From Bradyrhizobium xenonodulans (lineage in GTDB: Bacteria > Pseudomonadota > Alphaproteobacteria > Rhizobiales > Xanthobacteraceae): DNA of 64,000 nucleotides. The stretch is from assembly GCF_027594865.1 (NCBI RefSeq), contig NZ_CP089391.1, forward strand, positions 6,912,501 through 6,976,500, read 5' to 3'. A program made the position numbers and the translations under genes. Positions 1 through 64,000 of the stretch are shown here, piece by piece. The stretch's first letter is position 1; each line of letters opens with the position of its first letter. The notes under the pieces are model-generated. The model saw nothing but the letters and a program-made list of their open reading frames with translations, did no database searches and was not told the DNA's origin.

Positions 1-593
1 CAACGACGCAGCCTCTTGGGCTTCGCCTGTCGCTTCCAACCGGCGCGGTGTAACCGCCCAAGCACGTGACCGGACTGAAAATGCGCTTGAATTGATGCTC
101 GACATGCACCGAAAATATTCCTCCGGCTCTAGGCAAAGATCGAACACCATTCTGATTGGCCGAAGGCTTTTCTCCAGTCCGGGACGTTTTCTTATGGGGG
201 ATCCTATAGGATTGGTAAAATCGATTGTGTTGATGGGCCGCATCTACACAATGGATAGTTGTCAAAATGCTTCTCACGGCCGGTAGCCATTGGCGACTTC
301 GCGGTTTCGAGACCGCCGGCCTCCATTATTGTACGAGCCGGGCGAGCCCGCGAATTGGTCAAAGAGGTTTGGTATGGCGAGCTGCGCTCAAGGCGTTATG
401 CAGCTCCGGCCCGCACGGGCCCGCCTCAGATGCTCATGCGTCAGAGTGCTGAGCGTTCTTATGTGGCGTACATCGGGTCACTGCTCAAAATGGATCTTCC
501 GGGCTTTCCTGGGGACGCCGTGGATCAGTTGCGGACGCTCGATGTCGAAGCTTCGCTAATCAAAATCCCCGGATCGTCATGAATTCCGATGGA
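1..593. other. Gene-free left edge with orphan nod box
   Basis: No open frame here resembles a known protein. The only recognisable element is the nod box at 209-256, annotated separately. It points leftwards, so any gene it controls must lie beyond the window edge or has been lost. Confidence 0.5.
209..256 (-). promoter_or_regulatory. nod box 1 (NodD-binding promoter element)
   Basis: Read on the plus strand the element begins GGATTGGTAAAATCGATTG and ends with a CATC...ATGGAT block. That is the reverse complement of the classical nod box (ATC-rich left block, then AACAATCRATTTTACCAATC). It matches the nod boxes at 7126 and 38445 nearly base for base in the central TAAAATCGATTGT block. The orientation drives transcription toward lower coordinates, where no gene is visible in 1-208. 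The right flank, which carries nodD at the other two copies, holds no nodD here. Confidence 0.85.
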
Positions 594-1865
594 TCAGCAC
601 GATCTGTACGCAGACGATTTATCGGATGTTCTCGATCTATGGAACCCAGAGCCATGCCGCAAAAGAGCATGAGATGGGAAGGCAACCCGATGAACTCCGC
701 AACGGTCTTGTGCCACAGCGCCCAAGCCTCTTGCTGACGACCATTTATGCACCTCGGTCGGACCGTCGTAGATGCGAAATGCGCGAACCTCGCGGAATAC
801 CTGTTCGACGATGGTTTCGTTGGTCACACCCGTCCCGCCAATGACCTGGACGCAGCGATCCGCGACCCGCATGAGCGCCTCACTTACGGCGACCTTCGCC
901 ATCGAGCTCTCATTTGTTCCGAGCGATCCCGCGTCCAGGACGCTCGCACACCAGGAGATCATCAACTCGGCTTGTTTGAGGTCGATCAGGTTGTCGGTAA
1001 GCATGAAGCCAACTCCCTCGTGGTCGACGAGCGTCTTGCCGAACGCCTGCCGGCGGTTGGCATAGCTGGTCGCGATCTCGTTGGCGCGGATGCAAGCGCC
1101 TAGCCAGCGCATGCAATGCGACAACCTGGCCGGCGAAAGGCGGATCTGCGCGTATTTGAATCCCTCACCCGGCAGCCCGAGCATTTGATCGGCCGGAATG
1201 CGCAAATTGCGGATGGTTATGACCGCATGACCGCCCGGCATGGAACTGTCGATCGTGTTGGGCACATGATCGATCGTGATTGCTGGATCAGGCAAATCGA
1301 CCAGGAACATGCAGGCGCCCTCCTCGGCCTTTGCCATCACGATGCCGACCTTGGCTCCGCGAGCACCTGTGATGAACGCCTTGCGTCCATTCACAACCCA
1401 CTGATTGCCGTCCAGACGACAAGTCGTGGTCATCATCGATGGGTCGGAGCCAGCTTCCCCTTCTTCGGCCGGTTCGGTCATGAAGAAGGCGGACCGAGCG
1501 CGCCCCTCGACGAGCGGTTTTAGAAAGCGCTCCTTGATCTCCGGCGAGCCAATTTTGCCCAGAAGGTACATATTGCCTTCGTCGGGAGCCGCCGTATTGC
1601 ATGCGAGGGGGCCAAGTGGCGATAGGCCTGTCTTGGCCAGGACGATTGCGGTTTCCGCCTGCGAGGTGCGACCCGTCGGCAGGATGTGTAGCGTCAATAC
1701 GCCCGCCGCCCGCGCCAATTCACGCAACTCGGTGACCAATTCGTCCTTGGGACGGTCATGATGATCACGGCGGGGATCGCGCTCGAACGGGACCACGACG
1801 TCCCGAACGAAGCGCTCAACGCGATTGGCAATCTGTTGAGTACGCTCCACGCCAACCCCGCTCAT
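594..1865 (-). CDS. Acyl-CoA dehydrogenase (ACAD10/11-like), possibly altered C-terminus
   Basis: Flavin-dependent acyl-CoA dehydrogenase family protein, expected to make trans-2-enoyl-CoA in fatty or branched acid breakdown. Visible family signatures are FFMTEP in the N-terminal half, WVVNGRKAFITGA in the middle domain, and RIYDGPTEVHKW near the C-terminus. Asp replaces the usual catalytic Glu in that last motif, as in the ACAD10/11-like branch. After HKW the last ~48 residues do not look like the family (normally the protein ends within about 15 residues), so a frameshift or run-on is likely. The start ATG overlaps the stop of the broken dehydrogenase upstream (ATGA), indicating a former translationally coupled operon. 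Substrate is unknown. Confidence 0.75.
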   Translation of the reverse strand: MSGVGVERTQQIANRVERFVRDVVVPFERDPRRDHHDRPKDELVTELRELARAAGVLTLHILPTGRTSQAETAIVLAKTGLSPLGPLACNTAAPDEGNMYLLGKIGSPEIKERFLKPLVEGRARSAFFMTEPAEEGEAGSDPSMMTTTCRLDGNQWVVNGRKAFITGARGAKVGIVMAKAEEGACMFLVDLPDPAITIDHVPNTIDSSMPGGHAVITIRNLRIPADQMLGLPGEGFKYAQIRLSPARLSHCMRWLGACIRANEIATSYANRRQAFGKTLVDHEGVGFMLTDNLIDLKQAELMISWCASVLDAGSLGTNESSMAKVAVSEALMRVADRCVQVIGGTGVTNETIVEQVFREVRAFRIYDGPTEVHKWSSARGLGAVAQDRCGVHRVAFPSHALLRHGSGFHRSRTSDKSSAYRSC

Positions 1866-2511
1866 TTCGGTGCCATTCGAATTGCGCCGTCGAGGCGGAT
1901 TGTTTCGCCGTTGAGCATTGGATTGGTGACGATGGACTCGACCATCTAAGCGAATGCGGACGGATGACCGAGCCGGCTCGGAAAGGGCACCTGCTTGCCA
2001 AGCGACGTCTGCGCCTCTTCAGGAAGGGACATCAGCAGTGGTCTGCGAAAGATGCCTGCGCAATCGTCATCACCCGAATGCCATAGCGCGCGAACTCACG
2101 CGCAAGAGGCAGCGTCATGCCGACAATTCCGCCCTTCGATGCTGAATAGGCAGCTTGGCCGATCTGGCCATCGAACGCAGCAACGCTGGCAGTGTTGATG
2201 ATGATGCCCCGTTCCTCACCGTGCGGCTCGGCCGTATGAAGGCGGGCGGCAAACTTCGACAGCATGTTGAAGCTGCCAATCAGATTGATGTTGATGGTCC
2301 TGGCGAAGTCGCGCAGCGGTAGCGCCCTGCCGTCTCGATCGATCGCCTTACCGGGCGGGCCGAGGCCGGCGCAGTTGACCAGGATGCGCCCCTCGGCGTT
2401 AAGATCTAAGATGGTCACCTTGGCGCCCGCGGCCGCCAGTCGCTCGGCCGTGACGCCTCCGAGACCGGAAGCGCCGCCCGTGACGATTGCGGCTGTTCCC
2501 TTTATATGCAT
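1862..2511 (-). pseudogene. Broken short-chain dehydrogenase (3-hydroxyacyl-CoA type)
   Basis: The N-terminus carries the Rossmann signature VTGGASGLGG, then NCAG and YSASKGG, the NAD-dependent SDR pattern of 3-hydroxyacyl-CoA / HSD10-like enzymes. Three lesions are visible. About 35-40 residues between the first dinucleotide motif and NCAG are missing. After residue ~150 the frame breaks. The family C-terminus (LPEEAQTSLGKQVPFPSRLG ... NPMLNGETIRLDGAIRMAPK) continues in another frame and is itself interrupted by a TAG. The last codons overlap the start of the downstream acyl-CoA dehydrogenase, so the original operon junction survives. The open part alone is 159 codons (2032-2511). Confidence 0.85.
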
Positions 2512-2535
2512 GCACCTTTTCCGTTTTCTCGAGGT

Positions 2536-2619
2536 TCAAATTTCGATGGCCATCGCCATCGCTTCGCCGCCGCCAATGAGCGTACTTGCGTAGCTTGCGA
2601 TGTCGGCTGGATCTGACAT
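2536..2619 (-). pseudogene. Thiolase remnant, 27 codons, internally deleted
   Basis: Between the first acyl-CoA dehydrogenase and the SDR is a tiny frame starting MSDPADIASYA and ending IGGGEAMAMAIEI. The end matches the conserved C-terminal glycine-rich segment of acetyl-CoA acetyltransferases, and the beginning looks like a thiolase N-terminus. An in-frame deletion of some 350 codons explains this. A ribosome-binding site GGAG precedes the ATG. Family assignment rests on these two short ends only, but position in a beta-oxidation-like operon supports it. Confidence 0.6.
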
Positions 2620-2628
2620 GGAGGCTCC

Positions 2629-3792
2629 TCAGTGCACTTCGTTGTTAGTCGCGCGCTGCGGCCCTCGGAGGTCTCGCGCAATGACCATTCGCTGGATATC
2701 CGATGTGCCTTCGTAGATCTGACAGACGCGCACATCTCGATAGATCTTCGCGATGGCAAAATCTTCCAGATAGCCGTAGCCGCCGAAGGTCTGCAGCGAA
2801 CCCGAAACCACCGCCTCGGCCGTTTCGGAGGCGACGAGCTTCGCCATAGACGCTTCCTTGAGGCATAGAAGAGCTGCATCCTTCATCGCGGCGGCATGCA
2901 ACACGAGCTGATGAGCGGCCTCCAGTCTTGCGGCGAGATCCGCAAGACGAAACCCGACGGCCTGATGCGCGATGATTGGCGACCCGAAACTCGTTCGCTC
3001 GCCAGCGTACTTTACCGCCGCGTCGAGAGCGGCGCGTGCCATTCCCACGCATTGCGCCGCAATGCCGATGCGGCCGGCCTCAAGATTGGAGAGCGCGATG
3101 GAGTAGCCGGCACCTTCCGGACCGAGCCGCATTGCATCTTCGACGAAAACGTTGTCGAACCGAATGGCACAGGTGTCGGATGCGGCCTGCCCCCGCTTGC
3201 GTTCGATTCTCTCGACGCTGTAGCCAGGACTGTCGGTGCGGACCAGAAAAGCCGAGATGCCGCGCTTGCCTGCAGCAGGATCGGTTACGGCGAACACGAT
3301 CGCAAGGCCGGCAGTTCGCCCCGGCGAGATAAACTGCTTCGCTCCGTTTAGATTGTAACCGTGTCCCACGCGAACAGCCCGGGTCCTCAATGCGGAGGCA
3401 TCCGAACCCGCTCCCGCCTCGGTCAGTGCGAATGCGCCAATCATTCGGCCAGAGATGAGCGAGGGCAGAAATCTTGCTTGCTGCTCCGGCGTGCCGTCCT
3501 TGAGTAAGCCTGAAACGACCAGACTGTTTTGAATGCTCAAAATGGTAGATAGCGCACCGTCGGCCGGGGCGACTTCAACAAGCGAGAGTGCATAGGATAC
3601 GTAGTCGGCGCCGGCTCCTCCGGCCGCTTCGGGCGCTGTCATTCCCATAAGTCCAAGGCTCGCGAGCTCCTCAAACAACCGCGCGGGGTATTCCTTGGCT
3701 TGTTCGTAGTCGCGAGCGAAAGGCGCAACGCGCGCCTGCGCGAACTTGCGCACTTCGTCGCGAATAGCGGCTTGCGTTTCAGTCAGGATCAC
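2629..3792 (-). CDS. Acyl-CoA dehydrogenase, complete
   Basis: A 387-residue acyl-CoA dehydrogenase of normal length. It shows AFALTEAGAGSDASAL (FAD/substrate loop), an R-rich helix ERTSFGSPI, the FGGYGYLEDF segment and catalytic QIYEGTSDIQRM with Glu. It uses a GTG start. It is the first gene of a leftward operon that continued through a thiolase, an SDR and a second dehydrogenase, all but this one damaged or suspect. The TetR gene upstream is the likely regulator. Known family role: first oxidation step of fatty or branched-chain acyl-CoA breakdown; the exact substrate cannot be read from sequence. Confidence 0.9.
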   Translation of the reverse strand: MILTETQAAIRDEVRKFAQARVAPFARDYEQAKEYPARLFEELASLGLMGMTAPEAAGGAGADYVSYALSLVEVAPADGALSTILSIQNSLVVSGLLKDGTPEQQARFLPSLISGRMIGAFALTEAGAGSDASALRTRAVRVGHGYNLNGAKQFISPGRTAGLAIVFAVTDPAAGKRGISAFLVRTDSPGYSVERIERKRGQAASDTCAIRFDNVFVEDAMRLGPEGAGYSIALSNLEAGRIGIAAQCVGMARAALDAAVKYAGERTSFGSPIIAHQAVGFRLADLAARLEAAHQLVLHAAAMKDAALLCLKEASMAKLVASETAEAVVSGSLQTFGGYGYLEDFAIAKIYRDVRVCQIYEGTSDIQRMVIARDLRGPQRATNNEVH

Positions 3793-4161
3793 GACGCGCG
3801 CCTGTCGATTTTTCGCCCAGACGAGCCCAGGACAGCGAGCGCGACTGCGCTAAGCACTAAAGGGAAGGACAATGAAGTACCCGGCATCATTACATTTTCT
3901 GCCGAAATGATCGGCTCCTCCCTGCTGAATTTCCGCGCTTCTGCCCCGACGCCTAAAAGTGATGTTGAGGTCATATTACTGCCAAGCCGCCACATCAAGC
4001 CGGCTCCATCGAGCGCAGGGCCAGGCCCGTCCACCTGGCTTTTTATTGATGATTGTCAGCGCTCGAACGCTGTTCGCGATCACTGGGCAGATTTCATGAA
4101 CGAGCAGCGTCACGCCTGTTTGGCTGCGACACGCGCGCTCGCATCAATGGCAGAACGGATG
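3793..4161. other. Gap between acyl-CoA dehydrogenase and TetR gene
   Basis: About 370 bases with no credible gene. It presumably carries the promoter of the leftward acyl-CoA operon, but no convincing -35/-10 or operator was found. Confidence 0.4.
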
Positions 4162-4833
4162 CTAGTTGGGAGCCGCAGGATCGTCTTTGGCGGCACCAAA
4201 CACGCCTCGATACCAGACCTTTGCGCAGTGTGACCCTATGTGCTCAATCTCCGCGTCGCTTGGATCTTCCGACGCGAGATCAAATTTCATATAGGCAACC
4301 TGCTCCATCGTGGCGCCGAGCACTTCAGCAGCCATTTCAGGATCGAGTTCACGGCTTAGTTCGCCCAATCCCTGAAGGCGAGTCAGCCAAGTCGCGGTGC
4401 GCCTTACGAAGCGGCTACGTTCCGTGACATAGAGAGAAAGGAATGTTGCTTTCTCTCCGCGAGCCGCCGCCTCGCGCATGACGCGCAACAGCTTGCGATG
4501 TCGGGCATAGATCTTGAGATAAGCGATCGTATTCTCAACGAACTCGGCTTCGGTTGCCTTCAATGATCGGCCCGACCTTCGCTTACTCGCGACGAAGATC
4601 TCGTCGACCAATGGTTGCAACACGGCGAGCAGAATCTCGTCCTTATTTCGAAAGTGCCGGTAGAAGTTGCCGTAAGACGTTCGAGCGATCTTGACGATGT
4701 CCTGGACCCGGGTGGCCTCGTATCCTTTGCGCGCGAATACGCGTGCGGAGGCGTTCAGCAGGCGCTGACGCATCGCTGCCCCCTTCGCGGTGGCAGGGGC
4801 CAACGGCTCCAACGCAGAATCGGTCTCCAGCAT
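4162..4833 (-). CDS. TetR/AcrR family transcriptional regulator
   Basis: One-component repressor-type regulator of about 223 residues. The N-terminal helix-turn-helix is clear (RQRLLNASARVFARKGYEATRVQDIVK, then YGNFYRHFRNKDEIL), followed by an all-helical ligand domain. An ATG at 4833 was chosen; a GTG eleven codons upstream is possible. It lies between the acyl-CoA dehydrogenase operon and a divergent acyl-CoA synthetase fragment, and a dyad sits in the divergent promoter. By analogy with TetR regulators of fatty-acid genes, its ligand is probably an acyl-CoA (inference). Confidence 0.85.
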   Translation of the reverse strand: MLETDSALEPLAPATAKGAAMRQRLLNASARVFARKGYEATRVQDIVKIARTSYGNFYRHFRNKDEILLAVLQPLVDEIFVASKRRSGRSLKATEAEFVENTIAYLKIYARHRKLLRVMREAAARGEKATFLSLYVTERSRFVRRTATWLTRLQGLGELSRELDPEMAAEVLGATMEQVAYMKFDLASEDPSDAEIEHIGSHCAKVWYRGVFGAAKDDPAAPN

Positions 4834-4887
4834 TTGCCACCCATAGCACCGCGGCCGCTTGACCACCAGCTCGGAACCCAGTAATAT

Positions 4888-4909
4888 GACGTCAATGTCA
4901 ATTATTGAC
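4888..4909. promoter_or_regulatory. Operator-like dyads in divergent TetR promoter
   Basis: Two palindromes lie side by side: TGACGTCA at 4888-4895 and the perfect GTCAATTATTGAC at 4897-4909. They are 22-55 bases upstream of the possible TetR starts and 165 bases upstream of the divergent acyl-CoA synthetase fragment. This placement and symmetry fit an autoregulatory TetR operator; no binding data exist. Confidence 0.45.
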
Positions 4910-5073
4910 TAGGCTCGGATCGTAATCAGTTCAAGGGCCGGGAGCTGCAGAGCTCGCCCGACCCGTCGATGCAGCCAGTACCCCCGTGGAGGGGGGCGTG
5001 CTCGGTCGCGGCAATTCCGTTGGAAATCCAAATTTCGCCTCTCCGGTGGAAAGGCGACATTCAGGGATGTGTG

Positions 5074-5352
5074 ATGTATCCGGGCACCCACGCACTAACA
5101 AATCCGGGCCGCCCTGCCCTCATCATGACGGCAACCGGTGAGATCGTGACATACGCCGAATTGGAGGATCGGTCTCGACGGGCTGCAAACTGGCTCTTCG
5201 ACGCCGGCTTGCGGCCCGGCGACGTTGTGGGCCTACTCTCTGACAACAGCTCTTGGATCTTCGATATCTACTGGGCCACTCAGCGCTCCGGCCTGTATCT
5301 GATGCCTATCAATTATCGGCTGAGCCCCAGTGAAGTCGAGGCAAGCTCATGA
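5074..5352 (+). pseudogene. Acyl-CoA synthetase (AMP-binding) N-terminal fragment
   Basis: The 92 codons match the beginning of the AMP-dependent synthetase/ligase family: HALTNPGRPALIM, VTYAELEDRSRRAANWL, GLRPGDVVGLLSDNS and LMPINYRLSPSEVEAS. The frame ends there, whereas intact members run to about 500 residues with the P-loop TSGTTG motif, which is missing. An AGGGA site precedes the ATG. Together with the leftward genes it forms the remains of an acid-activation and beta-oxidation module. Confidence 0.8.
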
Positions 5353-5495
5353 AGCAGGAATTGCGTAATCGGTATTGGTCGGAGAAGGCAGCCTGACATC
5401 AAGCGCCTGGAATGGAATGAACCGCTCCAGTCTGCGGCCTCGCCAATGCCCTGTCGTATGTATGCCGCTGAATTTGGTCAACACAACACAACGCC

Positions 5496-6683
5496 ATGCT
5501 GCTCCGCAATACGCTCAGTGACTATCGCTTGCCGCTCGATTCCTCCGATGCCGATGCTCTCGGCATCGAGGCTGCCCAGGCAGTGGAGCGCTTCCTCCAG
5601 CATAGGCAGGGGACCGCCCCTACCCCGATGGTTTCACTTCCTGGCCTTGCCCGTCGTCTGGATGTCGGATCCATCCACGTCAAGGACGAAGGACAACGAT
5701 TGGGTCTCGGCAGCTTCAAAGCACTGGGGGGAGCCTATGCGGTCATACAGCTTGTCCTTGGGCTCGCGTCGCAACGATGGGGCCGTCCAGTCGACATTTC
5801 TGAGTGGCGCTCACCGGAAGTCGCCACAGTCGCCGCTGGAATAACCTTGACGTGCGCCACGGACGGCAACCACGGCCGATCCGTTGCACAAGGCGCTCAA
5901 CTCGTGGGCGCAAACTGCGTTGTCTTTGTTCATGCTGGAGTGAGTGATGAGCGCTGCCAAGCGATCGCGCGGTATGGTGCTCGTATCGAACGTGTTCAGG
6001 GCAACTACGATGATTCCGTTGCGTCGGCATCTAAAATCGCCAGCGAACGGGGCTGGATTGTGGTCTCCGACACATCTTGGCCAGGTTACGAACGGATCCC
6101 TCACCTCGTTATGCAAGGTTATACAGCATTGCTTCGTGAGGCTCTTGGTGCGCTGCCAACGCCTCCAACCCACGTGTTTGTCCAGGCCGGTGTCGGCGGC
6201 ATCGCTGCGGCGACTGCCGCTCATTTTGCGCTTGTATTCGGAAAGGACAGGCCCTTCTTCACTGTGGTGGAGCCGGATCGAGCCGCCTGCCTTCTCGAGA
6301 GCGCCAAGGCCGGCCAGATCGTGAAGGTGCCGCACGACAGACCAACCGTCATGGCGATGCTTGAATGCTACGAGCCATCACTTGTTGCCTGGCGCATTCT
6401 CTCGCGCGTTGCCGATGCCTTTATGACCGTCGAGGACGACGAGGCGGTTACGATGATGAAGGCGCTTGCCTATCCCGTCGACGGGGATCCGGCGATCGTC
6501 GCCGGCGAAAGTGGCGCAGTAGGTCTCGCTGGATTGGCAAAGGTGGCGGGTGATCCAGCGTGTCGTTCGGAGATCGGGCTCGACTCAAATGCCCGTGTCT
6601 TCCTGATCAATACCGAGGGCGCCACTGATCCAGCGCTCTATGAGAAGCTCGTGGGCGCTCGCCCCGAGGACGTGACCGGCTGA
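5496..6683 (+). CDS. dpaL: Diaminopropionate ammonia-lyase, PLP-dependent
   Basis: The protein has 395 residues, the usual length for diaminopropionate ammonia-lyase (YgeX/DpaL), a fold-type II PLP enzyme that splits 2,3-diaminopropionate to pyruvate and ammonia. Visible signatures are KDEGQRLGLGSFKALGGAYA with the Schiff-base lysine (K75), CATDGNHGRSVA, the phosphate-binding QAGVGGIAAA loop and NTEGATDP at the end. It is complete. It stands alone between the acyl-CoA synthetase fragment and nodD2. Its partner genes in enteric bacteria are not present here, so the physiological substrate source is unclear. Confidence 0.88.
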   Translation: MLLRNTLSDYRLPLDSSDADALGIEAAQAVERFLQHRQGTAPTPMVSLPGLARRLDVGSIHVKDEGQRLGLGSFKALGGAYAVIQLVLGLASQRWGRPVDISEWRSPEVATVAAGITLTCATDGNHGRSVAQGAQLVGANCVVFVHAGVSDERCQAIARYGARIERVQGNYDDSVASASKIASERGWIVVSDTSWPGYERIPHLVMQGYTALLREALGALPTPPTHVFVQAGVGGIAAATAAHFALVFGKDRPFFTVVEPDRAACLLESAKAGQIVKVPHDRPTVMAMLECYEPSLVAWRILSRVADAFMTVEDDEAVTMMKALAYPVDGDPAIVAGESGAVGLAGLAKVAGDPACRSEIGLDSNARVFLINTEGATDPALYEKLVGARPEDVTG

Positions 6684-7125
6684 ACCGACGGAGGAGAGCA
6701 CATAGCATGCCGAGTTGTCCGACGTTTATGCGGTTTGCAGTGGCCGCGCGTGACCGCTCTGTCTGCGGCGGTCGCGATGAGACAGGGCTTTCGGTTTTTC
6801 ACATGCCTTGCAACCACCGGCCATTGCATGTGGATTTCAAACACGATTCTCCACTCTGGAATGGTTCGCGATTCCTTCGCCGGTTTGCAGCTACAGTTGA
6901 TAGCTGCAGTCGCCCGCTCGCGTTTCGCGCCAAACCCAAAGCGAAGTCGGAGGGCCCCACGATTCTACGGAAGCAAGTAGCTGATATAGAAGCGGCAGGC
7001 GGTCGCCGGGTCGCGCACGGCAAACCTTGGTATAGCTTTTCCAACCCTTTGTATGCAGCAGTTCGTCATCGAACTGCTATGTCTTAACTCTAACACTCCA
7101 TCTAAAATTTTGCCGCACTCCCGTG
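6684..7125. other. Gap downstream (left) of nod box 2
   Basis: This is where a transcript from nod box 2 would run leftward. A minus frame of 81 codons (6799-7044) exists but resembles nothing known and has no proper ribosome-binding site. The nod box therefore appears to have lost its target. Confidence 0.4.
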
Positions 7126-7172
7126 AGCAGGTAAAATCGATTGTTTAGATGAAGCACATCCACACGATGGAT
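7126..7172 (-). promoter_or_regulatory. nod box 2, upstream of nodD2
   Basis: On the plus strand AGGTAAAATCGATTGTTTAGAT is followed by the CATCCACACGATGGAT block. This is a nod box in reverse orientation, directing leftward transcription, and it ends 11 bases before the nodD2 start. The ATTGG segment of the left half is degenerate (GAGCAGG) compared with the other two copies. Confidence 0.85.
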
Positions 7173-7183
7173 AAATTCGCACC

Positions 7184-8092
7184 ATGCGTTTCAACGGCCT
7201 CGATCTAAATCTTCTCGTCGCGTTCGACGCTCTCATGACGGAGCCGAACCTCACCGCGGCGGCGCGGCGAATCAACCTGAGTCAGCCGGCCATGAGCGCG
7301 GCCGTGGCCCGGTTGCGCGCCTATTTCCGCGATGAGCTCTTTACGATGATGGGCCGCAAGCTTGTGCCCACGCCGCGAGCCGAAGCGCTTGCTGCCCCGG
7401 TTCGGGAGGCTCTGTCGCACATCCAACTCTCCATTATCTCCCCCGACGGATTCAAGCCGGCGCAGTCGACTCGTCGCTTCAGGATCATCCTGTCAGATTT
7501 CATGATGACCGTGTTTCTTCGAAAGGTCGTGGATCGCGTCGCGCAGGAAGCTCCGACCGTCTCCTTCGAATTGCTGCCACCCGAAGAGGACCCCGATCAA
7601 CTTCTCCGGCGGGGTGAGATTGACTTCTTGGTTTGTCCGGAATTGTTCATGTCGCACACGCATCCCAAAATGCCGCTGTTTGACGAAAGATTCGTGTACG
7701 TCGGCTGTCCCAAGAGCAAGCAGCTAGCTGAGCCGCTTACATTGGAGCGATACTTATCGATTGGACAGGTTACGGCCAGATTTGGGCCGACGATCAGACC
7801 TTCGTTCGCTGAATGGCTTTTGCTCGAGCATGATCTCAAGATTCGCGTCGAAGTCGCTGTACCGGGCTTTAGCCTGATCCCACCCCTGATATTGGGAACT
7901 GATCGCATAGCGACAATGCCATCGAGGATGTTCAAGCATTTCAAGAACACGATGCCCTTGCGGACGATCCAAGCTCCTTTGCCGGACTTTGCGTTCACCG
8001 AATCCGTCCAGTGGCCTGCTCTTCACAACGCTGATCCGGCTAGCATTTGGATGCGCAACATTTTTGTGCAGGAGGCCTCCCGCATCGCATGA
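7184..8092 (+). CDS. nodD2: NodD2, LysR-type flavonoid-responsive regulator
   Basis: LysR-family regulator of nodulation genes, 302 residues. It begins [20 protein letters not shown], the diagnostic NodD N-terminus. The helix-turn-helix is [24 protein letters not shown] (about residues 23-46), followed by the ligand-binding domain and the characteristic end [19 protein letters not shown]. It is closely similar throughout to the nodD at 38502, which is the copy facing nodA, so this one is called nodD2. In Bradyrhizobium NodD2 is generally a repressor or modulator of nod expression. The adjacent nod box points away from it and has no visible target. Confidence 0.95.
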
Positions 8093-8429
8093 GTTCGCCT
8101 GAACTTGAATGCGCGTCGAAAATCAACCACAGCACGTGGTGATACACGATCTATCGAGTCACCGACTTGAGACGCATCCGCATGAGCGGTAGCCTGATTG
8201 GTATTTTGGCTGTCAGTGCTTGAGCCAGGCGGGATCTTCGTTGTCTACCCGGCCGACTTCGAGCAGGTTGTCCATACCGAATTCGGTGGAGGCTGCGACA
8301 CCCCTTTTCTCGGAAAAAATGGAATCGGATGACGCCGTCCTCGATCTCCATTCGTCGACGAACGTCCCGCAGCCAGTCTTCGTTTCGCCGAAACACGACA
8401 CCGTTTACGAGAACGCCATCGCCTGAACC
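8093..8429. other. Gap after nodD2
   Basis: No recognisable gene. Short overlapping frames on both strands show no family resemblance. Confidence 0.4.
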
Positions 8430-8954
8430 TCAACGCTGGTTCGTGCTCGGTTCGGAGATCAGTGGCTTACCCCCGACCGAGACCGGCCCTTCTGGCTTAG
8501 CGGGTTGGACGGCTCGCTTGGCCGGGCTCGAAACGGGATGGGAAGGCAGGGGAGAAGAAGGCGCGAGAAGAACGGGGGCAGCGACGGCCGGTTTCTGCAA
8601 CAACTCAATTCTCGATGTCAGCGCCTCAATCTGATCTGCCATGCGTTTCAAGTCGTCCTGCTGCGCACCGATGTTACGATTGATCTCTCCAATTTGATCT
8701 CTTGCCTTCTGCTGCTCGGACCGAATCTCCAAAAGTGCCTCCCTATCTTCAGGTGACAGGCCTGTCGTTGGGACGACTTCATGAGCCAACGGCTTCTCGA
8801 AAAACTCTTCGACACTGATCCAATAATGGGCTGCTCCGGCGCACAGGCCGATGGACACCGCCACGAGCCCGAAGACCGACGCAAAACGTCTTGACGACCT
8901 GTGCAAGACAGAGGGTGGTTCCAAGCTGCTCACTTGATCAATCACATTCGTCAT
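8430..8954 (-). CDS. Conserved membrane-anchored coiled-coil protein
   Basis: A 174-residue protein of unknown function. After a short cytoplasmic N-terminus there is one transmembrane helix (FASVFGLVAVSIGLCAGAAHYW). A heptad-rich coiled coil follows (SPEDREALLEIRSEQQKARDQIGEINRNIGAQQDDLKRMADQIEALTSRIELL, roughly residues 68-120), and then a proline-rich low-complexity tail. Such proteins are common in Bradyrhizobium. The start is ambiguous; ATGs at 8969, 8975 and 9011 are in frame. Confidence 0.65.
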   Translation of the reverse strand: MTNVIDQVSSLEPPSVLHRSSRRFASVFGLVAVSIGLCAGAAHYWISVEEFFEKPLAHEVVPTTGLSPEDREALLEIRSEQQKARDQIGEINRNIGAQQDDLKRMADQIEALTSRIELLQKPAVAAPVLLAPSSPLPSHPVSSPAKRAVQPAKPEGPVSVGGKPLISEPSTNQR

Positions 8955-10225
8955 CCCTGAGCCTGCCATTCTCATCCGTGTTGGTTTTTCTCGTGACGCG
9001 ATAAAGGGCAATGGTCAAGAGCATCGGGAGCCGAGCGTGCAGCCTTGCGCAACTTTGTCTGAGCGCATGGTTTTATCCCATAAGGCGCATTAACAAGCCG
9101 GCGCGGCGAGGCCCTGATACCCATATTTCCTTGAAACTGAACGATCCGAAGTTGCGATCCAAAGCGTGAGCGGTGCCAAAGGGAGTTGCCATCTTGGCAA
9201 GATCGCTCTCGTCGAACTCCAGTGATCTCCTTGCACGAGCGTTATTGGGAGCGCCTGTCCGCTTTCGGCGCTTCTTCGCCGCAAAACGGTTCGGAGCTGT
9301 TCGAGAGCGAACCAACAGCAGGGCTGTATGCCTCGCTATCCGAAATTTAGATATCCAGTCGTGGCTTGCACGGGGGCCCGTCGAGTTCAGCCCGTTGTCG
9401 CGAGATGCCGGTATTTTCGCGGACAGTCAAATGCAGCTTTCCGCTTGCGCTTTGGCCTGCGAATCGGCGGCTGCATGAAAGAGATCGTGGGTTTCACTCC
9501 AGCGCTCCTCAATCGTTCAACGCTTTCTTGCGCAAGACGCGGTATCACGCACAAATGCTGCATCGTGAATAGAAAGACGCAGACTCCAAACCCGGTCTCG
9601 AGCCTAACTTTATCGCGACAATGGATAACTTACGTTGTGGGGCCCGCTTGTGCGCAGGGCAACCGTTAACTCGCGTCCTGATCTCGTCTTCAGGGTGTGT
9701 GCATTTCATTTGAAGACTCGGACGCCCGAAGAAGAACGCAAGGTGGTAACATAATTGATGGTGGGAGAGGTCGAACAGGTGTCTATAGAATGCGAACGTT
9801 CGGCAATCATCTGCCACCGAGGCTTTTGATCGCGGCCCGGGACTCCCTTTGCCGGAATTTACCGGCGTATGGGCTGTCTTCGCGAGACGGGTATTGCATC
9901 GTCCTGCCGCCATAGGGACATCATACGCATTCGCCAGCGCAAGGATCGATCCGATGGCGATTGATCGTGCAGACCGGCCCAATTCGAAATGGAGTTGTCA
10001 GAAATAGAAGTCACCGTCGGAGTTCAGGCCTGCAAGAATGGCTCGGCTGAGGGCCCTCCACGTTTGCAGGCTTCAATTAAAAAGCCGCGAAGGGCTTAGC
10101 TAGGCATATGCTCGATCCGGTCGTGTAAGACGCCAATGAGCATGTCCGCCTTTCCCCGTGAGAGATCAACCTCGCCTGGCGGCACGACATAGCCGCCACA
10201 ATCCACCGAATGTGCTACGCACAAT
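8955..10225. other. Gene-poor gap of 1.3 kb
   Basis: No frame in this stretch resembles a known family. The longest (minus 9545-9982) has no motif, ribosome-binding site or plausible composition. It is probably decayed accessory DNA. Confidence 0.45.
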
Positions 10226-10798
10226 TTATGCAACTCTTGCATCGGATGAATTCGGGATACGGCGCCGCGGTGTGCGTCGCCGCCGAGGATCTAGCCCCGA
10301 TGGGGCCGCAGGACTACCCTGCCCACGTGGACCAGCTAAGCCGTGCAATGGCAATTTGAGACGCGGGCCAATCTCTGAGAAGCCGAGCTTCAGGTACAAT
10401 GCTGAGTTGGGACTGCGGCTCCACATCGGCTGCCTTGGCGCCCCGACTTCAAGTTGGCCCCAGCCTTTTGTCGCCCCAAGGGTAACGGCTGCGTCGATGA
10501 GCGCCATCGCAACACCAGATGATCGCTGGTCAGGCACCACGTAGAGCTCAGTGATAATGCCATAGGTTCCGCGCGCAAAGAGGGCGGCACTTTCCGATAG
10601 CATGATGAGGCCGACGGGGCGTTCCTCCGTAAAAGCAAGAAACCCCGAGATGCGCTCTTTCATGGCCAGCAGGTCGGCAACCAGTCGAGTATCCACTCCG
10701 GCCTGCACGTGACCGGCCCCAAGTTCGGCAAGCAGAGCACTGACCATCTGAGTCACCGTTGCGGCATCATCGACGGACACCTCACTCGTCTTCACCAT
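10226..10798 (-). CDS. GNAT-family N-acetyltransferase
   Basis: Acetyl-CoA-dependent acyltransferase of about 190 residues. The GNAT core is visible: a beta strand pair ISGFLAFTEERPVGLIML, the ITELYVVPDQRSSGVAMALIDAA motif A (pyrophosphate-binding V.P..RS.GVA) and a final NSALYLKLGF motif B. The ATG at 10798 has a strong GGAGG seven bases upstream and is preferred over the ATG 63 bases earlier. The last ~35 residues (PRGQGSPAAPSG onward) are arginine-rich and atypical, suggesting the natural stop has been lost. Substrate is unknown. Confidence 0.8.
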   Translation of the reverse strand: MVKTSEVSVDDAATVTQMVSALLAELGAGHVQAGVDTRLVADLLAMKERISGFLAFTEERPVGLIMLSESAALFARGTYGIITELYVVPDQRSSGVAMALIDAAVTLGATKGWGQLEVGAPRQPMWSRSPNSALYLKLGFSEIGPRLKLPLHGLAGPRGQGSPAAPSGLDPRRRRTPRRRIPNSSDARVA

Positions 10799-12082
10799 GT
10801 CACATCCTCCACCACGTGGTTCAGCGGCAGCAACGGAGACAGAAGCTGCCGCAGCCATCAACTCAAAGTCGATATGCTGTTACTTTGAAAGTCCAATGAC
10901 GCTTTCGTTCACACCATTGAGAGGTCGCTAGATTTTCACTTGGCGCTTAGCTGATGGTTCTGGCTCAAGACATAATCGAAACCTGCCTTCCCGCTGATCT
11001 ACGCGAGCTTTCGATTGTAATCCGGCCTCAAGCTAGAGCGCTGTTTGGCCAACGCAACGGCCGGGTCACCAAACACATTCCGCATCCGATGCGGCGCCCC
11101 TATGAGTCGTTCGGTGGAATCCTGCTTTGCTTGGCGAGCTAGATGAGCTCGATCAAACTGGCGGCCAATTGACGCAGGTAGCATTTTGCTCCATGCGAGC
11201 GGGCCGGCGGGTGTTTAATGCGACGCCAAACAATCGTTTAAGTGTTTCACGATCGCCGGTGTCAGCACGAGGACACGATGTGAATTAGGTCAACAAAACG
11301 GCACGCATGTCGCATCGTGCCGGGTGGATCGGAGTTGTGGAGTTCGTAAGACATCATTCGATCTCATCACCCCACCACTATGAACGAACCGGTTGGCGCC
11401 AATAGTCTCAGAGAATGAACTACGGCGCGAGTCGAAGACGCACTCATTTTTGTCGTGGTTGAAAAACCAGCTTTCTTATATTTGCGACGAACGGATCGTT
11501 TGTTTCCTCGACCACGGTTGCAGGCATCCCTCGAATTTGGGGGAAGCTAAAGAAGCCTTGGTCGAAACACCATCTTGCGCCATCTCATCGATCCTGTTCT
11601 CCGGTCGGAGTCATTCATTGACTTGCTCGAAGCCGCTCATCGAGCCTCGTCGAGCGCGACCAGCTGTAACGTGCCGCAGTGATGGCCGCGGCGGCGTTGC
11701 GCCCGACGATCTCGGGAAGGTTTGACGGCCGAACTTGCCGATCAGGAGCACGCCCGCGCAAGCGCAGCAATGATGCGGACTGTCCGCTTTCGCGCCCTTT
11801 TTCGGCTGTCGAAGCAGGACGCGACGCCTTGAGCCAAAATGCCGCGAAGGCGTTCCGTGGGCCGTGCCGTGCTTTTGGCCGGCCCGGCAGATCCACCTCG
11901 GCCCGGTCATCGAGGCCTAAGCGGTGGAGCATGTCCTTGCCGCGCTCATTTCGACTATCGCTGTAGAATACCTCTACCACTCTCATGGCGTTCTCACCTT
12001 CGCCAGAGCCTGGAGCAGTGACGGCACCCCTCTCCCCGTCTGCGCCCAAGACTTCTTGCCGTAGGTTAAGGGTGAAGCTCGC
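10799..12082. other. Gene-poor gap of 1.3 kb
   Basis: No convincing gene. A minus frame at 11615-12049 (144 codons, with MRVVEVFYSDSRNERGKDMLHRLGLDD near its start) has some protein-like composition but no family match that I recognise and a low-complexity end. It may be a decayed gene. Confidence 0.4.
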
Positions 12083-14410
12083 TCAGGCCTCTTCATCCAA
12101 CCAGCCGATCTTGCTCCTCAGGAACCGAAAACCAAGCACCTGAAAGCTGGCACGCTCCTTGTTGTCCCTGCCATAGCCGTGGCCCCCCGCGGCTGCCTCA
12201 TACAAATAAGCCTCGTAGCCCATCACCTGCAGTTTCGCGACCATCTTGCGGGCGTGCGCCGGATGAACCCGATCGTCGCGCCGCGTGGTGGCAATCAGGA
12301 TCGGCGGATAGTTTTGACTCGGTCTTGCCGCATGATAGGCGGAATACGTCTTGAGCCATTCCCACTCCGCAGGCTTGTCGGGATCACCAAATTCCGCGAT
12401 CCAGCTCGCACCGGCAAGGAGCTTTGTGTAGCGACGCATGTCGATCAGAGGAATCGTGCAAAACAATGCGCCGAACCGCGCCGGATAGCGCGTGAGCATG
12501 TTGCTGATGAGGATGCCGCCGTTCGACCCACTTTCGGCGGCTATCCGCCTCGGCTCAGTCACGCCGCGACGCACCAGATCGGCGGCCACCGCCGCGAAGT
12601 CATCATGCGACAGTTTCTTGCCAGCAAGCCGTCCGGCGTCGTGCCAACGTGTGCCGAACTCGCCCCCACCGCGCAGGTTCGCCTGTACGGTCGTGCCGCC
12701 ACGCTCCAACCAGAGCTTGCCCAGGGCCGAATTGTAGTACGGCCTCATCGAAAGTCCGAAGCCGCCGTAGCCGCTCATATGGACCGGCGCGTTGCCGCTC
12801 TCCGCGGCGGGACCAGTCTGCACATATGGAATCCGCTCACCATCGATCGAGATAGCCTCGTGCTGCGTAACCACAAGGCCCTCGGGGCTAAACGTCTTTG
12901 GCGCCTGCTTCAGCACGATTGGGCTCGAGACACTCCGTTCGATCAGCATCAGCGAAGGCGACGTGAGCGGATCCTGGACACAGGCAAGCAGGTCGCCGTT
13001 GCTTTCGGACCGATCGCAATCGAGGGGCCACACGTCGACGACGCCGATGCCGGGAAGGCCGCGCAGCTCCTCATGGCTCCAGCCCGCAGACGAGGGCGTC
13101 CAAGTCTCGAATGAAGGGCGCAGCTCGTCGAGGATGGAAAGCACGAGTTTGCCGCTGGCCCAGAAAAATCCCTGCAGCGCGCGGCGCGGGCGCGGCGCGA
13201 AAATGACCGTGAAGTTGCGATCGCCGGCGAGAAAGGCCGACAGCGACATGCCAAGCGCGGTGTCAGGCGCGTGGGTGACGCCGGCAATCCTCCATGCAGA
13301 GCGCAATTTGACGATTAACCAGTCCCGGTGCGCCTGGAGCCAGATGTCGGAGGGAAGATCGAGCTTCATGCTCGCGCCGGTTTCGGTCCCGGGCCAGACG
13401 TCAAGATTGAAGAAGTCCAGCTGATCGAAGAACCAGACGCGTGGCCTTTTTCCAGTCCGATCGACTTCGCAAAAGGCCCACATGCGATCGGGCGTCGTCT
13501 CGAACACCACGGCCGCGCGATCCACGGGTTCGCCGCGGCGCCACAACCGCACTGTCCTCGGATAGCCCGATGTGGTTGCCATGCCGTCGCCATGCGCGCT
13601 GGACAACAGCAGCGTATCGGGATCGACCCATGTGGCGCTACTCTTCGCTTCCGGCAGGGTGAAGCCGTCGGCCACAAAGCTTTTCGCTTTGAGGTCGAAT
13701 TCGCGCAAGACGACGGCATCGCTGCCGCCGCGCGACAGGCTCACAATGGTTCGCGGATGATCTCCCGGCAGTGAAGCCGTCGCGTTCAGAAGCCAGTCCT
13801 CACCTTCCTTTGCCGCGAGCTGGTCGACATCGAGCAGGATTTCCCAGGACGGGTTCGGCTTGCGAAATTCGTCTAGCGTGGTCCGTCGCCAGAGGCCTCG
13901 TCGATTGCTGGCGTCCTTCGAGACATTGTAGAGATAGCCACCACGCCGCGCGATATAGGGAATATTGTCCGGCCGATCGTAGATCGACGCCAGCACGTCG
14001 CGATCCCGCTCGAAGGTCGCGCCGGCAAACGCTCGCAACGTCCTGTCGTTCTGCCGCTCGACAAAGTTTAGCGCGCGCCGGCCCTCTATCTCTTCCAGCC
14101 AAAGATAGGGATCATCATCGGGAGCGGAGAGCGTTGGCGCTCCAGCTTGCGACTTTGTCGGCGAGCTTGCTTTAGACACCCGTTCACTCCCAGGGCTGGC
14201 ATTGGCGTTCGCTTTCGATTTGCGATCGAGGTTTGCATGATGTGGTTCGGTCGAGACACGAAGCCTACAACCTGACGCAGCATGCGATTCAAGTTCATTC
14301 TTTCGAAGTGAACGCTGCTCCGCAGATTTCATCATTGACGTTGGCGCGGCGCCCTTCAGTTCGCTGGCGAGCTGCAGGTTCGTACTTGGCGCTTTTACAG
14401 TCATTCCCAC
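12083..14410 (-). CDS. Prolyl oligopeptidase family (S9) serine peptidase
   Basis: The protein has up to 775 residues. The N-terminal family signature DDPYLWLEEIEGRRAL starts near residue 97 and is followed by a beta-propeller domain and a C-terminal alpha/beta-hydrolase domain. The catalytic triad can be placed: Ser629 in AAESGSNGGIL, Asp713 in TTRRDDRVHPAHA and His744 in AAAGGHGYG. GYGGFG near HMSG is the oxyanion region. The first ~95 residues are low-complexity with no signal peptide, so the true start may be internal (the core needs only ~680 residues). It should cleave short proline-containing peptides in the cytoplasm. It stands alone. Confidence 0.85.
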   Translation of the reverse strand: MGMTVKAPSTNLQLASELKGAAPTSMMKSAEQRSLRKNELESHAASGCRLRVSTEPHHANLDRKSKANANASPGSERVSKASSPTKSQAGAPTLSAPDDDPYLWLEEIEGRRALNFVERQNDRTLRAFAGATFERDRDVLASIYDRPDNIPYIARRGGYLYNVSKDASNRRGLWRRTTLDEFRKPNPSWEILLDVDQLAAKEGEDWLLNATASLPGDHPRTIVSLSRGGSDAVVLREFDLKAKSFVADGFTLPEAKSSATWVDPDTLLLSSAHGDGMATTSGYPRTVRLWRRGEPVDRAAVVFETTPDRMWAFCEVDRTGKRPRVWFFDQLDFFNLDVWPGTETGASMKLDLPSDIWLQAHRDWLIVKLRSAWRIAGVTHAPDTALGMSLSAFLAGDRNFTVIFAPRPRRALQGFFWASGKLVLSILDELRPSFETWTPSSAGWSHEELRGLPGIGVVDVWPLDCDRSESNGDLLACVQDPLTSPSLMLIERSVSSPIVLKQAPKTFSPEGLVVTQHEAISIDGERIPYVQTGPAAESGNAPVHMSGYGGFGLSMRPYYNSALGKLWLERGGTTVQANLRGGGEFGTRWHDAGRLAGKKLSHDDFAAVAADLVRRGVTEPRRIAAESGSNGGILISNMLTRYPARFGALFCTIPLIDMRRYTKLLAGASWIAEFGDPDKPAEWEWLKTYSAYHAARPSQNYPPILIATTRRDDRVHPAHARKMVAKLQVMGYEAYLYEAAAGGHGYGRDNKERASFQVLGFRFLRSKIGWLDEEA

Positions 14411-14985
14411 GCATGCATCAGAGGGATTTCGGAAGACGCCGCAAGGATGCGACCCAAGGTCATACGCTGCAAATGGATATTGGCAAAACGGGTGATGGGC
14501 GCTGACTTCTGCGTCGCCGTCAACTACCGATATTCGTAATCAAATATGACAACAGCGCGCCGTTGCTGGTCAATGACTTCTACGGTGCAGGCTCGCGCGG
14601 CTGCTCCAGAACAATCTTCGCGTCAGCCTCTCAAAGAGTCATGCTGCGCAGCTCCGCCTAGTCGAAACAACAAAAGGGGAGCGCATCACATGAGCTAGAG
14701 GGGCGACGCATCCGTGAATGCAACACCGGATCACTAGCACGAGGGTCCGATTGCGCGGCTTACCACGATGCGGATTTACCAGGCCGCTTCGGTGATGAGC
14801 AATCATTATCGTTCCAGTACTGTGACACTGAGTGGGTGCCGTGTGAGGGCAATTGACTTGCGTCAGAATTCGAGCGGCACCATCAGTCTCGTGCTCTATT
14901 TCTGAGGGCGGTGGTGGGTCTGAAAGGCGTTCACTTCCCTGAACCATGGTTGGAATGAAGATTGGCATTGTCCGATGTACGACCA

Positions 14986-15001
14986 TGTCGGAGACGCAAC
15001 A
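14986..15001 (+). promoter_or_regulatory. Putative NifA upstream activator sequence
   Basis: TGT, ten bases (CGGAGACGCA), then ACA, an exact match to the NifA-binding consensus TGT-N10-ACA. It lies 44 bases upstream of a -24/-12 promoter match, i.e. about 75-90 bases before the predicted transcription start. That is the usual distance for NifA activation. Confidence 0.55.
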
Positions 15002-15044
15002 TCGCTTGTGCGAGCTGATCTTTGTATTTGCGAAGCTTTCTCTT

Positions 15045-15060
15045 TGGCACAGCTAATGCT
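15045..15060 (+). promoter_or_regulatory. Putative sigma-54 (-24/-12) promoter
   Basis: TGGCACAGCTAATGCT fits TGGCAC-N5-TTGCW with one mismatch (A for T at the first base of the -12 block) and the required ten bases between GG and GC. It reads toward the M16 peptidase pair. The NifA site just upstream makes a chance match less likely. Confidence 0.55.
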
Positions 15061-15311
15061 TTTGGGGAATGCGCATCGCGTTGGACCGACATAGTCCTGC
15101 GGACACGCAAAGACTCTCGATTGGATGATCGGAGAGTCTAGAGCCACCGAGAAATGAAATTTGTTCATCACTCATCCTCATTCCTGACAAACCGAAATGG
15201 AGCTTTTGAACAGCCATGCCGATCCAGCAGCTGACGAACTATGTCGATGGCAATAATAGAGCCAAATGCCGAGCGCTTTATCGTGCTTTCTCCTGGGATC
15301 TTTGGGTTCGG

Positions 15312-16745
15312 ATGTTGACACGAATCCCAACACCTTCATACCGATCGGCGGCTTGCGTTCTTGCTGCACTGCTCTCCAGTTGCAGTCTTTCGACCGGCAG
15401 CGCATTTGCCCAGACGACGCTCACGTCGGCGCCGCCCGCCAGCTTCACGCTCAGCAACGGGCTTCAGGTCGTGGTGATCCCGGACCATCGCACGCCCGTG
15501 GTCACGGAGATGATCTGGTACAAGGTCGGCTCCGCCGACGAGACGCCCGGCAAATCGGGGCTTGCCCACTTTCTCGAGCATCTGATGTTCAAGGGCACGG
15601 AAAAGCACCCGATCGGCGAATTTTCTAAGACCGTGTTTCGCGTCGGCGGCAACGAAAACGCGTTCACCTCACTTGATTACACCAGCTACTTTCAGCGCGT
15701 CCCGCGCGAGCAGCTGCCGACGGTGATGGAGTTGGAGGCCGACCGGATGACCGGCCTCGTGCTCAAGGACGAAAACGTACTGCCCGAGCGCGACGTGGTG
15801 CTCGAAGAATACAACATGAGCGTCGCCAACAGTCCCAATGAGCGTTTGAGCGAACAGATCACGACCGCGCTCTATCTCAATCATCCCTATAGCCGGCCCG
15901 TGATCGGCTGGCATCAGGAGATTGAGAAGCTCGGTCGCGAGGACGCGCTCGCCTTCTATCGTTGCTTCTACGCGCCGAACAACGCGATTGTCGTGATCGC
16001 CGGCGACGTCGAACTCCCTGAAGTCCGCTCGCTGGTCGAACGCAATTTCGGCCCCATCCCCGCTCAGCCCGCGATCCCGGCGCAGCGCGTCCGCCCGCAG
16101 GAGCCTGAACCGGAAGCCCCGCGCACTGTCACGCTGTCCGACCCGCGCGTCGAGCAGCCCGTCCTGCAGCGCTTCTACCTCGTGCCCTCGGCGACGACGG
16201 TGGCTCCCGGGGAGAGCGCGGCAATCGCCGTGCTTGCGCAGCTGATGGGCGGCGGCAGCAACTCCTATCTGTACCGCGCCCTCGTCGCCGACAAGCCGCT
16301 CGCGGTCTCCGCCAGCGCCAGCTATTCCAGCATCTCGCTCGATCCGACCCAGTTCTCGGTCTCGGCCTCGCCGAAAGCCGGCGTCGGCTTTGCCGAGGTC
16401 GAGCAGGTGATCGACGGCGTCATCGCCGACATCGCGCAGAACCCGATCCGAGCCGAGGACCTCGAGCGAGTCAAGACGCACCTCATTGCAGGAGCGATCT
16501 ACGCCCAGGACGACCAGGCGGCGCTCGCGGGCTGGTATGGCGGCGCGCTGAGCACCGGGCTCTCCGTCGAGGACATCCGAAGCTGGCCGGACCGAATTCG
16601 CGGCGTCACCGACGTACAGGTCCGTGCAGCTGCGCAAAAATGGCTCGATAAGAAGCGCTCGGTCACCGGCTATCTGATCAAGGACACCAGCACAGCCAAG
16701 ACTGGCGCAAAGACTACCACCAAGCGCGAGGAGAAACGTTCGTGA
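15312..16745 (+). CDS. M16 family zinc peptidase, catalytic subunit
   Basis: Periplasmic processing-peptidase-like protein of 477 residues. A signal peptide (VLAALLSSCSLSTGSAFAQ) is followed by the inverted zinc motif HFLEH (86-90), in the context GLAHFLEHLMFKGTEKHP, and by the R/Y-containing C-terminal half (GGGSNSYLYRALV). The ATG at 15312 was chosen because it opens directly onto the signal peptide; an upstream in-frame ATG at 15216 is possible. The stop overlaps the next gene (GTGA), so the two are co-translated. This catalytic plus non-catalytic pairing is standard for bacterial M16B peptidases. A NifA/sigma-54-like promoter lies upstream. Confidence 0.9.
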   Translation: MLTRIPTPSYRSAACVLAALLSSCSLSTGSAFAQTTLTSAPPASFTLSNGLQVVVIPDHRTPVVTEMIWYKVGSADETPGKSGLAHFLEHLMFKGTEKHPIGEFSKTVFRVGGNENAFTSLDYTSYFQRVPREQLPTVMELEADRMTGLVLKDENVLPERDVVLEEYNMSVANSPNERLSEQITTALYLNHPYSRPVIGWHQEIEKLGREDALAFYRCFYAPNNAIVVIAGDVELPEVRSLVERNFGPIPAQPAIPAQRVRPQEPEPEAPRTVTLSDPRVEQPVLQRFYLVPSATTVAPGESAAIAVLAQLMGGGSNSYLYRALVADKPLAVSASASYSSISLDPTQFSVSASPKAGVGFAEVEQVIDGVIADIAQNPIRAEDLERVKTHLIAGAIYAQDDQAALAGWYGGALSTGLSVEDIRSWPDRIRGVTDVQVRAAAQKWLDKKRSVTGYLIKDTSTAKTGAKTTTKREEKRS

Positions 16746-18112
16746 CCCATCCCTTCCTTCACTCCCGACGCATCGTTCTGTCGTTGGCCGCCGGCGCAGC
16801 GCTCACTTTGACTCAGATCTTCCCCTCCGAGGCCGCCGCAAAGATTCAGCGCCTGATCTCGCCGGGCGGCATCGAGGCCTGGTTCGTCCAGGACGCAACC
16901 GTGCCGCTGATCGCGATGGAATATTCCTTCGCCGGCGGCTCGGCGCAGGATCCCAGGGACAAGCCCGGCGTCGCCAATCTCGTCGGCGACCTCCTCGACG
17001 AGGGCTCCGGCCATCTCGATTCCAAGACGTTCCATGAGCGGCTCGATCGCCGCGCCATCGTGCTCTCCTTCAGCGCCAGCCGCGACACCTTCCGTGGCAG
17101 CCTGCGCATGCTGCGCGACAACAAGGACGAGGCCTTCGACCTGTTGCGCTCGGCGCTCACCTCGCCGCGTTTCGACACCGCCGACGTCGAGCGCGTTCGC
17201 TCGCACGTGATCGCCGGTCTGCGCCACCAGACCACCGACCCGACGTCGCTGGCAAACCGCAAGTTCCTGGAGGTCGCCTTCGGCGATCATCCCTACGGGC
17301 GGCAGACCGATGGCACGCTGGAGAGTGTGCCGGCCATCACGATCGACGACATGAAGGATTATGTCGGCCGCGTGCTGGCCAAGGACACACTGAAGGTGGC
17401 GGTCGTCGGAGACGTCGATCCAGACACTCTCGGCAAGTTGCTCGACGACACCTTCGGCGCCCTGCCAGCTAAGGCCAATCTGGCGCCGGTCCCCGACGTC
17501 GAAGCTGCAAAGCCGCCACAGCGCGCCTTCGTGCCGTTCGACGTGCCGCAGACCGTGATCACCTTCGGTGGTCCCGGCGTGAAGCGCAACGACCCGAACT
17601 TCATGGCAGCTGATGTCGTCAGTCACATCCTCGGCGGCGGGATGTCGTCGCGGCTCTATCGCGAGGTGCGCGAGAAGCGGGGCCTCGCCTATTCGGTGTT
17701 CGACTCGCTGCAATGGATGCAGCATTCGGCGCTGTTCATCGGTAATACTGGCACGCGCGCCGACCGCGCCGGCGACACCATCGACGTCGTCGAGAAGGAG
17801 GTACGCCGCATCGCCGAGGCGGGCCCGACGCAAAAAGAGCTCGACGAGGCCAAGTCCTACCTCAAGGGCTCGCAGATGCTGGCGCTCGACACCTCCTCCA
17901 AGCTGGCCCATGCGCTGCTGCAAGATCAGCATGATCAGCTGCCGATCGATTATATCGAGAAGCGCAACGCCATTGTCGATGCGGTCACGCTGGACGACGC
18001 CAAGGCGGCCGCCAAGCGACTGTGGGGCCAGGGCCTCCTCACCGTCATTGTCGGCCGCGCACCGCAAGCCGCGGCGCTGCCTGCCGGCGTTCCGACGCCG
18101 AAGTCAGACTGA
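16742..18112 (+). CDS. M16 family peptidase, non-catalytic partner
   Basis: The protein has 456 residues with an N-terminal signal peptide (RIVLSLAAGAALTLTQIFPSEAAA). The position of the zinc motif reads NLVGDLLDEGSGH, with no HxxEH, so it cannot bind catalytic zinc in the usual way. It does keep the substrate-side motif LGGGMSSRLYREVREKRGLAYSV in the C-terminal domain. The GTG start overlaps the stop of the catalytic gene by four bases. It presumably forms the closing half of a heterodimeric clamshell protease in the periplasm. A hairpin follows 12 bases after the stop. Confidence 0.88.
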   Translation: MTHPFLHSRRIVLSLAAGAALTLTQIFPSEAAAKIQRLISPGGIEAWFVQDATVPLIAMEYSFAGGSAQDPRDKPGVANLVGDLLDEGSGHLDSKTFHERLDRRAIVLSFSASRDTFRGSLRMLRDNKDEAFDLLRSALTSPRFDTADVERVRSHVIAGLRHQTTDPTSLANRKFLEVAFGDHPYGRQTDGTLESVPAITIDDMKDYVGRVLAKDTLKVAVVGDVDPDTLGKLLDDTFGALPAKANLAPVPDVEAAKPPQRAFVPFDVPQTVITFGGPGVKRNDPNFMAADVVSHILGGGMSSRLYREVREKRGLAYSVFDSLQWMQHSALFIGNTGTRADRAGDTIDVVEKEVRRIAEAGPTQKELDEAKSYLKGSQMLALDTSSKLAHALLQDQHDQLPIDYIEKRNAIVDAVTLDDAKAAAKRLWGQGLLTVIVGRAPQAAALPAGVPTPKSD

Positions 18113-18124
18113 TTGGCGCACGTC

Positions 18125-18149
18125 GATGGCCGGGCTTGTCCCGGCCATC
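18125..18149. repeat. REP-like perfect hairpin after peptidase operon
   Basis: GATGGCCGGG, a five-base loop (CTTGT), then CCCGGCCATC: ten-base perfect arms. This ATGGCCGGGCTTGTCCCGGCCAT type of palindrome is a widespread intergenic repeat in Bradyrhizobium and related genomes. Here it sits where a transcription terminator would be expected, though no T-run follows. The remaining bases to 18509 hold no gene. Confidence 0.75.
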
Positions 18150-18509
18150 AACTTCAGTGACGCCGCGTTATTGATATGTATGCTTGGTAATTCTCGGCGC
18201 CCACGCTGGTACACTCTGCTCCGGGTCGTCCCGCGACATTGCCATCGCCAACCCGACATGCTGACCCGGCTTCGCCTGCGCCTCAAGCGCGGCCGGACAA
18301 AGAACAAAGCCGTCGAGCGATATCTGCTGGCGACGCTTCCCAACTGGCTACTTTATTGACGCCGGCTGGGAGCCGGCCCTTCGTTCGAAAAAGATGATCG
18401 AATCCCTATGGGATAAGCGTCGCGAGAGAGAAGTGAAACCAAGTCATGAAAGCACAAGACGCACGCCAATATGGCCCCTGACCTCAGCCCCCGCTTGCCA
18501 AAGCAGAAT

Positions 18510-18716
18510 CTAAATGAGGCGCAGGTTTTCAGCTGATATTTTCCCCGAGCGGCCGATCTTTGGTTCATAGCTGATCTTGTCTCCTTGTGGGAGTAGGACC
18601 AAGCCAGCCCTCTGCACCGCAGAGATATGAACAAACACGTCACGGCCGCCATCGTCCGGCGCGATGTAGCCGTAGCCTTTAGTCGGGTTGAACCATCTCA
18701 CGCTTCCAGTCGCCAC
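18510..18716 (-). CDS. Cold-shock domain protein (CspA family)
   Basis: A 68-residue single cold-shock domain, an RNA/ssDNA-binding OB fold. The RNA-binding motifs are KGYGYIAPDD (RNP1-like) and DVFVHIS (RNP2), and the protein begins MATGSVRWFNPTKG as the family does. It is complete and monocistronic. Family role: RNA chaperone. Whether this copy is cold-induced or growth-linked cannot be seen. Confidence 0.93.
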   Translation of the reverse strand: MATGSVRWFNPTKGYGYIAPDDGGRDVFVHISAVQRAGLVLLPQGDKISYEPKIGRSGKISAENLRLI

Positions 18717-19330
18717 TGTCTTTGCTCCCTAAAAACGACACTGAATCGCGCGCTGCGATCTAGCAGCCGCGTTGCTCACCTCAGCAACTCGCGTGCCGCT
18801 CCCAACGCGCTGTGAATAGTTGTAGAAGACCGTGTGTTTGGTGCGGATTTGCGGGCTTCTTTGTCTGTCGTTCTTGAGTGCCACGCAGCGAATGTCTTCA
18901 ATCCGACAACCCTGGTACGACAAAATACGGAAGGCGATGACTTCGGCCGCTCTCTCCTGTAGTCATCCGTCCTGTGTAGATCACATCACGAGACTCACTG
19001 GATCGGCTCATCCAGGTGATGTTGAAGTTCGTTGCGACTGACGTTGGCAGCGACCCAATTGACCAGCAGACCTCTGCGGACCGGGCGGGCCGCTCAATCA
19101 TTGGCAGACTTGAATCTTATGGGAATGGGCCATCCACTGCCAGACCACGGAACGTGTGCACTACGTTCCAGATTTTTCTTGTGACATGCTAGGCCGGTGC
19201 ATTTAGATGGATCACAGGATCGGCACCGTCGAGCCGGGATGCAAACAATGCCACAAAGACTGATCCGCGTGGCTGGCCGTTGGGACTATGGGTCGTTTCA
19301 ACGTTTCTCTCATTTGCCGATGGAGAGTCG
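18717..19330. other. Gap upstream of pectate lyase
   Basis: No gene found. It contains the 19149-19169 dyad. No nod box, sigma-54 site or 30-bp motif was seen ahead of the pectate lyase. Confidence 0.4.
19149..19169. promoter_or_regulatory. Dyad upstream of pectate lyase
   Basis: GGAACGT, seven bases, ACGTTCC: a perfect inverted repeat 162 bases before the pectate lyase start. It is followed closely by ATTTTTCTT, so a rho-independent terminator is as plausible as an operator. Confidence 0.4.
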
Positions 19331-20587
19331 ATGTCTACGAGGCAAGCGGTGTGCCAGCTGAAACAGTTATTGGGGATGCTCGCTGGACTCGCCGGCATTG
19401 TTGGGATCTCCGGTGCTATCGCAGCGAGCAATCCGAGATGGGACAGCGCACAGGGATTTGGTGCTGGAACCACGGGCGGCCTGGGAGGCGAAGTTGTTCA
19501 GGTCAACTCACTCAAAGATCTGACTTATCAATTGTGTCGTTCGTATAGCTCCGGAATCTGCAAGGATGATAGTCCGCGCGTTGTCCAGATTGTCGGGACC
19601 ATAGACTTCACAGGAGCGGAAGGGCGCGGCGAGGGTCCGGGTTGCCAATACAGCAACACCTGTCAGACGCCCTACAAGGGTGAATCGCTTCTCCTCCTGG
19701 ATGGGCTCGACACGCACTGCGACGGCAAGCTCAAAATGGAAGTCAGCTTCGATAAAGCGGGCAAACATCCCTTGGAGGTCGGATCAAACAAGACCGTGAT
19801 TGGCGTCGGATCAAGCGCTACAATCAGGGGCAAGGGACTGCGACTGAATGGTGTGAGCAACGTCATTGTCCGCAATCTGACCATCGTTGACATCAATCCC
19901 GGCATTGTCTTCGCGGGCGATGCGATTGCGATTTCGCGAGCGAACCGGGTCTGGATCGATCATAACCGTTTTCATAACATCGGGCGCCAGATGATTGCCG
20001 GCGGCCTTGGGGAGACGACGAATATCACGGTCTCGTGGAACGATTTTGATGGCAGGGATAACTACTCCTCTTATTGCAACGGAGCGCATTACTGGAACCT
20101 TCTTTTTCTTGGCAGTCCTCAGTCGATCACGGTTGCCAACAACTACTTCCATGAGGTCTCCGGACGGGCTCCGCACATTGACGGTCTACGGTCGGTCATT
20201 CACCTGGTGAACAACTACTTCCACAACACCGAGCTGCTGCAGCGCAATGGTTTCTTCCACGCGCTGGACGCCGGACCATCTGTTCAAGGCCTGATTGAGG
20301 GCAACTACTTCGACAACATTGAAACCCCGATCAGGGCCGAGAGTGGGCATGTCTTTGGCGCGCTGGGAGGCGTAAATCGAGAAATGCAAGACCTCTGCCT
20401 AGCCATGCTTGGACGCATGTGTGCGGGCAACATCGCGAGGCCCGCGCCGCGGATCAATGGATTCCGGCTGGATGAAAGCGTCATTAGATCTTTTGGCGCT
20501 CTTCCGAAGGCGGCTATTCATCGTCCCTTCCAGGCGGATGATGTCCCGGCATTGGTCACCGGCAACGCAGGTCCCGGCCACATTTGA
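19331..20587 (+). CDS. Secreted pectate lyase (polysaccharide lyase family 1)
   Basis: A 418-residue exported protein. A signal segment (LKQLLGMLAGLAGIVGISGAIAAS) precedes a right-handed beta-helix pectate/pectin lyase domain. Markers are QGFGAGTTGGLGG at the start, VIVRNLTIVDINPG, and DAIAISRANRVWIDHNRF matching the PL1 signature. The repeating NNYFH...VNNYFHN...EGNYFDN turns of the helix follow. GGAGAG precedes the ATG at 19331. The enzyme should cleave plant homogalacturonan outside the cell, a function relevant to infection-thread entry through root-hair walls. No other cell-wall enzyme is nearby. Confidence 0.9.
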   Translation: MSTRQAVCQLKQLLGMLAGLAGIVGISGAIAASNPRWDSAQGFGAGTTGGLGGEVVQVNSLKDLTYQLCRSYSSGICKDDSPRVVQIVGTIDFTGAEGRGEGPGCQYSNTCQTPYKGESLLLLDGLDTHCDGKLKMEVSFDKAGKHPLEVGSNKTVIGVGSSATIRGKGLRLNGVSNVIVRNLTIVDINPGIVFAGDAIAISRANRVWIDHNRFHNIGRQMIAGGLGETTNITVSWNDFDGRDNYSSYCNGAHYWNLLFLGSPQSITVANNYFHEVSGRAPHIDGLRSVIHLVNNYFHNTELLQRNGFFHALDAGPSVQGLIEGNYFDNIETPIRAESGHVFGALGGVNREMQDLCLAMLGRMCAGNIARPAPRINGFRLDESVIRSFGALPKAAIHRPFQADDVPALVTGNAGPGHI

Positions 20588-21172
20588 ATTTTCCGATAGG
20601 ATCCAGCGAAGCTGCGACCGCGCGCACGCATCTGGCCGAAGTACCGCGGAATTCTCCCTCTTCCGGGCAGAACAATTCCCGGTCCGTGGCAGCTGCGCTT
20701 CAAAGAGCGCCTTGAGCGTTCAGGCCAGTCGATCCTCACTCCGAGACGCATCGATTTTTTTTGCAAGCGCGCAACTGCCTCGAAGCTTCGGCGGGTCTCA
20801 TTCAGCCTCCTGCTCGCCCAAGTCACCGTCCACGAAACACGATATTCTCCGAACTGATTGAGACCTCATCGGCAGATGCGATCGGTTCAAAAACAAAATG
20901 CCCGGCATGTGTCGACGAAAGCAGCTCTTGCTGCGCCGCGCTGCTTCGATGGGCTAACAAAAAGACTTTCGGATGCGGCGCCCTATTCCTGCTGTTGCAA
21001 CCAAAGAACGCATTTTTCCATCGTGACTGCAGGGCATTTGGCGGTCTTGCGGCGTAAATAAAGGAATATCTCAGATTTGAGAGGGCTGGCATGAGTAATT
21101 TGGATCTGCAGTCTTCCGGAGCGACGGCTTGACGCCACGCCCAAGGACCCGGGCGGCCAGTAAGAGTGTGTT
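20588..21172. other. Gap after pectate lyase
   Basis: 585 bases without a credible gene or repeat. Confidence 0.4.
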
Positions 21173-21391
21173 ATGGGGCGTGAATTCTACAGAAAACTGG
21201 CGCAGCAGGCGCGTGATCTCGCCGAGCGGGCCGATCCGTTCACCAGGCAGCGGTTGCTGAAGCTGGCCGGCAGCTACGACGTGAAGGGCGGAAATCTGGC
21301 GCGGGCGCCACGCCCGACGGAGCGTCCGCTGCCGATTCCGCGTACCGCGCCGCCCGCATCGATCTTTTCAGGTCCGGGCGAAGCTGGATGA
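21173..21391 (+). CDS. Small conserved protein, 72 residues
   Basis: Basic, helical short protein beginning GREFYRKLAQQARDLAERADPFTRQRLLKLAGSYD. This pattern (aromatic-rich helix, then RQRLLKLA..YD) is common in short Bradyrhizobium proteins of unknown function. A proline-rich tail follows. The protein at 52506 has the same general build. No function can be assigned. Confidence 0.6.
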   Translation: MGREFYRKLAQQARDLAERADPFTRQRLLKLAGSYDVKGGNLARAPRPTERPLPIPRTAPPASIFSGPGEAG

Positions 21392-21748
21392 AGTTCGGTG
21401 CAGGCCACCCGTTCGCCGATCCGGAAGCCGCGGCACGCAAGCGATCGCCGGCGGCATCGAGCCCAACCAACGGCCAGTTCCTTTGCGATGCCAGCCGCAC
21501 CGGCGGCGTTTTCCAAACGGGCCTGACATTGGCGGTTGAACGGGACTGGATCAAGCGGCATGGGTCCGGGACACATTTCAGACCGGCTGAGCACGGAATT
21601 GGATCTCAACTAGTTGTCGAGCGCGAAACCAAGCGCTCTCGCTCTCGGCTGCTTCGCTTGAGCCGACTGACCTTCTTGAATTGATCGGATGCTCAGGCCG
21701 ATCAGGCAAGCGAAAGCATCATCAACGAGCATTGGAAGGATGACGTCC

Positions 21749-21955
21749 ATGATGGACGACAATTTGGCGCGCATGCGCACACATCTGAGCGCCATCCAGC
21801 GCCACCGAAGACTGCTGAAGACCAAGCTCACCGAACACGACCGGCAGTACGTCTGCAGACGCCTGTCGGAGGAAGAGTGCGCGCTCGAAAGCTTGCGAGC
21901 GTCGATCTTTCCCATGGTGTTCGAGAGCCCCAGGCCGATGATATCGGCCTCCTAG
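21749..21955 (+). CDS. Small helical protein of unknown function
   Basis: A 68-residue protein (MMDDNLARMRTHLSAIQRHRRLLKTKLTEHDRQYVCRRLSEEECALESL...) predicted to be two long helices. GGAAGG lies nine bases before the ATG at 21749. The 21392-21748 interval contains nothing else recognisable. Similar short proteins occur in Bradyrhizobium; function unknown. Confidence 0.55.
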   Translation: MMDDNLARMRTHLSAIQRHRRLLKTKLTEHDRQYVCRRLSEEECALESLRASIFPMVFESPRPMISAS

Positions 21956-22888
21956 CCGGTACGGCCGTGTCGATGGCGACGGCCTACGCGCGCAGGAGCG
22001 CCGCTATGGCACTCACGTCAACGAATTCATATATCGGCTACCGATATTGGAGCCTTTTTTAGATGCGCGGCCTGCTAATCCTCTTTGTGACCTTTGTGAT
22101 TATGCTGGCGGCGCGCAGCCAGCATCAGATTGGTTTCGTGCCGCGCCCAACCGCATCCATGCCACCGGTCAATGTACCCTAGAGCCGAAGGTTTGGCGCA
22201 AACAGCGCGGATTGCGCTACAACGTGCTTCCGTCTCTCTGGGAATTCGGACCGGTTTGCGTTAGGCGGAGCCTCGCTTTCCAAGTTGTCTGAGGACCTGC
22301 AGGAAGCGGGCAAGCCATGCCTCAAGCCATGCGTCAGTTGAGGCCACTTGCGCTGCTGCGATCGTGCGCGCCCTCGTCTCATCAACAAGGAAGATTTGAG
22401 GACGGCAGTTTTGGTTTCTGACTGGATCTTGCACTTCTCCCACCCTTTCGCGAGGAGCGTGGCGAGGAGGTGTCCGGACCTCCCAGGCCACGCAGCCGCA
22501 ACAGCTCAGTCGGCGAGCGGCTTTGGCATGTGCAAAACAGTATCGGTTCCCGGGCAGGTTGAATTGATCTAGCGCAAACACGAGAGCCGTTCGTCTTTAA
22601 CCCAGCAGATTTGTGGATGTCCCGGTCGTGTAATCCGAGAAGACCAGCTGCGTTTTTCTGGGCGCATTTTCACGGCCGCGCTTCAATGGTAGTGCAAATC
22701 GCGCGAGTTTCCTGATCGTGGTCCTCTTTTTCTCCCCCTGCGATGGAGTGTTGTCCAATCAAGCCTCTAGAGCACGCCCTCGAAACCAACGGGACCATGC
22801 GAGTAGACCGGATTATCGGCGCGGGCTGACGCCTGCCTTGATCCTGTGAATCTGCGGTCCGGCCGAATGTCCCTTTTGTGCGAGCGGA
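21956..22888. other. Gap of 930 bases
   Basis: No recognisable gene or repeat. The right end, from about 22878, begins the stretch that is duplicated in decayed form at 26550-27000. Confidence 0.4.
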
Positions 22889-23281
22889 TCAGGAAGCGTT
22901 TGCGCTTCTTCGCGCGTGGTCGGAGCGGCGGCGCTGCCGCCGCCCGTGCCGACCTGAGCGCGCGAGCACCGGCAGCGGGGCAGCGGGGATGGAGCACTCG
23001 GGCGAACCTTTTGCGGGCTCCGGACGCCTGGGGCGCGCTTCCATGAACTCCAAGACGGCGCGTCCCTTTTCCGTTATGCGCCACCCGCCGTTGATACGTT
23101 CAATCAAGGCTTGCGAAAAGATGTCAAGGTCGGGCACAAGCGAACCCAGTCGTCGGGTGCGTTCGGCCCAATCGCTACCGCTGGTCGCCAGGATCGCCAT
23201 GTCGCGCTTCAAGTCCGCCATCACGGCAAACCCATCCGGATAGCTCACCAGGATCTTAAGAACCGTGACCTGGAAGTTCAC
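22889..23281 (-). CDS. Conserved hypothetical protein, duplicated in window
   Basis: About 130 residues from a GTG start preceded by AGAGGG at the right spacing. The N-terminal 75 residues (NFQVTVLKILVSYPDGFAVMADLKRDMAILATSGSDWAERTRRLGSLVPDLDIFSQALIERINGGWRITEKGRAVLEFME) look like a winged-helix fold, ending in a GWRITEKGRAVLE wing as in DUF-type transcription regulators. The rest is low complexity and arginine-rich. A decayed copy lies at 26715-27000. Function unknown; a DNA-binding role is inference from the fold pattern. Confidence 0.65.
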   Translation of the reverse strand: MNFQVTVLKILVSYPDGFAVMADLKRDMAILATSGSDWAERTRRLGSLVPDLDIFSQALIERINGGWRITEKGRAVLEFMEARPRRPEPAKGSPECSIPAAPLPVLARSGRHGRRQRRRSDHARRSANAS

Positions 23282-24417
23282 GCGGCACCCTCTTGTGACT
23301 ATCGCCACATCGTCGGCGCCTTCGAGAGCGTTTCGCGGCGAACCTGCCGTACACAGTCGGTCGACGTCTCTCCCCCGGTGGTTGCTCCCAGGACTTTTGA
23401 GGCGACATTGGTCCGGCCGCCGGTGTCGTACCGGGACACATACTCGCAGATCTCGTCAACAACCCTGCGCATCCGAGCAAGAATGACCACCTGAATGTCC
23501 ATAAACTGGAATAATGGGCGGGCCATGCTGGTATAAATAGGACTGGCCGAAACCCAAACTACGCCTCGCGATCGCAAGGTGCAACGGCCCCTCGACGATA
23601 CCTGCATAGTCCGAATAGCCATACCGAAGCAACTCACCGACTGGGGCGCAGACCACGTCCGTTCCGCGCAGTGCCGAGTCCTTCCCACGGCATTGCTGCC
23701 GATGACAGGCCGTTGGCTCAAGACGTCAAGAACCGCCGGCCGATCGGCGCCGATCATCAACGTCCGTATGAGTTCGCGGGATCCAGGCGGCTGCCGGTTG
23801 CTGCCGATTACCCCAAATGATGATGCAACTGCCGATCAGACGCCGACAGCGCTGTCATGACAACCATCATCATCGGCATGTCGTAGGCAGCAGCGTCACA
23901 ACGGCTACGAGGCGCCATCCGCCACACCAAGGCCGCAGCCATTGTCCGGCTTAGTTCGTTTCGGCGCAGTACTACGGCCGGAAGCGCAAAGGCCACGATC
24001 GTCGCATCGCCGGAATGAATGGCGTCTTTCCTCGGGCTCGGTGAAAGCAACGTTCGGATCGCACCAATTCGCGCGCCGCGGCGTCCATTAGGGTTTGCTT
24101 TTTACTTTTGCGTTATCGATCGCGACGATTTTGACGTCTGCCGCCGACGGCCAAGCCTCGCCAGCGCCTCGACTGGCGGCAAGACGAGCGAGATCCGCTT
24201 CGTCTTCGCCAACGATCCGCACGTCTGGTCGTGACCGTCGTCCCGGACTGCGTTTCCCAACTGGCGGCTCCCTGCCAGGCGGGTCAGCACTCGTTCGGCT
24301 GACAACCAGCCGTTGGCCGATGAGCTTCTTACGGCATGCCTACGCCGGCAGTGGCAACCTCGGTCCGCCATCCGTCCTCGCACCAACGCCACGTAGCGCG
24401 ATCCACGGCAGCCGACC
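23282..24417. other. Gap of 1.1 kb
   Basis: Only short fragmentary frames on both strands, none matching a family. Probably decayed sequence. Confidence 0.4.
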
Positions 24418-24723
24418 TCATGATGTCGCGACTGCGTCTTTAGCAACCTTGAGCGGCGACGCCTTGACCGACTTGCTGGCTGGCTTGGCTGCGAATTCCA
24501 TCGGCTCCTTCGTGAAAGGATTAACTCCGCTGCGGGCTTCAGTAGCAGGCTTGTTCACGACCGACATCTTGACGAAGCCGGGGATGACGAACTCGCCAGA
24601 CTCGTTCAACTCCTTGTAGCCGACGGTCGCCAACTGCTCGATGACGGCCTTTACGTCACCTTTGGAAACTTGCGTTCCTTGAGCAATTGCGTCAATGAGC
24701 TCGTTCTTGGTCATCTTGGCCAC
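24418..24723 (-). CDS. HU/IHF-family DNA-binding protein with C-terminal tail
   Basis: A 101-residue histone-like protein. The HU fold is clear: MTKNELIDAIAQGTQVSKGDVKAVIEQLATVGYKEL, then the beta arm region GEFVIPGFVKMSVVNKPATEARSGVNPFTKEPMEFAAKPASKSVKASPLK. The usual arm R-x-G-x-NP is RSGVNPFT. The GTG start (VAKMTKNE) is chosen because AAGGA lies eight bases upstream. The Ala/Lys/Ser tail is longer than in canonical HU. It acts as a nucleoid protein that bends DNA. A perfect dyad lies 25-46 bases upstream. Confidence 0.88.
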   Translation of the reverse strand: MAKMTKNELIDAIAQGTQVSKGDVKAVIEQLATVGYKELNESGEFVIPGFVKMSVVNKPATEARSGVNPFTKEPMEFAAKPASKSVKASPLKVAKDAVATS

Positions 24724-24747
24724 GATGAATTCCTTTGTAGCGCCGAA

Positions 24748-24769
24748 CGATACAGTGCGTGATGTATCG
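24748..24769. promoter_or_regulatory. Dyad in HU-gene leader
   Basis: CGATACA, eight bases, TGTATCG: a perfect inverted repeat just upstream of the HU-like gene. The position fits a repressor site over the promoter, or a small 5' hairpin. No known regulator motif is matched. The rest of 24770-25154 shows no gene. Confidence 0.4.
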
Positions 24770-25154
24770 CCGGCTCTTTTCCTCTTGTTCGAGCACGGCA
24801 AAACTACACGAATTACTTTCATTCACTGAGGTGATGAAGTCGACCGGTTTAAAACCTATCGGAAGCAAAAACACAACGATCTTTGTTTCCAGCATTCGCT
24901 CACGCGTCACAGGTGGACGGCGAATGCCCTATTCGGTATGCAGGTGAATGCTTGAATTTGGCCGATGCAGCAGTCAGCGCAGCAATCAGAGCCAATCCCT
25001 CTTGGATCTCGCAGACGAGTGATGATCGCAGATCGAGCCTCATTTTATTTCACACTTCGTAACGCTCGCGCGGACAGGTCACCTCTGAAGGAAACTCAGG
25101 GCCCGCTAATACTGGTGGCGTCGGGACAGAAGCACAAAGCTGATCCCCTCTCTC

Positions 25155-25337
25155 TTACCGGCGATGCCCTAGAGAGATGCCGAGCTTGATTGCCTTTTGA
25201 CGGAGAGAACCTTCCGTCCTTTTCATAGACTTTGCGATCTTCGCTACCGGCACCCTAGCCTTGGAGTGCGCGCGAAGCTCTTTGACGTCCGCCTTCGTGT
25301 ACTCGCGGCGGACTACCTTCTTCACTTTCTTCGCCAT
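25155..25337 (-). CDS. Small basic conserved protein, HTH-like
   Basis: A 60-residue lysine/arginine-rich protein (MAKKVKKVVRREYTKADVKELRAHSKARVPVAKIAKSMKRTEGSLRQKAIKLGISLGHRR). The segment KADVKELRAH...VAKIAKSMKRTEGSLRQKAIKLG has the spacing of a helix-turn-helix of SANT/GcrA type. GGAG lies seven bases before the ATG at 25337; the 13 codons upstream are non-coding. The leader contains nested palindromes. It is probably a small DNA-binding protein (inference). Members occur in multiple copies in Bradyrhizobium. Confidence 0.75.
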   Translation of the reverse strand: MAKKVKKVVRREYTKADVKELRAHSKARVPVAKIAKSMKRTEGSLRQKAIKLGISLGHRR

Positions 25338-25372
25338 TGGAAATCTCCACTCGTTGTTGAGCGGGGCTTCTA

Positions 25373-25419
25373 GCACGAAAGATCAAATTGACAATGTTGC
25401 GACGCGTCGCATTTCGTGC
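25373..25419. promoter_or_regulatory. Nested palindromes upstream of small basic protein
   Basis: An outer inverted repeat GCACGAAA (25373-25380) / TTTCGTGC (25412-25419) encloses TGCGACGCGTCGCA (25398-25411), a perfect 14-base palindrome. The block lies 36-82 bases before the start of the small basic protein gene. The density of symmetry suggests an operator, possibly for autoregulation. The remainder up to 25844 holds nothing recognised. Confidence 0.5.
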
Positions 25420-25844
25420 GATTTATAAACCGCTTTTGCGAATTCACTTCCGTCCTGATATCTGCAAAAGTGCTGCCTTCTATTCAGTCAACTACAATTG
25501 AAACACTGAAGGGTTTTCCGGACGAATGACGGCCCGATGTTCGGAGGCGCGCCATAGTAGCGCCGTCAAGTGTGACTCGCATGCGATAGGAGCGATGTGG
25601 CACTGGGACCTGGTCGCGCGGCGCTGAATCATCGGTGTGCGCCTGCACTCGGATGCAGTCACTCAGGAAACGAATTCCTAGCTCACCTCAATCTCGGCGG
25701 CCTCGTTGTCGGTCAGTTTGGCAAATTCCTTTTCCCAGCCACGTATCGACAGAACACCCTTGTTCTGGTGGAGAAGCGAAATAATAGATCGACAGTGCCG
25801 CCCCGCATGTCGACGATCTCCGTCACGCTACGCCTGAACGTATC

Positions 25845-26152
25845 CTAAGATACCAGATATCTCGTCTCCACCGGAAGATCTGTATCGATTGTCCTTGCCA
25901 CGCCATTCATAGAGAAATTCGGCGTGAGGCGTGGCAGTGGCATCGAAGAAGCGTTGGAAATCTGCCGTCTCGTTGAGGACGCGAACACTCCGTTCGCCCG
26001 TCGCCTTCCATTTGATGAAGGGGAGCAGGCGGACAGAATAGCTTTCAAGACTCCGCTGATAAGCGTTGATGTTGTCCAAAATGGCCGCGGAGACCGGAAA
26101 CATCATGCCCGGCGGATTGAAGCCGCGTTCCGCCAGAACGTAATCGATCAGT
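25845..26152 (-). pseudogene. Fic/DOC family protein, C-terminal fragment
   Basis: The minus strand encodes LIDYVLAERGFNPPGMMFPVSAAIL, then LLPFIKWKATGERSVRVLNETADFQRFFDATATPHAEFLY. A one-base frame change leads to RTIDTDLPVETRYL. This is the C-terminal region of Fic-domain (AMPylase) proteins, in which a motif of the form VERTVE.DLPREIDYL follows. The catalytic HPFxxGNGRxxR core is missing and a stop precedes the fragment. Intact relatives modify target proteins by AMP transfer; this copy cannot be active. Confidence 0.75.
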
Positions 26153-26714
26153 TAGCGATGAAGGCGGCCGTAGCGAACTTGGTGTTGAGCACGGCTTGGC
26201 ATGAAAAGGCGTAATTTTCCATGAAATCCATGACTTTTACGCCATTTTCGTGAGATATAGAGCCCCGAAGTGACAAGAGGGGTGGTGCGGAACAGCCATT
26301 TCCTTGCTGACCTGATGGATAGGGCACGGTCGTTTGGGCAGGAAATGCGCCGATGCAAACCGCGTGACATTCATAATGGCCATCAGTCAGCCGCACTTCG
26401 CCAGCAGCGGTGTCAGGATCAGATCATTCAGGAGGCGGTGCATTTGCGCTCAGTTGGGTCGGCTCAAGCTGGGGTTTGAAGGCGAGCAGACGAGCGCCGG
26501 CCGCCCTCGCGTTTGGACCGCGGCGCAAACGACCTTTTCCAAGTCGAAGGCGTTCTGACTATCTGCGCAAATTCAGCACCGTCAGAAAGCATTCGCCCTG
26601 CTCGCGGGCGACGCGCCGGCGCTGACGGCGTACGCGCCGACCGTGATGCGTCAACGCGGCAAGCTGCGATGGGCAAAGTCTGGAGCACTCAGGTTGAGCT
26701 TTTTCGGCCGCCGC
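26153..26714. other. Gap, partly homologous to 22878-23050
   Basis: No gene. From about 26550 it contains blocks that match the downstream half of the 22889-23281 gene region (for example GGAGCACTC followed by a degenerate match), the left part of a decayed duplication. Confidence 0.4.
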
Positions 26715-27000
26715 GTTGAATCCCTACGACGAGCTTCCATACTCTCCGACACGGCGCGTCCTGTTTTCGGTTGTGCAGCACCCGCGGTTCGTACGCTCGA
26801 TCAGCGCTTATGAAAAAATGTCAGATTGGGAATGTGCGAAGCCGGTCGTCTGGCCTCCGGCCCAAATCCTGGCCGCTGGTCGCCAAGATCGCATTGGCGT
26901 GCTGGAGGCCCGCCATCGCGGCGAGCCAACGCGTGCCCTTAAAGCGGCTCGCGTTCGCATAAACCCTCAAGTCCGTCAGCTGACGGTCAGCTACGCTGAC
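26715..27000 (-). pseudogene. Decayed duplicate of the 22889-23281 gene
   Basis: On the minus strand a frame reading NAILATSGQDLG aligns with MAILATSGSDWA of the intact gene. Nucleotide stretches such as GGCGCGTCC, CGTACGCTCGATCA, GAAAAAATGTCA and GCTGGTCGCCA correspond in order to the intact copy. Internal stops and frame changes interrupt the coding sequence. This is a diverged duplication 3.7 kb from its source, evidence of repeated segment copying in the island. Confidence 0.65.
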
Positions 27001-27639
27001 TATGACCCCTCGCCGGCTTGACCAGCCTTAGTGCTGTAAACGATTCACAGAGAGGAACCTGATCCACCATGGACCGCCGAACCGACCGTTACTTCGACCT
27101 TAAATGGCGCGCCGGCGATGCAAGCCGAGGTTGTCCGCTGGGCGATTCCGACGAACGGAACTGGATCGGACCAAGGTAGAGCGTCTCCTTGATGCAAAGC
27201 TGTCAGAGGTCTTCGAAGCAGTCAAAGCGATCCTACATTGATCTGGCAACGAGCCGCAGGATGTCCAGCTAGAACATCATCTAGGTCGACAGCGGAGTTC
27301 AGCTATGACGAGACCGTTCCGTGATGTTCCGAGTTTCTCGACATGAGCCGAGCTCACTTCCTGCCTCGTGCTGCAAAAGCCTGATCGTCTGGCTGCGCGC
27401 GACCTCGGCCGCTGAGGAGCGGGAACGAGCCGAGGAAGACATTTATCGCGGCACTCTCGGGCAACAATCGAGCCCGGGAACTAGGCGCTGCGCCGCACGA
27501 GACTTCCCGGCGGCATGTGACGGCTGATGATCGGAGCTTGTCCACACCAAGATCGTGACCGCTCGGTGGCGGGCGCGATCGTTCTGGTCGACGAGATCGG
27601 CCCCTCGTCGACAATTGAAGCACACGAAATAGGAGATGA
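27001..27639. other. Gap before small membrane protein gene
   Basis: No credible gene. A 36-codon frame at 27069 (MDRRTDRYFDLKWRAGD...) has an AGAGGA upstream but no known relative. Confidence 0.35.
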
Positions 27640-27804
27640 ATGATGCACTGGCGCACACCAAAACTACACCTGAACGAGGGCGATGGCTATTTATCTCCTG
27701 ATGCCTCCCAACCCCTGAGGACTTGGACTCGGTGGCCGCTCGCGGCACTTCTCCTCAGCTTGGTGCTTTGGGGCGCTCTCTTGCTCTTCGCCACGTTCTC
27801 GTGA
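27640..27804 (+). CDS. Short membrane protein of the MMHWR type
   Basis: A 54-residue protein beginning MMHWRTPKLHLNEG. After a polar stretch and TWTRW it has one hydrophobic helix (PLAALLLSLVLWGALLLFATFS), which ends the protein. GGAG lies six bases before the ATG. The protein at 51082 shares the MMHWR-x-P start, the arginine/tryptophan-rich approach and a similarly placed helix, so the two appear paralogous. Function unknown; a single-span inner-membrane peptide is expected. Confidence 0.6.
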   Translation: MMHWRTPKLHLNEGDGYLSPDASQPLRTWTRWPLAALLLSLVLWGALLLFATFS

Positions 27805-28635
27805 GCGCCATGCCACTCACCGGCTCCGGCGCTCCCGAGCGACGTGCACGAGCAAGCATCCTCGATGGATCGAGATATCAGCCAGGTTTCGAGTTCAGCG
27901 ACACGCCCTCTTCAGCGCCGAAAAAGCTATGTGCGTTTCACAAGCAATCGTTGGTTTTAGGACTGCCTCGTGCTGGTCGCAATGCCGTTGTCAGTACGAT
28001 TCGCAGCTAGACGCGATCGAGCCAAGCTCGTCCCGCCATGGGCGCGACCAAGGCCGCCAGCTGCGTCGATGCGGTTGGTCGGCCCGGGCCGCATACGGAA
28101 ACTGCCGAGAGCGCAACTCTCCTGAACGATCATGCAGCAGCGCCTGCTTGCGCTCTCTAACGCCAAAGGCGCAAGTTCCCGCATGACCGTCATCCGGACT
28201 CATTTAGCGCCTGCGGGCGGCGACCATGTTCATGCAGCCTGTCGCTGGAGCTGGCAGCGAGCGCACGCGATGTCCAACCCGACCTTTCTCGGAAGCTTGC
28301 GCAGCGCTTGCAGCTCCTGAAGCACATTTCGTCAGAAGGCCGCTCCTGACCGACCTCTATCCGTGTTTGTGCCATGCACCATCGAGATGCCGCAGCTTTG
28401 GAGTTCGGTTCACTCCGATTGAAGAAGATCGCGAGACATTAGTCGTGCCATCGACGCATTGATCATCGATCTGAAAAATCGGTGCTGGCGTTTTGCGCGA
28501 GAACAAGGCGGCCCCGGTTCAGGTGTCGTAGTTTGGATTAATCCCGAGTGGCACGCCGGGACCTGCGCTGGTTGCGAGGTCACGCACTGCCGGGCCGTTT
28601 TCCTGTTCACCCGAGCCCAGCAGCATGGGGCAGAT
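27805..28635. other. Gap of 830 bases
   Basis: Short overlapping frames on both strands without recognisable content. Confidence 0.4.
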
Positions 28636-28830
28636 ATGCGCACCATCACTTTCCTCTGCCCGATCACACGAGTTGTGGTTCAGCATCGGCTAATCGACGA
28701 CGAAGCTGCCGAACACCAGTTTCAAGGCGTGTTTTGCCCCGCCTGTTCCCAGCTGCACTTCGTAGATCGCAAGACCGGAAAGCTGCTAGGCAGGAAGACG
28801 AATGACAGCGCGTCCTCACAGAGCGGCTGA
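28636..28830 (+). CDS. Small CxxC protein of unknown function
   Basis: A 64-residue protein (MRTITFLCPITRVVVQHRLIDDE...FQGVFCPACSQLHFVDRKTGKLLG). A lone Cys in FLCP and a CPAC pair, with the following histidine, suggest a small zinc-ribbon-like fold. Proteins of exactly this layout (CP.T...VQ, then V.C.AC...HF.NRKTG) occur in many copies in Bradyrhizobium. The start at 28636 is chosen because family resemblance begins there. Function unknown. Confidence 0.7.
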   Translation: MRTITFLCPITRVVVQHRLIDDEAAEHQFQGVFCPACSQLHFVDRKTGKLLGRKTNDSASSQSG

Positions 28831-29170
28831 AGTACGGCGCCGCCGAAAATCCGCTGGCGATACGCGAGCATTTGGCTTCCGAGTTCCATCAGTCTTGAGG
28901 TGCAATAGTCAGCATGAGGAGAGTTCAACGGCGGGCTTTTTGCATAGAGCCACCACGTGATCAGCCTGCTCGGCACATTTCGTTTCCTAAATGCGTTGAA
29001 AGAACACCGGACCTTAGGCTCGCAATTTTGCACTACGAGAAAATTCGCCGGATGCCCGTGGCGGCAAGTCTCTACAGTGACATTGGGTGAACGCGGCCTG
29101 CTACCGTGTGAAGTCGGTGCGCTGGCGTAGGCTGCGGCGGCGGACGTACCGGCGGCACCACAAACACCGA
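28831..29170. other. Gap before palindromic repeat
   Basis: No gene recognised in these 340 bases. Confidence 0.4.
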
Positions 29171-29231
29171 GCGAAGCGAAGCAATCCAGAGTCCTTCCGC
29201 GGTAACAGTCCGGATTGCTTCGTCGCTTCGC
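29171..29231. repeat. Palindromic intergenic repeat (AGCAATCC type)
   Basis: GCGAAGCGAAGCAATCC at 29171 is mirrored by GGATTGCTTCGTCGCTTCGC at 29212, with a 24-base centre (AGAGTCCTTCCGCGGTAACAGT is its core). This palindrome is a known high-copy intergenic repeat type in Bradyrhizobium and neighbouring genera. It would fold into a long hairpin on either strand, and lies just ahead of the glyoxalase-like pseudogene. Confidence 0.7.
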
Positions 29232-29271
29232 TCCTCGCAACGATGAGGAGGAGAGAGGGGGAGCACTAGCA

Positions 29272-29653
29272 ATGATCGACCACATCCCCGTCGGCGTCAG
29301 CGATCTCAAACGCTCTGCAAGATTTTACGACGCCACGCTGCTGCCCGCGGGCTCCCGCGCCTGGTCACACGGCACTGCACAATTGGCTTCCGCAAGGCCT
29401 ATCCGGAGTTCTGGATCAATCTGCGCGAGGCGATACGGTACGGAGCACCGGAGAGCGGCGTGCATATCTGCCTGCGGGCGAAGATTACGGCCGAGGTCGA
29501 CGCGTTTCATGCCGCAGCCCTTGCGACCCGCGGCGCATCCGACGGCGCGCCGGGCATCCGCCGGCACGACCGCATGCGTTACTACGCAGCGTTCGCCTTC
29601 GATCCGATGGCAACCGGATCGAAACGGCGACGTTTCCGGCGGAAGAATCTTAG
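29272..29653 (+). pseudogene. VOC/glyoxalase-like protein, frameshifted
   Basis: The frame starts MIDHIPVGVSDLKRSARFYDATL, a clear vicinal-oxygen-chelate domain N-terminus, with a GA-rich ribosome-binding site. The family sequence then continues in shifted frames: AYPEFWINLREAI, SGVHICLRAKITAEVDAFHAAAL, ASDGAPGIRRHDRMRYYAAF, and finally TFPAEES at the stop (29651). At least two frameshifts are needed, so the gene is dead although little decayed. Its last codons overlap the stop of the LOG gene on the other strand. Confidence 0.85.
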
Positions 29654-30255
29654 AGCTTCCGCACGATGTCCGGCGCGAGCTGCTTTTCCGCCTCGGCGAT
29701 CTGGGCCGCCGCCGATTTCAGCTTCGGCAGGATGTCCTCGACGCAATCGGCCTTGAGGATATCGACGGAAAAGCCGGTGCGGATGAACTCGATCTGGCGC
29801 ATGTGCGACAGCAGCAACAACAGCGGCTCCCAGAAATTGGCGATATTGGCGAGGAGCACCGGCTTGGCGTGACGGCCGAGCTGCTTCCAGGTCAGTTGCT
29901 CGACCAGCTCCTCCAGCGTGCCGACGCCGCCCGGCAGTGCCACGAAGGCGTCGGAGCGCTCGAACATCAACCGCTTGCGCTCGTGCATGTCGGGCGTGAT
30001 GATCATTTCCTGCACGCGGGTCAGCGCATTCTCGCGCTTCCGCAGGAATTCGGGAATGATGCCGGTTACCATGCCGCCGTGATCGAGCACGGAGGTGGCG
30101 ACCGAGCCCATCAGGCCAAGCGAACCGCCGCCATAGACCAGGCGGATGTTGTTCTCGGCGAGCGCCTTGCCGAATGCCTTGGCGCCTTCGATGAAGTGGG
30201 AATTGGTCCCGGGACCGGAGCCGCAATAGACACAGACGGTTTTGATCGTGCTCAT
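29650..30255 (-). CDS. LOG family protein (cytokinin riboside 5'-monophosphate phosphoribohydrolase-like)
   Basis: A 201-residue Rossmann-fold protein. The start MSTIKTVCVYCGSGPG, the loop VYGGGSLGLMG and the catalytic signature PGGVGTLEELVEQLTW are the LOG hallmarks (PGGxGTxxE). LOG enzymes remove ribose 5'-phosphate from cytokinin nucleotides, releasing active free bases in one step; related proteins hydrolyse AMP. It is complete. It lies 300 bases downstream of fixR, same strand. Whether it is part of the symbiotic transcript or an ordinary housekeeping copy cannot be decided from sequence. Confidence 0.9.
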   Translation of the reverse strand: MSTIKTVCVYCGSGPGTNSHFIEGAKAFGKALAENNIRLVYGGGSLGLMGSVATSVLDHGGMVTGIIPEFLRKRENALTRVQEMIITPDMHERKRLMFERSDAFVALPGGVGTLEELVEQLTWKQLGRHAKPVLLANIANFWEPLLLLLSHMRQIEFIRTGFSVDILKADCVEDILPKLKSAAAQIAEAEKQLAPDIVRKL

Positions 30256-30561
30256 TGGTACCATGATGCTTTGCAGCGAAGTCTTTCGCTAGTCCAAGGT
30301 GTTGCGTTGAATGACGGGAGCCAGTTTACATCTGAACAGGCAAGCTTTGGGTTGACGACTCCTGATCGCAAACGGCGCTCTTCGGCAACGCGACCGCACG
30401 AGCAAATGTGTTGCACCTTCGTCCGGGGCAACGGATCTCCTGGCCAGATTGCAGACCTGAATTCTTTGACTGTCGCGTCATTGCAGTTTCGATTGACGGT
30501 CGCAGGTGTCGGCCAGGGAGACAAGCTTGTGTCGTGCACCGATCGGTCCATCTTCAGCCGA
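30256..30561. other. fixR-LOG intergenic region
   Basis: 306 bases without a gene. In Bradyrhizobium diazoefficiens nifA begins shortly after fixR; no trace of nifA is present here. Confidence 0.45.
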
Positions 30562-31398
30562 TCAGAGGTGTTGGCCACCATTGATCGGCACTTCGACGCC
30601 GGTGATATAACTGGCGTCATCCGAGCACAGGAAGAAGATGACCTTAGCGACCTCTTCAGGGGTCCCCACCCGGCGCAGTGGAATGTTCGGTACGACCCGT
30701 GCTTCCGTATCCGGTGACAAAATATCCGTCTTGATCTCGCCCGGGGCGATTGCATTCACACGAATTCCATGCGGCGCGTAGTCGTGAGCCATCTCGCGCG
30801 TGAGACACGCAAGAGCGGCTTTCGAAGTCGCGTAGGCACTGCCAGCGAAGGGGTGCACCCGCGAGCCTGCAATTGAGGTCACGTTGACGATCGATCCAGA
30901 CGCAGCTTTCAATTCGCCAAAGAGCCCCTGCGCAAGCAGAATTGGAGCCACCAAATTGAGATGGAATACGTCCATCCAGGTCTCGATCGATGTCGCCAAC
31001 GATGTTAGTCGTGCGCCGCTCGTCGTCTTCGGTGACATCGCTGCGTTGTTGACCAGGGCGTGCAACGGCGCGCCCGCGAGGCGCTCTTTAACCTCGGTGA
31101 TAGCGCGCGGCAGCAACCGATGCTCGCTGAGGTCGAGCTGGACATGATTGTCGGATGCGGCCTCCCAAGGACATCGCCGGGCATCGATCGGTTGCCGCGC
31201 GCAGGAGATGATCCGCCAGCCTGCTTCCGAAAACAGCTTTCCGGTGGCGTAACCTATCCCACGCGATGCTCCGGTCAGCAGCAGCGTCTTTCGGTCTCTC
31301 CGCCGGCCGCGTGCCTTGTCCGATTTGAATGAACTGCCCTCGTTGTCAACCGACATTCGTCTGGCGACCGCATCCTTGTTCGGCAGATCGGCCCTCAA
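30562..31398 (-). CDS. fixR: FixR, short-chain dehydrogenase/reductase of the fixR-nifA system
   Basis: SDR protein of 278 residues, the same length as Bradyrhizobium FixR. It shares that protein's distinctive stretches: TGASRGIG (42-49), FSEAGWRIISCARQP, CPWEA, LPRAITEVKERLAGAPLHALVNNA, WMDVFHLNLVAPILLAQGLF, GSRVHPFAGSAYATSKAAL and VPINGGQHL at the end. Catalytic Ser175, Tyr189 and Lys193 are present. The TTG start has GGAGG upstream and lies 26 bases after the predicted sigma-54 transcription start. FixR itself is not essential for fixation in B. japonicum; it is the first gene of the fixR-nifA operon there. Here nifA is 28 kb away. Confidence 0.9.
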   Translation of the reverse strand: MRADLPNKDAVARRMSVDNEGSSFKSDKARGRRRDRKTLLLTGASRGIGYATGKLFSEAGWRIISCARQPIDARRCPWEAASDNHVQLDLSEHRLLPRAITEVKERLAGAPLHALVNNAAMSPKTTSGARLTSLATSIETWMDVFHLNLVAPILLAQGLFGELKAASGSIVNVTSIAGSRVHPFAGSAYATSKAALACLTREMAHDYAPHGIRVNAIAPGEIKTDILSPDTEARVVPNIPLRRVGTPEEVAKVIFFLCSDDASYITGVEVPINGGQHL

Positions 31399-31434
31399 AC
31401 ACGCCTCCTATCAGGTTACACTCAACCTTCTTGG

Positions 31435-31450
31435 TGCAGGATTTGGGCCA
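31435..31450 (-). promoter_or_regulatory. Putative -24/-12 promoter of fixR
   Basis: Minus strand TGGCCCAAATCCTGCA: GG and GC are separated by exactly ten bases, with TGGC and TGCA as -24/-12 blocks. Predicted transcription starts about 12 bases downstream of GC and 26 bases before the fixR TTG. Known knowledge: B. japonicum fixR-nifA has overlapping promoters, one of them sigma-54/NifA-dependent. No TGT-N10-ACA activator was found nearby. The region 31451-31859 contains no recognised gene. Confidence 0.6.
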
Positions 31451-31859
31451 TCTCTACCGACAGAGTGATTCACGCGTGTTGCGAAGCCAGGCCCCGTGGT
31501 TTACGACCTGCTTGGCGAGTTCCAGACATCAAGTCCGTTGGCTTTCCGACAGCGGCAACGCGAGGACCGCGGCAAATGACCTTCACTCTTTTCGCGCACA
31601 GCTGCGCAAAACTTCGTTCAGTAGATCTGGGCTGAACGCGCGAGTGAAGGTCCTGCCGATGTTGAATGCCGCCGCACGCGGCTCGTCCCGATCCTCGCGG
31701 AGCTATCAGCAACAGGAGGGGCACCCATCCGTCCATCCAATGGTGCATGCCAATTCGAGACGCCCGCTCGCTAGCAACCCCAGCGGTTCATACCGCTGCT
31801 CTTGCCCCAATCCACCAAGGGGCATTCGAACGCGGGCGCCACGGAATAGAAGGCCATCC

Positions 31860-32606
31860 TCAGGCGTCAGCAGCCTCAAAGTACCTGGCGTAAGGTCCCT
31901 CTTTGAATTGGCGACGCAACTCATCAAAATCCTCTACGGTTTGGTCGAGCGGTCGCACTTCCTGGCGCTGAAGTTTGACGCGACCGGAAACATTCCGCAT
32001 ACGAACCCCGAGGAATTCCCAAACCAACTCCAAGCACAGGTGCGGCTCGCGAAGAAGCGTCTCATACTCCAGCTCGAGGATGTTGGTCGACGCGAAGGAC
32101 TGCCTGATCCTATCGTGGAACTCAGCGGTGGTCTTGAAGTAGGTTTCGCAGGTGCTGACGCTTAGGCTGACGAGTGGCGGTTGCGAGTCGTCGCTATCAG
32201 AGCTGTATTTCAGCCATTCACCGGTTTGCCTCGCCTGCACGAGTGAGCGGAGCGATTCCAGCGGATTTCTACGACACACGATGACCTTAAGGCGCGGCCA
32301 ACCGGCCAGCTCTGCCATCATCCCCGGACGGTCATGAAACTGCGGTTCGTTGATCTTGCAGCCAACATGAGTCACGTCGATTTTGTCGCTCGGCGTTGGA
32401 TAGCGCAAGTAGGCGCACTCCAGAAGCTCACGATCGCTACGTAGGAGCCGCGCCTTGTCGGGCCAATTTGGATCATACTCATTGAGCAATTCCCCGTTGC
32501 TCACCACGTTCGGATGTTCATTGAGCAATTCTTCCAGATAGTGGGTGCCGCTCCTCGGCATCGCGAGGATGACGAATGGCTCAGGCGATCGTTCCGATTT
32601 CAACAT
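31860..32606 (-). CDS. nodH: NodH, Nod-factor sulfotransferase
   Basis: A 248-residue sulfotransferase that transfers sulfate from PAPS to the reducing-end glucosamine of lipochitooligosaccharides. The 5'-phosphosulfate loop is MPRSGTHYLEELLNEHPNV (16 on). Long stretches are the same as rhizobial NodH: GELLN.YD.NWPDK, DRELLE, THVGCKINEPQF, RRN.LESLRS.VQARQTGEWLK, RPLDQTV and GPYARYFE. AGGAG precedes the ATG. It follows nodJ by 188 bases on the same strand, giving the order nodABCSIJH known from sulfating rhizobia. The PAPS-forming genes nodPQ are not in the window. Confidence 0.93.
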   Translation of the reverse strand: MLKSERSPEPFVILAMPRSGTHYLEELLNEHPNVVSNGELLNEYDPNWPDKARLLRSDRELLECAYLRYPTPSDKIDVTHVGCKINEPQFHDRPGMMAELAGWPRLKVIVCRRNPLESLRSLVQARQTGEWLKYSSDSDDSQPPLVSLSVSTCETYFKTTAEFHDRIRQSFASTNILELEYETLLREPHLCLELVWEFLGVRMRNVSGRVKLQRQEVRPLDQTVEDFDELRRQFKEGPYARYFEAADA

Positions 32607-32794
32607 TGTGACAGCTCCTGATTGACTCGGTCGAGACGGTTCGGCCCCTAACCAATGAGGCTAGATCAGCCCGCACGTGATACTATCGTTCCACAAGGCC
32701 AGATATATCGGTGAGATACGAGCATTCTTGCCGCCGGCTTCCACACCCGCAAATTTCCGCAGAACTGATTCACACTATGTGGGGCATGGTTTGT

Positions 32795-33586
32795 TCAACG
32801 CATCAGCCGGCGGCGAAGCAGCAAAGCCGATACGACGAACGCGACCACAGTGTATATGCAAAGTACGCCCACATGCAGGCCGACGCTGCTGGCGTCCCGG
32901 TCCAGCATTGCCGGCCGAATGAGATCAATCGAATGTGCTAAGGGCAACGCCTCTGCTACGCGCTGCAGCGCGATGGGCAGTTGAGCAACGGGAAAGATCG
33001 CGCCGCACAAGTACATCATGGGTGTGAGAAAGAGGGTCTGATAGAACACGAAGTAGTCGTAACTGGGCGCGAGCGCTATCACAACCATGGCGAGGCTGGC
33101 GAAGGCAACACCGGTGAGCGCGATAGCTGGCAGCGCATAAGGGATGGACGGCCACGCCGCATAGCCCAGCGCGGCGGCGATAATCGTAATTCCCGTTCCT
33201 GCCAGAACAGCCTTTGTCGCTGCCCACGCCAATTCACCGAGAACGACGTCGCCAAGCGTGAGCTCCGTGCAAAGGATGGCGTCCCAGGTGCGCTGGGCGT
33301 TCATCCGAGCGAAGGCCCCATAGACGGTTTCAAAGGTCGCCGAAATCATCGCGCTTGTCGCGACCATCCCAGCCGCCAGAAAGGCGACGTAAGAAATGCC
33401 ATCGACTTGGCCGATCATCAGTCCCAGGCCGAAGCCGAGACCGAACAAGGCGCCCATGGGCTCAGCGAGGTTTCCCAGAAGCGATGCCAGCGCCGCTTTG
33501 CGCCAAGCCATATAATTCCGGCGCCATACGGCGCTCCAGTTCCACGCATTGGCGGGCAGAGCCGCCGCGTACTGCTCCCACATCAT
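32795..33586 (-). CDS. nodJ: NodJ, membrane subunit of Nod-factor exporter
   Basis: ABC-2-type permease of 263 residues with about six hydrophobic segments (for example [53 protein letters not shown] and [21 protein letters not shown]). The start [39 protein letters not shown] is typical NodJ. The ATG directly abuts the nodI stop (TGA-ATG), so the pair is translationally coupled. With NodI it exports lipochitooligosaccharides. Confidence 0.96.
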
Positions 33587-34702
33587 TCAGTCCCTCATCT
33601 CCCGACCGGTCAACCGTAAGAAGACGTCCTCGAGGTTCGGTGGCCGCTGAAGCAGACGAAGACCGGTCCGCCCACGCAGCCGCGCGAGCACCTGCTCTGG
33701 ATTTGGCGCATAGCAAAAGAGCGTCTCGCCGCTGATTTCGGTGCGTTGAGCGAGCGGCTTGATGAGGCCGCAGAGCTCGTTCGGATCGCCACCGTAGACC
33801 TCAATGACTGGGCAACCGATCTGTTCGTCGATCAATGTGTGTGGCGGCCCTTCGGCGATCTTGCGTCCTGCCTCGAGGACGCATAGGCGATCGCACAATC
33901 GCTCCGCCTCCTCCATGAAGTGCGTCGTCAGAAGAATCGTCTTGCCGCGCGACAGCAGCGCGCGCAGCCGCTCCCAAATCAAATGCCGCGCATGCGGATC
34001 GAGCCCGGTGGTCGGCTCATCCAAGATAAGGATCTCCGGATCGTTGATGAGCGCCCGCGCCAGCGTCAGACGCCGCTTCATGCCACCGGACAGTTCGGTC
34101 ACCCGCGCGTCTGCCTTGCTCTCAAGGCGGGCGAACTCGAGAAGGGACGGAGTGATCTTCTCGACATCCTTTGCTGTCATCCCGAAATAGCGCCCGAACA
34201 CCAGCAGGTTTTCGCGTACGGTGAACTCGAGATCAAGATTGTCAGCTTGCGGAACGACGCCGATGCGCTTGCGCGCCAATCGAGCGCGTGCCGGCACTTT
34301 CTCGCCGAGCACCGTTATCTTGCCAGCCTCGGGCGTGGACATCCCGAGCATCAAACGCGCGATCGTGCTCTTGCCCGCGCCGTTCGGTCCCAACAAGCCG
34401 AAGCACTCTCCCGATGCCACCGTGAACGACAGCTGGTCGACGACCACCTTCTCGCCATAGGACTTTTTCACGGCCGTGAAATCGATAGCCACGTTCGATA
34501 CGCGCCCGCCCCCCCTGTCAGCCGGCGTGACCGGCGCCGGCTCCATCGCGATTGTTCGCCTTGAGATTGGCGCTGCTTCGACGCCGCCAAGCATTTTTTC
34601 CATTCCTTCTGCTACAATTTGTCGGCCGGACCAGCTCGCTGATCTCGCCTTCAACAACCGCAATGCGATCCGTCTGCGATACGGCAACTCTGACATAGTC
34701 AT
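33587..34702 (-). CDS. nodI: NodI, ATPase of Nod-factor exporter, with N-terminal extension
   Basis: ABC ATPase. Walker [10 protein letters not shown] is at 105-113, signature LSGGMKRR from 204, and Walker B LILDEP at 225-230, followed by [27 protein letters not shown]. The NodI domain proper begins at about residue 70 ([16 protein letters not shown]), so there are some 50-65 extra N-terminal residues of unknown origin ([30 protein letters not shown]). This long start is supported by GGAGG seven bases before the ATG at 34702, only 24 bases after the nodS stop. A shorter form from the ATG at 34546 is possible. nodU, which usually separates nodS and nodI, is missing. Confidence 0.93.
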
Positions 34703-34726
34703 TTGTCAGCCTCCGAAGCGGGTTGC

Positions 34727-35329
34727 TTATGCAGACGGCCTCCGAAAGCTGGCGATCAAGCAATCTTCGTTATCCGACTCACCTTGGCAGTGGACACGCT
34801 CGATCTCGACCAACGCTTCATTCAACATGGCGATGACGGTCTCTGCACCGGCTGCGTGTCCCCAGCGTCGGCAGATGTGGTCGCGCGCCGATCCGAACAC
34901 CACAAGCCCGCCTGGCGCGAGCATTCCGACCAAGTTGTCGACCGCCGTGCGCATCTCCAGCGTGTCGCTGAGGTAATAGAGGACTTCTGCTACAACAATA
35001 AGGTCGAACCGCTCTGGTGGTGAAAAGTGTTGGAGGTCAGCGACTTTCCAGCCGATGTGTGACCATCTCTCCGTCCGGTGACGTGCGCGGCTAATGGCCT
35101 GCGGCACGACGTCGACGACCGTGAGCCGCTTGCAGTGAGGCGCGAGCATCTCGGTGAATGCGCCGGCAGCGCAACCGACCTCCAACGCACTTGTGATGCT
35201 TTGGCGGGAGAGCGACATCCGAAGCATTTGCGTGTATCGCTCCCGCTCGAACGGATTCGCGTCCAGACGCCACGGATCATCGGCGACCAATTCTCGCTCT
35301 AGCAACTGATAGTTCTTGTCTAGGCTCAC
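34727..35329 (-). CDS. nodS: NodS, Nod-factor N-methyltransferase
   Basis: A 200-residue SAM-dependent methyltransferase. The SAM-binding motif EVGCAAGAFTEML begins at residue 50, then TVVDVVPQAISRAR, and the post-motif FDLIVVAEVLYYL. NodS N-methylates the terminal non-reducing glucosamine of the de-N-acetylated chitooligosaccharide after NodB and before NodA acts. It lies 50 bases after nodC and 24 before nodI. With nodU missing, methylation without 6-O-carbamoylation is predicted, unless a carbamoyltransferase is elsewhere. Confidence 0.95.
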   Translation of the reverse strand: MSLDKNYQLLERELVADDPWRLDANPFERERYTQMLRMSLSRQSITSALEVGCAAGAFTEMLAPHCKRLTVVDVVPQAISRARHRTERWSHIGWKVADLQHFSPPERFDLIVVAEVLYYLSDTLEMRTAVDNLVGMLAPGGLVVFGSARDHICRRWGHAAGAETVIAMLNEALVEIERVHCQGESDNEDCLIASFRRPSA

Positions 35330-35379
35330 GAGCTTCTCACCTCTTTGACGCGCACAGTTACGCGTCGCCTCCAGGCCTG

Positions 35380-36714
35380 TCAGGTACCGTCAACGTCAAA
35401 CGCATGTGTACGTGTGGCCGTTTCGCCCATCGACGGTGCAATACCCGAATGGCCTGTGGCATCTAACCTGGCGCTCTGCCTCGGCGTGCTGGCCTGACCT
35501 TCACCTGAATCTGGCATATTGGCGGACTTGCGCGACAACCAGTCACTGTTGCCCAATGTGCACAACGCATATACCTTCACAGGAAGTAACAGGAACATGC
35601 TGATCGGTTTGTGTAGAGCGAAAGCGAGAAAGCGAAGCTGTCGGGCACGAAATGCTGCCAAGCTGCAGCGAACCATGGTCATTGACGCGATGATCAGTAC
35701 CGTCGGCCACGGCAACTCGCTCGTCAGTGCGATTTGCGCAAGCGCGGTCAGTATTGAAACGCCGAGCAGAAGCGGAAGGAGGTTCTGCCCGACAATGTCC
35801 AGCGTGATGTAGAAGTCGAGGCGTGGCAGCAGGGGTAGCGCAAGCGCTGTATCCCGGAAGGTACTCCGTGCCCACCGCAACTGTTGACGCAGATATGGCA
35901 CCAGCCTATCCGGAACGACGGTTGCTGCGATCGCATCAGGAACGTACTCAGTTCGAAATCCGGCCGCGAGCATCAGGATCGTGAGATGGCGATCCTCGCC
36001 AAAGTCGCTTGGCTTTCCTCGAAAATACTGCGTCTCGTACTCGTGGAGGACCAAATCGAGCGCCGATCGGCGATACATGGCGCACGGGCCACAGCAACAC
36101 AAGACGGCTCCGAAGCGAGCTTCCGCCAAACGCTCTTCATTACAGGCTAGCCAGTACTCCATATCTATCAGCCTGGTCAGCCAAGTGCCGCTTCGATTGC
36201 TGGCTGTGAGCTGCCCCATAACAGCGCCAACCGCTGGATTTTGCATCTTCCGTACAAGCTTGGTCACCACGTCGACGGCGATTGTCGAATCTGAATCGAC
36301 GTTGAGAACCAAATCGCCGGACGAGCGGCGCAGCGCTGCAATTTGCGCCTTGCGCTTGCCAACATTCTTTCCCAGCCACATAAAGTTGAACCGCGGATCA
36401 TCTGTGTAGGCGTCCTGTACAGGCCACAGGTACCTACGATTTTCCGAGCCGTCATCTACCACGTACACCCGCACTTGCCCTTCGTAGTCTTGGCTTGCGA
36501 TCGACTCCAGGCACGCCGACAGCGTGCGCGGGTCCTCGTTAAAGCAGGGCACGATCACATCGACGCTCGGCAGCGGGCCAGTCTCGGAAGCGTCGTCAGT
36601 CGGGGACGGGATCTGTGTTCGGAGCGCGTTGAGCGTCTGCGTGCTCCTGTAGATGGCGGACAGCAGGGCATAGGACGACACAGCGACAACGCTTGTTGTG
36701 GCAAGCAGATTCAT
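35380..36714 (-). CDS. nodC: NodC, chitooligosaccharide synthase
   Basis: Processive family-2 glycosyltransferase of 444 residues that builds the GlcNAc backbone of Nod factors. Inner-membrane segments are MNLLATTSVVAVSSYALLSAIY at the start and three helices near the end. Catalytic motifs are DDGS (87-90), DSD (140-142), GED (239-241) and QQLRW (277-281). The ATG at 36714 matches the family start; the open frame extends 68 codons upstream inside nodB and is not coding. The start lies inside or just after the nodB end (overlap of 17 bases), which is common in nod operons. The C-terminal ~60 residues are polar and variable. Confidence 0.96.
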   Translation of the reverse strand: MNLLATTSVVAVSSYALLSAIYRSTQTLNALRTQIPSPTDDASETGPLPSVDVIVPCFNEDPRTLSACLESIASQDYEGQVRVYVVDDGSENRRYLWPVQDAYTDDPRFNFMWLGKNVGKRKAQIAALRRSSGDLVLNVDSDSTIAVDVVTKLVRKMQNPAVGAVMGQLTASNRSGTWLTRLIDMEYWLACNEERLAEARFGAVLCCCGPCAMYRRSALDLVLHEYETQYFRGKPSDFGEDRHLTILMLAAGFRTEYVPDAIAATVVPDRLVPYLRQQLRWARSTFRDTALALPLLPRLDFYITLDIVGQNLLPLLLGVSILTALAQIALTSELPWPTVLIIASMTMVRCSLAAFRARQLRFLAFALHKPISMFLLLPVKVYALCTLGNSDWLSRKSANMPDSGEGQASTPRQSARLDATGHSGIAPSMGETATRTHAFDVDGT

Positions 36715-36730
36715 GGGGGGCGGCTCTTTT

Positions 36731-37387
36731 TCAATGAGACTGAGGAAGTGAGCAGATGGCGAATCCTTGCTCGCCCAATGCCGGAATAAGCCGGGAAAGC
36801 GCCTCGAGGGTCTGATCGCGACCGCAATCGATGGCTTGTTCGCGCTCGACGGGAGGACATCCGTCGTGCAAGAGCACAACAGCACCGGGCCGGACCGACG
36901 CCAGCACTGCGTCAACAATCGCCGGAACGCCTGGACGAGACCAGTCTCTCGGGTCTACTGACCAGTGCAAGGGAACCAGTCCAGCTCTGGTTGACATCGT
37001 GAATACCTGGTCAGTCCAGATGCCATACGGAGCACGTATGTGCCGCAGTGACGCCTCGGGACAAACCGTCCTGATGACGTCGCTCGCCGACTGAATCTCA
37101 TGTTGCACCTCAGCTGGTTCGCATCGGGAGAGATCGGGATGTGTCATCGTGTGGTTTCCGACTTCATGCCCTTCTGCGATTATTCGTTGGATCAGTTTCG
37201 GGTGAGCTGCCGCGCACGTCCCGATGACGAAGAAAGTCGCCGGAGCCTCGTGCTCGGCAAGAACATCAAGGATAGACGCCGTCCAACGTGGATCCGGACC
37301 GTCGTCAAAGGTCAGGTAAACGTTACGATCTCCGGTGGCGCTAACGTGCTCGCTTCGCGCTTCCGACAAGCGGCCGGGGCAGGTCAC
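36731..37387 (-). CDS. nodB: NodB, chitooligosaccharide deacetylase
   Basis: Polysaccharide-deacetylase-family enzyme of about 218 residues that removes the acetyl group from the non-reducing end. Metal-binding and catalytic motifs are TFDDGP (26-31), the [10 protein letters not shown] block with the zinc histidines (79 and 83) and the RAPYG motif. I chose the GTG at 37387 because it overlaps the nodA stop (GTGA); an ATG 14 codons upstream inside nodA is the alternative. nodC begins 17 bases after the stop. Confidence 0.94.
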
Positions 37388-38019
37388 AGCTCTGGCCCGT
37401 TCCGATCGATCATGGTCCCGACCGGCCATTCGCTTATCGGACGTCCGATTGGGAAGACCAGAACTACCAAGTCGTCGTCGGTACGGGTCGGCGGCAAGTC
37501 GAGATGAATATCCGGCCGCGTTGAACGCACGCTCACTCCCGGCAAAACCGTCGCGAGACCCTGACGGCCGACCAGCTTGGTCACATGCTTCTGTAACGCC
37601 TGCCGTACTGCACCAAAGCCAAACGGGACCGCGAGCTGCTGCAGCACCGGATACATCACCCGCATTGAGTGCGTGATCCCCAGCCCCTCCAGATCCGGAC
37701 GAACACCGTACAATCCTAGCTCAGCCACGAGCAGGTCGACGTCCCCGACTTTGATGAAGCGGCGCAGTGCGCCGATATGAGCTGCGATGCCGTGCGCATC
37801 GTAGCCGATGACACGAATCTCGGGCCTCGCGCCGGCCCAGCTTCGTCCGCCTTCGAACGGCTTTGCATTGAATTCACCGGTCGGCCCGTACGTCTTACGA
37901 AAGAACTCGGACAGTTCGATGTGTTCAGCAAGTTGCAACTCGTTTTCCCAGCACACCCTCCACCGGACTTTGGAGTGCGTGGAGAACACTCCTGTATCGT
38001 TGGATATGGCAATGTTCAT
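37384..38019 (-). CDS. nodA: NodA, Nod-factor N-acyltransferase
   Basis: A 211-residue acyltransferase that attaches the fatty chain to the deacetylated end of the chitooligosaccharide. The protein shows the standard NodA blocks [75 protein letters not shown] and [14 protein letters not shown]. The ATG at 38019 is preceded by GGGGA at proper spacing and matches the Bradyrhizobium start MNIA; the 19 upstream codons are leader. It is the first gene of nodABCSIJ-H and is controlled by nod box 3 about 425 bases upstream. Confidence 0.97.
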
Positions 38020-38444
38020 GGTGGTCCCCGTTGCGACGTTCGATATTTGATCTGGTACTTTGTGCACGCGCGTCACTCATTCTCGCAGGCGCATTCATGC
38101 GCCAACTGGACACCTCGGCGCGCGTTGGCCAGTGCCCACCGGTCGGAGGAGCCGCGTTCACGATGCAGATGACATTGAGGCGGGGCGCCATTCGCATGAG
38201 ATCGGGCGGATATTTCAGCCGCGCTTTGGGCAGATCGCCTTGGAGCCGCGATCCATTTGGACGCGCCGCCAGCGTGCTTGACATCCGTAAGCGGACCGAG
38301 GAACGGCGGGGTCGCGTTCGAGATGAGCCGCGGTGGATACTTAGAGGATGCTAGATAATCCCTCTCGGGGCTGGTCCAACGATTAATAATCATTGTGGTA
38401 CGCCTCACTCCGATCCGACGTTTTTGGTATCTCGCACTGCATCA
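38020..38444 (-). other. Long nodA leader
   Basis: Between nod box and nodA lie 425 bases. In B. japonicum this interval holds nodY. Two overlapping minus frames (38073-38408 and 37925-38284) are open here, but neither resembles a protein I can name, so a degenerate nodY-like gene or an untranslated leader are both possible. Confidence 0.4.
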
Positions 38445-38492
38445 AATTGGTAAAATCGATTGTTTCTATGGTAGACATCCACGGGCTGGATA
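38445..38492 (-). promoter_or_regulatory. nod box 3, promoter element of nodABCSIJH
   Basis: Plus-strand AATTGGTAAAATCGATTG, then TTTCTATGG...CATCCACGGGCTGGAT: the reverse complement of the nod box consensus, so it drives minus-strand transcription into nodA. It sits in the nodD1-nodA intergenic region, ten bases before the nodD1 start, the classical arrangement for flavonoid-NodD induction. Confidence 0.95.
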
Positions 38493-38501
38493 CTTCCCAC
38501 C

Positions 38502-39467
38502 ATGCGTTTCAAAGGGCTTGATCTGAACCTTCTCGTCGCGCTCGACGCTCTGATGACGGAGCGCAATCTCACGGCGGCAGCGCGGAGAATCAACTTGAGC
38601 CAGCCGGCCATGAGCGCGGCGGTTGGCCGGTTGCGTTCCTACTTTCGCGACGATCTATTCGCGATGAGAGGCCGAGAACTCGTCCCGACACCACGCGCCG
38701 AAGGACTCGCCGGCCCAATTCGCGAAGCCCTGCTGCACATCCAGCTGTCGATTATTTCGCGGGATGCGTTTAATCCAGCTCTATCGGACCGCAGGTTCAG
38801 GATCGGCGTTTCCGACTTCGTCATGGTCGTGTTTTTTCAGTCCATCGTGGAGAGAGTCGCACGGGAGGCACCTGGCGTTGCGTTCGACTTTCTGCCCCTC
38901 GCCGACGACCCCGATGAGCTTCTCCAGCGCGGTGAGATCGACTTCCTTGTCTTGCCGGAAATGTACATGTCGCGCTCCCATCCAAGAGCGACGCTGTTCG
39001 AGGAAAAACTCGTATGCGTGGGGTGCCGGAGCAACAAGCAGTTCTCACGCAAGCTGACGTTCGAGAAATACATGTCGATGGGACACGTAGCGGCTAAATT
39101 CGGGCGTACCCGAAGGCCTTCGATCGAGGAATGGTTCTTGATTGAGCACGGTCTCAAGCGACGCATCGAGGTTGTCGTGCAGAGCTTCAGCATGATTCCA
39201 CCCATGCTCCTGGGCACTGCTCGTATAGGCACGATGCCCTCGTTGCTGGCCAGGCATTACGGAAAGACGACGCCCCTGCGGATCGTCGATCTTCCGCTGC
39301 CAATTCCGTCTTTCACAGAGGCCGTTCAATGGCCGGCCCTTCACAATACCGATCCGGCGAGCATCTGGATGCGGACAATATTGTTGGAGCAGGCTTCGCG
39401 CATGCCTTCGGCGCGCGCGACTGCAGCAACTCGAAAGGCCTTGGTAGAGCATTCGCCTTCCAAGTGA
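38502..39467 (+). CDS. nodD1: NodD1, LysR-type flavonoid-responsive activator
   Basis: A 321-residue LysR regulator beginning [45 protein letters not shown] (helix-turn-helix about 23-46). It has the NodD-type ligand domain and ends [25 protein letters not shown]. Divergent to nodA across nod box 3, it is the primary nod activator in the Bradyrhizobium scheme. It is somewhat longer at the C-terminus than the copy at 7184. Confidence 0.97.
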
Positions 39468-40455
39468 ATGGAACACTATTGCAAAGTTCAGATGTGAACT
39501 GAAAGCGACCTGCTAGTGAACGGCGGCAGAAGGAGCCAAACGTTCTCTTGTTGCATCTTCGCGTTCAACTGTTTCGCCCCGCCATCCGAGCCGGCGCATG
39601 ACGCCGAGCCGAGAGCGAAGGGCTGCGCAGACGCAACACACTCGGGCTGCTGATGGCGCCAAGTGTGTTGCGTCAACATCACCCAGTCGCCGCGACAATT
39701 TGACGACGCCCCACTTTGGTGATAGCCGCGCAGTCCCGTCGTTCTCGTCGACATGGAATGTGTCGCTTGCGATAGTCTCTAGGAATGGAGCCAACATGTC
39801 ATTGGTCTCTGACAGTGCTGATCGATGTCGATCGACGACGAAATTGCGAATCAGTTGGTGCGACTGGCGAAACGCAATTTGCGGCCGATTCACATGTCGA
39901 ACACGTCAAGGGCTACACGGACGTCCAAGTTGATCTCGTTCCAGATCATGCGAAAGCCGCCTCGCGCCTGCGCCAGCCGGTGTCCCCCTGAACTCACCAC
40001 CGCGCAGATATCAGCCGGTGATCCCGCTCCGGTATCCGCATGGCACGGGAATGATAGTTCGAAAGTCGTTCACCCCTCGCGCAAATGAGCGCCTGCTCTC
40101 CCTCAATGACGGGCCGCAAACCACCCGCCCTCATCGGTCTTCTCGCTTGCCATCACCGCGCACCGCCGGCCCTCGCGGTGATCGTTCAGGCGCCGCGATG
40201 CGCTGACCCGAACAGTTCGCCGTCAGTTTCGCGCACCAGTCAGCTGGGGATTCCGCAGAGCATTCGATTGCTCAGATTCGTCTGGCATCGGCTGCCTGGA
40301 TTTCAGGCAAGGCAAGTCCGTCGCTGTTGCACAACCGCGTCACTTGAGTGCGTATCGCGCCTTCCTCGCTGAACGGCGCCGCTCTGTCGTCTTTTCGCCC
40401 AACGGCGCGGTCAAGCGCCTCGGCCAGCTAACGATCACAAACAGGGAGCCGAACA
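39468..40455. other. nodD1-nolA gap of 1 kb
   Basis: No recognised gene. Several overlapping frames around 39785-40090 have protein-like pieces in different phases, consistent with a decayed gene, but no family could be named. In B. japonicum nodD2 lies between nodD1 and nolA; no nodD remnant is visible here. Confidence 0.45.
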
Positions 40456-40731
40456 TTGCTGCAGTATAGTGGTGTCTACGATCCGGAAGATCTCACGGTC
40501 CTCGGCGCGATCTTTGATAAAGCCATCGCGTCATTGCCGGCATCTATGCGAACGCCTGAAAACCGGATCACAATCGCCAAACTTGTTTTGGAGCGTACAG
40601 CAGCAAGCCAATCCGGCTTGGCGTCCCTTATGCTCCTGCTCGACGCCCTACCATCTGCCCACTCGGTTGAGCGGCGATCGGAGCAGAGCCAGCCTGCTTG
40701 CGCCAGAATGGACGACTGCCCAACCAGCTAA
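40456..40731 (+). CDS. Small conserved rhizobial protein upstream of nolA
   Basis: About 91 residues from a TTG start. The core YSGVYDPEDLTVLGAIFDKAIASLPASMRTPENRITIAKLVLERTAASQ is a recurrent short family in rhizobial genomes (QYSG.YDPE.L..L..IFD.A...LP..MRTP.NR..IA..IL). The C-terminal third is less conserved. The 30-bp repeated motif begins ten bases after its stop, so it is unlikely to be co-regulated with nolA through that motif. Function unknown. Confidence 0.65.
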   Translation: MLQYSGVYDPEDLTVLGAIFDKAIASLPASMRTPENRITIAKLVLERTAASQSGLASLMLLLDALPSAHSVERRSEQSQPACARMDDCPTS

Positions 40732-40740
40732 TTCAAGTAG

Positions 40741-40770
40741 CTTGATTCTCACGTGACGTCAGGTTGTAGG
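40741..40770 (+). promoter_or_regulatory. 30-bp repeated motif, copy 1 (upstream of nolA)
   Basis: The copy begins CTTGATTCTCACGTGACGTC and continues AGGTTGTAGG. The shared pattern of four copies is CTTGAWTC, two bases, ACGTRRCGTCA, then RRTTGTA or RATTGTA. It ends 17 bases before the nolA ATG, in the promoter position. Confidence 0.7.
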
Positions 40771-40787
40771 CTTGCCAATTGAACATC

Positions 40788-41498
40788 ATGATCAAAGCTA
40801 CACCACGAAGGCGTCGCTGGCGCATTGGAGAACTTGCGGAGGCTACCGGGGTAACGGTACGCACGCTGCATCACTACGAGCACACGGGTCTGCTCAGCGC
40901 GTCCGAACGCACGGACGGCGGTCATCGAATGTACGAACGCGAAAGCATTCAACGAGTGTCGCAAATTCGAGCGCTGCGCGAGCTCGGCTTCTCGCTGAAT
41001 GATATTCGCACGGCAATGGGAGGAAAGACGTCACTTACTGACCTCCTGCGCAAGCATTTGGAGCAAATTGAACTTCAGGTCACGCGCACGACCCAGTTGC
41101 GGGATCGTTTGCGTAACATGACGACGGACTCTGACACGCAAGTCAGCATGCATGAGCTGCCTGCTGCTCTGAATGCAGCTTCGCGCGCTGAAGCGCGCCC
41201 CCAGACTCCGCGATGCACGTGCGCGCTCGGCGCTGATCGAGAAGAGCGCTGGCGAAAGATCCGGGATGAGTTGCGCGATTGTGTCGATCGTGGCGAGCAC
41301 CCGTGCAGCGAGCGGGCCGCTTCCGTGGCGCTGAAGGCGCGCGCGCTCATCACAGAAATTGCGGGAACCGACCCGGCGGCCTCAACCATGCTGAAAGTTC
41401 TTGCGCGACTGAGCACGCCGCGCAACCTGGCCGGCTGGAACCACAGCCTGATGCAGTACCTTGATCTCGCAATGGCCGCATTGCAGGACAGGTACTGA
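40788..41498 (+). CDS. nolA: NolA, MerR-family nodulation regulator
   Basis: About 236 residues. The MerR helix-turn-helix is WRIGELAEATGVTVRTLHHYEHTGLL, followed by the dimerisation helix, then the NolA-specific part with SLTDLLRKHLEQIELQV, RLRNMT, ELPAALNA, CTCALGADREERWRKIRDELRDC, EHPC and the end VLARLSTPRNLAGWNHSLMQYLDLAM. Known: NolA controls genotype-specific nodulation in Bradyrhizobium and is made in several lengths from internal starts. Start choice: ATG at 40788 (MIKATPRRRRW); a TTG three codons upstream is possible. A copy of the 30-bp motif covers the promoter. Confidence 0.95.
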   Translation: MIKATPRRRRWRIGELAEATGVTVRTLHHYEHTGLLSASERTDGGHRMYERESIQRVSQIRALRELGFSLNDIRTAMGGKTSLTDLLRKHLEQIELQVTRTTQLRDRLRNMTTDSDTQVSMHELPAALNAASRAEARPQTPRCTCALGADREERWRKIRDELRDCVDRGEHPCSERAASVALKARALITEIAGTDPAASTMLKVLARLSTPRNLAGWNHSLMQYLDLAMAALQDRY

Positions 41499-42098
41499 CG
41501 CAGCCGCCGATTCAGATGCGTCCTTCATTTAAATGATTGGCGGCCGCACGTCGCGACTGCTGCGTTTCCGGCTCGGCCTCTTCCTTCCGTGCCTCCCCAT
41601 CAACCTAGTTGCTGTCGCTCCTTCCACGAGAACCGCTCGCGACCTCGAGAGATGCGTCTCTCGAACAGGCTTGAATCGGACGTAACGTCAGATTGTACGA
41701 TGGAATCTGGCTGATACCGGATTCACGCGCGGAACGCTCTCACGGGCGAGGGTTGCCCTGGCCCCGTACGCCTGGTTTTCCAAGCTGCGTTCTCGGCGTT
41801 CGACAAGCAATGAAGGATCGTTATGGCGCTACCAGAGTCTGATCAGCGCGTTTGCGCCGACCGCGAGTGCGGTTCGAGCCAGCTTTCGTCTGACCCTGTC
41901 CGAGTGCCTGCCGGAAGAAGGGATCTTTGGGGCATCCTTCGGCCCATCTTTCGCTTACCACGGCACGCGCGCGAGCACCGGGCGGAGAACGGCTCACAGC
42001 AAGGGCCGCCGGTCCGACGGCTGTCATTATTCGACGCCTCAGCAAAAATTTTTCAAGGCAAAACCAGCCACAAACTCAAGCCCGCATGGACTCTCATA
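41499..42098. other. nolA-binding protein gap with motif copy 2
   Basis: Six hundred bases with the 30-bp motif at 41670. The frame of the downstream gene is open from 41823, but the signal peptide begins only at 42099, and the upstream codons show no domain. Confidence 0.45.
41670..41699 (+). promoter_or_regulatory. 30-bp repeated motif, copy 2
   Basis: CTTGAATCGGACGTAACGTC, then AGATTGTACG. It lies 171 bases after nolA and 400 bases before the start of the binding-protein gene (124 before the upstream in-frame ATG at 41823). Confidence 0.7.
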
Positions 42099-43190
42099 AT
42101 GTCAATCCATGGCGCCATTTCTCTCGCAGCTATTCCACTCCTTGCTTTGATGTCCGTTGCATCTGCGGCCGACGTCAATATTGCTGTGGCAGGACCGATG
42201 ACTGGAAGCAATGCCGCGCTTGGAGCGCAGATGCGGGACGGTGCTGCTGCCGCCGTCGATGATCTGAATGCGTCAGGCCTCCTTCCAGGAACTAGCGTCG
42301 CCGACGACGCGTGCGATCCCAAGCAGGCGGTCGTAGTCGCCAATCGGCTTGCATCAGATCAGGTCAAGTTGGTTGTTGGCCACTTTTGTTCTTCCTCGTC
42401 GATACCGGCTTCCAACGTTTACGACGAGGCGCAACTTATTCAGATATCACCAGGATCCACCAATCCCGCGCTCACAGAGCGTGGCATCAAATCCGTGTTT
42501 CGTATCTGTGGGCGCGACGACCAGCAGGGTGTCGTGGCGGCCGAATATATCCGACGGCATTTCCCCAACACCAAGATTGCCATCCTTGACGACAGGAGCA
42601 CCGCTGGTAAAGGCATCGCCGATGTCGTTGCGGCTCATCTTCGGGAGGTTGGGATATCGGATGTGAAGCGACAAAGTTACGTGGCCGGGGAGAAGGATTA
42701 CATGGCCCTGGTTTCGAGGATGAAAGCGGACGGAATCAAACTTGCTTACATCGGCGGCTACTACAATGAGATCGGGCTGATCGTGCGTCAGGCCTCAGAA
42801 GCAGGTGCAGGTATGACCGTGATGGCCAATGATCCTCTGATGACCCACGATTTTTCGATGATCGCGGGCAAAGCCGGAAACGGAACACTGTTCACCTTTA
42901 TGCCGGATCCCACCAAGAATGCTGAGGCGGCGAGCGCCGTGGCACATCTCAAGGCCTCCAACCGGTCTTCGGAAGGTTATTCGCTTTACGCCTATGCGGC
43001 TGTGCAGGCATGGGCGAAGGCCGCAAAGCGCGCCGGCACTTTTGATTCATCGAAAGTGGCAGCTGCGCTTCGTTCGCAGCCAATTGACACGGTGATCGGT
43101 GCCGTCCGGTTCGACGCCAAGGGCGACAATTCGGCTCCCGGCTTCAGTGTCTACCGTTGGCAAGACAATATCGCCGAACAGGCCGAGTGA
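42099..43190 (+). CDS. Branched-chain amino acid-type ABC substrate-binding protein
   Basis: Periplasmic type I binding protein of 363 residues, LivJ/LivK family. Signal peptide is MSIHGAISLAAIPLLALMSVASAAD, then NIAVAGPMTGSNAALGAQMRDGA and the disulfide-bridged pair in DDACDPKQA...VVGHFC. PGSTNPALTERG, DDRSTAGKG and AYAAVQAWAKAA are typical of the family. The start was placed at the signal peptide. No permease or ATPase genes follow, so it must work with a transporter elsewhere or in sensing. Ligand unknown. Confidence 0.88.
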   Translation: MSIHGAISLAAIPLLALMSVASAADVNIAVAGPMTGSNAALGAQMRDGAAAAVDDLNASGLLPGTSVADDACDPKQAVVVANRLASDQVKLVVGHFCSSSSIPASNVYDEAQLIQISPGSTNPALTERGIKSVFRICGRDDQQGVVAAEYIRRHFPNTKIAILDDRSTAGKGIADVVAAHLREVGISDVKRQSYVAGEKDYMALVSRMKADGIKLAYIGGYYNEIGLIVRQASEAGAGMTVMANDPLMTHDFSMIAGKAGNGTLFTFMPDPTKNAEAASAVAHLKASNRSSEGYSLYAYAAVQAWAKAAKRAGTFDSSKVAAALRSQPIDTVIGAVRFDAKGDNSAPGFSVYRWQDNIAEQAE

Positions 43191-43261
43191 ATTGATCGCA
43201 ACTCATCACGGTTCGATGGGTTCATTCAGCCGCCCGATACCCTGATGCACATGTCAAGGGG

Positions 43262-43277
43262 ACGAGCGCACGCTCGT
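43262..43277 (+). terminator. Hairpin after binding-protein gene
   Basis: ACGAGCG, two bases, CGCTCGT, followed by GATTTTCCC: a seven-base perfect stem with a short T-run 70 bases after the stop codon. It fits a rho-independent terminator, though the loop is very short. Confidence 0.45.
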
Positions 43278-43399
43278 GATTTTCCCACCCCCTAACGGGA
43301 CTTCCTCGGCACTCTCACTAGTCGAGCCAGCTGGTCAACTGGTGCGGTTCTCCGCGCTTGTTGACCTGGGCTGCACCACACCAAAACGGAGGCTCTCCA

Positions 43400-44578
43400 A
43401 TGCGTAAGATATTTGTAGCTTGTAGCATGCTTGTTCTCGCTCAAGCTCAAGCCAGTGCTCAAGATTCCCACCTGCTTGCCGCGGTGGAGGAACATGCCGC
43501 GCCAGGTGAGGCTGATGATCGATCGCCCCAAGCAATGTCTGCAAGGAAGCCATTTGAAACGCCAGAGGCTCCAACCCCAGTTCCGACTGATACTGCGGAG
43601 TTTGGGTCCATTGACGCGACCGTCACGTTTCTGGCGGACGTATATGGACCCGCGCCACAAACGTCGCAGCGTCGCACTCTTCGTTACGAACAAGCCAAGA
43701 GATATATTGACGCGCATCCGGGTACGCCTGGCGTGCTGTTCATCGAAGACGTCATCGACCATCGTGGCTCGAACGGCATAGCACCGCAACACGAACTCGA
43801 GTATCGGGAGACACCGGCTCACTACTACGTGGGCGGCGGGACCTTAAACGACACAGTATTCGGGTTCGTTGACGGACCGTATCCTCCCGTGTGGACGATT
43901 GAAGCGGCACCGGTCTATTCGAGCCTCATCTATGTCGACGCACAAGGCAGCGAGACATATGTTAGCGAGAGCAAAGTCCGGCAGATGAACGATCTCGCCC
44001 CCGAGCTGCTGGACGAGATGATGCGACGCCAGGATGCGGATCGACGTTATCATGCCAGTCAAGGCTTTCTGGCAGATGAGATTCAGCGAGCCGCGGATAA
44101 CGGCGACAACTTGCGGCTGGCCCAACTCACCGAGCAGCAACAGCAAGCACAAGCTGCGCATTGTGCGGCGATGCAGATGCGTCAGCAGCGCGACGCGGAG
44201 ATCGATCGGATGTATGACCTCAACTTGAAGGCCGACGCCGGTACGATCAGCGCTCCCGAACGAGGGGAACTCGACAACTTCTCCAAGCGATCTGAGTTGA
44301 TCGAATCGACTGCACCGATTTCTGGCCGCGAGGCCGCCGGTCCTCCGCCAACCAGCTGCCCATTGTGTCGGAGCACAAACATTGCGGTGTTGCGAAGTCG
44401 ACATTTTACCGGGACATTCCAGTTTACCTCTAGCGATGATCGGTCTGTGGTCGTGGCTTATCGCCACGGCCACGCAGGTCCCATTGGCGTGCTGATCGGT
44501 GTGCCGAAGGATCTGTCAGGACCGATATTTGGTAGCTGGACCAACGCGGGAATGACCTTGCCGCCACCCCAGAAATGA
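43400..44578 (+). CDS. Secreted protein of unknown function, 392 residues
   Basis: The ATG at 43400 has GGAGG eight bases upstream and opens onto a signal peptide (MRKIFVACSMLVLAQAQASAQ). The mature part has an acidic, proline-rich linker and a globular region (GSIDATVTFLADVYGPAP, PGVLFIEDVIDHRG). A helical coiled-coil stretch of about 100 residues is rich in Gln, Asp and Arg (LDEMMRRQDADRRYHASQ ... LTEQQQQAQAAHCAAMQMRQQRDAEIDRMYDLN). A C-terminal domain has a CPLC pair. I recognise no family. It is isolated between the binding protein and the LuxR gene. Confidence 0.7.
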   Translation: MRKIFVACSMLVLAQAQASAQDSHLLAAVEEHAAPGEADDRSPQAMSARKPFETPEAPTPVPTDTAEFGSIDATVTFLADVYGPAPQTSQRRTLRYEQAKRYIDAHPGTPGVLFIEDVIDHRGSNGIAPQHELEYRETPAHYYVGGGTLNDTVFGFVDGPYPPVWTIEAAPVYSSLIYVDAQGSETYVSESKVRQMNDLAPELLDEMMRRQDADRRYHASQGFLADEIQRAADNGDNLRLAQLTEQQQQAQAAHCAAMQMRQQRDAEIDRMYDLNLKADAGTISAPERGELDNFSKRSELIESTAPISGREAAGPPPTSCPLCRSTNIAVLRSRHFTGTFQFTSSDDRSVVVAYRHGHAGPIGVLIGVPKDLSGPIFGSWTNAGMTLPPPQK

Positions 44579-44855
44579 CAGCGGTTTGGACCGCCGCCCA
44601 GCCTTGTCTGCGCAGGCACGATCAGGACTGATCCGTCACTGCCCGTGCGAACCTAAGCCCCTGCTTGCTGAAACACTCGGCGTCCGCTTAACCCTTCCTT
44701 GGCGGTAAGGAAGCTGCGAAATTGCCCGCTCACGGGCACAGTTCGCCACGGCGACGTGCGACTCGAGGCGAAGTCCACGTTTGTGGGTTGCACATCCCGG
44801 CCAGGCCGGTCGTCCCTTACCGAATGATCCGGTCGGTGCAGGGGGGGCCGGCCAT

Positions 44856-45581
44856 TCAAATGAGGTTTTGGCGAATGGCCTTTGCAATTCCGTGGGTCCG
44901 GTTCGAAGTCCCGAGCTTTCGTATCGCGTTCTTGAGATGGAAGTTGACTGTATTCTCGCTCACCTCGAGTATCTTGCCTATTTCCCAGGAGGACTTGCCC
45001 TCTCCCACCCATCGCAAGCAATCTTTTTCCCGCTCAGACAGGGCAACTTCGCAATTTGAGCCACTAGCGGAGGGCCGCGAGATCTCCGCAAGGGCAATGT
45101 GGAAGTGCCAGGCCAGTACGTTGAGATGACTCATCTGGCACTGCGGATCAGCATCGTCGAACGGGGATGCAAAGGATGCCAGAGCCACTTGGCCCAATGG
45201 TCCGTACAACGGCACGCTCATACCGTGCTTCAGACCCGCCTCTTTGGCTTCTGCGAGTACGCGCTGCTCGCTGGGTTGCAATTGACATTTTTTGGCAAGT
45301 TGATCCCACAGGAACGGCCGCGAAAGCGTTGGCGCCCGTCGTACCACCGGATCGATGACACGGTACTTGCGTTCAACGTACCGGCCGCACCAATCGGACG
45401 GGAAGGTTACCGTTACCCCGGAGGGCAGATATTCAGGCAGACCACATGCCTCCGCGAAAGTGAGGGCTCCATAAGCGACTTCACTGAAGCCTTTCTCGCT
45501 CGCACAGCTTACGAGAAGGTCGAACAAGACCTTGATTGAGTGAGTTGCCTTGGCGCATTCGATGAAATTGAAAAGATCCAT
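44856..45581 (-). CDS. LuxR-type quorum-sensing regulator (apparent solo)
   Basis: A 241-residue two-domain regulator. The N-terminal autoinducer domain keeps the AHL-pocket residues in context: DWCGRYVERKYRVIDPVV (W, Y, D, P), FLWDQL (W) and GLKHGMSVPLYGP (G). The C-terminal helix-turn-helix LSEREKDCLRWVGEGKSSWEIGKILEVSENTVNFHLKNAIRKLG is canonical. GAGG lies six bases before the ATG at 45581. No luxI-type synthase is visible within several kb on either side, so it may sense signals made elsewhere in the genome or by neighbours. It is a class known to affect nodulation in rhizobia (inference for this one). Confidence 0.92.
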   Translation of the reverse strand: MDLFNFIECAKATHSIKVLFDLLVSCASEKGFSEVAYGALTFAEACGLPEYLPSGVTVTFPSDWCGRYVERKYRVIDPVVRRAPTLSRPFLWDQLAKKCQLQPSEQRVLAEAKEAGLKHGMSVPLYGPLGQVALASFASPFDDADPQCQMSHLNVLAWHFHIALAEISRPSASGSNCEVALSEREKDCLRWVGEGKSSWEIGKILEVSENTVNFHLKNAIRKLGTSNRTHGIAKAIRQNLI

Positions 45582-47196
45582 GTAGCGCCTCACGAGGCCC
45601 CACGGCCCAAAAGTCGTACTGCGTCATTGCGCGCAGAGCTTGGTGAGGGCGGGCGTCGTTCACTCGCCCTCACCGTTGGGCTTGGCGTCCTTGCAATGCG
45701 AGCGCTCGAGCGCTGCGGCACGCAGTTCCAGAGCTGGGTAAGCTCTCCCGAAACGCGCTCGGAAGGGATAGGCGCCTCGAAGCAGCGACGAGTCGAGAAG
45801 GCCGCGGACGCGTGTCGACGGATTAAGCCCGCCACGTCTTAACTGTCGTGTGGACAGCTGCGATTCGGCTCGTCGCAGCGCGCAGGGCCGGCTATCATGA
45901 ACAGTGAGAGTGGCCGCTATCGGACTGCCGGCGAGCTCCTCGCTGAGTTGAGGATGACCGACTTCTAAAAGAGTGCGGTTGTGCAATCGCAGGCGCCATA
46001 GCGGTGGCGGAGCCTCGGGATGCCTATTTGCGTTTCCGCAACCCGGATCCACGGTAGAGCAAAGCGCTTCCGCTCTCTTTGTTCGATGCTGGTGAAGACG
46101 CCCTCGGCGAGCCGCACGAGATGGCCGTTGCCGAAGACGAGAACCTCGCACAAGAACCGCATGCCATCTCAAGCGCCAATGACCAAGCGTTTCAGCTCGT
46201 CGCACGCGGACCCGCGCGCAGTTGCAACTTTGCTTCATCGAGACGAAACGGTGCATGCGGGACTCCGGAACTTCCGAGCTGACCCTTAGGACAGCAAGTG
46301 TCGTACCAATTCCCGGCAGTCATGCATTCACGTCTGAAAGCCGTGTGTTGCGCCACTCGTCGGTCGTTCGGCGGGTCGGAGGATCGAAGCAACTCGGACA
46401 TTCGTCCGAATGCGACACTGCGCTTTGCTACAGAAGCGACATTTGCAGGTCAGCAAAGCTGCCGCCAACAACAAGATACGTAGCCTGTCTGCGGCACAAG
46501 GCAGGCGCACAAGGGGCGCCCCTGTAATCCCATGCGCGGCGAAGCCTATGGTCGAGAGCTGCTGAGCGCGGCCGACCGCCAGAGCGGGCGCCGTTTCAGT
46601 TCCAGCCAACAACCATCGAACATCCCGGTCCGGCACCAATGCTCTGCGTTGCGATCAGCGATCGCGCTCCCCCTCGATGGCACTGCATACTCAGCCGTTG
46701 GCTGGTCGACTTGCGGATCGTCGGCCAGCTCGCCTTGACTGGATGCTGGACGACACACGCGGCTGAATGGCCGCTACCTTCAAGATCTGTATGATAGACC
46801 GGTGCTCATCGCACGAGGAACGAGCTGTCGCCGACCTGCGCGGTTTCCGACAATTTGGCGTGACGCGCTGGCAATCTGAAGCGGCACTACTCCTCGATTG
46901 GGCTTATCAAGCCGCGATCGTGTGTCACGCGGCGGACCAAACGTCGCAATGGTTGCTGCCAACAGGCCCGGTTGCGTTGCACCAGATACAGAAAGTGTGA
47001 CGACGGGGATTGTGCCGCGGACCAGCATCGCGTCATCCTGGAACGTTACCTCGCGCCAAACGGGAATGCGCCATAATCCAAATGCGCGACCCGCGAGCAA
47101 CACCCTCGGCGCCGTTTACATCCGACGTACGCCGAGGGCTTTTGCGTGCACGGACAGTGACTCCGCTCGCAAACTCACATCAACTCTATTGGTTGT
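45582..47196. other. Gap of 1.6 kb
   Basis: No gene identified despite several frames of 60-200 codons; all overlap one another on both strands and lack motifs and ribosome-binding sites. No luxI-like fragment was seen. Confidence 0.45.
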
Positions 47197-47478
47197 TCAT
47201 TGCAACTCACCGGTATTAGGACCGACGAATTCCAGAATCGACTCTGCCTTCTGAACCTCGTGCGCGAGGCGCTTGAAGATTCGAATGGCAGACGCCGGCG
47301 TAACAAGGAGTCCAACTCTCTTGCAGGCGAGCTCGAAATGATGCGCAACCTGTTCGTTACTGGGGGCAACCCGGGTCTGAAGCGCGCATGTAGTTAGCGA
47401 GGCGAGCATGTGTTCGACGACATCCATTTCAGCCTGACTCACCCCTCTTCCTTCTTTCAGCTGTTGGCCCGCCCGCAA
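47197..47478 (-). CDS. Possible small helical protein
   Basis: A 93-codon frame with a protein-like, helical composition (SQAEMDVVEHMLASLTTCALQTRVAPSNEQVAHHFELACKRVGLLVTPASAIRIFKRLAHEVQKAESILEFVGP). No family is recognised and the start is uncertain (GTG or ATG options near 47430-47478). It may be genuine or a remnant. Confidence 0.3.
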   Translation of the reverse strand: MRAGQQLKEGRGVSQAEMDVVEHMLASLTTCALQTRVAPSNEQVAHHFELACKRVGLLVTPASAIRIFKRLAHEVQKAESILEFVGPNTGELQ

Positions 47479-47918
47479 ACGTCATCTCGCGAATTGACGG
47501 CCAAGTTATGACCGACAAAACAGCGAACCGTCCTGCGGCGGCGCCAGCCTTGCGACGGCCCTAGCATGATGTGCGCTCATTTCACAACCCCGCGGTGGCT
47601 TATGTCGACGCTCATGCTGCACACTTGGCTACGCAATGTCGCTCAACTGTAAAGCCGTCGACACGTCCATCAAGGTAACACTTCAGTCGAAAGCTCGCTC
47701 TCTTGATTCGACCGAGGCACGATGCCCTCTTTCGGCCAAGCTGGTCCTGCCGCCGATCCAGTTTGTCTAGCTTTCGCGACCGCTCTCGTTTTGCCCAAGA
47801 TATCTCTGCGTGGTCCCCTCGCCTGCAAGCGAGCAGGCGGCATGTGACGCCCCACCGTTGGCTCTCTATTGCCCATACGCGATAGACGCCGAACGTGCCT
47901 GGCGTTCCGAGTTCAAAC

Positions 47919-47933
47919 CTGACGTCACGTCAG
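47919..47933. promoter_or_regulatory. Dyad A, CTGACGT-C-ACGTCAG
   Basis: Perfect 7-base arms around one central base. It lies 202 bases before the first ParA-like gene and is preceded by AAAC, as is dyad B. Confidence 0.5.
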
Positions 47934-47987
47934 ATCGACGACGACGGCCGCAGTCCGGATTCTCCGAGCTGTTAGATGGCCGCAAAC

Positions 47988-48012
47988 CTGACGTAGAGCG
48001 CTGCCACGTCAG
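47988..48012. promoter_or_regulatory. Dyad B, CTGACGT-N11-ACGTCAG
   Basis: The same two 7-base arms as dyad A but with an 11-base centre, 55 bases downstream of it and 123 bases before the ParA-like gene. Centre-to-centre spacing is about 74 bases, seven helical turns. The half-site ACGTCAG also occurs in copies 1 and 2 of the 30-bp motif. Confidence 0.5.
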
Positions 48013-48134
48013 ACCTCGCTCGCATAAATTTGCAAAACTTCGACGACCTCTTCTTTCTGCCATGTTCACGTCTAAAGCAAAGACTGTCGATCGCGCCTCG
48101 CGGTTGGCATAGCGCGTGTCTTAAAGGGAATTCG

Positions 48135-48884
48135 ATGGCGAAGCCGGTTGTGATTGTGGTGGGCGCGGACAAGGGTGGGGTCGGCAAGACGACCGTATGT
48201 CGGACGCTTCTGGACTATTTCAGCGTGAACAAGGTGCAGACCCGCGCCTTTGACACGGAGTCACCGCGAGGTACGCTGAAGCGCTTTCATTCCGACATCA
48301 CTGAGATCGTCGATATGACGACGACGGCAGACCAGATGAGGATCTTCGACACCCTGAACGCCGGGCTATCGGTCACCGTGATCGACGTCCGCGCAGGTTT
48401 GCTATCGGTCGCTCTGAACTCGTTGCGGGACATCGGGTTCCTGGATTCAGTAAAGTCTGGTCAGATCACCTTTGCCGTCTTTCATATCCTTGGCCCTTCG
48501 ATCGCCTCTCTGGACGAGATCGCCGAAACTTCCAATTTCATGAACGGCGCGAAATACTTCCTCGTCAAAAATTTCATAAATGATACCCAGTTCTTCCAAT
48601 GGGATCAGTCGACTTACGACTCGTATTTTCGCCGCATCAAGGGCGCCACCGAACTGACGATTCCGAAACTCAACGAGATGGCCTATGAGCAGGTCGAGGT
48701 CGCTTCCGTTTCGTTCGTGAATTTCGTCGCAAACAAGGGACCGCTCGATGAGATCGCGAACTACTCCTTTGTGCTGCGGGGCTATGTCCGGCACTGGCTG
48801 GCCAACGTCTGGTCCGAGTATGACCGCATCAATTTGACCGATGTGACTGGCGCCACATCAAGGCCCCGCAGCAGTGAAACGTAG
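48135..48884 (+). CDS. ParA/MinD-like P-loop ATPase, first of a pair
   Basis: A 249-residue protein with a deviant Walker A of the SIMIBI class (ADKGGVGKTT, residues 11-20), including the signature lysine at 13. It has a switch-like FDTESPRGTLKRF and a Walker B-like VTVIDVRAG. The C-terminal half (FFQWDQSTYDSYFRRIKGA... VLRGYVRHWLANVW) is not typical of plasmid ParA. AAAGGG precedes the ATG. The second gene of the pair starts 41 bases after its stop. No parB or parS-like element is evident. Role unknown: positioning, partitioning or cofactor-type ATPase are all possible. Confidence 0.8.
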   Translation: MAKPVVIVVGADKGGVGKTTVCRTLLDYFSVNKVQTRAFDTESPRGTLKRFHSDITEIVDMTTTADQMRIFDTLNAGLSVTVIDVRAGLLSVALNSLRDIGFLDSVKSGQITFAVFHILGPSIASLDEIAETSNFMNGAKYFLVKNFINDTQFFQWDQSTYDSYFRRIKGATELTIPKLNEMAYEQVEVASVSFVNFVANKGPLDEIANYSFVLRGYVRHWLANVWSEYDRINLTDVTGATSRPRSSET

Positions 48885-48925
48885 CCCTTTTGGTATGCAC
48901 CTTGGGGAATATACGAAGTCGTGTG

Positions 48926-49609
48926 ATGTCGCTGGAGATGCCGCCCACGCCGGTCTACATCATCTGCTCTCCCGGCCTGCAGGTCGGCAAGACTCTGATC
49001 GCGCGGCTCTTGAGCGAGTTCTTGTTGCTCAAGAACGGATCGGTGCTCTCCTTCGACATCAGTTTGAGGGAGCCGTCGCTGGTCGATTACCTGCCCACAA
49101 TTACCGAGACGGCAGATGTGACAGACACTTGGGGCAAAATGCAGTTGATGGACCGGCTCATCCTGGACGACGGGGTCGCGAAGGTGATTGATCTCGGTTT
49201 CCACGCATTCGACGAGTTCTTCAAAATGTGCATCGAGATTGGGTTCATGAGGGAGGCGGTACGCAACCAGGTTGCACCAATCATCCTATTTGTCGGGAGC
49301 GCCGATCGCGTCTCCTCAAGGAGCTATGAGGTGTTGCGGCACCAGATCCGGGCACCAGCGCTGATCACCGTCCATAATCAGTTCGTGCTGCGCGGCGAGT
49401 TGCCCGAAGCAATGGACCGCGCTCCAGTGCTGCGCATCTTCGCACTGCCGCAATTTTTGAAGACCTATATCGATCGCCTGACGTTTTCCTTTACGGGGTA
49501 TTTGCGCCACGAGAAGGATTCGACCACGGAGCTGCATCAATGGATTCGGCGGAATTACACCCTGTTCCGAGACCTCGAATTGAGCCTCATGCCGGCGCGC
49601 TCATTTTGA
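48926..49609 (+). CDS. P-loop-like partner protein with altered Walker A
   Basis: A 227-residue protein built like its upstream neighbour. It opens with a P-loop-like CSPGLQVGKTLIARLL (14-29), but the signature lysine and GG of the ParA motif are replaced (SPGLQVGKT). It then has FDISLREPSLVDYL and KVIDLGFHAFDEFF in the Walker B position, and an end YIDRLTFSFTGYLRHEKD...WIRRNYTLFRDL. Shared order of motifs indicates duplication and divergence. It may be the non-canonical half of a heterodimer (inference). The ATG at 48926 is the most plausible start. Confidence 0.75.
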   Translation: MSLEMPPTPVYIICSPGLQVGKTLIARLLSEFLLLKNGSVLSFDISLREPSLVDYLPTITETADVTDTWGKMQLMDRLILDDGVAKVIDLGFHAFDEFFKMCIEIGFMREAVRNQVAPIILFVGSADRVSSRSYEVLRHQIRAPALITVHNQFVLRGELPEAMDRAPVLRIFALPQFLKTYIDRLTFSFTGYLRHEKDSTTELHQWIRRNYTLFRDLELSLMPARSF

Positions 49610-49733
49610 GGCCAAGCAATGAGTCGCTGACCCGTGCAGTCGACGGGCCCTTTCCATCTTGAAATAGGAGACGTGGACCGACGAGGTCCAGCGTCCGGGT
49701 GCATTGGGCCAGGTGCCAACCGCACACATCCGA

Positions 49734-50267
49734 TCACGATCGTTCTCTCATTTGTGCCACCAGCGACGCGGCCTCGGACGGTCCGAGGCCGACGACGCCT
49801 ATGAAGGATGCCGGTGGCCTTGGAATATTCTCACGAATGGGCTTCCAGAGGTGCAGGCAGTACCTGCTGTTGTTCACATATTGCGAGTATGGCGGGTGCA
49901 GCTGCATCACGCATTCCTCTTCATCCCAAAACAGGTCCTTGACGAAGCACATCTCTTCCCAGTTCGGACAACGCCGCGGCGTCGAGACGGAGACGTGCTC
50001 CCATCCCGGACGGACCAATGCTGCGATCTGCAGTTTACAGCCGCAAGGTCCTTGAACAAAAAAGAGACCACAAGGACCTGACCCTGGCGCGCTGGCGAAC
50101 TGCCCATGCTGTACGCGGCCGGCCTCCAATCTATCTATGATCTGCGCTCTCACGCGTCCTCCTTGGCTTTTCAACTCATCTGAAGTCGGCGCACACGAAG
50201 GTTTCGCCGGTGCTTCATCGACTTCACCCAATGCTACCGCACATAGGTCAGCCTGAAACAATCCCAA
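49734..50267 (-). CDS. DUF7694 domain protein
   Basis: The C-terminal half contains the domain block GWEHVSVSTPRRCPNWEEMCFVKDLFWDEEECVMQLHPPYSQYVNNSRYCLHLWKP, the pattern of DUF7694 proteins found in phages and mobile regions (WEHVSVS...PTWEEM..VKDLFW..EE.V.Q.HP..S.YVN....CLHLWRP). The N-terminal ~60 residues (from 50267) show no domain, and the real start may be internal. Function unknown; suggests phage or mobile ancestry. Confidence 0.7.
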   Translation of the reverse strand: MGLFQADLCAVALGEVDEAPAKPSCAPTSDELKSQGGRVRAQIIDRLEAGRVQHGQFASAPGSGPCGLFFVQGPCGCKLQIAALVRPGWEHVSVSTPRRCPNWEEMCFVKDLFWDEEECVMQLHPPYSQYVNNSRYCLHLWKPIRENIPRPPASFIGVVGLGPSEAASLVAQMRERS

Positions 50268-51081
50268 TACGTCATCTATGTGGCCGCGGCCGTTGAGTTC
50301 GTCAGGTCAATCAAGCTCGCGCTCGCCATTCGTCGCTGCATCACTCTCTCTCGAATGACCAGTCTGTGGGAAAGTGGCGTTCAGGGACGCATTCCGAAAG
50401 ACCTTGGGCAGCTTCAGATTCGAATATCCCCGCTGGGACGCGTGGAGCAAGAACCGAATCATGGGCTGCGAGCGCGTCAATCCAAGATGTTGCGGACTCC
50501 AAACCGCGGGATTCGAGCAACTCCGATATTGCCTCACATGAGTTTGGTTGACGCAAACGGAAAAGACCGCCTGCGCACCGCTTAGCATTCAGGTCCGGTT
50601 CGTGACGAAGATGTCGGAAACCGGACCCTAAGCGCGACACCATTTGCCGCGGCGACGCCAAACCCTAGGCTTTCTTGCGTCAACGAACGCCTACAGCACC
50701 GCTTCCTGCGGCACGCCAATTGCTGAGCGGAATATGCGGCAGCGAGCGCTGCGCACAGCCCACCAACGCGGGATCTTTCGATGACACTTGGTCAACCCAC
50801 GCAGATCAACACGCGGACGACTCGCGGCTTGGCAATTGTCCGAGATGCACTTGACGGTCGTCGCAATCACGATCGAACCGATACCTGCCTCGACCAGTCC
50901 GGAGATTGGCCAGAGCTAGGCTTGGCTTAACGTCCCAATCGGCTGTCGATGAGGTCGGCCGGGCGTTGGCCGCTCCGATCTTCAATTTGGGAGCATCGGG
51001 CCGTTTCGCCTGGGCATGGTGACATCCGATTTCGCGCGGATGCGACGCTCGCCTCGATTCACTAGGGATAGATGAGTGCTG
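50268..51081. other. Gap of 0.8 kb
   Basis: Frames of about 100 codons exist on both strands (50280-50585, 50307-50588, 50341-50661) but mirror each other and match nothing. No regulatory element found. Confidence 0.4.
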
Positions 51082-51348
51082 ATGATGCACTGGCGTGAAC
51101 CAAGACGACGCCTGATCAACGCGCAGGACGCGCTGCGAGCGGCGCGTTGTGATCTCCCCCTGAAGTCGGGCACGCGACAACTTTGGTCGCTTGCGGCAAT
51201 TTTCGCCGCGCTTGTCTGGATGAGCATCTACGGGCTTGCCGGGGTTTTTCGATGGGCGACTGCAATCCGCCACAGGTGCGTGCTGCGCTTAATGCGCCGA
51301 CGACCCGGCTCGCCGAGCCTCGCCCGCGCCAAAGACAGATACAAGTGA
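51082..51348 (+). CDS. Small membrane protein, MMHWR type
   Basis: An 88-residue protein beginning MMHWREPRRRLINAQDALRAARC. One transmembrane helix (LWSLAAIFAALVWMSIYGLAGVF) follows, then an arginine-rich tail. It shares its start MMHWR-x-P and general order with the 54-residue protein at 27640, so they are probably paralogs; the present copy is longer after the helix. No strong ribosome-binding site is visible. Another frame (51183-51473) also encodes a hydrophobic helix, and part of the tail may reflect a frameshift. Confidence 0.5.
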   Translation: MMHWREPRRRLINAQDALRAARCDLPLKSGTRQLWSLAAIFAALVWMSIYGLAGVFRWATAIRHRCVLRLMRRRPGSPSLARAKDRYK

Positions 51349-51734
51349 AGTGGGCCATCGCGTTTTCGGTAAGCTTGTGGGCCATGCTTATCGCTTACTG
51401 CGCTGACAGTCCTGAGGCGTTCATCGCGGCGAGTCTTGCCGCAGCGGTAAGCCTGTGCCGACTCTTGGACTAGCCAAGTACCAGGAGAATGCGGAAATCT
51501 TCCGACGACAGTTGCGCACGAGCCTCTTTTGCGGCGTCGGGATGGACCGCCTCACCCGCCTCGGGCTTGTCGGCGTTCATCTTCGCTCGGCGACCACGAT
51601 TACCGTCTTGGGACATTCAGCCCCGCTACTGGAAGATGGATCCTGAGCCGCAGCACTGCTCGGCACGTGCCGCGCCCTGGTCCCAAGAGGTCGGCGGTCG
51701 ATAGCAAGGATGAAAACGATCGCAGTGTCTCAAC

Positions 51735-51780
51735 ATAAAAAAGCCCGACGCCCTCGGAGCAGGCTGGAGGTGCGTCGGGC
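51735..51780 (-). terminator. Minus-strand terminator-like hairpin A
   Basis: GCCCGACGC (51743-51751) pairs with GCGTCGGGC (51772-51780); on the minus strand the stem is followed by a run of six T. Stem of nine perfect pairs with a 20-base loop. Confidence 0.6.
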
Positions 51781-52073
51781 CCAACCTGGCGAGGTTGGGG
51801 GCATCGACGTGCCGCTGAGGGAGCCCACGTCCATGCCCACGATGATTGTTGCAAATGATGTGCCGCGGAAATTGGCAGAGAGGTTTCGCGACGATCATTG
51901 AATGTGTGCCGCGAGGTGTCGTCGGTACTCCTGCATGAAGGTCTATGTCTCGCCTGCCCGACAACGTCCGAAGTTCTACGAACCCGATACGACGTGCGTC
52001 GATGTTCAACACGGCCAGGGATGTCGCATGCTGGTTGATACAGCTCATTGTGCGTCTCTCGGCTGAGCAGCAC

Positions 52074-52117
52074 GAAAAAGCCCGACGCGCCTTGCCGGGT
52101 AAAAAGGCGCGTCGGGC
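52074..52117 (-). terminator. Minus-strand terminator-like hairpin B
   Basis: GCCCGACGCGCC (52080-52091) pairs with GGCGCGTCGGGC (52106-52117), 12 perfect pairs, then five T on the minus strand. It shares the GCCCGACGC stem with hairpin A 340 bases away. Confidence 0.65.
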
Positions 52118-52505
52118 CGGCGAGGCATAGGCGCTGGAGAGCCTTTCCCCTCAGAAGGCTTCAGCAAAACACGTGCCACCCTGAAGGCTGCCGCGATGAT
52201 CCGTCGCGTCTCAGGATGGGCGGGGGTGACGCGCGCGCTCACTTCCGGGTATGCGAGCCTATCCGAACGTCTAGTTCGATGCCGCTGGGCGACAGCACGC
52301 GTTGTCGTCGCATTGCTAGATCCACTTAAAAGATCCATCGAATTCGAGTCGGTGAGACATCCTTCAAATTCCGGAGATCGAAGGCGACGTGCGGAGCATG
52401 GGCGCGGGGTGTTAGGGGTGCGGGCGCATGGGTCGAGGTCACTTCAAATGCTGCGGGCCAGAGCCGAGAGAGATCTTCTCGGAATGCCACCCGAATTGAA
52501 GATAG

Positions 52506-52700
52506 TCATTGCTCCTCATCGGCAGCTCTTCTTAGTCTTTCCCGCTCGTCGGCCCACCGTTCCAGCTTTTGATATTCCTCGGCGATTTTAAGCAGCTTGG
52601 CCTTTGACTTTGGACAATCGAATGACTCCGCCTTGGCGAGCGTCGCTTGAGCTCGCTGCCGCCAGTGTGTTGGACCGCTCGATGGGCCTTTGCGCTTCAT
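52506..52700 (-). CDS. Small conserved helical protein
   Basis: A 64-residue basic protein (MKRKGPSSGPTHWRQRAQATLAKAESFDCPKSKAKLLKIAEEYQKLERWADERERLRR) of the short type common in Bradyrhizobium: THWR..A...R..A...D...K..LL.IA..Y..L...A. It resembles the 21173 protein in layout. Function unknown. Confidence 0.7.
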   Translation of the reverse strand: MKRKGPSSGPTHWRQRAQATLAKAESFDCPKSKAKLLKIAEEYQKLERWADERERLRRAADEEQ

Positions 52701-53349
52701 GGAAGTGGATATGCAACCGCTAGACCAGGTGAAGCGGCGTCCAACATCCGTGCTGATACGTAGGAACTTCTCGGGCGTAGGTCACAATATCTTCAATATG
52801 GGAAGCGGCGCCATTTTCGGTCAGCGCGGACGTTATTGACGAAGATCGTTGGCGGAAATGCTTGAGACGAAACGCGCGGGTCCCGGTTGTCTGAACGGAC
52901 TCTCCGCGCTGACAAGTGAAGAGTCGTCGGCGGGTGGGCCGCCCTGCGGACCAGGATCTGGTGACGACTTCTGCGCAGCGAATTGTCCGCGGAACGGCGT
53001 GAGCCCGAACACGCTCGCACGACGTTCATGGGGGCTTGAATCGCACGTGGCGTCAGATTGTACGGTTTTCGGATCAGGCGGGCGGGCCTTTGCTCGCCCT
53101 CGATCTCTTCCCGCGCAGTCACAGGGGGTTGCACATGTCTTGCAGTTTCGGGAGGACGGCGCACGGGCTGCCGGTACGGAGTGGACCTGCGCATGACTGG
53201 CGGACCGCGGCGTCACAGACGTGCTGCGGACGACAGACCCTTTGGATGATGGCGTTCCTCGGGTCACTGCGCCTCGTAGCTCCGCCGCCGTTGATCGGTC
53301 GTTTCGTGCTCGTGACCTCGGGTCCGATCGGTCGTCCGTCAGCTACAGC
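52701..53349. other. Gap upstream of transglutaminase-like gene
   Basis: Contains copy 3 of the 30-bp motif at 53035. Overlapping frames on both strands (52793-53267) lack family resemblance. Confidence 0.4.
53035..53064 (+). promoter_or_regulatory. 30-bp repeated motif, copy 3
   Basis: CTTGAATCGCACGTGGCGTC, then AGATTGTACG. It lies 286 bases before the transglutaminase-like cysteine protease, same strand. Confidence 0.7.
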
Positions 53350-53973
53350 ATGCGCAGGACGTTAATCCCGGCTGCAGTCGCAGCCGCCACAATGGTCTCT
53401 CAAACGATGACGACCGCTCGATCGGCCGATCAGAGATCGTCGGGTATGCCGGCGTTCGCGGTGTCGGCGTCTCCGCACCTCAAGCTTGACCGTCCGGCGC
53501 TCGCTCCTATGGCATACACCATGTTCTGCCTGCGTTATCAGGATGAATGCCGCCTCCGCCTCCTGTTTCGCGGCGGTCCGGTCCTCCTGACCGAGGCGCG
53601 GTGGGCAGATTTGAAAGAAGCCAACCGGACCGTGAACAGCGCCATTATCCCGGAAGCCAGTGAACCCGGTCCCGCGGTGGAAACCTGGCTCATTGATCCG
53701 GAGCGCGGTGACTGCAACGACTACGCCGTCAGCAAGCGCCACAAGCTTCTACAGCGTGGATGGCCGCCGCGAGCGCTGTTGCTCGCCGAGGTCGTGACCG
53801 CCTCGGGCCAACATCATCTGGTTCTGGTGGTACGGACTAAGAGCGGCGACCTCGTGCTGGACAATCTGACCCCGCAGATCCGATCGTGGTCGCGTGTTCC
53901 CTATCGCTGGGTTCGAGTTCAGTCGCCAGGCGCTCCGCGATATTGGCGTACTATCGCGCAGCGCGGCGAGTAA
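53350..53973 (+). CDS. Bacterial transglutaminase-like cysteine proteinase (BTLCP family), exported
   Basis: A 207-residue protein with a signal peptide-like start (MRRTLIPAAVAAATMVSQTMTTARS). The papain-like core of the BTLCP family is seen in MFCLRYQDECR...W..L...NRTVNSAI, then the triad Cys122 (GDCNDYAVSKRHKLLQRGWP), His156 (GQHHLVLVVRT) and Asp171 (LVLDNLTPQI). All three are present. Family members act in the periplasm or envelope, some cleaving adhesins (LapG-like). The target here is unknown. Confidence 0.88.
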   Translation: MRRTLIPAAVAAATMVSQTMTTARSADQRSSGMPAFAVSASPHLKLDRPALAPMAYTMFCLRYQDECRLRLLFRGGPVLLTEARWADLKEANRTVNSAIIPEASEPGPAVETWLIDPERGDCNDYAVSKRHKLLQRGWPPRALLLAEVVTASGQHHLVLVVRTKSGDLVLDNLTPQIRSWSRVPYRWVRVQSPGAPRYWRTIAQRGE

Positions 53974-54587
53974 GCGCCTCACGGAGGAGATCGGAAATGT
54001 CCCGGCTAGCGCCACGGGCGCACTGCAGATGATCGAACCCCGGGGTGACTTCGTTCAGCGCGCCACCGGTCGGTCTCCGACCGGCGCCGCAACTGATCTG
54101 TGGTCCGTGCTCTGATCGGCGGCCGTCAGCTATGGCGATATCGCCTGCAATCAGACCGCATTGCGCGCTGGTGAGATCGCTCTCTCAAGGCCCGTTTTGA
54201 TTGATCCATTCTCCTTGTCCCTTGGATATTTGCCTAGCGTGGTCGCGCGTCTTGGATCTGCGGAGCTTCGTAAGCAGAGCCGGCGGACATCACGCCTCTT
54301 TTGGCCGCTCCGAGACAATATGGATGATCACGATGAATGAACATCAGAGCCGATCGGACGCTCTCACGGACCGCTATTTGCAGGTGCCGTGGGGATTGTC
54401 CTTCGCCAGACCGACGGAACGGATTCGCCATTGCTGTGCCCCCGCATCGTATTCCCGACTCATTTCGAGAAGATCGGCTTCTCAGCCGCGATGGGCTGTT
54501 GGCAGCAGCAGACGAGATGCGTGGTTTGGAGCGAAAGGGCAGATCAAGCGGATCGAGCACGCTGAACCGTATCAGGAGAGTTCACCT
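53974..54587. other. Gap of 0.6 kb
   Basis: The frame that leads into the next gene is open from 54201 but shows no domain before 54588. No other gene or site seen. Confidence 0.4.
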
Positions 54588-54848
54588 ATGCGCTGCCCGA
54601 AATGTGAGGCCGACAAATGGTATGAAGTTGCAACGCACGATCCCTGGAGCGGTCGGCCGGTGATCGCCTGCAAGATCTGCGGCGAATATGCCGAGCTCGA
54701 GGCGCTCAAACGTGAGGATGCGCACGATGTGATTACCCGGACGCTGGCGGCTGACTTGGTCGGTGAGGGGCAGGCTGACGCGCGGGCCATTGCGAGCAAG
54801 GTTCTCCAGGCGCTGGAGAATGCCGGCCTGACAATCAGACGCTCCTGA
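54588..54848 (+). CDS. Small zinc-ribbon-type protein
   Basis: An 86-residue protein beginning MRCPKCEADKWYEVATHDPWSGRPVIACKICGEYAELEAL. Two CxxC pairs (CPKC and CKIC) spaced 24 residues apart form a likely zinc ribbon. A helical C-terminus follows (ADARAIASKVLQALENAGLTI). AGGAGAG precedes the ATG. Function unknown; the family is not one I recognise by name. Confidence 0.75.
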   Translation: MRCPKCEADKWYEVATHDPWSGRPVIACKICGEYAELEALKREDAHDVITRTLAADLVGEGQADARAIASKVLQALENAGLTIRRS

Positions 54849-55276
54849 CGCGATTTCCCTCGACCCTACCTCATTCCGTCCCCGCGGAACCAGACACGAT
54901 CGGGGTCTCGTTGCACTGGCATCCGCGGACGGGCTGATGTCTGTCAAGACTCGATGATCGGTCGCAAAACTGAAGCCCGGCCTTGTGGAGCTTGACGGGG
55001 CGTGTGGAAGTGCCCGCAAACGTGGTCTCGACCGTTAGCCATGACGATGGAGCCTCTTGTCTCAATGCCGGTGATTGCGAGGAGGCACATTTCGTTGTTT
55101 TGAAAGTGAAAAAAGCTCCACTCGGCCATCGAAAGGGCTTGAACCTTACGCTGCGTGAGATTGTAGGCTTGCGGTTGCGGCGAAAGCTGGCTTGGCTTGC
55201 CACCGCCGAGATTATTGAGCCGCCAGAATATCTGGCTATTCGCTTGACGTCGGCGGCTGTTGCTAAGGAAGAACCG
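54849..55276. other. Gap of 0.43 kb
   Basis: The plus frame into the next gene is open from 54983, and its last part (REIVGLRLRRKLAWLATAEIIEPPEYLAIRL) may be coding. Nothing is certain. Confidence 0.35.
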
Positions 55277-55462
55277 ATGATACCCGGGCGAATGACGACA
55301 ACGCTCACCTCAATCGACCGCATGTTTCTGAAGATTCGGGAACTGATCGATACAGACGACTCGATCCCGCTTGAGCTTCGTGCGTCGCTGCACACGACGC
55401 TGGACAAACATCTTCGCCTGGCAAAGGAAGGATTCTTCAAGGCGCCTGCGAGGAGCCAATAA
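55277..55462 (+). CDS. Small helical protein, possible
   Basis: A 61-residue frame (MIPGRMTTTLTSIDRMFLKIRELIDTDDSIPLELRASLHTTLDKHLRLAKEGFFKAPARSQ) with helical, soluble composition. AAGGA lies eight bases before the ATG. It may extend upstream in frame to 54983. No family recognised. Confidence 0.45.
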   Translation: MIPGRMTTTLTSIDRMFLKIRELIDTDDSIPLELRASLHTTLDKHLRLAKEGFFKAPARSQ

Positions 55463-55590
55463 GCGGCTTGCGTTGCCCGGCTCCTGCTCGGTTTGCCCGA
55501 GGAGCCCGGTTTTCGGTGAAGTTGTCCGAATTCACAACTATTTCCGCGGTAGCAAACGTGGACTTTTGTGACAGTTTGCTTTAGCGGGCT

Positions 55591-56247
55591 TCACCGCACG
55601 CCGATATACTTCTGCGTTTGGATGCTGACGCGCCAGTTGCGTACAGTTGCCTCTCGGATGCACAGCTCCGTCGCTTTCCGGCTTTGGCTCAATGGTTGTA
55701 GCCATATCTCTGGCTTGAGCGCGTGCTCGATAGGCAGGCTCAGCAGGTTTTGGATGTCGGCAGGCTTGCCCACCGGGTGTTTGATCTCATTGGCACGCAG
55801 CAAGGTCTCACCCAGAACGGATCGCCGACCCGGCATGCCAACTTTCGGACTGACGGTCACCCATGTGTAGGGATGCGCCTGAATGGCTTGGGTGCCCGAT
55901 GTCTCCAACTGCACCGAGAATCCGGAACCGACAAGCAGCGTGGTCAGTGGCCGCAGGTCGTACAGCGCGGGCTCGCCACCCGTAATCACGACATGCCGGG
56001 CGCTGAACGCCTGCACAGCGAGCAGGACGTCCTCCGGCGACATCATGGCCCAGGTGTTGGTGTCCTCGGTCTTGATCATCATGTCGGCTATCGACACCCG
56101 CCGCTCTGAATCGACGAACCAAGTGTGCTTGGTGTCGCACCACGGACACCTGACCGGGCATGCCTGCAACCGTACGAACACGGACGGCGTGCCTGCCTTG
56201 CAGGCTTCCCCCTGGATGGTTTCAAATATTTCGTTAATCGGCAGCAC
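55591..56247 (-). CDS. queE: 7-carboxy-7-deazaguanine synthase QueE
   Basis: A 218-residue radical SAM enzyme converting 6-carboxy-tetrahydropterin to 7-carboxy-7-deazaguanine. The start INEIFETIQGEACKAGTPSVFVRLQACPVRCPWCDTKHTW carries the cluster motif C30-x3-C34-x2-C37. HVVITGGEPALYDLRPL is the GGEP SAM motif. A GTG start overlaps the queD stop by 14 bases. It is the last gene of the folE-queD-queE operon. queC, needed for the next step to preQ0, is not in the window. Confidence 0.93.
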   Translation of the reverse strand: MLPINEIFETIQGEACKAGTPSVFVRLQACPVRCPWCDTKHTWFVDSERRVSIADMMIKTEDTNTWAMMSPEDVLLAVQAFSARHVVITGGEPALYDLRPLTTLLVGSGFSVQLETSGTQAIQAHPYTWVTVSPKVGMPGRRSVLGETLLRANEIKHPVGKPADIQNLLSLPIEHALKPEIWLQPLSQSRKATELCIREATVRNWRVSIQTQKYIGVR

Positions 56248-56698
56248 GGCCTGCCTCCCGATACATGGCGCTGTTCGCGCCGTGCTCCTTCACCTCGACT
56301 GACACCAGCCGGCAACGCGGAGCAAGTCCCTTTTCCGACAACCAGTTGCTGCCGACGCGGTAGACGTGTTCGGCAAATTTTTCACAGCCAACTGCCGGCA
56401 GGACAACGACGTCTGCTAAGCCGCGCCGTGCGGCTTCGCGAAACCATTCGAGCTCGGGGTCGTCCGCGGCCACGACCGTCTTGTGGTCGAACGTACCTTC
56501 GAGGATCGCCCTCAGCTCTTTGAGGCCGCCAAAATCGACGACCCAATTCTTGTCGTCCAGGGTGTAGGCTTCGAACTCGAAACGAAACGACAACGAGTAG
56601 CCGTGCAGCAGGCGACAATGCGACTTTGCGCGCCACTGGCGGAACGTGGCAGATAGGCCGACCTCATGGCCGTATGTCTTCGTCGATAAGTATGCCAC
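56234..56698 (-). CDS. queD: QueD-like 6-carboxytetrahydropterin synthase, variant metal site
   Basis: A 154-residue protein of the PTPS/QueD fold starting at GTG two bases after the folE stop. The core is WRAKSHCRLLHGYSLSFRFEFEA, with catalytic-type Cys28 and zinc His32. The second His of the canonical LHGH is Tyr here, and the HRL zinc ligand is replaced by Phe/Arg (SATFRQW). FDHKTVV and KEHGANSAMY supply the other active-site parts. This QWR...HC..LHGY subfamily occurs in alphaproteobacteria and phages. Role: second step in deazapurine synthesis after FolE. Activity with the altered ligands is inferred from operon context. Confidence 0.85.
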   Translation of the reverse strand: MAYLSTKTYGHEVGLSATFRQWRAKSHCRLLHGYSLSFRFEFEAYTLDDKNWVVDFGGLKELRAILEGTFDHKTVVAADDPELEWFREAARRGLADVVVLPAVGCEKFAEHVYRVGSNWLSEKGLAPRCRLVSVEVKEHGANSAMYREAGRAAD

Positions 56699-56700
56699 GT

Positions 56701-57366
56701 CTAGTCCTTGATCTGCGCCATAAATTCGGTACGCATTGCCTTGCTGTCGCGGAAGGCTCCGCGCATGATGCTGGTCGTCATGATGGTTCCGGTTTCGCGA
56801 ACACCGCGCCAGACCATGCACTGATGCTGTGCCTTGAGGACGACGGCCAATCCCTTCGGCTTGAGACGGCCCTCGAGCTCGTCCGCCAGCATGAGGGTGG
56901 CTTCCTCTTGCAGGTGGGGTCGCGACAAGATCCAGTTGGCGAGGCGCACAAACTTGCTGATACCGATCAGCTTGTCACCAGGCAGAACACCGACCCATAT
57001 GCGGCCGGTGACGGGGACAAGGTGGTGGGCGCACGCAGAACGTACTGCGATAGGGCCAAGCGAGTAGACCGCATCCAGACCGCTGTCGTTCTGACACTCC
57101 GTGACCTCGGGCGCGGCCTCAAAGCGGCCGGCAAACACCTCGCGCACGTACATTTTGGCAATTCGCTTCGCGGTCCCCTGCGTATTGTGGTCGTGATTGG
57201 TATCGATGACCAGGGCATCCAGTACGGCCTGCATGTGCCGCTCGACCTCGGTCTGTATCACCTCAATGTCACCGGGCAGCAGGTGTTTTGCGATGTTGGC
57301 GTTTGGCGCAAACGACACGCCAGCTTCGAGGAGGCGTTTACGAATTGCCTGCGTTGAGCTTATCAA
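56701..57366 (-). CDS. folE: GTP cyclohydrolase I (FolE)
   Basis: About 221 residues from a TTG at 57366 (the frame is open to 57522, but those residues show no family likeness). It converts GTP to dihydroneopterin triphosphate. Typical blocks are NTQGTAKRIAKMYVREVFAGR, the zinc and catalytic site SACAHHLVPVTGRIWVGVLPGDKLIGISKFVRLANW, RPHLQEEATLMLADEL and AQHQCMVWRGVRE (zinc Cys). Operon: queD GTG lies two bases after its stop, so the enzyme is dedicated to deazapurine rather than folate supply. It should share a promoter upstream of 57366; none was recognised. Confidence 0.92.
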   Translation of the reverse strand: MISSTQAIRKRLLEAGVSFAPNANIAKHLLPGDIEVIQTEVERHMQAVLDALVIDTNHDHNTQGTAKRIAKMYVREVFAGRFEAAPEVTECQNDSGLDAVYSLGPIAVRSACAHHLVPVTGRIWVGVLPGDKLIGISKFVRLANWILSRPHLQEEATLMLADELEGRLKPKGLAVVLKAQHQCMVWRGVRETGTIMTTSIMRGAFRDSKAMRTEFMAQIKD

Positions 57367-57522
57367 AACTTCCTGCCTGACACTTTGCCCTGTTTCCGCC
57401 GAGGACTGATCTGCAGTCCGATCGCGTGATCCGCCCCCGCCATCTGATCCGTCGGCCGAAAGAACTGAGAAATGGCCGCCTGGAGAAAAGGCATTTGGGG
57501 CATAACCTGCGATTGAGGGCAC

Positions 57523-58029
57523 TTCAAAGACCGGACGCTAGTCAGCGGTGCAGGCGAAGCTTTTCAATGCACAAATTCGATACATTTGAGATGAACTCCT
57601 GGGGTGGTCGCTCCGAGGACCGCAATTGTTGAAATGGGTCTTCTCATCTCTAGCAATCAGCATGCCGGATACGACTCTGCGCGAGGTTGCCCGAAGAAGA
57701 CCACGGGCTTTGCACCGCTTGCGCGGATGGGATACGCCGTCGCGTTCGTCCCCCGACATGGGCGTCTTCGACCCGACGGCGACTGATACGACGATACGGC
57801 CACTCTTCTACGACCCAATCGACTGCCAGAGACATGACGCCCCCTAAGTGGGGCTGAAGTCCGCGGCCGAGCGGCTCGATGTGGAAACCAAGAGGCGAGG
57901 CAAGATGCAACGCCAGAAAAGGAACGTCTCGGCCGCAAATGTGCGAGCCGCCTTCGCACCGACATAGTGGGGGCCAATCGCCATATGTGGTTGACGCTCC
58001 CGTTCATTGCAGCGCATCGGCTCTGAGCT
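57523..58029. other. Gap upstream of folE
   Basis: No gene of normal size. A 21-codon frame at about 57567 (MHKFDTFEMNSWGGRSEDRNC) is isolated and is discussed under rejected items. Confidence 0.4.
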
Positions 58030-58278
58030 TCACGCTCTCAGATGCTTCAGCATCGAGTTGCAGGCCTGCTCGGCGTCGGCGAACGTTGTGAAGGGCGAGC
58101 CAGCGATCTTGATTGCACTACGACTTCGATGAAGCGGGCGCCATGACGCCACATAGCCGGGACGTCCGCGAAAGCCGTGGCCTGCGCGGCTCGCATAAGC
58201 GATCACGAAGGAGAAGCCATGTCCGCTTGCACTCCACACGTCCAAATGCTCGACGGCGCAGTGGAATCGCAGGATCAT
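58030..58278 (-). CDS. Small conserved Bradyrhizobium protein
   Basis: An 82-residue protein (MILRFHCAVEHLDVWSASGHGFSFVIAYAS...GFRGRPGYVASWRPLHRSRSAIKIAGSPFTTFADAEQACNSMLKHLRA). It is a recurrent short family in this genus with a beta-rich first half and the ending SPF..F..AE.AC..MLKHL. No function known. ATGs at 58284 and 58278 are both possible. Confidence 0.75.
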   Translation of the reverse strand: MILRFHCAVEHLDVWSASGHGFSFVIAYASRAGHGFRGRPGYVASWRPLHRSRSAIKIAGSPFTTFADAEQACNSMLKHLRA

Positions 58279-58397
58279 CGCCACTCGTAGCCTGCAACTT
58301 TCGGCTTAACGCTCTGTCCACCCACCTGCGCTGCCCCGGCGTAAGCTCGTCGACGGCCGCTGCTCGTCCTTGCCGATCGCCCGAACCTCTCCCCGGG

Positions 58398-59240
58398 TCA
58401 TGAGCCTCGGGCGAGAGCGGCAAGCTCAGCTTCAAGCTTGGGCTTCTGCTTGAAAATGGTGTCGATCAAGGCTTGCGCCGGCTGCTCGGCAGCATCCACG
58501 ATGGCTGCCTTCTCTGCGCGCGCCGAGGGCGCGAAGACGCGTTTAACAACGGTGGGCGAGCCCCTGAGACCGCATTTTGAAACATCCTCGACGCCAGCCT
58601 CCTGGGCGTTCCATTTTACAATTGGCGCTCGAGCGGCGCGCAAAGCATCTGCCATTGCGCCACGGCGAATCTGGTTGGTGGCCTCCATCATGGTGATGAG
58701 CGACGGCAGGCTTGCGCGCAGCACCTGGGTGCCGCCCTCGCAGCGCCGCTCCGCTTCGATTGTGCGCGCGGTGAGATCGATGGTCATGATCTTGGCAACA
58801 TAGGTTAGCTGTTGCACAGCAAGCCGCCTTGCGATACCAGGCCCGACCTGCGCGGTGTCGCCATCGATCGTCTGCTTGCCCGTGAATATGAGGTCAGGCT
58901 GGCCATAATCCTTGCCGATCTTGCGGATGGCGGTCGCGAGTGCGTAGGTGGTTGCCAGGGTGTCCGCACCCGCGAAGCAACGGTCGGTCAGCAGCACCGC
59001 GCGATCGGCGCCAAAGGTGAGGGCTTTCCGAAGAGTGTCCTCGGCCGAGGGTGGGCCCATTGTAAGGACGGTGATCTCACCACCAAACTTGTCGCGCAGA
59101 TCGAGCGCAGCTTCGAGCGCGAACAAATCGTAAGGATTGATGATGGTGGGCACACCCTGACGCATGATCGTGTTGGTCACAGGGTGCACGCGGATCTGTG
59201 CGGAATCAGGGACCTGCTTGATGCAGACGACATTGTGCAT
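58398..59240 (-). CDS. fixA: FixA, electron-transfer flavoprotein beta subunit
   Basis: A 280-residue ETF-beta-type subunit. With FixB it forms a flavoprotein that supplies low-potential electrons to nitrogenase via FixC and FixX. Visible features are the start MHNVVCIKQVPDSAQIRVHPVTNTI, INPYDLFALEAAL, TMGPPSAEDTLRKALTFGADRAVLLTD and IDGDTAQVGPGIARRL. The ATG at 59240 has GGAG at the right distance. A sigma-54 promoter lies 39-54 bases upstream. nifA is directly upstream, as in B. diazoefficiens. fixB, C and X are not downstream: after the stop come unrelated genes, so FixBCX must be elsewhere. Confidence 0.95.
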   Translation of the reverse strand: MHNVVCIKQVPDSAQIRVHPVTNTIMRQGVPTIINPYDLFALEAALDLRDKFGGEITVLTMGPPSAEDTLRKALTFGADRAVLLTDRCFAGADTLATTYALATAIRKIGKDYGQPDLIFTGKQTIDGDTAQVGPGIARRLAVQQLTYVAKIMTIDLTARTIEAERRCEGGTQVLRASLPSLITMMEATNQIRRGAMADALRAARAPIVKWNAQEAGVEDVSKCGLRGSPTVVKRVFAPSARAEKAAIVDAAEQPAQALIDTIFKQKPKLEAELAALARGS

Positions 59241-59278
59241 GTGCTTCTCCAGAGACCTTCGAAATCCACAGAAAGCAC

Positions 59279-59294
59279 AGCAAATGTCGTACCA
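59279..59294 (-). promoter_or_regulatory. Sigma-54 promoter of fixA
   Basis: Minus strand TGGTACGACATTTGCT matches TGGYAC-N5-TTGCW exactly, ten bases between GG and GC. The predicted start is about 27 bases before the ATG. No exact TGT-N10-ACA activator was found in the 130 bases upstream, so activation may rely on weak or distant NifA contact. Confidence 0.8.
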
Positions 59295-59425
59295 TTTGCG
59301 GTTTAAGGCATGAGTCGATGTAAACAACAAGTTCTGAGAGCCTGACGTGCTCCAACACGTGCAGACGCATTTCGGACATTCGTCGTCATCGCGACAGCGC
59401 TATGGTCGCACCGCCCCCACACCGC

Positions 59426-61186
59426 TCAGAAACGCTTGATCTCGATGCCGTATTTCCTCAGCGCGTAGCCAATCTGGCGGGGAGTAACGCCAAGCAGGCG
59501 CGCCGCCTTTGCCTGAACCCAACCCGACCGCTCCATGGCCGCGGTGACGCGCTCGGGATCGGTCATCTGTCCGGTACTTACGAGCGCGGCGCCGGCTGGA
59601 CCCAGCCCAGCCTGCGCGTCCCGGACAGGCGGGACAGCGCCGGCGGTCGACCGACCAGCTTCAGCGCTGCTCGGCTTCGGGGCCCCTGCGCAAGTTGGGC
59701 GCGCATGCGGCGCCACGTCTTCAGATCCCCCCTTCCACAGCATCGCCGAAAGGCACTGGCCGTGGCAGCAGGCGAAGTCGTCTCTGCAGATCGAAGGTCC
59801 TGGGGCGAGGGTCGCTGTCCGCTGCACGCAATTTTCGAGTTCACGGACGTTACCCGGAAACCCGCAATTCATCAAAACGTCCGTCGCACCTTGATCGAAT
59901 GTCAACGTGCGGCCGTTTTCGCTGTTGAAATTCCTGAGAAACTCGGCGGCGAGCAGCGGAATGTCGCTGCGCCTTTCGCGCAGGGGCGGCAGCAGCAAGG
60001 GAACCACGCTCACACGGTAATAGAGGTCAGCGCGGAACCCGTTATTTGCGACCGCTTCCTCCAGGTTTCTGTTCGTAGCTGCAATGACGCGAACGTCGAC
60101 TTTCATGGTCTGATTGCTGCCGACACGCTCGAATTCCTGCTCCTGCAGGACGCGCAGCAGCTTTGCCTGAAACGAGGGCGAGATCTCTCCGATCTCGTCC
60201 AGAAACAGCGTACCCTTATCGGCCAGCTCAAAGCGCCCCTTGCGCGAACTGAAGGCGCCGGTAAAAGCACCTTTCTCATGGCCGAACAATTCGGACTCCA
60301 GAACGGTCTCGGGGAGCGCCGCACAGTTGAGCTTGATGAACGGCCGCTTGGAGCGCGCCGAGAGGGCGTGAATAGCCTTGGCCACCAGCTCCTTCCCGGT
60401 ACCGGATTCGCCGCGCAGCAGAACCGTGCTATTCGATTTGGCAACCACCGCGATCTTGTCGAGCAGCGCGCGCAGCGCCGGACTATCGCCAATGATGCCT
60501 TCCACATTGACCTTCTTGCGCTCGCGAGCGGGTTGTTGGATTTCGGCCAATTGCTTTTGCAATCGATCCTTTTCCGCCATCAGTCGCTCGCGGTCTGTCG
60601 CAAAGAGCCGATGCAGCTTCACGGTCTGCCCGACCAGATTGGCGATCATGGTGAGAAGTCTGACGTCGTATTCGAGCCGTATGCTTGAGCTGTCGTCCAG
60701 AACACGGTCGATGGTCAGCGCGCCAACTGCTTTCGCGTCGATCCGAATGGGAACGCCGATGAACGACACCCGTGCGTTATCGCTGGCACCGAGCACCTCG
60801 AGGTCGGCCGTCGTGAACGCCGAATGGACTGCGATGTCCTCGGCCACGAGCGGCATGTCCGTCGCCACGATCTGATCAATCGCTTTCGGTGGGAGCCGCG
60901 TCCGGTACCGCTCGTCGCTGCCTTCGGTCCAGCCGACGCCGACCGTAATGTCTGGCTGGCCATCATGGTCGAAAAGCGAGACGATGCCGTGCCGCATCTG
61001 AACAAACGAATGCAGAATATCCACGACGTTGGCCAACGTGAGCTCGAGCCGGCAGGGGGCGGCGAGTATCTTCGAGATTTCGAAGATCCCGACAATGGCG
61101 CTTTCGTGCAGCGTCACAATGGGAACAGTTTGGCTCGTCTCCGACACTGAGTCAGGCCTTTCGTGTGCGGAAGCGATGTTCAACAT
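59426..61186 (-). CDS. nifA: NifA, sigma-54-dependent activator of nitrogen fixation
   Basis: A 586-residue enhancer-binding protein. It has an N-terminal GAF domain (about 30-190) and an AAA+ domain with GESGTGKE (259-266), GAFTGA (306-311) and TLFLDEIGE Walker B. The oxygen-responsive cysteine set follows in the linker (MNCGFPGNVRELENC, then CRDDFACCHGQC), then the C-terminal helix-turn-helix AAMERSGWVQAKAARLLGVTPRQIGYALRKYGIEIKRF. The cysteines indicate the redox-sensitive rhizobial class. ATG at 61186 with GGAG nine bases upstream. fixR, its usual partner, is not upstream. Confidence 0.97.
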   Translation of the reverse strand: MLNIASAHERPDSVSETSQTVPIVTLHESAIVGIFEISKILAAPCRLELTLANVVDILHSFVQMRHGIVSLFDHDGQPDITVGVGWTEGSDERYRTRLPPKAIDQIVATDMPLVAEDIAVHSAFTTADLEVLGASDNARVSFIGVPIRIDAKAVGALTIDRVLDDSSSIRLEYDVRLLTMIANLVGQTVKLHRLFATDRERLMAEKDRLQKQLAEIQQPARERKKVNVEGIIGDSPALRALLDKIAVVAKSNSTVLLRGESGTGKELVAKAIHALSARSKRPFIKLNCAALPETVLESELFGHEKGAFTGAFSSRKGRFELADKGTLFLDEIGEISPSFQAKLLRVLQEQEFERVGSNQTMKVDVRVIAATNRNLEEAVANNGFRADLYYRVSVVPLLLPPLRERRSDIPLLAAEFLRNFNSENGRTLTFDQGATDVLMNCGFPGNVRELENCVQRTATLAPGPSICRDDFACCHGQCLSAMLWKGGSEDVAPHARPTCAGAPKPSSAEAGRSTAGAVPPVRDAQAGLGPAGAALVSTGQMTDPERVTAAMERSGWVQAKAARLLGVTPRQIGYALRKYGIEIKRF

Positions 61187-62988
61187 GACGACGTCTCCGT
61201 TATTTTCAGCATCCTCCCTACCATCTTGTTTGGATTTTGCGAGTTTGATGCTGCGCCTGATGCTCGTGCGCAATTCAGGTCGCCAGCTAGACATAGCGCT
61301 CTTTCATGGCACTGCTATAAACGCATCGTGGTCCTAACGTCCTTGTTATGAGGTCGTCCTGTGTTCACAGTGCACGGCACGAGTTCCATGGACCTGCATC
61401 AACGATTTTCCGACTCCATCTGTAGCCGACCGCGAGCCGTCGGCAACCTTTGAATAACAACTTGGCGCATGCGTCATCTTTTTCCCGATCAGAATGGGAT
61501 TTTTTCCCGGCCAAACATTGGAATGCGATGCTAGCGGTCTCTTCTGGTGCAGTCCCACGCGAGGAGTCGCCGATGTTTTGCAGGGATGCTCATTCCTCAC
61601 GTGCGACAAAACGCTGCTCTCGCATGCAATCGCAATTGCCCGGAATCTGACGCGGTGTGTTGGTGCGTGCGATTTCGCTCGTAAGACTCGGTAACCTCGC
61701 TTTGCGAGGGGCTAATCGCTGCTTGCAAAGGCCGGCGAACGCGCAAACGCCGGCGATCACAGTATCGATGTCGGCGTGGCTCTTAGCTGACGAACAACAA
61801 CATGCGGTTCACATCGGGTCCCCGATTCAAGTGGAATAGGCCGAGCGCAGTCTTGACTGAACTCGTCAACGGCGAGCTTGGTGACGTCCGGCGACGTCGC
61901 AGGAATGCCGCCACTGTCGATCGATGCATGCGATTGCGCTCGCGAGCCGTTCATCGACGTCTAGGGCGCCGAATAATAGCTGCCGATATCTGCTGCGATT
62001 GACCTCGATCTTGACACTGGTTGCAGGGTCGCACCTGAATCGCTCACGTTGAAGCGGCGGATGAGTGCAGCGAGCCATCGGCCTGCCGGCTGGCCGAGAC
62101 GGCGCTCCGCCGAGGAGCTCGGGATTGTGCGAGGCCGCGGCCGGAACCAGCGTCTTGCGTCCTCGCTCAGGATGTTACCTTCGAAGAGCGTGAGGCCGAT
62201 GGGCGCCAGTCGTCGGCTCCGGCCGACCGAATTTCCCACGTTCTTCGCCAAGATCGAGGCACAAACACACACCTTATTCTCATAACGCGATCTTTGGGCG
62301 CGTTGCAGGATCTGGGCCACTGCGATCAACAACGTAAGACTTCGCAGCCAAATGTCGTCTCGCGAAGGGGCGCGGACTTAGGACATGGGCTGTGTTTGCT
62401 TTCTGACATAGGGCAGAATTCCAACAGTCGATTGCCCGAGAGCCGTCCGGCGCTCGCCCCGGCGACCGATCTTGCCGTGATAGCTCCCGAACCGCCCTTG
62501 ATTCGCCGCACGCGCTCTCAAAGCCCGAGCTAGGCCCAACGAACGTTCAGCCACAAGCTTGCGCGAATTCGTGCGACGAGCACGTCGACAGGACTTGATT
62601 CGCACGTAGCGTCAAATTGTAGCTTCGGCAAACAGGCCGCCACGGCCTTCAGAACAGCCGGCGCAGGTCAGTGCCTCGCCGGGGAGCATCGCATGACGCT
62701 GCCAATGTACCGACTTTCAAACCAAGGCTTGCGGCTCGATCGTGCTGGGACTGCAAGGGCTGGCTTAGCGACCAGACTCGGCTGCGCGCAGTCGGCTGAG
62801 ATTGACAGAGCGATCGCAACCCCGCGAACAAACAACCAGATCGCTGCATCTTAACCGCCGCCTTTTGGCTCGTGCACCGCCAACGAGCCAGGCGACGCCA
62901 CGTCAGCTGTGCGAAACGGATTTCTCGCTAGACCGTCAAGCACACTCTTAATGGCGACTGCCGTCTGCGTATCAAGAGGGACAAGAAT
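61187..62988. other. 1.8-kb gap between nifA and aminotransferase
   Basis: No gene recognised on either strand, only frames of up to about 120 codons without motif. It must contain the promoter of nifA, for which no clear -24/-12 match was found. Copy 4 of the 30-bp motif is at 62594. Confidence 0.45.
62594..62623 (+). promoter_or_regulatory. 30-bp repeated motif, copy 4
   Basis: CTTGATTCGCACGTAGCGTC, then AAATTGTAGC. It lies 366 bases before the aminotransferase gene, same strand. Confidence 0.65.
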
Positions 62989-64000
62989 ATGGTCGATGCA
63001 AAACTGCAAAGTGTGCTCTCTTCTCTGGCGCAGCCGGCTAAGGATCTAGAAGCCCAGTCGCCCGGCCAGCGGGCGCCAGATGCGCGTTACGTGAAACTAA
63101 ACACCAATGAGAACCCATTTCCACTACCAACAATGGTATGGCGAAGTGCAATCTCGGCGCTCGAGCGTCAGTATCTGTATCCGGAAGACGATAACATCGG
63201 TTTGAGGGAGGCTGCCGCCAATGCCTACGGCTTCTCAAAGGACCATGTGATCGCCGGCAACGGATCGTCGGAGCTTCTCGGCCTGATCTACAGGGCCTTT
63301 CTTGCGCCGGGCGATAGCGTCGCAATGCTGTCTCCCGGGTTTTCGTTCAATCGTAAGCTAGCTGTGTTGCAGAGCGCTAAATTTCTTGAAGTTTTGTGGA
63401 GCGACTCGCATTCGATTCCGATTGATCAGCTGCTCTTCGGTCCGGCAAAGGACGCCAAGTTCATCTTGTTGGCTAATCCGAACAATCCGACGGGGACGTT
63501 CGCCCCCATCGCCGACATCGAACGCCTCGTGGCACAATCTGACCGCTTGGTCGTGTTGGATGAAGCCTATGTCGACTTCGCACCTGATAACGGTCTACGG
63601 CTCGTCCGCCGCCACCCCAATCTTCTGCTTCTCAGAACGCTTTCAAAGAGCTATGCGGCCGCCGGCATTCGCGTCGGCTTTGGCCTTGGTCATCCAGAGC
63701 TGATTGGAAGACTGCGGAATATCCAGAACGTCTTCAACATGAATGTCATAGCGCATGCGGTCGGCGTCAGCATCCTTTCACATCGCGCGGCCTACGAAGA
63801 GAACCATAGACACATCAGGCACGAGAGAGAACGAGTTGCGGCCGCACTGCGTCATTTCGGGTTCCGCGTCGCGCCCTCTCATACCAATTTCTTGCTGGCG
63901 CGTGTCCCGAACGGACAGGACGGCAGGTGGTGGCACGCCGCACTGGAGAGGGAAGGAGTACTCGTTGCCGTTTTTCCAGATGACGGCCTCGACCACTGCA
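62989..64000 (+). CDS. Histidinol-phosphate aminotransferase-like enzyme (partial, runs off the end)
   Basis: A fold-type I PLP aminotransferase with 337 codons inside the window and no stop, so the end lies beyond 64000. It begins MVDAKLQSVLSSLAQ, then YVKLNTNENPFPLP, GNGSSELLGLIYRAF, LANPNNPTGTFAP, VVLDEAYVDFA and the PLP-lysine motif TLSKSYAAAGIRVGF. These are HisC-family signatures. GAGGG precedes the ATG. HisC-type enzymes also act on other phosphate or aromatic substrates, so the role in an island is open; it is not with other his genes. Confidence 0.85.
   Translation, partial: MVDAKLQSVLSSLAQPAKDLEAQSPGQRAPDARYVKLNTNENPFPLPTMVWRSAISALERQYLYPEDDNIGLREAAANAYGFSKDHVIAGNGSSELLGLIYRAFLAPGDSVAMLSPGFSFNRKLAVLQSAKFLEVLWSDSHSIPIDQLLFGPAKDAKFILLANPNNPTGTFAPIADIERLVAQSDRLVVLDEAYVDFAPDNGLRLVRRHPNLLLLRTLSKSYAAAGIRVGFGLGHPELIGRLRNIQNVFNMNVIAHAVGVSILSHRAAYEENHRHIRHERERVAAALRHFGFRVAPSHTNFLLARVPNGQDGRWWHAALEREGVLVAVFPDDGLDHC

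Follow-up and report, generated by a model that had tools for sequence, protein, structure and literature searches.

A candidate NolA-responsive promoter element before nolA and other symbiosis-region genes of Bradyrhizobium xenonodulans

In the window, the 64-kb stretch of the B. xenonodulans genome that was analysed, nolA (40788..41498, plus strand) encodes a MerR-family regulator (PF13411, PF00376, PF09278) and is preceded by a candidate NolA box at 40741..40772 on the same strand, with a weight matrix score of 44.0. This box consists of a -35 hexamer, TTGATT (40742-40747), a 19-bp spacer containing a dyad (40748-40766), and a -10 hexamer, TAGGCT (40767-40772); the nolA ATG at 40788 follows the 28-bp site after 19 bp. 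A second candidate box at 41670..41701 (plus strand; -10, TACGAT; score, 48.0) lies before a gene for an ABC transporter substrate-binding protein (42099..43190, plus strand; PF13458). Its start codon is our choice; from the likely start at 42099 the copy is 401 bp away, and from an alternative earlier in-frame ATG at 41823 it is only 125 bp away. The third candidate, at 53035..53066 (plus strand; -10, TACGGT; score, 48.5), precedes a gene for a transglutaminase-like cysteine protease of peptidase family C93 (53221..53973, plus strand; PF06035), the true start of which is probably the ATG at 53350, about 287 bp from the copy. The fourth, at 62594..62625 (plus strand; -10, TAGCTT; score, 46.3), is found 367 bp before the ATG of a HisC-like aminotransferase gene (62989..64000, plus strand; PF00155) that extends beyond the end of the window and is followed in the genome by two open reading frames for LLM-like oxidoreductases.

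These four copies had been predicted as 30-letter sequences, all on the plus strand, and were confirmed as such; their likeness is high, with 21 of 30 positions invariant, although the pairwise range is 24 to 27 of 30 rather than the 22 to 27 claimed. Two further, weaker candidate boxes were found in the window. One, at 14262..14293 on the minus strand (-10, TAGGCT; score, 38.6), has three mismatches over 14293-14266 and lies upstream of a prolyl-oligopeptidase-family gene (12083..14180, minus strand, start approximate; PF00326, PF02897). The other, at 55138..55169 on the plus strand (copy at 55138-55165; -10, TAGGCT; score, 35.6), has no evident plus-strand gene behind it. No match with up to three mismatches occurred in 100 dinucleotide shuffles, and scores reached no more than 14.7 in 60 simulated sequences of 64 kb, compared with 35.6 to 48.5 for the six window sites. 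The remark that the half-site ACGTCAG also forms dyads before the ParA-like gene pair holds: a perfect 15-bp dyad, CTGACGTCACGTCAG, lies at 47919-47933, with a matrix score of only 13.4, and CTGACGT/ACGTCAG recurs with an 11-bp separation at 47988-48012.

The original prediction had proposed searching whole Bradyrhizobium genomes for clustering in symbiosis islands and for placement before particular genes. In the 8.28-Mb B. xenonodulans genome, the element occurred at nine places (up to three mismatches), all inside a single region of 0.56 Mb, and across genomes the sites recurred before the same gene families. These include ABC binding proteins, HisC-LLM pairs, C93 proteases, N-monooxygenases, glycosyltransferases, and small secreted proteins, among others; the families named are clusters with a recognisable protein, and several other clusters either had no such protein or were the same genes read in another frame. 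The distance from site to gene is often 300 to 400 bp, and some sites are not followed by any evident gene. Among 265 Bradyrhizobium genomes, 137 had both the element and nolA, 3 had the element only, none had nolA only, and 125 had neither, so that the element was present in 137/137 genomes with nolA and absent from 125/128 without it. One genome, G079, has five sites yet lacks nolA, nodA, and nodD2. Within the genus, this co-occurrence could reflect joint inheritance of the island. Outside the genus, the element was found in 1 of 382 sampled genomes, directly before a gene for a NolA of 48% identity, and among 397 order-level genomes the element and nolA were present in the same four. At all 30 nolA loci examined, the element lies at the regulator's own promoter, 48 to 50 bp before the same codons; the exception is genome G247, which has nolA without a site before it.

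By its sequence, the element is a predicted promoter of MerR-family layout, with a -35 TTGAAT at positions 2 to 7, a 19-bp spacer containing a dyad, and a -10 TAnnnT at positions 27 to 32. The TAnnnT was present in 126 of 144 sites (75 of 93 once similar flanks were collapsed), and a T at position 32 in 88% of sites (81% collapsed) versus 16% in the flank. The symmetry of the dyad was greatest at position 15 (0.56; next best, 0.43), 7 bp behind the -35. PMC9909328 gives 19 to 20 bp between the -35 and -10 of MerR-family promoters, and PMC5045206 places the dyad of their 21-bp sites in the spacer, centred 7 bp behind the -35; the element agrees with both. The MerR-type nature of the promoter had been overlooked in the original prediction. 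A nolA promoter was also predicted in PMC5596368 (section 11), as TTGAAT-N16-TTGTAGGCT, in the DNA that holds the element upstream of nolA. That promoter was given for nolA as a plain sigma-70 type with a 16-bp spacer, whereas we place the -10 at TAGGCT, behind a 19-bp spacer; the element is also found before nodD2 and other genes. Placing the -10 at TTGTAG with the 16-bp spacer (PMC5596368) was rejected, as position 29 varies while positions 27, 28, and 32 are conserved.

The best PDB match to NolA by single sequence was TipAL (2vz4; E value of 1.1e-14), which ranked second, behind 3hh0, in a profile search, and the N-terminal domain of NolA is a MerR domain of the kind found in TipAL, Mta, and SkgA. 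The structural model (mean pLDDT, 70.8; pTM, 0.40) gave only the MerR fold of residues 7 to 121, which matched MtaN, TipAL, and SkgA, and SoxR equally well. A domain search found no C-terminal TipAS domain in the NolA of the window, the TipAS match in the NolA homologue of genome G622 fell below the cut-off (22.5 versus 23.8 bits), and no TipAS structure was among the matches listed for the model. The tipA, mta, and skgA operators, as given in PMC7762955, share with the element a -35 TTG, a 19-bp spacer, and a core of the ACGT-N-RCGT type in the same register, and the regulator gene is autoregulated in that class, as predicted here for nolA. Aligned without gaps to the nolA copy, these operators were alike at 18, 16, and 17 of 26 positions, respectively. 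The arms differ, being TTGAATC/GATTGTA in the element and TTGACCC and the like in the TipA class, and unlike those operators the element occurs at many promoters per genome and is confined to nolA-bearing genomes.

NolA is a long-known nodulation regulator of Bradyrhizobium whose DNA site had been unsettled. In strain USDA110, it has been reported to activate itself and nodD2 (PMC9927474 for nodD2). No NolA site was found before nodD2 in PMC5596368, contrary to earlier literature, and a microarray study of USDA110 showed nolA up 1.7-fold without a change in nodD2 (PMC4070659). In the presumed USDA110 genome, we found a site 338 bp before nodD2, a distance that would explain why a 250-bp search missed it. 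As a target in B. xenonodulans, nodD2 was discarded, since tblastn found no nodD2 beside nolA; of the two genes in the presumed USDA110 genome, nodD1 (72%) is closer than nodD2 (62%) to the NodD at 38502.

In B. guangxiense, where the site pattern was relaxed after inspection of a sister strain's sites, the T of the -10 is missing both from the nolA site and from the site upstream of the HisC-LLM pair. The LLM gene of that pair, X268_RS37710, is NolA dependent (PMC9927474), and the pair lies 318 bp behind a site. The window copy at 62594 precedes the orthologous operon, with its aminotransferase 61% identical to X268_RS37715. Of the 11 NolA-dependent genes, we considered the four named in PMC9927474, and a site was found upstream of X268_RS37710 alone. 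virK had no site before it in B. guangxiense, X268_RS35990 was absent among the gene-table rows listed, and nopP was not bound by NolA in the authors' own EMSA. The missing box of virK and the unbound nopP suggest indirect control of these two genes.

The confinement of the sites to one 0.56-Mb region, the site at 55138 without an evident gene after it, and the three of six sites on the B. guangxiense plasmid without an evident gene among the gene-table rows listed would suit a short repeat without a regulatory role that had spread through the symbiosis island by mobility or duplication. The "spreading short repeat" that had been suggested does not fit the flanks, which differ such that homology between copies does not reach beyond the motif (144 sites, 93 groups of dissimilar flanks), nor the recurrence of the same gene families after sites in many genomes, nor the alternation of invariant and free positions, as in a binding site; we regard such a repeat as highly improbable. 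The differing flanks, the clustering, and the shared gene families instead support the alternative suggestion of a regulon motif. As to its regulator, a FixJ-type response regulator such as NodW or NwsB might bind the element, with nolA among the targets rather than encoding the binder. Some copies have an ACGTA core that is similar to the FixJ site consensus, and in genome G193 one site is followed by a gene for a FixJ-like regulator. According to PMC5793154, the USDA110 genes activated by NodW and NwsB include some with neither a nod box nor a tts box, among them nodD1. In the presumed USDA110 genome, however, the NodW-dependent nodD1 has no site, whereas nodD2 has one; the layout, in which a 27-bp dyad sits between a -35 and a -10 set 19 bp apart, is that of MerR promoters, and the G622 site precedes a nolA homologue. 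This assignment is unlikely.

Like the element, the nod box bound by NodD is a multicopy promoter element of symbiosis regions, but with its ATC-N9-GAT units it appears to differ in sequence. The same kind of distribution is seen for the tts box, and CGTCAG-N-TT-N-T is common to the element and the tts consensus given in PMC5748692, which might suggest that TtsI binds the element as a variant of the tts box. The second half of that consensus (TCG..AGCT) is missing from the sites, none of eight tts-like matches in the B. xenonodulans genome (up to two mismatches, with an approximate pattern) falls on a site, GTGAG replaces GTCAG in the G622 site, and the regulator families differ, leaving this explanation with very little probability. 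Among the regulators originally put forward, the evidence favours NolA, and TtsI fits poorly.

We therefore propose, with considerable confidence, that the element is a NolA box, that is, a putative sigma-70-type promoter with a NolA operator in its over-long spacer, present at about 10 promoters per genome. Other MerR-family activators have been described as distorting the DNA of misaligned promoters. By analogy, each copy (TTGAAT, 19-bp spacer, TAnnnT) would be bound by a NolA dimer at the dyad between -35 and -10, and NolA activated by an inducer would distort the DNA so that RNA polymerase could use the misaligned promoter. nolA would be autoregulated through its own box, nodD2 would be a target in genomes that have it, and roughly ten promoters per genome would make up the whole set. 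In the papers searched, most of these symbiosis-region promoters had no earlier link to NolA.

More speculatively, and with only a small chance of being right, the boxes may connect genes of the symbiosis island into a signalling circuit complete in itself, in which enzymes make a small molecule that is taken up or sensed and NolA and NodD2 then shut the nodulation genes down. The enzymes could be the HisC-like aminotransferase and LLM oxidoreductases, the N-monooxygenase, an acyl-CoA ligase, an extra trpD, and a radical SAM protein, and the ABC binding protein could take up or sense the molecule. If so, the box set would lead to the synthase genes still lacking for a nodulation quorum signal. 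A defined NolA box would make the NolA-nodD2 link directly testable and predicts about 10 promoters per genome that can be read from the sequence of any nolA-bearing Bradyrhizobium, and nolA-linked host-range effects could become traceable to particular genes.

The repeated 30-bp element, which we read as a predicted NolA operator inside a MerR-type promoter, was found at all four places where the original prediction had put it: 40741 (before nolA), 41670 (before an ABC binding protein gene), 53035 (before a C93 protease gene) and 62594 (before a HisC-like aminotransferase gene). Pairwise likeness was 24 to 27 of 30 bases (predicted, 22 to 27), and 21 of 30 positions were invariant. The whole-genome search that had been proposed returned nine places at up to three mismatches on the single 8.28-Mb contig, eight on the plus and one on the minus strand, all clustered between 6.74 and 7.30 Mb, and the reversed pattern gave no match in this genome at the same threshold. 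On this contig the window covers 6912501-6976500. A weight matrix built from 39 sites picked up an extra window site at 55138; the matrix scores of the six window sites were 35.6 to 48.5, compared with a best of 14.7 in 60 simulated 64-kb sequences. The 55138-55169 site is of NolA type with an intact -10, and the genes downstream lie on the minus strand, those at 55594-57522 belonging to the radical SAM, PTPS and GTP cyclohydrolase I families. At 6739604 of the genome (L048:9604), a site is followed by a stretch resembling the nolA start and then by a glycosyltransferase gene; this site is possibly a duplicated nolA promoter.

Promoter anatomy was derived from 144 aligned sites, or 93 once similar flanks were collapsed. 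Loci from the scan of named genomes were kept out because their search pattern fixed T at position 32 (counted from the element start), and nolA sites are over-represented because nolA loci were deliberately fetched. The 144-site consensus was C-TTGAAT-C-NN-ACGT-N-RCGT-CA-RRTTG-TAnnnT, with positions 29 and 31 loose and position 30 mostly G. Position 32 was T in 88% of the sites (81% collapsed) versus 16% T in the flank, and the complete TAnnnT was present in 126/144 sites (75/93 after collapsing). Dyad symmetry peaked about position 15 (0.56; next best, 0.43). From the positions of TTGAAT, TAnnnT and this peak, the -35 and -10 are therefore separated by 19 bp, and the centre of the dyad falls 7 bp past the -35. 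Spacers of 19 to 20 bp have been reported for MerR-family promoters (PMC9909328, in part), as has a centre 7 bp from the -35 for 21-bp sites of the family (PMC5045206, in part). Ungapped, the nolA copy matched the TipAL, Mta and SkgA operators (26 bp each), as excerpted from PMC7762955, at 18, 16 and 17 of 26 letters; 0/5000 shuffles attained each value, and 0, 12 and 0 of 5000 did so with the leading TTG kept. The predicted half-site also recurs in two dyads at 47919-48012, CTGACGTCACGTCAG and CTGACGT-N11-ACGTCAG, which precede a weak ParA-like ORF pair (48030-49609), are without a NolA-type -35 and -10, and perhaps serve a different regulator as its operator.

By its domain families, NolA belongs to the MerR regulators. 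Its best single-sequence PDB match was 2vz4, the DNA-bound domain of TipAL (E value of 1.1e-14), which ranked second to 3hh0 by profile, and NolA is listed with TipA among multidrug-type MerR regulators (PMC9909328, in part). By analogy with this family, NolA would bind the over-long spacer between -35 and -10 and, once activated, would distort the DNA so that the two are aligned; we infer such binding and distortion at the element. Chitin and bradyoxetin are named as nolA inducers in the part of PMC4070659 cited, and genistein as an inducer in that of PMC9909328. Between the end of copy 1 and the nolA ATG lie 19 bp. In 30/30 of the best 30 nolA loci, the element lay 48 to 50 bp before the same codons and was followed by TAGGCT. 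It was also present at the divergent nolA genes of three genomes (G046, G110 and G114) and at both copies in G166; in G247, no element was found before nolA.

At up to two mismatches the element occurred in 140/265 Bradyrhizobium genomes (reversed-pattern control, one match, in G013), and nolA (E value of ≤1e-30) in 137/265. Both were present in 137 genomes, the element only in three (G037, G079 and G133), nolA only in none and neither in 125. nodA was above the cut-off in 139/265, namely the same 137 plus G037 and G133. Genomes with nolA carried 2 to 25 sites (mean, 10.9), and G037 and G133 one each (two and three at up to three mismatches). G079, taken as B. mercantei SEMIA 6399, had five sites, which are possible relics; no nolA, nodA or nodD2 turned up in its assembly. 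Within the genus, co-occurrence could come from joint inheritance. An order-level survey of 397 genomes, 382 of them outside Bradyrhizobium, yielded one outsider, G622, whose single match lies directly before a gene with a product that shares 48% identity with NolA across 230 residues. When these 397 genomes were searched for nolA (E value of ≤1e-20), exactly the same four came up as in the element search. Among the matches listed for named genomes, 80/80 loci were Bradyrhizobium.

In B. guangxiense CCBAU 53363, a nolA deletion affected 11 genes, 10 of them downward, with nopP, virK, X268_RS37710 and X268_RS35990 named in the part of the report cited (PMC9927474). X268_RS37710 is an LLM oxidoreductase gene starting 37 bp behind the HisC-like X268_RS37715, which has a site 318 bp upstream. 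A relaxed pattern found six sites in this genome, and the chance of a given gene lying within 2.5 kb of one is about 0.2%. Window copy 4 precedes orthologues of this pair (aminotransferase 61% and oxidoreductase 58% identical). Counting against the NolA reading, the relaxed pattern found no site at virK, NolA did not bind nopP in the authors' EMSA (PMC9927474, in part), and the B. guangxiense sites at nolA and the HisC-LLM pair are without the T of the -10.

In G027, taken as USDA110, a site lies 338 bp before the nodD adjoining nolA, which by position is nodD2, and none was found before the other nodD. In USDA110, NolA is reported to activate its own gene and NodD2 (PMC9927474, in part); the part of PMC5596368 cited, on the 250 bp before nodD2, reports neither a promoter in USDA110 nor a site for NolA. 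According to the section of PMC4070659 cited, nolA and nodD2 decrease together in strain SFJ4-24, and nolA increases alone, without nodD2, in a USDA110 array. A second NodD-like gene, at window 7184-8119, 64% identical to NodD at 38502, has no NolA-type site before it, and in G193 (L082:3820) a site precedes decayed nodD2 fragments (pieces of 36 to 40% identity). Genes behind 271 distinct sites, including the named-genome loci, were grouped by approximate single linkage; the recognisable clusters were ABC binding protein (61), nolA (47), nodD2 (27), small cysteine-rich proteins (12), trpD (9), XopAD-like (9), HisC-like (8), glycosyltransferase (6), acyl-CoA ligase (4), OmpR-type regulator (3), secreted protein (3) and C93 protease (3). 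An ORF behind a site at L228:5951-7732 matches a portion of the XopAD/skwp family of type III effectors.

In the literature searched (NolA sites and regulon, palindromes near nolA and Bradyrhizobium promoter motifs), the element is nowhere described as a NolA site; older reports credited with a putative NolA site upstream of nodD2 may already hold parts of the finding. The part of a genome-wide start-site study cited gives RpoD- and RpoN-like motifs only (PMC4842269). The operator class is already known, and the predicted regulon-wide NolA box joins it as a new member.
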